A DNA stretch of 20,398 bases from the IMG/VR virus record IMGVR_UViG_3300030328_000593, positions 1-20,398 of that record; one strand, 5' to 3'. The number at the start of each line of letters is the position of its first letter. Position 1 is the first letter of the stretch. This stretch comes from a virus. Below, one piece after another: positions 1 through 20,398 of the stretch. The translations under genes and the position numbers were made by a program. A model generated the notes under the pieces. It was not told the DNA's origin, ran no database searches, and saw nothing but the letters and a program-made list of their open reading frames with translations.

Positions 1-122
1 CCCCAGCCACTGTTGTAACATTAGAACTTATACCAGCAACTGTTGTAACATTAGATGAAATCCCAGCTACTGTTGTTACATTAGATGCAATTCCAGCTAC
101 TGTTTGTATTGCATCAGTAGCA
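1..122 (-). repeat. 30-base tandem repeats in tail fibre stalk
   Basis: The string actgttgtaacatta or a close variant starts at 9, 39, 69 and (diverged) 99, a period of exactly 30 bases. It encodes a 10-residue unit of the form VAGISSNVTT. The array runs off the left edge, so the copy number is unknown. The period is a whole number of codons and the reading frame stays open, so this is protein-level repetition in a fibre stalk rather than a CRISPR or DNA-level element. Confidence 0.85.
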
Positions 123-673
123 TCAGTACCGTCTTCGATGTCACCTAACGTAGCAATGTCAGCAGTAACTTGCGCTAGAGTCTGGACATCAGCAATTAGT
201 GGCCCATTTTCCATTGCACCAGTGCTTGCGTTGAAACCAAGGACTCGGCCTTTCCTCGTTGACAAGCTAGGAATGGTTAAGGTTGGTGCATTTTCGCTGT
301 CAGGAACTCGTATGCCCCTTTCAGATCTGTCCTTATTATCGCTGGCAATAGCTGTTATGGTGTCAAGTTGTGTGTTTAAGGCTGCTCGATTGATCGCTTG
401 CCCTGCACTAAAGTCTGTTACTCTTTCAATATCTATTCTTCGAACAATAGTAACTGCATCATTTACTGATAGCCCAGTTCCAAAAGTAACAGTACCTGTT
501 GAGCCATCACCACCAGAAACAGTGTAATGCGTAGTAATTGTTTTTTGAACATCATTTACAAACACATCAAGATCTGCATTGTCAAAGAACTCAAACGATA
601 CAGTAAATGCAGTTTGTCCAGCCGTTGCGGTAAAGTGTAACCTACCAGTATTTGCTGAAGAAGCTATAGACAT
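1..673 (-). CDS. Tail fibre protein, T7 gp17-like N-terminus (partial)
   Basis: This is the 5' part of a tail fibre gene; its 3' end lies beyond the left edge of the window. I translated it from the ATG at 673, which has a good ribosome binding site (AAGGA about 8 bases upstream); 224 codons are visible with no stop. The first 120 or so residues have the pattern of the T7 gp17 tail-attachment domain: GQTAFTVSFEF, a VFVNDVQK strand, a TVTFGTGLSVNDAVTI segment, then RRIDIERVTDF. In that family this domain anchors the fibre to the tail tube. After about residue 185 the protein enters a tandem 10-residue repeat (SNVTTVAGIS type), expected to form a fibrous stalk. The receptor-binding tip is not in the window. 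The gene follows the gp16-type gene, as in T7, but has its own promoter-like motif just upstream. The family call is confident; full length and receptor are unknown. Confidence 0.82.
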   Translation of the reverse strand, partial: MSIASSANTGRLHFTATAGQTAFTVSFEFFDNADLDVFVNDVQKTITTHYTVSGGDGSTGTVTFGTGLSVNDAVTIVRRIDIERVTDFSAGQAINRAALNTQLDTITAIASDNKDRSERGIRVPDSENAPTLTIPSLSTRKGRVLGFNASTGAMENGPLIADVQTLAQVTADIATLGDIEDGTDATDAIQTVAGIASNVTTVAGISSNVTTVAGISSNVTTVAG

Positions 674-717
674 AATAAATCCTTTTTTCTTTTATTGTCT
701 GAAAATTATAAAAAGTA

Positions 718-730
718 CAACGCACAAATA
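718..730 (-). promoter_or_regulatory. Late promoter-like motif, copy D (tail fibre)
   Basis: Read on the minus strand this is TATTTGTGCGTTG, matching three other copies at 12 of 13 or more positions. It sits in the 69-base gap between the gp16-type gene and the tail fibre, 44 bases before the fibre start codon. An AT-rich run with TATAAT follows. The spacing from the motif to that TATAAT is too short for a standard sigma70 -35/-10 pair, so a phage RNA polymerase promoter is the better guess. Confidence 0.6.
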
Positions 731-742
731 AACTAGTACAAA

Positions 743-3700
743 TTACTGCGCCCACATTCTTGTAATTGCATTCATGTCGTCTTTCCAAAACCACATTCGA
801 GCAAACGGTAAGTTCCGAGCAAACTTCTTTGCACCCTCTCCATATTCACCAGCTAAGAATTGAACAGCACCATCAGAAAGATCTAATGTAATAGAAGCAC
901 CAGCCCCAGCTATATTAGCTGCTGCATCTAACCCAACTATACCTGTGCTTTCTCTTAACTTCTGAGCTAAAAAACTAGGCTTATGCGGAAACTTAGGTGC
1001 AATAATACCATTTGTAATATTTGGACCGCCAAGCGCAAGCGATGTGTGCAACGTCTGATAAAACAAATCACTATACAAAGCGGTAATACCACTAGCATCA
1101 AATGCTCGAGCAAACCTATCTTGTGCTGACATTTCATCCCAAGCAAATTCTGCACCAGATATTGAATATCTCATTTGCGTTGATAAATAGCCAAGGCCAA
1201 GCATTGTTGTCATGCCTATTGCTCTATTTTTTAATTGACCATGAGCCGCTGCACCAACCATTTTATTTACATTAGCTAATGTGTAACTATAAAATTGAAA
1301 TGGCAAAGCTAAGAAACCATTTTCTATTCTTGAGTACCCTTTAAAGGTTTTATCTTCTGAGTAACCAAAACGTTTTGCAATGTGGTGCGGAACAAAAACA
1401 ACACCATCATTTATTATTGGTCTATCTGCTGGCGTTGCAGCAAGAATAGTATTTAATACGCCTGAGTTTAATGCAGATCTAAATGTATGAACAATCTCTT
1501 CTGCACCTGTTTCTGAATCTCTCATTCTTTTTTCAACAGCAAGATCAATACCAGCTTTACGCTCGTTCTTCATGTAAGCAATTGCTAGATCATCAATCCT
1601 TTTTTCATAATTAGGATGTCTTTCTCCTTCAGCAATCTGCTGTCTAAATTTACTGTGTTGAAGTTCATGCAAAGTAACAAAACGAAAGTAATCATCAAAC
1701 TCTTTAAACATAGTAGCGTTTTCTATATTTGTTAAAGAATGATAATATCCTGTTTCTGATATTCTTCCTTCAGCTAATGCTTGAACAAGAGCTTCTTTTC
1801 TTTCTTTTTTAGCTACTGATTTTCTTTTTTTAAGATCTTCAAAATATGCTTTCATATTTTTTTTATTTAAATAAATAATATTACCAGTAGGATCATACAT
1901 AATACTACCCATAATAGTAGTAGTGCCTTCTTTACCTCTCCACTTATTAAAAGCATTAATTTCTTTTTGATTGGTAACAATTTTTTTAATATCAAACTCA
2001 TCTTTAAAACGATTAAAGATTTCTCTTTCACTCATTTCAGATAATTTTTTTTCAGGAAGCTTAAAAGTTTTTCTTACATCAGCCCTTACCTCTTTAATAT
2101 CAAGCTTACCCCATTGCTCTGTATTAGCTAAATACAAACCATTGTTTGTTCTTTCCCAATTAGATTTTGCAATTTGTTTTGCTTTCTTTTCATCAATGCC
2201 ATATCGAGCAAGCCATTGTTTTTCAAAAGCACTAACTGATTTTGGATTATTGGTAAGCCTTACTGACCTGTCTATGATTGTGTGCGCTCGAGCAATGCCA
2301 TCAAGAGTTTTACTTAACTGAGTTAATGGGCCAAGACCATTCAATGTATAAAAAGCATTTCGTGCTTTATTCCAAAACTCATTGGCATCAACATTATTAG
2401 CCATATCATCAACTAATCGAGCAAACGCACTACCTTTTAAAATATCAATAGCCTCACCAGATAGCCTAACTTCTTTAGAACTCATCTTTAATGTTTCTTT
2501 ATCAAGCAAAGCAGAAACAACTTTAATCATTGTTTGACCATCGTGTTCCATTATAACACGACCAAACTCAGGAACAGCAGCAATCCAGCCAGATCCCATA
2601 TAGTTAGTAGCAGCCGCTTCCTTCATAATGTAAGCAGCCGTTTGATTCCATGATGAAGGGTCTCTAAGAACAGCGCCAGCAATACGATCATACATAAGGT
2701 TTATATCCCTCATGTGTTTGTTTATTTCTTTTTCAGATAGCCCTCTTTTTATTGCATCTCTTCTGAGATGAAAGTTTAGATCCTCTAACTCCTGACCATT
2801 AAAAGCTTTTTTAAATTCTATTCTTGGAGCAACTCTAGCTGTGTAAGTTTTCATTATAGCAATAGGATCTTGCATAATAAAATCATAAACTAGTTCATTT
2901 GGAATATCTAACTTACGATGTCTAAAATGTTTAGATCTACCATAACCGTAGGCAATACTTGACTCGCCAGTTATATCTGGGTCGTTAAGAATATTATCAA
3001 CAGTTCGCTTCGCTCTTTGCCTAATATCATCTGCATCTTCGCCAAAGTATTTTTTTACCCACTTGCCTTTTTCAAAACGCCACACAGTAGGATTATTTGT
3101 GTACCATTTTGCAAGAATACTTTCTAACTCATTACGCCTAGCCTTAACTACAGAAACGTCCCAGAATCTAGGAAGGAAAGCATCAGTAAAAGTCTGTTCA
3201 GTATCATTAAAATTTTTTAACTCTTGTTCTGCTATCTCTCTTCTATTTTTTAAACGCTCGATATACGTTATTAACTCTTGTCTTAATTTAGGATTGTTTG
3301 CGGTAAGAGTTATTTCATCTTCAAGCTTGGGAATGGTTCTATTAAAATAGTTTATCGAATCTTGAATTGATTTCTTAGTGCCTATTAAACCAACACTTTT
3401 TAATTCCCCTTCTGCTTTTTTAAAAAAGTTTTCAATAACACCAATAGCCTGTTTTTCAATATCAGTTAGATCTTCATCTTTAAAAGTTCTCTTTCTATTA
3501 ATATCTCTAAGCCAAGAACCATAACTGTCATCTCTTCGAGCAACGGATCTGTAAGCTGTAACAACATCAATATCTAAGAATGAAGTGTCCATTAACTTCA
3601 TATCTTCTCTAAATAATTTTATTAAATCATCATGCGCTTTTACCCATAAACCATTTCTAGCGGCAGCCCTTTGATGAACAGATAACGGACTAGCAATGCC

Positions 3701-4762
3701 AAGAGTTGTTGCAATATAATTAAGGCCAGAATCACCGCCTATTTTAACCATTGCTTCTTTCATAAAACCTGTTGCGGTGTCTGATTGAATAACTCTTTTA
3801 AATGGAGTGCTTACAAACTTATAAAAAATACTGTCAGTAAATCTGTTCTTAGCAATAGACCATACTTTTTCTGGCTTATAACCATCGCTTATTAATTCTC
3901 TAATAGCAGCTTCTCTTCTATGTGCTGATAATAAATTCTCCACTTCTCTAAAATCAGATTCTTTAGCTGTAGTTTTTTTACCAGCATCCATTTCTAATTC
4001 TAGCTTATTCTTTCTTTCAGTCAGAGTTTCTATTCTTGACTTTAATACTTCTACTTTAAGATCCTCATGTGGTCTTATAGCATTAGAAAGATCCGACAAA
4101 TCATCAGCACTTACTTCGGAAGCGTGTTCAATCATTCGAACTGATCTAGCAAAATCTGTTAGATCTTCTTGTGCTTTTCTTAATGCTTTAGCTCTAGCAG
4201 TAAGAGGAATAGATATTGCCCCACCAAACGCAGCACCAAATAAAGTAGCCCCCACAATGTTGTAGATACTATCTGCTGCTGTCTGAACAGGATCATTGGG
4301 CTGTATAAGCACAGCTTCTACGCCAGCTTGCAGCATACCAACGCCAGCACCAACCCTTAATGCACTTCTGCCAATACCAATACTAGGGCCACCCAAAGGC
4401 AACGCTACTAAATTAAGAGGGTCAAATAAACCAGCGCCAAGCAAAGCAGTGAAGGATGAGTCAGCTAGTATCTGCCTTCTTTCTATCGACTCATCAATTC
4501 CTCTTTTAAGAAAAGCCATATGTTGAGGGTTTGTTGCATGACGTAAATGCATTGCATAAAGACCATGATCACCCATATCCTCAAAAGGATTATAACCTTC
4601 TTGCCTTTCATTACCAAATTGATTGTGCGCTCTAATTGATTCAATAATAGGATCATAGCTATAACCTAATGAAGCACTTAATGTTTGCCCAAATGTAGGC
4701 TTAACAAACTCTCTTCTTGGTGAGAACCCACTAAAGTCAACTGTAAGAGGATTAGTTACCAT
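743..4762 (-). CDS. Internal virion protein, T7 gp16-like, with HELQH motif
   Basis: This 1339-residue protein is close in length to T7 gp16 (1318) and lies between the gp15-type gene and the tail fibre, as in T7. It is expected to be stored in the capsid and ejected to help form the trans-envelope DNA channel. Residues about 104-190 are rich in Gly, Ala and hydrophobic residues (GLFDPLNLVALPLGG then further stretches) and could contact membrane. The middle is long, charged and helical. Residues 1032-1036 read HELQH within TLHELQHSKFR, the HExxH form of zinc peptidases. The C-terminal part has PFQFYSYTLANVNK, similar to segments in other podovirus ejection proteins. I see no lytic transglycosylase domain of the kind at the N-terminus of T7 gp16. 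The start overlaps the previous gene by 11 bases, suggesting coupled translation. The role by position is fairly sure; the peptidase activity is inference. Confidence 0.75.
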   Translation of the reverse strand: MVTNPLTVDFSGFSPRREFVKPTFGQTLSASLGYSYDPIIESIRAHNQFGNERQEGYNPFEDMGDHGLYAMHLRHATNPQHMAFLKRGIDESIERRQILADSSFTALLGAGLFDPLNLVALPLGGPSIGIGRSALRVGAGVGMLQAGVEAVLIQPNDPVQTAADSIYNIVGATLFGAAFGGAISIPLTARAKALRKAQEDLTDFARSVRMIEHASEVSADDLSDLSNAIRPHEDLKVEVLKSRIETLTERKNKLELEMDAGKKTTAKESDFREVENLLSAHRREAAIRELISDGYKPEKVWSIAKNRFTDSIFYKFVSTPFKRVIQSDTATGFMKEAMVKIGGDSGLNYIATTLGIASPLSVHQRAAARNGLWVKAHDDLIKLFREDMKLMDTSFLDIDVVTAYRSVARRDDSYGSWLRDINRKRTFKDEDLTDIEKQAIGVIENFFKKAEGELKSVGLIGTKKSIQDSINYFNRTIPKLEDEITLTANNPKLRQELITYIERLKNRREIAEQELKNFNDTEQTFTDAFLPRFWDVSVVKARRNELESILAKWYTNNPTVWRFEKGKWVKKYFGEDADDIRQRAKRTVDNILNDPDITGESSIAYGYGRSKHFRHRKLDIPNELVYDFIMQDPIAIMKTYTARVAPRIEFKKAFNGQELEDLNFHLRRDAIKRGLSEKEINKHMRDINLMYDRIAGAVLRDPSSWNQTAAYIMKEAAATNYMGSGWIAAVPEFGRVIMEHDGQTMIKVVSALLDKETLKMSSKEVRLSGEAIDILKGSAFARLVDDMANNVDANEFWNKARNAFYTLNGLGPLTQLSKTLDGIARAHTIIDRSVRLTNNPKSVSAFEKQWLARYGIDEKKAKQIAKSNWERTNNGLYLANTEQWGKLDIKEVRADVRKTFKLPEKKLSEMSEREIFNRFKDEFDIKKIVTNQKEINAFNKWRGKEGTTTIMGSIMYDPTGNIIYLNKKNMKAYFEDLKKRKSVAKKERKEALVQALAEGRISETGYYHSLTNIENATMFKEFDDYFRFVTLHELQHSKFRQQIAEGERHPNYEKRIDDLAIAYMKNERKAGIDLAVEKRMRDSETGAEEIVHTFRSALNSGVLNTILAATPADRPIINDGVVFVPHHIAKRFGYSEDKTFKGYSRIENGFLALPFQFYSYTLANVNKMVGAAAHGQLKNRAIGMTTMLGLGYLSTQMRYSISGAEFAWDEMSAQDRFARAFDASGITALYSDLFYQTLHTSLALGGPNITNGIIAPKFPHKPSFLAQKLRESTGIVGLDAAANIAGAGASITLDLSDGAVQFLAGEYGEGAKKFARNLPFARMWFWKDDMNAITRMWAQ

Positions 4763-7700
4763 CTTCTGGAACTTTCAAGTAATTAATAAATGCTAGTGCA
4801 TCAGATGCTGCTTTACCTAATTCTTCGATTTCAACAGTTAAAGCGGTAGGATCTTCATCTGTTATATCTTTTATCATTTCTGATATTGCAAACAATCTAT
4901 CAGCCATTAATGATTCACTGCTAAAGTCTCCGTTAGTAAAATAAATTCTATCATCTGGATTAAAGTTTTGAACTAAATCAGCATTGCTTGTTTCAAGTTT
5001 ATTAAATGCTTCAACAATATTTTTACCAAGAGTATTAAATACTTCTTTTCTTCGAACAGATCCAGCAGGGTATTGATCTGATATAAATTTAATAGTTTCG
5101 GCTGTTTGAGCTTCTGTCATAGATTCATCAATTACAGATGCTTTTTGCTTAGCTACTAAATCTAAAAATTTTTGCTCTCTTGTCCCAATAGAAATACCAG
5201 TTAAAACTTTATTGCCCTCTCCATCATCAACAAGCATTTGATAAGCAAGGCCATCTTTATTAACAACGCCATAAACCTGACCTTTAGTTTGTGTATCTTC
5301 CCCATAAGGCACTAAATAAAACTCTTCAGTTTCCCAGTTAATTTTATTTGCTACCTTTGATAAACCACCGAACATATCATATTTTGTTTCTTCAGATATA
5401 CGTTCTCCAAACTTATTATACTCAACAACATTTTTCATAAGTTCGTTTTTAATATAAGTCTTAAATAATTTTTCATTCCCTCCAGTTGTAAGATTAAGGG
5501 AATGTAAAGTCTTTTCACTTAATGGTTCTTTAACCATAGAATCTTGTTTTAATCTTGTATCTAAAAAGTTTCGAACAGCAGTATGAGGGTCAAAAGAAAT
5601 ATTAGCTGGATCAGATTTGCTTTCAGCATAATGAACACTAATAACTTCAGATGCTCTTAAAAGAAGATCTTGGTTTATACCGATTTCTTTTCCAAAATTA
5701 TCTAATACATATTGATTTGGCGTTACTTCTCCCAAACCTTTTTCCAATTGATTTTGAAATTCTGGAACATTTTTAATTGTTCTTATTTGTTTTAAACGCT
5801 CTACAAGAGCAGCATCTGTTGCCTTAACACTCATTTGTCCTGATGGCATATTTTTATATGAAGCTAAAAGTTTATCTAAGGTCGCTGCTAATGCAGGATC
5901 TAATAGCTTACTTGTGCCAGCATTATCATAAACTTGGTTTTGTGTTAGGTTTATTTTATTATTTACTGAATCATATATATTTAAAACTCTACTCATACTA
6001 AAGTTAGGAGTTACAAAACCACCTTCATTAACTAAATTTTCAAAAACAGAAACAAGACCTGTCGGGGCAATACTAGCTTGCCTTAACATAATTAATAATT
6101 TTTGCTCTTCTTCACCGCCCAAATCAAAATTAGTATTTACTATAAAATCTATTAAATTATCAGCACCCATTTTTTGAGCAATGTCATCAAACTGACTGCT
6201 TAATAAGTCACGATTGTCTTTTGTGTTAGGTACTGTTTGACTTAACGCTTGAGCAAAAAACTTTCTATTTGCTATTTGGGTTTCTTCATATTCTAAAGCA
6301 TCTGATCTTCTTCCAGAAAGAGACTGGCCCTGCACTCTAGTAGCGTTATCACCAAGAAGCGTTCTAGCTTCTTCAATCTTTTTTATTTCATCTTCAGTTA
6401 ATTCATAAGCCTCTTTATATTCTTCACTTTGCGCTCCATTCATTACATAATGATCGATTGAAGCTAACTGCTGACGACTTCTTATATTATTAAAAATATC
6501 GGAAAGCTTGTGTGTTCCATTTCTAAACTCAAAACTTTCTTGAAGCGATGCTTTTTGCTCATCACCTAATTTAGTATTTTCAATTTTATTTTCAAAATCA
6601 GAAACCTGATCAGCATTTGCAAAATTTAATTTCTTAAGATCCTGACTTAGTTGAATTGTATTTTGTAATTGTTCTTTTTTCTCAAAGAAATTTGTATCAT
6701 CTTTAATAGCGTTAATATCAGCATTAAGAGTATCTAAAAAATTAAACTTAGGGAAATTTTCATTAAGTTCTAAAAAGTTTCTTACTGATTTTGCTAAAGC
6801 TGGATTCTTATCATACAATACTTCATATGGTGTAGGATCACCTGTTGCGCTATCTAGTCTTTGATCTTTTAAAACCATTGCTACTAATGAAAGATCTTCA
6901 CGACTATCTGCGTCTCTTGAGACTATAATACCACTTAATGCCTGACCAAAAGCATTTACTTCATTAGTTACCGCAGTCATTTCTGCTTTATACAATTCAG
7001 TATCTAATGTACGATCAAGCTTATTATCAGATTGTTTTCTTTGATCATAAAAGTTTTCTACAAGTTGATCTATCATAGTGGACTGATCTAAATCATCACC
7101 TTGAGCAGCATCTTGTGCTGCATTAGTTAAATCTCTTAAATCTTGATTTTGTTTTTGTTTTTTTAATAAAGAAAGTTGAAGCTCAAATTCTTCTTCTGTT
7201 TCTGATGCTTTTAATAATGGCAATGCAAATTCTTTTATTGAATCAAATAAATCAGAATCTTTATAAGCTTCTTCAAGCATTGGCCTTATACTATCAAATG
7301 TACTTTGAGTTAAATGTTGAGGGTTTTCAGTTGCTATTGCTAATGATAACCTTTTTATACCAAACATTGTTAAATTCTTATTTCTAAGAAATGCAGTTAT
7401 TTCTCCTCTTGCTTTAGCTTTAAGTATATTCCTATCTGTATCTGCAACCTCACCACTTAATATATACCCAGCTTCTAAATCATTTTTATTTGTTTCTTTA
7501 ATTGCTTTTATAGTTGCTTCAGCATTTTTAATATCTCCAATAGAATAATAACTTTCTATGGCATCTACAGCTTCTATATTTTGCCTAGCATTATGAAGTC
7601 GCATATCCTGATCGTGTCTAGCATTAGCTTGCTTAACTAATGAGTCATAAACATTAGATGTAAGTTCTTCTCCACGTTGACGAATAAACCTTTTAAAAAC

Positions 7701-8135
7701 CGAGCTTCCCTCAACATCTATCATTGCTTTAGTATGATTAGTTAAAGCTTCTTTAAATCCTTCTGGATTTTTCCTAAATGTATTTGAAAACTCTTTAGCT
7801 TTATCAGAAAGTTCTAACTCTATTTCAGTTTGAAATCTATTTAATAAAGCTTTTTCTCTAGCCTGTCTTGCAATTCTTCCCATGAATCTAGGAGGCTCAT
7901 AAACTTCAGGCCGACCATCTGCACCAAGAGTTGTTATTTGTTCTGGTGAATATTGCTCAACAGATTCAATGCCTCTCTTTTCTGCATTTTCAACAGCACG
8001 TTCAAAAAACTTTGCAGATAAAGCATTAGCCCCTTTTGCAATAGATTCATTTGTTATAGCTCCAGCCCTTGATGATCGAGCAACACCAACAGGGCCAACT
8101 TTAAATTGTCTTGCTTCTCTAATAACTTTAACCAT
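4752..8135 (-). CDS. Internal virion protein, T7 gp15-like
   Basis: This 1127-residue protein is soluble-looking, highly charged and largely helical, without membrane segments. It is longer than T7 gp15 (747) but sits in the same place, between the gp14- and gp16-type genes. The N-terminus (RQFKVGPVGVARSSRAG) is basic. Residues about 80-130 are rich in Arg and Lys helices, and long Asn/Gln/Lys/Glu helical stretches fill the rest. In T7 the equivalent protein forms part of the internal core and then of the periplasmic tube. The ATG follows a GTAGGTAAG ribosome site that overlaps the stop of the gp14-type gene. The call rests on gene order, size and composition rather than on a diagnostic motif. 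Confidence 0.65.
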   Translation of the reverse strand: MVKVIREARQFKVGPVGVARSSRAGAITNESIAKGANALSAKFFERAVENAEKRGIESVEQYSPEQITTLGADGRPEVYEPPRFMGRIARQAREKALLNRFQTEIELELSDKAKEFSNTFRKNPEGFKEALTNHTKAMIDVEGSSVFKRFIRQRGEELTSNVYDSLVKQANARHDQDMRLHNARQNIEAVDAIESYYSIGDIKNAEATIKAIKETNKNDLEAGYILSGEVADTDRNILKAKARGEITAFLRNKNLTMFGIKRLSLAIATENPQHLTQSTFDSIRPMLEEAYKDSDLFDSIKEFALPLLKASETEEEFELQLSLLKKQKQNQDLRDLTNAAQDAAQGDDLDQSTMIDQLVENFYDQRKQSDNKLDRTLDTELYKAEMTAVTNEVNAFGQALSGIIVSRDADSREDLSLVAMVLKDQRLDSATGDPTPYEVLYDKNPALAKSVRNFLELNENFPKFNFLDTLNADINAIKDDTNFFEKKEQLQNTIQLSQDLKKLNFANADQVSDFENKIENTKLGDEQKASLQESFEFRNGTHKLSDIFNNIRSRQQLASIDHYVMNGAQSEEYKEAYELTEDEIKKIEEARTLLGDNATRVQGQSLSGRRSDALEYEETQIANRKFFAQALSQTVPNTKDNRDLLSSQFDDIAQKMGADNLIDFIVNTNFDLGGEEEQKLLIMLRQASIAPTGLVSVFENLVNEGGFVTPNFSMSRVLNIYDSVNNKINLTQNQVYDNAGTSKLLDPALAATLDKLLASYKNMPSGQMSVKATDAALVERLKQIRTIKNVPEFQNQLEKGLGEVTPNQYVLDNFGKEIGINQDLLLRASEVISVHYAESKSDPANISFDPHTAVRNFLDTRLKQDSMVKEPLSEKTLHSLNLTTGGNEKLFKTYIKNELMKNVVEYNKFGERISEETKYDMFGGLSKVANKINWETEEFYLVPYGEDTQTKGQVYGVVNKDGLAYQMLVDDGEGNKVLTGISIGTREQKFLDLVAKQKASVIDESMTEAQTAETIKFISDQYPAGSVRRKEVFNTLGKNIVEAFNKLETSNADLVQNFNPDDRIYFTNGDFSSESLMADRLFAISEMIKDITDEDPTALTVEIEELGKAASDALAFINYLKVPEDGN

Positions 8136-8142
8136 TGCTTAC

Positions 8143-8580
8143 CTACATAGTCTTTTGGAAATCCATTAAGCCACCCATAAGTGTAGTAAAGGCTTGTATG
8201 TTTGCTGCTTTTTCTCTAGCTCTACCCTCAACTCTTGTTGTTGTTGCTTGCTGTTGTAGCTTAGCTTGTTCGAACATACCCATAAGATCTGATCTTGATG
8301 TATCTTCTAATGCTATTTCTCTTTGCCTATCTAAAAACGCTCGAACAGAAGCATCATCTCTACCCCTAAACGAAGAGATGTTTGCTGCAAGATTATTGCG
8401 ATAGAGTTCTAATCTATCATTATGTCTTTGTAATGCTGAAACCTTACTGCGTTTTTTTTCAGTTTCAGTATTAAAAGCATCTAACTCAGCGCCTTGCCTT
8501 TCGGCTTTACCAACACCTCTCATTGCGCCAGCTTGAACAAGCTTACTTGTCATCATTAATGCCATAGTAAGTGGGTCCAT
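8143..8580 (-). CDS. Internal virion protein, T7 gp14-like
   Basis: This 145-residue protein has a hydrophobic, Met-rich N-terminus (MDPLTMALMMTSKLVQAGAM) followed by a long charged coiled-coil region (about residues 25-120) and a short hydrophobic C-terminus (FTTLMGGLMDF). T7 gp14 (196 residues) likewise combines membrane-seeking ends with helical segments and forms the pore in the outer membrane. The gene starts on the last base of the gp12-type stop codon (TAATG) and ends 7 bases before the gp15-type gene, so the three ejection proteins are probably translated together. Recognition is by position and architecture. It is shorter than its T7 counterpart. Confidence 0.62.
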   Translation of the reverse strand: MDPLTMALMMTSKLVQAGAMRGVGKAERQGAELDAFNTETEKKRSKVSALQRHNDRLELYRNNLAANISSFRGRDDASVRAFLDRQREIALEDTSRSDLMGMFEQAKLQQQATTTRVEGRAREKAANIQAFTTLMGGLMDFQKTM

Positions 8581-10823
8581 TAAATAATTACCTCCGTAAT
8601 AAATCCATTAACTTGCATAGATAGTGGATTGTCTTGTTCTATTGTTACTTTAGGATCTCTATCGTACCCAATCAATCTAACTTCTTTCTTACCAGTAAAT
8701 GATGTTTCAATATTTATAGGCTTAGTATTTACCTTTATAGATCTAGTATCCTTCATATCTACAACAACATTTGTAATTCCTCGAAGAGATCCTGTTAGTG
8801 GGCCAGCAGCCCCAGATGCATCTATAGGATTTGATATAATCTTTGAAGTAAATTTCTTGCCAACATATGCGTGTGTATATCCAGCAGTAGAAAAAGCTGC
8901 TAAACTAACAGCACCAGCAGCTACAGTAAATTCACCAAGGTAATCGTTTTGACTTCCGCTTGTTGCGACAACATCAACAGTTGTGCCATTTGCGTATGCA
9001 GAACTAACGGTAACAGAATTAGTAGATATTGCTCCATAAACATAAGAGTCTAAACCAATATCAGTTTTAAACTCACACAGTCTTAATTTATTATTCGCAT
9101 CATAGATGTTTACAAACAATCTATCATCTATAGAGACCACAGAATCAAAACGCCCATTAGTTGTGAACTCAGTCCAAGACGCTCTTTTCTCTGCTCGATT
9201 AGAAGTAAACACTGCCGCATCCCCATCTGTCATAGACATAAGTGCATAAGAATCTGGCTGCCCAAAACCACTATGAACAACAGCTATATACTTGGGGGTG
9301 TTAATTAAATGGGAAGCAATAGTTGATATTGCTGTAGAAGCATAGGCATCTTCAGCATCTGTAAATAAATATTCCCTTATTATTCTACCACTAGCTTGTG
9401 AAAAAACAGTTGCTCCATCTATTAATTGAGGAGTTGCAAATGCACATCCATATGGTGTTTGTTCACGAATTTGAGCATTAGTTGGAGTAATGCCCTGATT
9501 AAGAAAAGTTGGAACATAAAGCTCACCAGTACCAGCAAACACCTGAAGATCTCTACTAGATACTAAGTGACGTATCTCATGCACATCACCTGTTGCTGCT
9601 GTTAATTGAATAGCCTCATTATCTAAAGCCTCACCAGCATCAAAATTAAAATACTCACCTATCTGACTCATATAAATAGAATCTGGTTCTGCAATAGTTC
9701 CAGCAAATACTAATCTGTTTTCATGAAAAGCTACAGCGGCAGGGTATCCACGTTTTGCTGACCAAGATTGCTCATCCCAATCTCTATTTAAAACAGCACC
9801 TGTTAATGTAGGAAACCCTCCACCATCTTCTGAAGAAGTAGCAGCAGCACTAGCATTAAAAGTAAAAGTATTCTCATCAATAATACTAGTTATAGTTGTT
9901 GTAATATTTAAATTTGATGCTGCAATGCCGCCAACATCATCACAATCAGATAAAGTTATAGTCCCACCGCCAACATATAGGCCGTGATTAATCATAGTTA
10001 CTTCAACTTTTTGGCTTCCATCGTGCGCTCTAAGTGGATTATTTACAGTTAATCTTCTTGAAAAAGTGTCACTAATATTAACTTTAGCTTGAGTCGTAGA
10101 CTGGACACTTACTATTTGCGCTTCATTCCCACTATATCTTAGCTTAACTCCAACGTGCAAAGAGTCTGGATAATTACCTCCGCTTTGACTACCTGTTGTA
10201 TCAAAATAAGCAGAGCTTGTTGTAACAATTACATTAGTTCCAGTAGTCGCTGCTGGTGTTAGCGTAACCCCAGCACCTTGAAACCTAGAGTATGGTTGAT
10301 AAGTTTTCTTAAAATCAGATCTATTATCAAATGTAAAAGTGCTAATATTAAATGCAGTAAGACTTGTTCTTGTTAATACTCTAGGCGCAAATAAGGGATG
10401 GCAGATAAACATTACATCACCCATTTGTGCAGTAGTATATTGATGCAAGTAATCTTTATCAAATGGTAAAGCTGCGCTACTAGCATCAGCAGTTATTGTA
10501 GCAACTAAACTTACAGTATCAGCATCTACAACCCTAAAACATCTTACTTTAGCGTGTTCAATGGAAATAATATATTGTTCATTATTATCAAAAATAAAAG
10601 GAAATAGATGAGATTGATCTGGGTTACTAGCATCATAGGTTATTGAATAATCGTATATATGCTTTAAACCCTGACGTTTTCTTGCGCTTCCTTCAGCACT
10701 TACAATCATGTTTTCAATTTTTTGTGCTGAGCTTGTATAGACACTAGTATCTGTTCTCATTACTAATGAGTCGCTTACTTCACCAAACTGAAAGCTGTTT
10801 TGCGGAACGCGAATCTTTTGCAC
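8580..10823 (-). CDS. Tail tubular protein B (nozzle), T7 gp12-like
   Basis: This 747-residue protein is close in size to T7 gp12 (794), which forms the hexameric tail nozzle. The N-terminus has the family pattern: NSFQFGEVSDSLVMRTD, then Y..SAQKIENMIVSAEG and ARKRQGLKH. Many beta-rich, Ser/Thr-rich stretches follow, with segments such as AVAFHENRLVFAGT and LQVFAGTGELYV that recur in this family and suggest a beta-propeller. The start is GTG: the gp11-type stop TAG shares its G with this start (TAGTG), so translation is probably coupled. It would join the gp11-type gatekeeper above it and the fibre at the side. Confidence 0.85.
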   Translation of the reverse strand: MQKIRVPQNSFQFGEVSDSLVMRTDTSVYTSSAQKIENMIVSAEGSARKRQGLKHIYDYSITYDASNPDQSHLFPFIFDNNEQYIISIEHAKVRCFRVVDADTVSLVATITADASSAALPFDKDYLHQYTTAQMGDVMFICHPLFAPRVLTRTSLTAFNISTFTFDNRSDFKKTYQPYSRFQGAGVTLTPAATTGTNVIVTTSSAYFDTTGSQSGGNYPDSLHVGVKLRYSGNEAQIVSVQSTTQAKVNISDTFSRRLTVNNPLRAHDGSQKVEVTMINHGLYVGGGTITLSDCDDVGGIAASNLNITTTITSIIDENTFTFNASAAATSSEDGGGFPTLTGAVLNRDWDEQSWSAKRGYPAAVAFHENRLVFAGTIAEPDSIYMSQIGEYFNFDAGEALDNEAIQLTAATGDVHEIRHLVSSRDLQVFAGTGELYVPTFLNQGITPTNAQIREQTPYGCAFATPQLIDGATVFSQASGRIIREYLFTDAEDAYASTAISTIASHLINTPKYIAVVHSGFGQPDSYALMSMTDGDAAVFTSNRAEKRASWTEFTTNGRFDSVVSIDDRLFVNIYDANNKLRLCEFKTDIGLDSYVYGAISTNSVTVSSAYANGTTVDVVATSGSQNDYLGEFTVAAGAVSLAAFSTAGYTHAYVGKKFTSKIISNPIDASGAAGPLTGSLRGITNVVVDMKDTRSIKVNTKPINIETSFTGKKEVRLIGYDRDPKVTIEQDNPLSMQVNGFITEVII

Positions 10824-11407
10824 TAGCTAAGCCTTTCGGTAACAAACCTTTTTGTATTAAGCTTCTTAGTTGTTTGAGCTTGAGAATCTAACCTTCGAGC
10901 TTTTATTAACTGGACATTTGCTTGCTGATCCATAGCAGCAGACAAAGAAGCATCCCTTGCTAGTGAAACTGCAAATACAGAAGCAACTGAAAACTGAACA
11001 CCAAGCGTAAAATAAGGTGCCCAAGTAGATTCACTTGCTCGATAAATATAATCCGCAATTACTTCATCAGTAGAATTTGCATTGTTAAATACTTTATCTT
11101 CATAAATGTTATATTCAATTGGTAGGTCTTGAACTGTAATAGCGTTAATCATTAATGAATCGGCTGGTAATTGATAGGTAGAATCCCATCTTCCTATTGG
11201 GGCATCTGCCAATCTATTTAATTGAAATTGTTTGGTGGCAAAACGCCAACGACTGCTTGTTAAAGCAGCCCTAACAATATCTTCATATACTGCATCAGCT
11301 ATATCAGACTCTGTAGTTCCGTCTGTAAATGATTGAATAGGATCTCCACCAATCAACATTGATGCTCGAGAGCAAATTTTTATTGCTGTGTTTGCAAAAT
11401 CAGGCAT
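10823..11407 (-). CDS. Tail tubular protein A (gatekeeper), T7 gp11-like
   Basis: At 194 residues it almost equals T7 gp11 (196), the dodecameric adaptor between portal and nozzle. Family features are the helical N-terminus (NTAIKICSRASMLIGGDPIQSF), the SRWRFATKQFQLNRL segment, and IGRWDSTYQLPADSLMIN, a loop typical of this family. A helical C-terminus follows that contains an Ala-rich LARDASLSAAMDQQANVQLIKARRLD stretch. The start ATG lies only 7 bases after a strong hairpin and I see no good ribosome binding site between them. Expression may therefore depend on ribosomes from upstream or on the hairpin state. It overlaps the gp12-type gene by one base. Confidence 0.83.
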   Translation of the reverse strand: MPDFANTAIKICSRASMLIGGDPIQSFTDGTTESDIADAVYEDIVRAALTSSRWRFATKQFQLNRLADAPIGRWDSTYQLPADSLMINAITVQDLPIEYNIYEDKVFNNANSTDEVIADYIYRASESTWAPYFTLGVQFSVASVFAVSLARDASLSAAMDQQANVQLIKARRLDSQAQTTKKLNTKRFVTERLS

Positions 11408-11414
11408 AGAAAGT

Positions 11415-11432
11415 TGGGGGCCGAAGCCCCCA
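11415..11432 (-). terminator. UUCG-loop hairpin after capsid genes, Tphi-like position
   Basis: On the minus strand the sequence is TGGGGGC-TTCG-GCCCCCA: a perfect 7-base-pair stem, six of them G-C, closed by the very stable cUUCGg tetraloop. It begins 5 bases after the stop of the probable decoration gene and ends 7 bases before the gp11-type start. This is where T7 carries its Tphi terminator (after gene 10, before gene 11). The following bases are ACTTTCT, a weak U-tract, so it may be a partial terminator, an mRNA-end stabiliser or a translational brake on the gp11-type gene. Confidence 0.7.
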
Positions 11433-11437
11433 TCCCC

Positions 11438-11707
11438 TTATCTTGAGTCTGTTGCGCTGACAGTATTACCGTCAACAACATCTACTGCTGAAGCAGTTAC
11501 ACTATTTGCATAGATAATTTTAACAACAGGTGTACCACCTGATGCAGTAACAGCTAAAATAATGTCATTAGTATTAAACATATTAGCTGAGTCGTTAAAA
11601 TAACCTGCTGTATCAACAGTGTTTGCTGCATCTGTTGTGGTGTAGTGCCATAATGAAACACCAGAACCACCAGCCAAACGAGTTAGGTTTGATTTATCAT
11701 AAGCCAT
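11438..11707 (-). CDS. Small probable capsid decoration protein
   Basis: This 89-residue, beta-rich protein directly follows the major capsid gene, 12 bases downstream, and has the strongest ribosome site of the region (AGGAGGG). It reads as short beta strands: SGVSLWHYTTTDAANTV, TAGYFNDSANMF, NDIILAVTASGG, VVKIIYAN. It is rich in Ala, Thr, Ser and Asp, with no cysteine and no membrane segment. Small proteins of this kind next to the capsid gene are often head decoration (cement) proteins. The strong ribosome site and the hairpin just after the gene fit a product made in amounts similar to the capsid protein. The decoration role is inference from position; I do not recognise a catalytic feature. 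Confidence 0.6.
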   Translation of the reverse strand: MAYDKSNLTRLAGGSGVSLWHYTTTDAANTVDTAGYFNDSANMFNTNDIILAVTASGGTPVVKIIYANSVTASAVDVVDGNTVSATDSR

Positions 11708-11719
11708 ATTCTAACCCTC

Positions 11720-12529
11720 CTAGTTATTATCTAATAGTTCATAGATACCATTGTCATCAATAACAACAGCACCCATAGACATCATAGATGTTGCAAGGTG
11801 AGATACTTTCTCAGCAACGTAGTTGACTTCAGTTTGAACATCAGAGTTGATACCCAAGCCAACGGCAGTTGTGTGATAGCACATACTCTTACCAGCAGCG
11901 ACAGCAGACGTTGAAAAGATCTTAAAGCCTAAGAACTCTTTCATTGTCATACCACCAGCAAAAGGTAAGTTTTGATCACCAACAAAGTCAGATGATGCAA
12001 ACTCTGTAATCAAGAACAAGTCAGCAAAACCTTTTGGATGCATAGCGATATAACGCTGTCCATCTTCAGGAAGATTAGCTGTTCCAAATGTTTCAAATAC
12101 AGATAGTAGATCTGCTTTTTCAACAGCAGAACTTGTATCATGGATTTGAGTTGAGTTAGCACCAGCATCCATAGCTGTAATTAGTAAGCTATCAGTCTTA
12201 CGACCTAGAGCAGCAGCAGCAGATTGTGCTACAGCTTGACGCTCGTTGATGTTGATTTTGAGTTCATCTAACTTGTCGATGTACTCAGCAGCGTAGAAGT
12301 CAGCCATAGTTGCTTCTACATTGGTATGTGCAAGTTCCATAGGAGTTACATTACCATTACGAGATTTAGTAGTTGCTTCCGCAGTACCAATCTTTTGAAA
12401 TCTAACAGTTGATCCAGTTACATTAGCAGTCCGCACTGTGTTCCGTAGCTTAGAACCCATACGCTGATATGCCATGTGAACTTCTGTTTCGAACTGTTTG
12501 ATAAAGGCTGTGTCTATTGTATTAGCCAT
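11720..12529 (-). CDS. Major capsid protein
   Basis: This 269-residue protein follows the scaffold region and precedes the probable decoration gene. It has the look of a HK97-fold phage capsid protein: a helical N-arm (IDTAFIKQFETEVHMAYQRMGSKLRNTVR), an E-loop-like region (TVRFQKIGTAEATTKSRNG), a spine helix (DELKININERQAVAQSAAAALGRKTD), the P-domain segment EDGQRYIAMHPKGFADL, and a C-terminal beta segment. It is shorter than T7 gp10A (345) but within the range of this family. I see no frameshift extension like gp10B. The ATG has AAGGAA about 8 bases upstream. A promoter-like motif lies 134 bases upstream inside the previous gene, and a strong hairpin follows the next gene, so the pair can form a separately transcribed, highly expressed unit. 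Confidence 0.85.
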   Translation of the reverse strand: MANTIDTAFIKQFETEVHMAYQRMGSKLRNTVRTANVTGSTVRFQKIGTAEATTKSRNGNVTPMELAHTNVEATMADFYAAEYIDKLDELKININERQAVAQSAAAALGRKTDSLLITAMDAGANSTQIHDTSSAVEKADLLSVFETFGTANLPEDGQRYIAMHPKGFADLFLITEFASSDFVGDQNLPFAGGMTMKEFLGFKIFSTSAVAAGKSMCYHTTAVGLGINSDVQTEVNYVAEKVSHLATSMMSMGAVVIDDNGIYELLDNN

Positions 12530-12608
12530 TTATTAGTTCCTTATTGAAGTTACGGTTACTAACAGGTGTCCGCTTTATCACATCAACAAGGGTATCCTAT
12601 CGGGCCTC

Positions 12609-13115
12609 TTAGTGTATTACGGGCTGCAATGTGCCATCATAAACATCTTTTTCATTTGGATTGCAACGCACAAATTCAACATATTCGATTTCATTGTTAG
12701 ATGTTATACCAACAGCTTCGAAGCCTAACCATGATGCCCAATCCAAAATAAACTCATATTCTTTAAGTATTGTCATAGATAAACCACTATGAAACTGATC
12801 AAAGTAATTAACAAACATTACAGATCCCCTAGCCATAGCAGTAAAGTTTTCTTTAATTTTATCAGAAAACATTGCAAACATCTGAGGGCATTCTTGATCT
12901 TCAGCAAACCAAAGACCCCCAATCATTATAAAACTATCATTATTTTTTCTGCACAAATAACACTCAGAGCTTTTATGCATATCAATAAGAGCTTTTCGAA
13001 TATCGGTATAACCTAATAAAACAAGCTCTTTAACATTCTCTTTAGTAAGATTTAGTATAACTTCATCAATATGATCTAAAGTAAAAGGGGTAAGATAATA
13101 CTCACCCCTCTGCAA
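12609..13115 (-). CDS. T7 gp13-like protein, GNAT-like fold (probable)
   Basis: A protein of about 168 residues lying between scaffold and capsid. Features include FTLDHIDEVILNLTKENVKEL, then LLGYTDIRKAL, a Cys pair (ECYLC), a MIGGLWF strand, FAMFSDKIKENFTAMARG and a late ASWLGFEAVG segment. This arrangement, ending in a W-x-x-x-LGF helix-strand, resembles T7 gp13 and related proteins with an acetyltransferase-like (GNAT) fold, thought to act in virion maturation. An ATG at 13202 is also in frame, but it lies 83 bases inside the scaffold gene and its extra residues look like a shadow frame. I prefer TTG at 13115 (or ATT at 13118), just after the scaffold stop, with AGAAG upstream. In T7, gp13 follows gp12; here it precedes the capsid gene. 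The catalytic status is unknown and the fold assignment is moderately sure. Confidence 0.55.
   Translation of the reverse strand: MQRGEYYLTPFTLDHIDEVILNLTKENVKELVLLGYTDIRKALIDMHKSSECYLCRKNNDSFIMIGGLWFAEDQECPQMFAMFSDKIKENFTAMARGSVMFVNYFDQFHSGLSMTILKEYEFILDWASWLGFEAVGITSNNEIEYVEFVRCNPNEKDVYDGTLQPVIH
12664..12676 (-). promoter_or_regulatory. Late promoter-like motif, copy C (capsid)
   Basis: Minus-strand AATTTGTGCGTTG, identical over 13 bases to copies A and B. It lies within the end of the gp13-like gene, where it encodes EFVRC, and is 134 bases before the capsid start. The capsid gene would be its first complete gene. The position parallels phi10, the strong capsid promoter of T7. Confidence 0.6.
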
Positions 13116-13119
13116 AATC

Positions 13120-13857
13120 TTAGCTTCTGTAGATTCTCTTGAATCCTTCAGCAACTTGCTTGTGTATGTTTGGGTCACGATCTTTCCAATACTTTGGATC
13201 ATCCATCATCTTTCGAAGATCAGCTTCATTAAGTTCAGATGCTGACGCTGTATCACCAGCGAATGATCCATCCTTCATACTTGCCATCATAGTCTCAAGA
13301 ACAATAATACCCTCATGACTTTCACACATTTTTTCTATAGCTGGCATTGCTGATTCAGGAAAAAACTTATTAGCCCATAATGATGCTGCATCTATTCGAG
13401 CGTCAGCATTATCGCCAAGCTTTGCGACTTCATCCTCATAGCTGGGCTGAGAACCAAGAACAGACTCAGAGTATATCTTAATACCTTCTTCGAACTCTTC
13501 TTGAGAAAATCCATTGTTAAAAGAATGCTCTGACCACCACCTAAGTAAATCATTATCAACAGCCTCTTCTTGATTAATAATGTCTGGAAGCTGATAATCA
13601 CCAGCAGTCTCTGGTCTATTAGCAAAAGCTTCTGCTTGTATTTCTTCTATAAGTTGATTTTTAAGATCTTCATCTTTAGCTCCTAGCTTAGACTCTAGCT
13701 CTTTATAAGCTTTAGCTAAATCCTCACCAGTTTTATATTTCTCTGGCAACCATTCAGGTTTTTCAGATGTTTGTTCTACTTTCTCAACATCTTCTTGGGT
13801 TACAAAGTCACGACCATCTTCGGCTGCTACTTCTACTGCTGCATCTTCTTCACTCAT
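13120..13857 (-). CDS. Capsid assembly scaffolding protein, T7 gp9-like
   Basis: This 245-residue, strongly acidic, mostly helical protein lies between portal and capsid, as scaffolds do. The N-terminal 30 residues are rich in Glu, Asp and Ala. Residues 34-55 (PEWLPEKYKTGEDLAKAYKELE) are the recognisable element of this scaffold family, and a helical region follows. The C-terminus is basic (HKQVAEGFKRIYRS), fitting a helix-turn-helix that binds the capsid protein. T7 gp9 has 307 residues. The start ATG overlaps the upstream stop in ATGA. The scaffold guides capsid assembly and leaves before or during DNA packaging. Confidence 0.82.
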   Translation of the reverse strand: MSEEDAAVEVAAEDGRDFVTQEDVEKVEQTSEKPEWLPEKYKTGEDLAKAYKELESKLGAKDEDLKNQLIEEIQAEAFANRPETAGDYQLPDIINQEEAVDNDLLRWWSEHSFNNGFSQEEFEEGIKIYSESVLGSQPSYEDEVAKLGDNADARIDAASLWANKFFPESAMPAIEKMCESHEGIIVLETMMASMKDGSFAGDTASASELNEADLRKMMDDPKYWKDRDPNIHKQVAEGFKRIYRS

Positions 13858-14111
13858 TGTTTACTCCTATTTGCATGGGCAATGCGGTGTTCAATCAAAC
13901 CTACTAGGTATCTTTGCCCTTCGATGTGTCGAAGTTCTTCTGTAGAAACATTAGGCCCATTAACCATTTCAATAGTAATAGATCTAAAATACTTTAGAAC
14001 TTCCTGACCTGTTGGGCTGGAAAATACTTGTGCAACATTCTTACTAATCTCAACATCACGCTCAGATTTACGCTGAATGCCATCTATCCCAATATTAACC
14101 TTGTTGTTCAA
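13854..14111 (-). CDS. Small Bbp19-like structural protein
   Basis: This 85-residue protein begins 17 bases inside the portal gene and ends in the ATGA overlap with scaffold. Residues about 30-43 (FSSPTGQEVLKYF) and 62-76 (HIEGQRYLVGLIEHR) match the two-block pattern that I associate with Bbp19-like proteins, first named in Bordetella phage BPP-1 and common next to portal genes in podoviruses. The first block is a short helix after a Ser/Pro-Gly turn; the second is a GQR motif leading into a helix. The precise role is not known to me. The location suggests a head or portal accessory protein. Confidence 0.58.
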   Translation of the reverse strand: MNNKVNIGIDGIQRKSERDVEISKNVAQVFSSPTGQEVLKYFRSITIEMVNGPNVSTEELRHIEGQRYLVGLIEHRIAHANRSKQ

Positions 14112-15636
14112 CTGGCATCATTCCCTGCTGCATTGCCTGTTGTTGCGCTAATTGCTGCGCGGCTTCCGCAATCTGTTTACGCTGTTCTTCATCTCGAATC
14201 AAGCTTTCTGGAACACCAAACTTCTTAGCTAGGTAAATAGCGGTCTGCTCTCCATCAATTAAAAGCTGTAACATTTCTGGACCAAAACCGTTACCAATCA
14301 TTTCGAGAAAGCGTGATACTACAGAAATATCCTGATTAGATTGTGCTTGAGCAAGTGGAGAGACAGACCTAACTTTTATTTCTCTGCCATTAACTGTTGG
14401 TATTTCAATGCGGCCTTGTTTCTTTAGGATATAAACCACACGCTGAAGAAGTGGTTGAACAAGCTCAGCTTGTAATCTACCAAAAGATGCGCCCATTCTT
14501 CTTGATAAATCAGCCATACGCTCAGCTATTTCTGTAGCTGTAGCTGGTGTTTTATCAGGATTACCAAGCATATCATTATACAAAGCACGTTTAATATTTA
14601 ATCTAAGATCACCCAAAACAAGTTGAGCAACATCGAAACGACCAGCAGCTTGTATAGGTTGTAGTCCAGCAGATCCCATAGCTTTAGGAATTATAGTTCC
14701 TGGAACGAGATTAATTGTATCAGGGTTTATTACCCCATCATCTTCCATTTGATAAATACCAGAGATCGACATCTGTGCGTTTTCAAGTATCAACTGAATA
14801 GTAAGGTTAGTTGTTTTAATAGAACTTAACGCATTAATTAGTGGCCCTCGACCATAAACCTCACCAGCGCACTTAGACCAACGAAAGCAAATGAATGGAT
14901 TAGACCCAACACCACTCATTTCTTTAGAGTGTAATATTGTTTCAGTAGTAAGGCATATTGCGTAATGATAGTACGCCTCGACATTTGGTTGGGTATAATT
15001 TCTGCATACAAGCTCAAGAACTGTAGTTTCTCTATTCGAACCCATTTGTGAAGTAACTTTGGAATCAAATGTAGAATTAGGAAACATTAAAGGTAAATGA
15101 TCAAACTTAACCTTCTTTCTTTCTCGAAAGACATGGTCAATCCTATCATCAGGGCCAGTGTCTAATACAACATGAGGAAGTGGTATTGCAGAAAAGTTAA
15201 TTGGATTTAAGGCATCACCTTCCTCAACGCATAAAATGCCAGTACCAACAGCCAAGTCCATAAAGGATTCATGAACTTCTTGGCTAAAATTAGAGTTCTG
15301 CAAAACTTCGAACACATAGTTCGTTACTTCATCTAATTGATTATCAACCTGTTCTCGCTCTTGTGGGTCTACTTCACTGCCAGAAACAAAATCTGCCCAT
15401 CGAGCAAAGTTAGGAACAATACCTGACTGCAATCTACTTGCAAACTCTTGAGTACCTACTACAGCAGTCTCGTCAAATATCTTTTCATCTCTACGTTGGC
15501 CGTGTTCTTCATAGTAAAAAGATTCTCTTTGAGGCAAAGCATACTCATAGCATTCCTCAAAAAGCGAAACCCATTGTTCACGAAAACCTTTCGCTTTTCG
15601 ATACTTCTCTATAAAATGCTTTGCTATATTATCCAT
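14095..15636 (-). CDS. Portal (head-tail connector) protein, T7 gp8-like
   Basis: This 513-residue protein is close in size to T7 gp8 (536), the dodecameric ring through which DNA enters and leaves the head. The N-terminus shows the family pattern: KYRKAKGFREQWVSLFEECYEYALPQR, then KIFDETAVVGTQEFASRLQSGI and FARWADF. A central stretch with CFRWSKCAGEVYGRGPL and a later helix (NDMLGNPDKTPATATEIAERMADL) are also typical of this family. The C-terminal 30 residues are rich in Gln and Ala (AAQQLAQQQAMQQGMMP). It starts on the last base of the Gly-rich gene's stop (TAATG) and overlaps the Bbp19-like gene. Confidence 0.9.
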   Translation of the reverse strand: MDNIAKHFIEKYRKAKGFREQWVSLFEECYEYALPQRESFYYEEHGQRRDEKIFDETAVVGTQEFASRLQSGIVPNFARWADFVSGSEVDPQEREQVDNQLDEVTNYVFEVLQNSNFSQEVHESFMDLAVGTGILCVEEGDALNPINFSAIPLPHVVLDTGPDDRIDHVFRERKKVKFDHLPLMFPNSTFDSKVTSQMGSNRETTVLELVCRNYTQPNVEAYYHYAICLTTETILHSKEMSGVGSNPFICFRWSKCAGEVYGRGPLINALSSIKTTNLTIQLILENAQMSISGIYQMEDDGVINPDTINLVPGTIIPKAMGSAGLQPIQAAGRFDVAQLVLGDLRLNIKRALYNDMLGNPDKTPATATEIAERMADLSRRMGASFGRLQAELVQPLLQRVVYILKKQGRIEIPTVNGREIKVRSVSPLAQAQSNQDISVVSRFLEMIGNGFGPEMLQLLIDGEQTAIYLAKKFGVPESLIRDEEQRKQIAEAAQQLAQQQAMQQGMMPVEQQG

Positions 15637-15899
15637 TAATCAAACCGACCTAAGTATCCAGCAGCACCACCACCAGTTCCTTGTTGCTGAATATTTTTAA
15701 ATAAAGAGCGTCTAGATGATCCACCTCTAGCGCCAGCATCTGCAACACTGGCTTCTAAAGCATCAGATATATCTTTACGTTTTTGTTTAGCCCTACGCTC
15801 CGCTTCTTTTCTTTCAGCATCTTCTGCTGCTATTCTATCTTCAGCAGCAGCCGTTTCTTCTTCTTGAGTTGGGCCGCCACCTCCACCACCAAAACACAT
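15636..15899 (-). CDS. Small Gly-rich protein with MCFGGG start
   Basis: This 87-residue protein lies between terminase and portal. Its N-terminus is MCFGGGGGG. An Ala/Glu/Arg/Lys-rich helix follows (about residues 15-55, likely coiled coil), then RGGSSRRSLFKN and a Gly-rich tail ending GYLGRFD. It has a strong ribosome site (AAGGAG) and lies 47 bases after a promoter-like motif, making it the first gene of the head module. The MCFGGG start is shared with the small gene at 19903-20094, and RRSLFKN resembles the C-terminal motifs of three other small proteins here. I do not know a function. Small Gly-rich proteins of this kind often sit next to the portal gene in podoviruses. Confidence 0.7.
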   Translation of the reverse strand: MCFGGGGGGPTQEEETAAAEDRIAAEDAERKEAERRAKQKRKDISDALEASVADAGARGGSSRRSLFKNIQQQGTGGGAAGYLGRFD

Positions 15900-15945
15900 A
15901 ATAAAAACTCCTTTTTTTCTTCCTAGTCACAAAGTTAAAATAAAA

Positions 15946-17460
15946 TCAACGCACAAATTGAAAAGCACTCTTTTTCTTAGGTCTGGAAAACAGGTCGAAA
16001 CTTCTTTTAGCAACGACAGGACGCATAGGTTTTTGGTTATTCATCAAGGCTCTACCCTCTCCAGCACCTAAGAAAAGATACTGAGCAGCATCGTGAACGT
16101 GAGAAAACATATTTTTATCTGGTTTATCAGCATATCTTTCACCAGATACTTCCATTCTTTTATAAGCGTAGCCACCTTCAAAGCCTTTAATAAGTTGAGG
16201 GCAACGCCTGTCTATAAGTAGTGCTGGCTTACCTTCAACCATTTTAGTCAATTGGGAGGAGACTGACTCTAGTCTTAGGTCAACAGAGTTGGAGGGTGCA
16301 GGGTATGCCCTCAAGCCAGCACCGCGCAGAATGTGAAAGGGAGTTGATTCATCGGTCTGCGCTCTAAAGTCTCCAGCAGGGTCTCCGTAAATAATAACTT
16401 CGGAAGCTGCGGAGAATCTTGTTGCGAGTTCTTGCCTTAATACTTCTGCAAAACGGACAATCCCCATATCTATCGCAACAATTTCTGACTGAACAAACCA
16501 ACGTCCTCTTACTTTCTGAGCAAGAACTGCGGCTGGTGTTAGCCCAAAGTCTATACCAACATACACAGGTGTATTAGCGGCAACAGGTATTTCTTCTTTT
16601 GCTATGTGTACTTCACCAGCAAACATTGGATAAACAGGTTTCCCATCTTGGATATGACCCAAGCGGTTCATAACATAGACATCAATCCAGCTTTTAGTCT
16701 TACCGCGAATGAGGTTTGAATAATAATTGCCTAAGATGTTTTTTTGGTTTTCCGCTTTGGGGTTTTCTTTGTAGTCTTGGATTTCGCCTTCTTCGTCTTT
16801 GGCTTCGAGCATCCCACAAGGCTGGGTAAAGAAACTCCAATTGTCTGGTTTGACCAGCATCTTAGCTTGCTCACGAGGAATATGATCTGGGACTGGAACT
16901 TCACCAGCCATAATGGGCCACCAATGATCTTCTTCAGGCGCGTTGGTATCGGCAATAACCCCAGACCAACTAGGACCACCATCACGCATAGAAGGAAAAC
17001 GGCCAACACGCATCGTACAGGCATCAATAATAGACTTAGGAATCTCTCTCGCTTCGTTGATCCAGATACCTGTAAGTTCGAGCGAAAGAAGTTTTTTAAC
17101 ATCTTCAGGGCGGTCAAGAGCCAAGAATATAACTTCAAGATCTATCTCTCCTTTTTTAATGTGATGTGTATATGGAACAGACCAATGAAATCTACCCCAA
17201 TCAGATTCGGGAAACCAATCAAGCCAAGTCTTAATAGTTGTAGTTCTTAGCTGTGGGTTAGTGTTTCGAATGATTGCCCATCTACTTTTACGCAGTCCGT
17301 CTGCACCTTTCTTCTGTTCGAGGGCGCGTCTGAATACTTCAACGCAACAACCAACAGACTTGCCAGATCCAACAGGGCCACGAATACCACGAAAAAAAGT
17401 GCTGTCCTTCATAAAAGATTTCAGCACTTCTCCATCGGGTTTATATTTAAAGTTAATCAT
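15946..17460 (-). CDS. terL: Terminase large subunit
   Basis: This 504-residue DNA-packaging motor combines an ATPase and a nuclease. The Walker A motif is GPVGSGKS at residues 28-35. The Walker B region is GIWINEARE (131-139), with Glu136 as the likely catalytic residue; Asn stands where many families have Asp. The RNase H-like nuclease residues are visible: Asp304 in VGIDFGLTPA, Asp360 in IIYGDPAG and Asp457 in HVHDAAQ. The C-terminus is basic (RPKKKSAFQFVR), as expected for portal contact. It starts on the last base of the upstream stop (TAATG). The last codons and stop overlap the promoter-like motif that precedes the head genes. It precedes portal directly, unlike T7, where terminase follows the tail fibre. 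Confidence 0.92.
   Translation of the reverse strand: MINFKYKPDGEVLKSFMKDSTFFRGIRGPVGSGKSVGCCVEVFRRALEQKKGADGLRKSRWAIIRNTNPQLRTTTIKTWLDWFPESDWGRFHWSVPYTHHIKKGEIDLEVIFLALDRPEDVKKLLSLELTGIWINEAREIPKSIIDACTMRVGRFPSMRDGGPSWSGVIADTNAPEEDHWWPIMAGEVPVPDHIPREQAKMLVKPDNWSFFTQPCGMLEAKDEEGEIQDYKENPKAENQKNILGNYYSNLIRGKTKSWIDVYVMNRLGHIQDGKPVYPMFAGEVHIAKEEIPVAANTPVYVGIDFGLTPAAVLAQKVRGRWFVQSEIVAIDMGIVRFAEVLRQELATRFSAASEVIIYGDPAGDFRAQTDESTPFHILRGAGLRAYPAPSNSVDLRLESVSSQLTKMVEGKPALLIDRRCPQLIKGFEGGYAYKRMEVSGERYADKPDKNMFSHVHDAAQYLFLGAGEGRALMNNQKPMRPVVAKRSFDLFSRPKKKSAFQFVR
15947..15959 (-). promoter_or_regulatory. Late promoter-like motif, copy B (head module)
   Basis: Minus-strand AATTTGTGCGTTG, overlapping the final FVR codons and the stop of terminase. 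The first gene downstream is the MCFGGG protein, starting 47 bases after the motif, followed by portal. An AT-rich stretch (ATTTTATTTTAA) follows it directly. The motif is identical to copies A and C. Confidence 0.6.
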
Positions 17461-17849
17461 TAGCTTTTTCTAAAAAGAGTTTTCTTTGCATATTCTTGCG
17501 GCATTTTTAAACCACCACCCCCACCGCCTCTTCCAGATATATTTTTAAATTTTATTCTGCTTGTTTTCTTTTTAAAGTCAGATTCTGCTTTTTTAAATGC
17601 ATCAGTCTTAACAATATTATTTAATGCTTTTAAATTTTTTTGATTATCAGAAAAGTTTTGTCTAGTTAATTTTGTCATCTCAGAAACAGAAATGCTTTTA
17701 CTTTTTGCATAATCACCCATTTTCTGTACAGAATTCAATCTTTCTTGCCTTAATGCTTGTTCTTTTTCTATTTGAGCTATTTGAATTCTTATTTGTCTAG
17801 CATCAAAAGATTCAGAAGAGTTAACATATTTTACATTAAATTTAGTCAT
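17460..17849 (-). CDS. Small basic protein, GGGG-KMPQEY C-terminus (copy 2)
   Basis: This 129-residue protein is immediately upstream of terminase (TAATG overlap). It is helical and rich in Lys, Gln, Ser and Asn over residues 15-100, then has a Gly run (GRGGGGGG), LKMPQEYAKKTLF and RKS. The C-terminal 25 residues match those of the 141-residue protein at 18779-19204, so the two are probably paralogues or share a mobile tail. The position just before the large terminase subunit makes it a candidate small terminase subunit, but I see no DNA-binding motif that proves it. Function unassigned. Confidence 0.68.
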   Translation of the reverse strand: MTKFNVKYVNSSESFDARQIRIQIAQIEKEQALRQERLNSVQKMGDYAKSKSISVSEMTKLTRQNFSDNQKNLKALNNIVKTDAFKKAESDFKKKTSRIKFKNISGRGGGGGGLKMPQEYAKKTLFRKS

Positions 17850-17855
17850 TGTTAT

Positions 17856-18209
17856 TCAACGACCTCTATGAACTTTAAGTTGTTCCATTTTTTTCAAATG
17901 ATCTTGGAGTTTTGCTCTTTTTTTACCAAGAGCTGATGCAAGTGGCTTACCTCTAAGCATTCTAATTACTCTTCTTGCCATTACTTTTGCATCATTAAAA
18001 TTACTCCAAGACTCTGGGATTCTTTTAAGATTTTGCTCTCTAGTTAAATTTTTATCTTTCCAATTTCTTTTACTTAAATCTTCTCTGTATGGATTTGTGC
18101 CAGCAGCCATTTCACCTGTTGTTAATTCCATATTAGATATATCATTATTTAATTTCCTAATAAGTGTTTTCATTCTTGACTTATGTCTTTGGCTGGGTGC
18201 ATCTGTCAT
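17856..18209 (-). CDS. Small basic helical protein, paralogue of 19575-19901
   Basis: This 117-residue, strongly basic protein has two conserved helical blocks: KTLIRKLNNDIS near the N-terminus, and RRVIRMLRGKPLASAL followed by KKRAKLQDHLKKMEQLK near the C-terminus. The 108-residue protein at 19575-19901 has the same two blocks in the same order (KTLLREVNKELS; RRGIRLLKGKEGKLSL; KKLQGFLKRAEELK). The middle parts differ. The start shares one base with the upstream stop (TAATG). The basic helical design suggests nucleic acid or terminase contact. Function is unknown, and it is another possible small terminase subunit. Confidence 0.68.
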   Translation of the reverse strand: MTDAPSQRHKSRMKTLIRKLNNDISNMELTTGEMAAGTNPYREDLSKRNWKDKNLTREQNLKRIPESWSNFNDAKVMARRVIRMLRGKPLASALGKKRAKLQDHLKKMEQLKVHRGR

Positions 18210-18409
18210 TATCTTAATCCTTTATCAACTCCAAACTTTATCATGGTCTCTGCAACATCAGGGCCAATGTTATCTATAACATTATCAATCATTTTATTAG
18301 TAACGAAAGACTTCCCATGCTTTTCATCGAAGTGTTGGAAGTGTACCTTCTTAACTATTCTTCGAAGCATAGTAAGCTCTTCAGGTTTGAGCATATCTAC
18401 AAAGCTCAC
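18209..18409 (-). CDS. Small conserved-looking phage protein (66 aa)
   Basis: The sequence begins MSFVDMLKPEEL, then TMLRRIVKKVHFQHF and ends in NVIDNIGPDVAETMIKFG. It looks like a compact helical domain with mixed charge and no low-complexity tail, unlike its neighbours. The start is GTG, overlapping the upstream stop in GTGA; an ATG five codons later is an alternative. I do not recognise a characterised family. Proteins starting with this kind of VDMLKPEE sequence seem familiar from marine podoviruses, but I cannot confirm this here. A helical domain of this size upstream of terminase could also be a small terminase subunit. Confidence 0.62.
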   Translation of the reverse strand: MSFVDMLKPEELTMLRRIVKKVHFQHFDEKHGKSFVTNKMIDNVIDNIGPDVAETMIKFGVDKGLR

Positions 18410-18633
18410 TGTTCGTAAGCCTCATTAACGTCAGGCGTAGAAGGGTCATCAGCTTTTAATCTGCCTTTGTCATCCCTAGCGCGTTTCTTTTTAGCTGGTT
18501 TCTTAGGTACTTCGTTAGTCCACTCTAATCTTTTAGACTCAGAAGTTCTTGTTTCTCCTGACCATGTCTCACCGCCAAGTTGATGAGTTCCCTTATCCCA
18601 TAACTCGCCAGTGCTAGAAATTTTCCATCCCAT
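18406..18633 (-). CDS. Small hydrophilic protein with DDPSTPDVNEAY tail (75 aa)
   Basis: Two halves are visible: a Trp/Gly/Thr-rich N-terminus (MGWKISSTGELWDKG, then GGETWSGETR) and a charged C-terminus (KKPAKKKRARDDKGRLKADD then PSTPDVNEAYEQ). It looks largely unstructured. It has a strong AGGAG ribosome site overlapping the end of the preceding open frame, and ends in a 4-base overlap with the next gene, both signs of a real gene. Function unknown. The defined C-terminal block suggests a short peptide that binds a partner. Confidence 0.62.
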   Translation of the reverse strand: MGWKISSTGELWDKGTHQLGGETWSGETRTSESKRLEWTNEVPKKPAKKKRARDDKGRLKADDPSTPDVNEAYEQ

Positions 18634-18635
18634 AA

Positions 18636-18739
18636 TTAACTCCTATATTGTTTTACTTTCCTAGCAATCTCTTTCGGTTTAGCCACAAATTGCTTACTCG
18701 AAGTCTTACCCTTTCGTTTAGCTCTGGTTGTAGTTGCAT
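18636..18739 (-). pseudogene. Disrupted tiny basic gene (frame broken at start)
   Basis: From 18737 to the stop at 18636 the frame encodes ATTTRAKRKGKTSSKQ followed by FVAKPKEIARKVKQYRS, a basic peptide that looks like a typical small phage protein and ends at the ribosome site of the next gene. It has no usable start: an ATG at 18739 is one base out of frame (ATGCAACT, where ATGGCAACT would restore MATTTRAK). The same frame is also open upstream of an in-frame TAA (18743-18741), encoding KITIKETYVIDESKVIAALGND, again without a standard start. So either one base was lost at the ATG, or a single small gene is split by a stop, or the sequence has an error. Confidence 0.42.
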
Positions 18740-18778
18740 ATTAATCATTACCAAGAGCAGCAATAACCTTGCTTTCAT

Positions 18779-19204
18779 CTATGACATAGGTTTCTTTAAT
18801 AGTGATCTTTTGCTATACTCTTGTGGCATCTTCATACTTCCACCACCACCACGACCTACCATCTTTCTGGTAAAAATTCTTTTGCGTTTAGCTTCACCAG
18901 TAACTTTATCCCTAGTCATTTTCTTAGGATCTTCCCTACCTTCTTGCTTTTGAATCTGATTTAAGTCTTTTAAAGCTGATTTCTTTACCTCTTTATGCTC
19001 ATTAGCTAACTCTCTGTTAGTGCTTCTTTGAGGTCCGTCCTCACTATTAAAAGTAACAATCTCTTTATTTGGATTTTTTAAAAGAGTTTTTATTTTCTTT
19101 TGACTATCAGATATAGTCCTTCTTAAATATTTCTTAAGATCGTTCCTATCTTCGGCTTGTTGATAGCCTAAACCATATCTTTCACTTATTGATAACTGAT
19201 CCAT
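18779..19204 (-). CDS. Small basic protein, GGGG-KMPQEY C-terminus (copy 1)
   Basis: This 141-residue protein starts on the last base of the upstream stop (TAATG). Residues about 20-110 are helical, charged and rich in Lys, Gln and Glu. The C-terminal 27 residues are GRGGGGS then MKMPQEYSKRSLLKKPMS, closely matching the tail of the 129-residue protein next to terminase. The bodies of the two proteins show little similarity, so the tail may be the functional unit. Function unknown; the likely context is packaging or head assembly. Confidence 0.66.
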   Translation of the reverse strand: MDQLSISERYGLGYQQAEDRNDLKKYLRRTISDSQKKIKTLLKNPNKEIVTFNSEDGPQRSTNRELANEHKEVKKSALKDLNQIQKQEGREDPKKMTRDKVTGEAKRKRIFTRKMVGRGGGGSMKMPQEYSKRSLLKKPMS

Positions 19205-19494
19205 TACTTACTTCCTCCACCACTAATCTTTTCCTGAATATCAATTAACTGATCTTGTATCTGATTGTATCTAGGTGTTGAAACTAACTGGTCTGCTCTA
19301 GCATTGAGAAGATAATTTAGAATCTTCATAACGCCTTTAGTGGCAAGCCCTTTATCTTTAGAGTTAAAGTTCTCGCCCTCACCTTGCATTTTTTCTACAA
19401 GCCCAATACCAGCAGAATCCTCAAGCTCTTTCATTTCTTTTCGAAGAAGGGTCGCTCTTTTCTTTAGCGGTGCTAGGGAACGAGATTCAGCCAT
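19204..19494 (-). CDS. Small helical protein (96 aa)
   Basis: This charged helical protein has the N-terminal block KKRATLLRKEMKELED and a second block GVMKILNYLLNARADQL leading to YNQIQDQLIDIQEKI, then a GGGSK tail. The order of blocks weakly resembles the two related proteins at 17856-18209 and 19575-19901, and like the first of these it is followed directly by a protein with the GGGG-KMPQEY tail. It starts on the last base of the microprotein's stop (TAATG). Function unknown. The relation to the other two is a suggestion only. Confidence 0.62.
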   Translation of the reverse strand: MAESRSLAPLKKRATLLRKEMKELEDSAGIGLVEKMQGEGENFNSKDKGLATKGVMKILNYLLNARADQLVSTPRYNQIQDQLIDIQEKISGGGSK

Positions 19495-19565
19495 TACTTT
19501 TTACCACCCTTTTTCTTTGGTGGCCTACCCTTCTTAGTTCCATAAGTCCCTTTTCCTTGAGGCAT
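19494..19565 (-). CDS. 23-residue AT-hook-like microprotein
   Basis: A complete small gene encoding MPQGKGTYGTKKGRPP followed by KKKGGKK. It has a strong ribosome site (AGGAG, 7 bases before the ATG), lies just after the 108-residue gene, and its stop shares a base with the next start (TAATG), so the layout supports translation. KKGRPPKKK resembles an AT-hook (a GRP core flanked by basic residues), which binds the minor groove of AT-rich DNA, fitting an AT-rich genome. I recall similar short MPQGKGTYG peptides from other marine phages but cannot check this. DNA binding is inference. Confidence 0.65.
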   Translation of the reverse strand: MPQGKGTYGTKKGRPPKKKGGKK

Positions 19566-19574
19566 AATAATCTC

Positions 19575-19901
19575 CTATTTATACCAAATTGAATTTGTTC
19601 CTTTTATGCGTGTTGCACCTTTAAGCTCTTCTGCTCTTTTCAAAAAGCCCTGAAGCTTTTTCTTTTTCTTTTGCAAAGAAAGTTTACCTTCTTTTCCTTT
19701 AAGTAATCTTATACCACGCCTTATAGCCGTTATTGTATCAGGAATAATATCAACCCTTCTTGGCTTTCTATCAGATTTGTTAGCTATAAAATCTGCATTC
19801 TTATATTCTGGTATTGTGGATAATTCTTTATTAACTTCACGCAAAAGCGTTTTAGCTTTCCTAGCAAATGGAGCAATTTCTTTTCCAATATCTTCAGACA
19901 T
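19575..19901 (-). CDS. Small basic helical protein, paralogue of 17856-18209
   Basis: This 108-residue basic protein has blocks KTLLREVNKELS (about residues 17-28), RRGIRLLKGKEGKLSL and KKLQGFLKRAEELK that align in order with the 117-residue protein nearer terminase. The ends differ: here a C-terminal GATRIKGTNSIWYK. It lies immediately after the MCFGGG gene (1-base gap) and before the microprotein. The related copies suggest a local duplication followed by divergence. Function unknown; a basic coiled coil could bind DNA or a packaging protein. Confidence 0.65.
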   Translation of the reverse strand: MSEDIGKEIAPFARKAKTLLREVNKELSTIPEYKNADFIANKSDRKPRRVDIIPDTITAIRRGIRLLKGKEGKLSLQKKKKKLQGFLKRAEELKGATRIKGTNSIWYK

Positions 19902-19902
19902 T

Positions 19903-20094
19903 TTAATAATTAACCTTTAATAATGAACGGGTGGTCATGCCTGTCGATCTCATTTGCGGAACGTCTTTCATACTTTCAATCTGCGAAATAGGATCGCCCA
20001 TGCTAAGAGAAGGAAGTGGGCCATAATCAGGTTTCTTCTCTTGGTAAATCTCTTCAGCAGGTTTTACTTTTTTCTTACCACCACCAAAACACAT
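19903..20094 (-). CDS. Small protein with MCFGGG start (63 aa)
   Basis: The protein starts MCFGGGKKKVKPAEE and ends MRSTGMTTRSLLKVNY. I chose the ATG at 20094 because it gives the same MCFGGG start as the protein at 15636-15899, has GGGGAAG 7 bases upstream, and lies one base after the stop of the preceding gene. A longer GTG-initiated frame from 20130 would run inside that gene. The C-terminal TRSLLKV recalls KRSLLKK and RRSLFKN in the other small proteins. The shared ends suggest a common partner or the same fate in the particle, but the function is unknown. Confidence 0.62.
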   Translation of the reverse strand: MCFGGGKKKVKPAEEIYQEKKPDYGPLPSLSMGDPISQIESMKDVPQMRSTGMTTRSLLKVNY

Positions 20095-20095
20095 A

Positions 20096-20209
20096 TCAAT
20101 CTTCCCCATCTTCCTCAGTGGCGTAACCACTGCTTTTCAATGCAGCCTTCACCAAAGACATATCATCCTTCGGTGGGTACTTCTCTGGTCTCTTTTTAAA
20201 ACGTGCCAT
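20096..20209 (-). CDS. 37-residue small charged protein
   Basis: A short open frame beginning MARFKKRPEKYPPKDD and ending GYATEEDGED, with a basic start and an acidic end. It has an AGGG ribosome site about 9 bases before the ATG, is the first gene after promoter-like motif A, and is followed with one base between by the MCFGGG gene, whose ribosome site lies within its last codons. The tight packing supports it as a real gene. No function can be assigned. Confidence 0.55.
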   Translation of the reverse strand: MARFKKRPEKYPPKDDMSLVKAALKSSGYATEEDGED

Positions 20210-20242
20210 GACCAAACCCTATAACAATAAAAATATTTATGA

Positions 20243-20255
20243 CAACGCACAAATT
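20243..20255 (-). promoter_or_regulatory. Late promoter-like motif, copy A (start of late region)
   Basis: Minus-strand AATTTGTGCGTTG, 33 bases before the first small gene and after the end of the upstream gene. AT-rich sequence (CATAAATATTTTTATTG) follows. It is identical over 13 bases to copies B and C and would drive the whole small-gene and terminase region. Confidence 0.6.
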
Positions 20256-20277
20256 ACCTTTTTTAGAAATAATGTGA

Positions 20278-20317
20278 GGGAAAGAGTTTCTCTGTCACAG
20301 TCACAGCAACTTTTCCC
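20278..20317 (-). terminator. Imperfect hairpin before the late region
   Basis: On the minus strand GGGAAAAGTT pairs with AACTCTTTCCC (10 base pairs with one bulged C). The 19-base loop can itself pair CTGT with ACAG. A moderately U-rich run (ATTATTTCT) follows. It lies between the end of the upstream gene (20354) and promoter-like motif A, a sensible place for a terminator. The bulge and large loop keep confidence low. Confidence 0.35.
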
Positions 20318-20353
20318 CCCACCCCCTTGTACTACGCTGGGATGAATGAGGAA

Positions 20354-20398
20354 TTATCCCAGATCAATCGTAACGCGAATATCTCCAGCTACTTGCAC
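20354..20398 (-). CDS. C-terminal end of an upstream gene (partial)
   Basis: The frame entering from the right edge encodes VQVAGDIRVTIDLG and stops at TAA (20356-20354). It reads like a final beta strand. Only 14 residues are visible, so the protein cannot be named. The stop is followed by a 144-base gap, which fits the end of a transcription block. Confidence 0.4.
   Translation of the reverse strand: MQVAGDIRVTIDLG

Follow-up and report, generated by a model that had tools for sequence, protein, structure and literature searches.

A conserved box in front of the late gene modules of T7-like marine phages accompanies a small helix-turn-helix protein and is probably read by host RNA polymerase

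Results

A T7-like late region with four copies of one box

The window, by which we mean the whole 20,398-nucleotide stretch of DNA analyzed here, makes up nearly all of a 21.2-kb IMG/VR virus record and presents a T7-like gene order of terminase, portal, capsid assembly, capsid, tail tube A and B, internal virion proteins and tail fibre (Table 1). Its nearest isolates are Pelagibacter phage EXVC031P Hodr (portal 61%, terminase large subunit (TerL) 66%), whose record (OQ414635.1) carries locus tags named after another phage, EXVC032P Baldr, and Methylophilales phage MEP301. A protein of 1127 residues encoded at 4752-8135, at the position of the T7 internal virion protein, is very variable among relatives and has no significant Pfam or PHROG match. 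ORF 12609-13202 shares 83 nt with the end of the capsid-assembly gene and is similar to PHROG 308 (internal virion protein). Small late proteins (17460-17849 and 18779-19204 in the window; 9130-9600 and 9612-10043 in the relative L089) share a C-terminal tail like GRGGGGSMKMPQEYxKxSLxKK, as if they were processed or recognized by one partner.

Table 1. Coordinates of box copies, predicted promoter cores and anchoring genes in the window
Feature	Position	Strand	Description
Box copy AATTTGTGCGTTG	20243..20255	-	Exact; between the small-terminase gene and the small-gene block
Box copy	15947..15959	-	Exact; spans the TerL stop codon, before ORF 15899-15636 and the portal gene
Box copy	12664..12676	-	Exact; within ORF 12609-13202 (codons Phe-Val-Arg-Cys)
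Box copy TATTTGTGCGTTG	718..730	-	Exact; between the internal virion protein gene and the tail fibre gene
Predicted promoter core	20218..20245	-	TTGTCA (20245-20240), N16 spacer ending TGT, TATAGG (20223-20218)
Predicted promoter core, capsid copy	12636..12666	-	TTGCAA, N19 spacer, TATGAT
Tail fibre gene	2..673	-	ORF, runs off the window, 3' of the box at 718; N-terminal part found in relatives
Major capsid gene	11720..12529	-	PHROG 3437, 2e-57
Portal (head-tail adaptor) gene	14095..15636	-	PHROG 332, 3e-93
TerL gene	15946..17460	-	PHROG 2, 5e-20; stop codon within box

A preliminary description of this DNA had reported four copies of (A/T)ATTTGTGCGTTG in one orientation, and this observation holds. 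The sequence WATTTGTGCGTTG is found exactly at the four positions listed in Table 1, always on the minus strand, which is the gene strand, where none is expected from 100 dinucleotide shuffles. The remainder of the 21.2-kb record has no further copy, and a scan of up to three mismatches yielded nothing above chance (11 found versus 8.3 expected). The copies lie 33 nt 5' of a small ORF (20209-20097) in the block that separates the small terminase gene from the large one, 47 nt 5' of the gene that follows TerL, 134 nt 5' of the major capsid gene and 44 nt 5' of the tail fibre gene. All four positions are as the preliminary description gave them, each at the front of a module. The first late promoter is, however, not the 20243 copy but one that precedes the small terminase gene and falls beyond the window, as seen in the close relative L118. 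The 20243 copy is found at the same place in L012, L071 and L118, and with changes in L016 and L067. In relatives, a G-rich purine tract (GGGGGGAGAGAGGGAGAGGGGGG; L087:4190-4220 and L238) comes directly after the first late promoter, and a shorter tract of this type follows the small terminase gene in the window (20309-20328, minus strand).

The box is conserved as DNA at the module borders of relatives

Relatives were fetched with capsid, terminase, helix-turn-helix (HTH) and RusA-like queries. Counts of raw repeated 10-12-mers per genome proved too noisy, and we therefore used a comparison anchored on the modules. About 35 relatives also have the core TTGTGCGTTG at these module borders, among them relatives with unrelated flanking sequences. 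Exact cores number 106 on the late strand versus 1 on the early strand, where 0.86 are expected per strand, and none is present in 351 kb of box-less relatives. When a relaxed box is allowed (C or A at core position 6, G or A at position 7), the 35 box-carrying records contain 126 late-strand and 3 early-strand copies. The relaxed box precedes the capsid gene in 34/34 of the box-carrying relatives, with its core 142-154 nt before the capsid start, and is present at the end of TerL in 33/33 and before the fibre in 27 of 28 (core 42-59 nt before the fibre start); 23 further relaxed boxes lie upstream of TerL. Because these 35 records were partly chosen for having the box, such fractions describe its position and not its frequency. 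Neither the box-less phages nor Hodr have an equivalent box at the same anchors.

In most phages the capsid copy is coding (Phe-Val-Arg-Cys), which raised the possibility of a mere coding constraint. This explanation was rejected, since in the G003 group, where ORF 12609-13202 is missing, the capsid box is kept between genes at an unchanged distance. Likewise, the box at the end of TerL lies either across the stop codon or after it. Retention in coding and non-coding sites alike means that DNA, and not protein, is what is conserved. The scan of relatives proposed in the preliminary description thus bears out a box that is conserved at module borders and is almost exclusive to the late strand, and its view of the box as a phage-specific late promoter element is well supported by strand, module position, conservation and independence from coding context.

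The box ends on a -35-like element and is followed by an extended -10 signal

The preliminary description saw no -35/-10 spacing. We find such an arrangement at the 20243 and capsid copies, and a weak one at the other two, where the fibre copy has no good -10. The core at 20243, TTGTCA-N13-TGT-TATAGG, matches TGnTATAAT at 6/8 positions with a spacing of 16. More generally, the end of the box forms the TTG of a sigma70-like -35 element, and among 79 copies with diverged flanks a TG characteristic of an extended -10 follows the final TTG by 20-22 nt in 72%, compared to 24% for displaced positions, and is followed by T/A-rich letters. The overall score against TGnTATAAT is modest over background (z 3.1).

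Copies at the early/late junction read TTTGTGCGTTGACA-N19-TA(T/A), that is, TTTGTGCG TTGACA-N19-TA(T/A), and therefore the last TTG of the box corresponds to the start of the -35 element. Spacing differs by class, with about 17 nt at TerL ends, 18-19 at the capsid and 19 at the junction. At its junction L118 carries a perfect TTGACA without the box, which would fit a division of labor in which TTG belongs to the -35 element and TTGTGCG is a separate activator half. An extended -10 located 16-19 nt from the -35 position is also the arrangement of activator-dependent sigma70 promoters of the CII/PRE kind. T7-type promoters have a consensus of about 20 nt around the start without -35/-10 elements, whereas here about 12 conserved bases are accompanied by a separate TG/-10 signal.

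A small HTH gene accompanies the box wherever the early locus is in view

The early strand of the complete relative G006 encodes ERF, YqaJ, RusA-like and DUF932 proteins together with one HTH protein of 76 residues. The HTH gene is found in every box-carrying record whose early locus is in view, and all 29 HTH-bearing IMG/VR records have the box. Where the RusA-Zn108-c81 locus can be seen, 25 records with the HTH gene all carry the box and 9 without it all lack the box; G005 and G026 have both neighbours, Zn108 and c81, and cleanly lack the HTH gene between them. Of the families obtained by unbiased clustering of all ORFs, that of the HTH proteins alone occurred in every box-carrying near-complete genome (17/17) and in no box-less one (0/4). 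A small protein (18406-18633 in the window) loosely tracks the box (14/17), and was set aside as a partner because its gene is late.

A second sample, chosen by the RusA-like gene, gave 28 records with both HTH gene and box, 10 with neither, and no mismatch (38/38). This sample, with which five bacterial-bin contigs were scanned, overlaps the first in a few records (for example, L344 is G005 and L415 is G026). Trees indicate at least three independent changes of box and HTH gene, all concordant, although a tree-corrected sign test is not significant (p 0.25) because there are only three independent changes. Hodr is an exception, in that it has a distant HTH homologue (36%) and no box. The window's record ends before the HTH locus, and the link to the HTH gene comes from L118, the closest long relative (TerL 98% identical), which has the gene and three boxes.

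HTH-bearing phage contigs L333, L334 and L335 were binned in Rhodobacterales genomes, which is a hint of Rhodobacterales as host. Two of the IMG/VR records, those behind L192 (43.9 kb) and L220 (44.8 kb), exceed the genome size of about 33 kb, and that of L192 carries the HTH gene twice, which suggests joined or chimeric assemblies.

The HTH protein itself, of about 80 residues, is XRE/CII-like. It matches PF01381 (HTH_3) above the cut-off, and a PHROG annotated as a CII-like regulator is among its top matches (4e-6); in the phage collection only distant matches were obtained, in Streptococcus phages and Hodr. An AlphaFold model is a compact bundle of four helices (core pLDDT about 90), consistent with the four-to-five-helix fold of the XRE/HTH_3 family, and its fold matches include HipB, C-proteins and P22 c2 (best E 2e-3, which identifies the fold class only). 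Among 20 diverse homologues the segment GCxxS(L/I)(I/V)HKWExxKR(I/V/L)PSGF is unchanged or nearly so, as expected if the DNA target is also unchanged. XRE proteins usually bind palindromes, and the box is not a palindrome, which counts against binding by a protein of this family.

Box-less relatives lack promoter-sized gaps

The distance from the TerL stop to the next gene has a median of 60 nt in genomes with the HTH gene versus 5.5 nt in genomes without it (p 8e-6), and the gap before the fibre has medians of 69 and 3 nt, respectively (p 6e-5). In box-less phages, whole segments the size of a promoter were either lost or never acquired. Clearly stronger promoters were not seen in these phages at the TerL end and fibre, which counts against activation by the HTH protein, and at the capsid their promoters were slightly stronger.

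No T7-type polymerase was detected

In a controlled search, 0/22 relatives have a PF00940 polymerase, whereas the T7 positive control scores 1e-110; two of the 22 (G006 and G043) have terminal repeats, and no scanned protein of the complete relative G006 resembles a T7-type RNA polymerase. No match to sigma70 region 4 was over the cut-off.

Discussion

We consider it probable that the box is the recognition element of late promoters read by host RNA polymerase with the help of the phage HTH protein, which is thus probably a switch that turns on the late genes. From the concordance of gene and box and the look of the promoters, we infer that the box is bound by this protein and that the effect is activation, not repression. 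Unaided host enzyme would first transcribe the early genes of the opposite strand, including the XRE/CII-like HTH gene. Its product would then bind TTGTGCG(TTG), immediately 5' of, and partly over, the poor -35 element that heads each late module, with TTTGTGCGTTG as the predicted binding target, and would recruit host sigma70 polymerase to a weak extended -10 (TGn + TAnnnn) located 16-19 nt downstream. As a result, the small-gene block, the portal and head genes, the capsid gene and the tail fibre gene would each be topped up by a promoter of their own.

It is rather unlikely, given the losses, that the box is instead an operator at which the HTH protein, as a Cro/C2-like repressor, sits on the -35 element and keeps the late promoters off early in infection. 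The XRE (Cro/C1) fold close to P22 c2 and HipB and the overlap of the box with the -35 element are what such a repressor would lead one to expect. Yet loss of a repressor would leave working promoters, and the lineages without the HTH gene are also without the box and, at the TerL end and fibre, without the gaps. Promoters are useless without their activator but not without their repressor, and this inference favors an activator, as do the long spacers and poor -35 and -10 elements that activator-dependent promoters usually show. Much less probable as a reader of the box is a host regulator or an alternative sigma factor of the host, with the HTH protein as a bystander of the same lineages: CtrA sites are known in other alphaproteobacterial phages (PMC9437464), and only three independent changes separate carriers from non-carriers, but the HTH family alone tracks the box perfectly, the second sample agrees, and the box is unlike the CtrA site TTAA-N7-TTAA.

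The preliminary description compared the box to T7-type promoters and proposed a phage RNA polymerase or a sigma/activator. The polymerase part of this proposal finds no support in the PF00940 search, and an activator fits best, given that the HTH protein tracks the box and that the latter overlaps the -35 element. A short and strict motif, a T7-like gene order and positions like those of the T7 capsid and fibre promoters do recall a single-subunit enzyme, and the 1127-residue protein without significant matches might be offered as a highly diverged polymerase. However, that protein occupies the place of the T7 internal virion protein, a -10-like TG signal lies downstream of the box, and a published study of related pelagiphages likewise finds no phage polymerase, with an HTVC010P-type phage (Ubiqueviridae) encoding regulators that are likely used to hijack host transcription (PMC10504331), so that we regard a phage polymerase as highly improbable. 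Hardest of all to credit is a role of the box in RNA (processing or antitermination) or as a recombination border between modules; this would account for its constant orientation at module borders, but not for the accompanying -10-like signal and promoter-sized gap, for the link to a protein with a DNA-binding fold, or for a capsid copy that lies within coding sequence at a nearly fixed distance from the capsid start.

Activation of host polymerase by the HTH protein would have several known counterparts. Lambda CII acts on lysogeny promoters and reads TTGC-N6-TTGC. Its target PRE, an extended -10 promoter, has poor -35 and -10 elements and needs CII (PMC2613000), and the system described here would resemble it in combining a small phage HTH protein, a poor -35, a non-consensus extended -10 and host sigma70 polymerase. 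In contrast to CII, four or more late structural modules are involved and the box is different, with no second TTGC at the distance of the lambda CII family repeats around -35 in the copies listed. The C proteins of restriction-modification systems (C.AhdI, C.Esp1396I and C.PvuII) are XRE proteins of about 80 residues with a close fold, and C.PvuII activates a promoter for host polymerase (PMC3695507); these proteins serve one operon through paired sites and autoregulation, whereas no such arrangement was seen here. The T7 class III promoters (phi10 and phi17) are similar in being a repeated strict motif just 5' of the capsid and tail fibre genes in a T7-like order, but differ in sequence, in their polymerase gene, of which these phages have none, and in the -10-like signal found here.

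Among phage late activators that act on host polymerase are Mu C, P2 Ogr, phi29 p4 and T4 MotA. Together with GafY, the activator of the Caulobacter gene transfer agent (GTA), whose site lies about 120 nt upstream and which works with IHF (PMC11150451), they share with the candidate activator the redirection of host sigma70 polymerase to late or structural genes by a phage or phage-derived protein, and are unrelated to the HTH protein or of unproven relation to it. No such box has been described in the HTVC010P-type pelagiphages, and among the matches listed in our literature search there was no description of the core TTGTGCGTTG as a phage element. A phage activator of host polymerase is thus of a known kind, while the box, the protein and the linkage across a whole regulon appear to be new.

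Somewhat more tentatively, we favor the view that the box and the XRE protein form a portable late-gene switch among T7-like phages without their own polymerase. Cassettes of box, -10 and a gap of about 60 nt would be gained or lost as a unit with the activator, such that the late genes would be transcribed from several activated promoters in some phages and as a single long operon in close relatives of these. For the timing of late genes in abundant marine phages that have no RNA polymerase of their own, these findings offer one concrete protein-box pair, and they yield a predicted promoter set at base resolution, for which lineages of natural loss can serve as controls. Late promoters come and go together with their candidate regulator, and a whole regulon would thereby switch design between close relatives.
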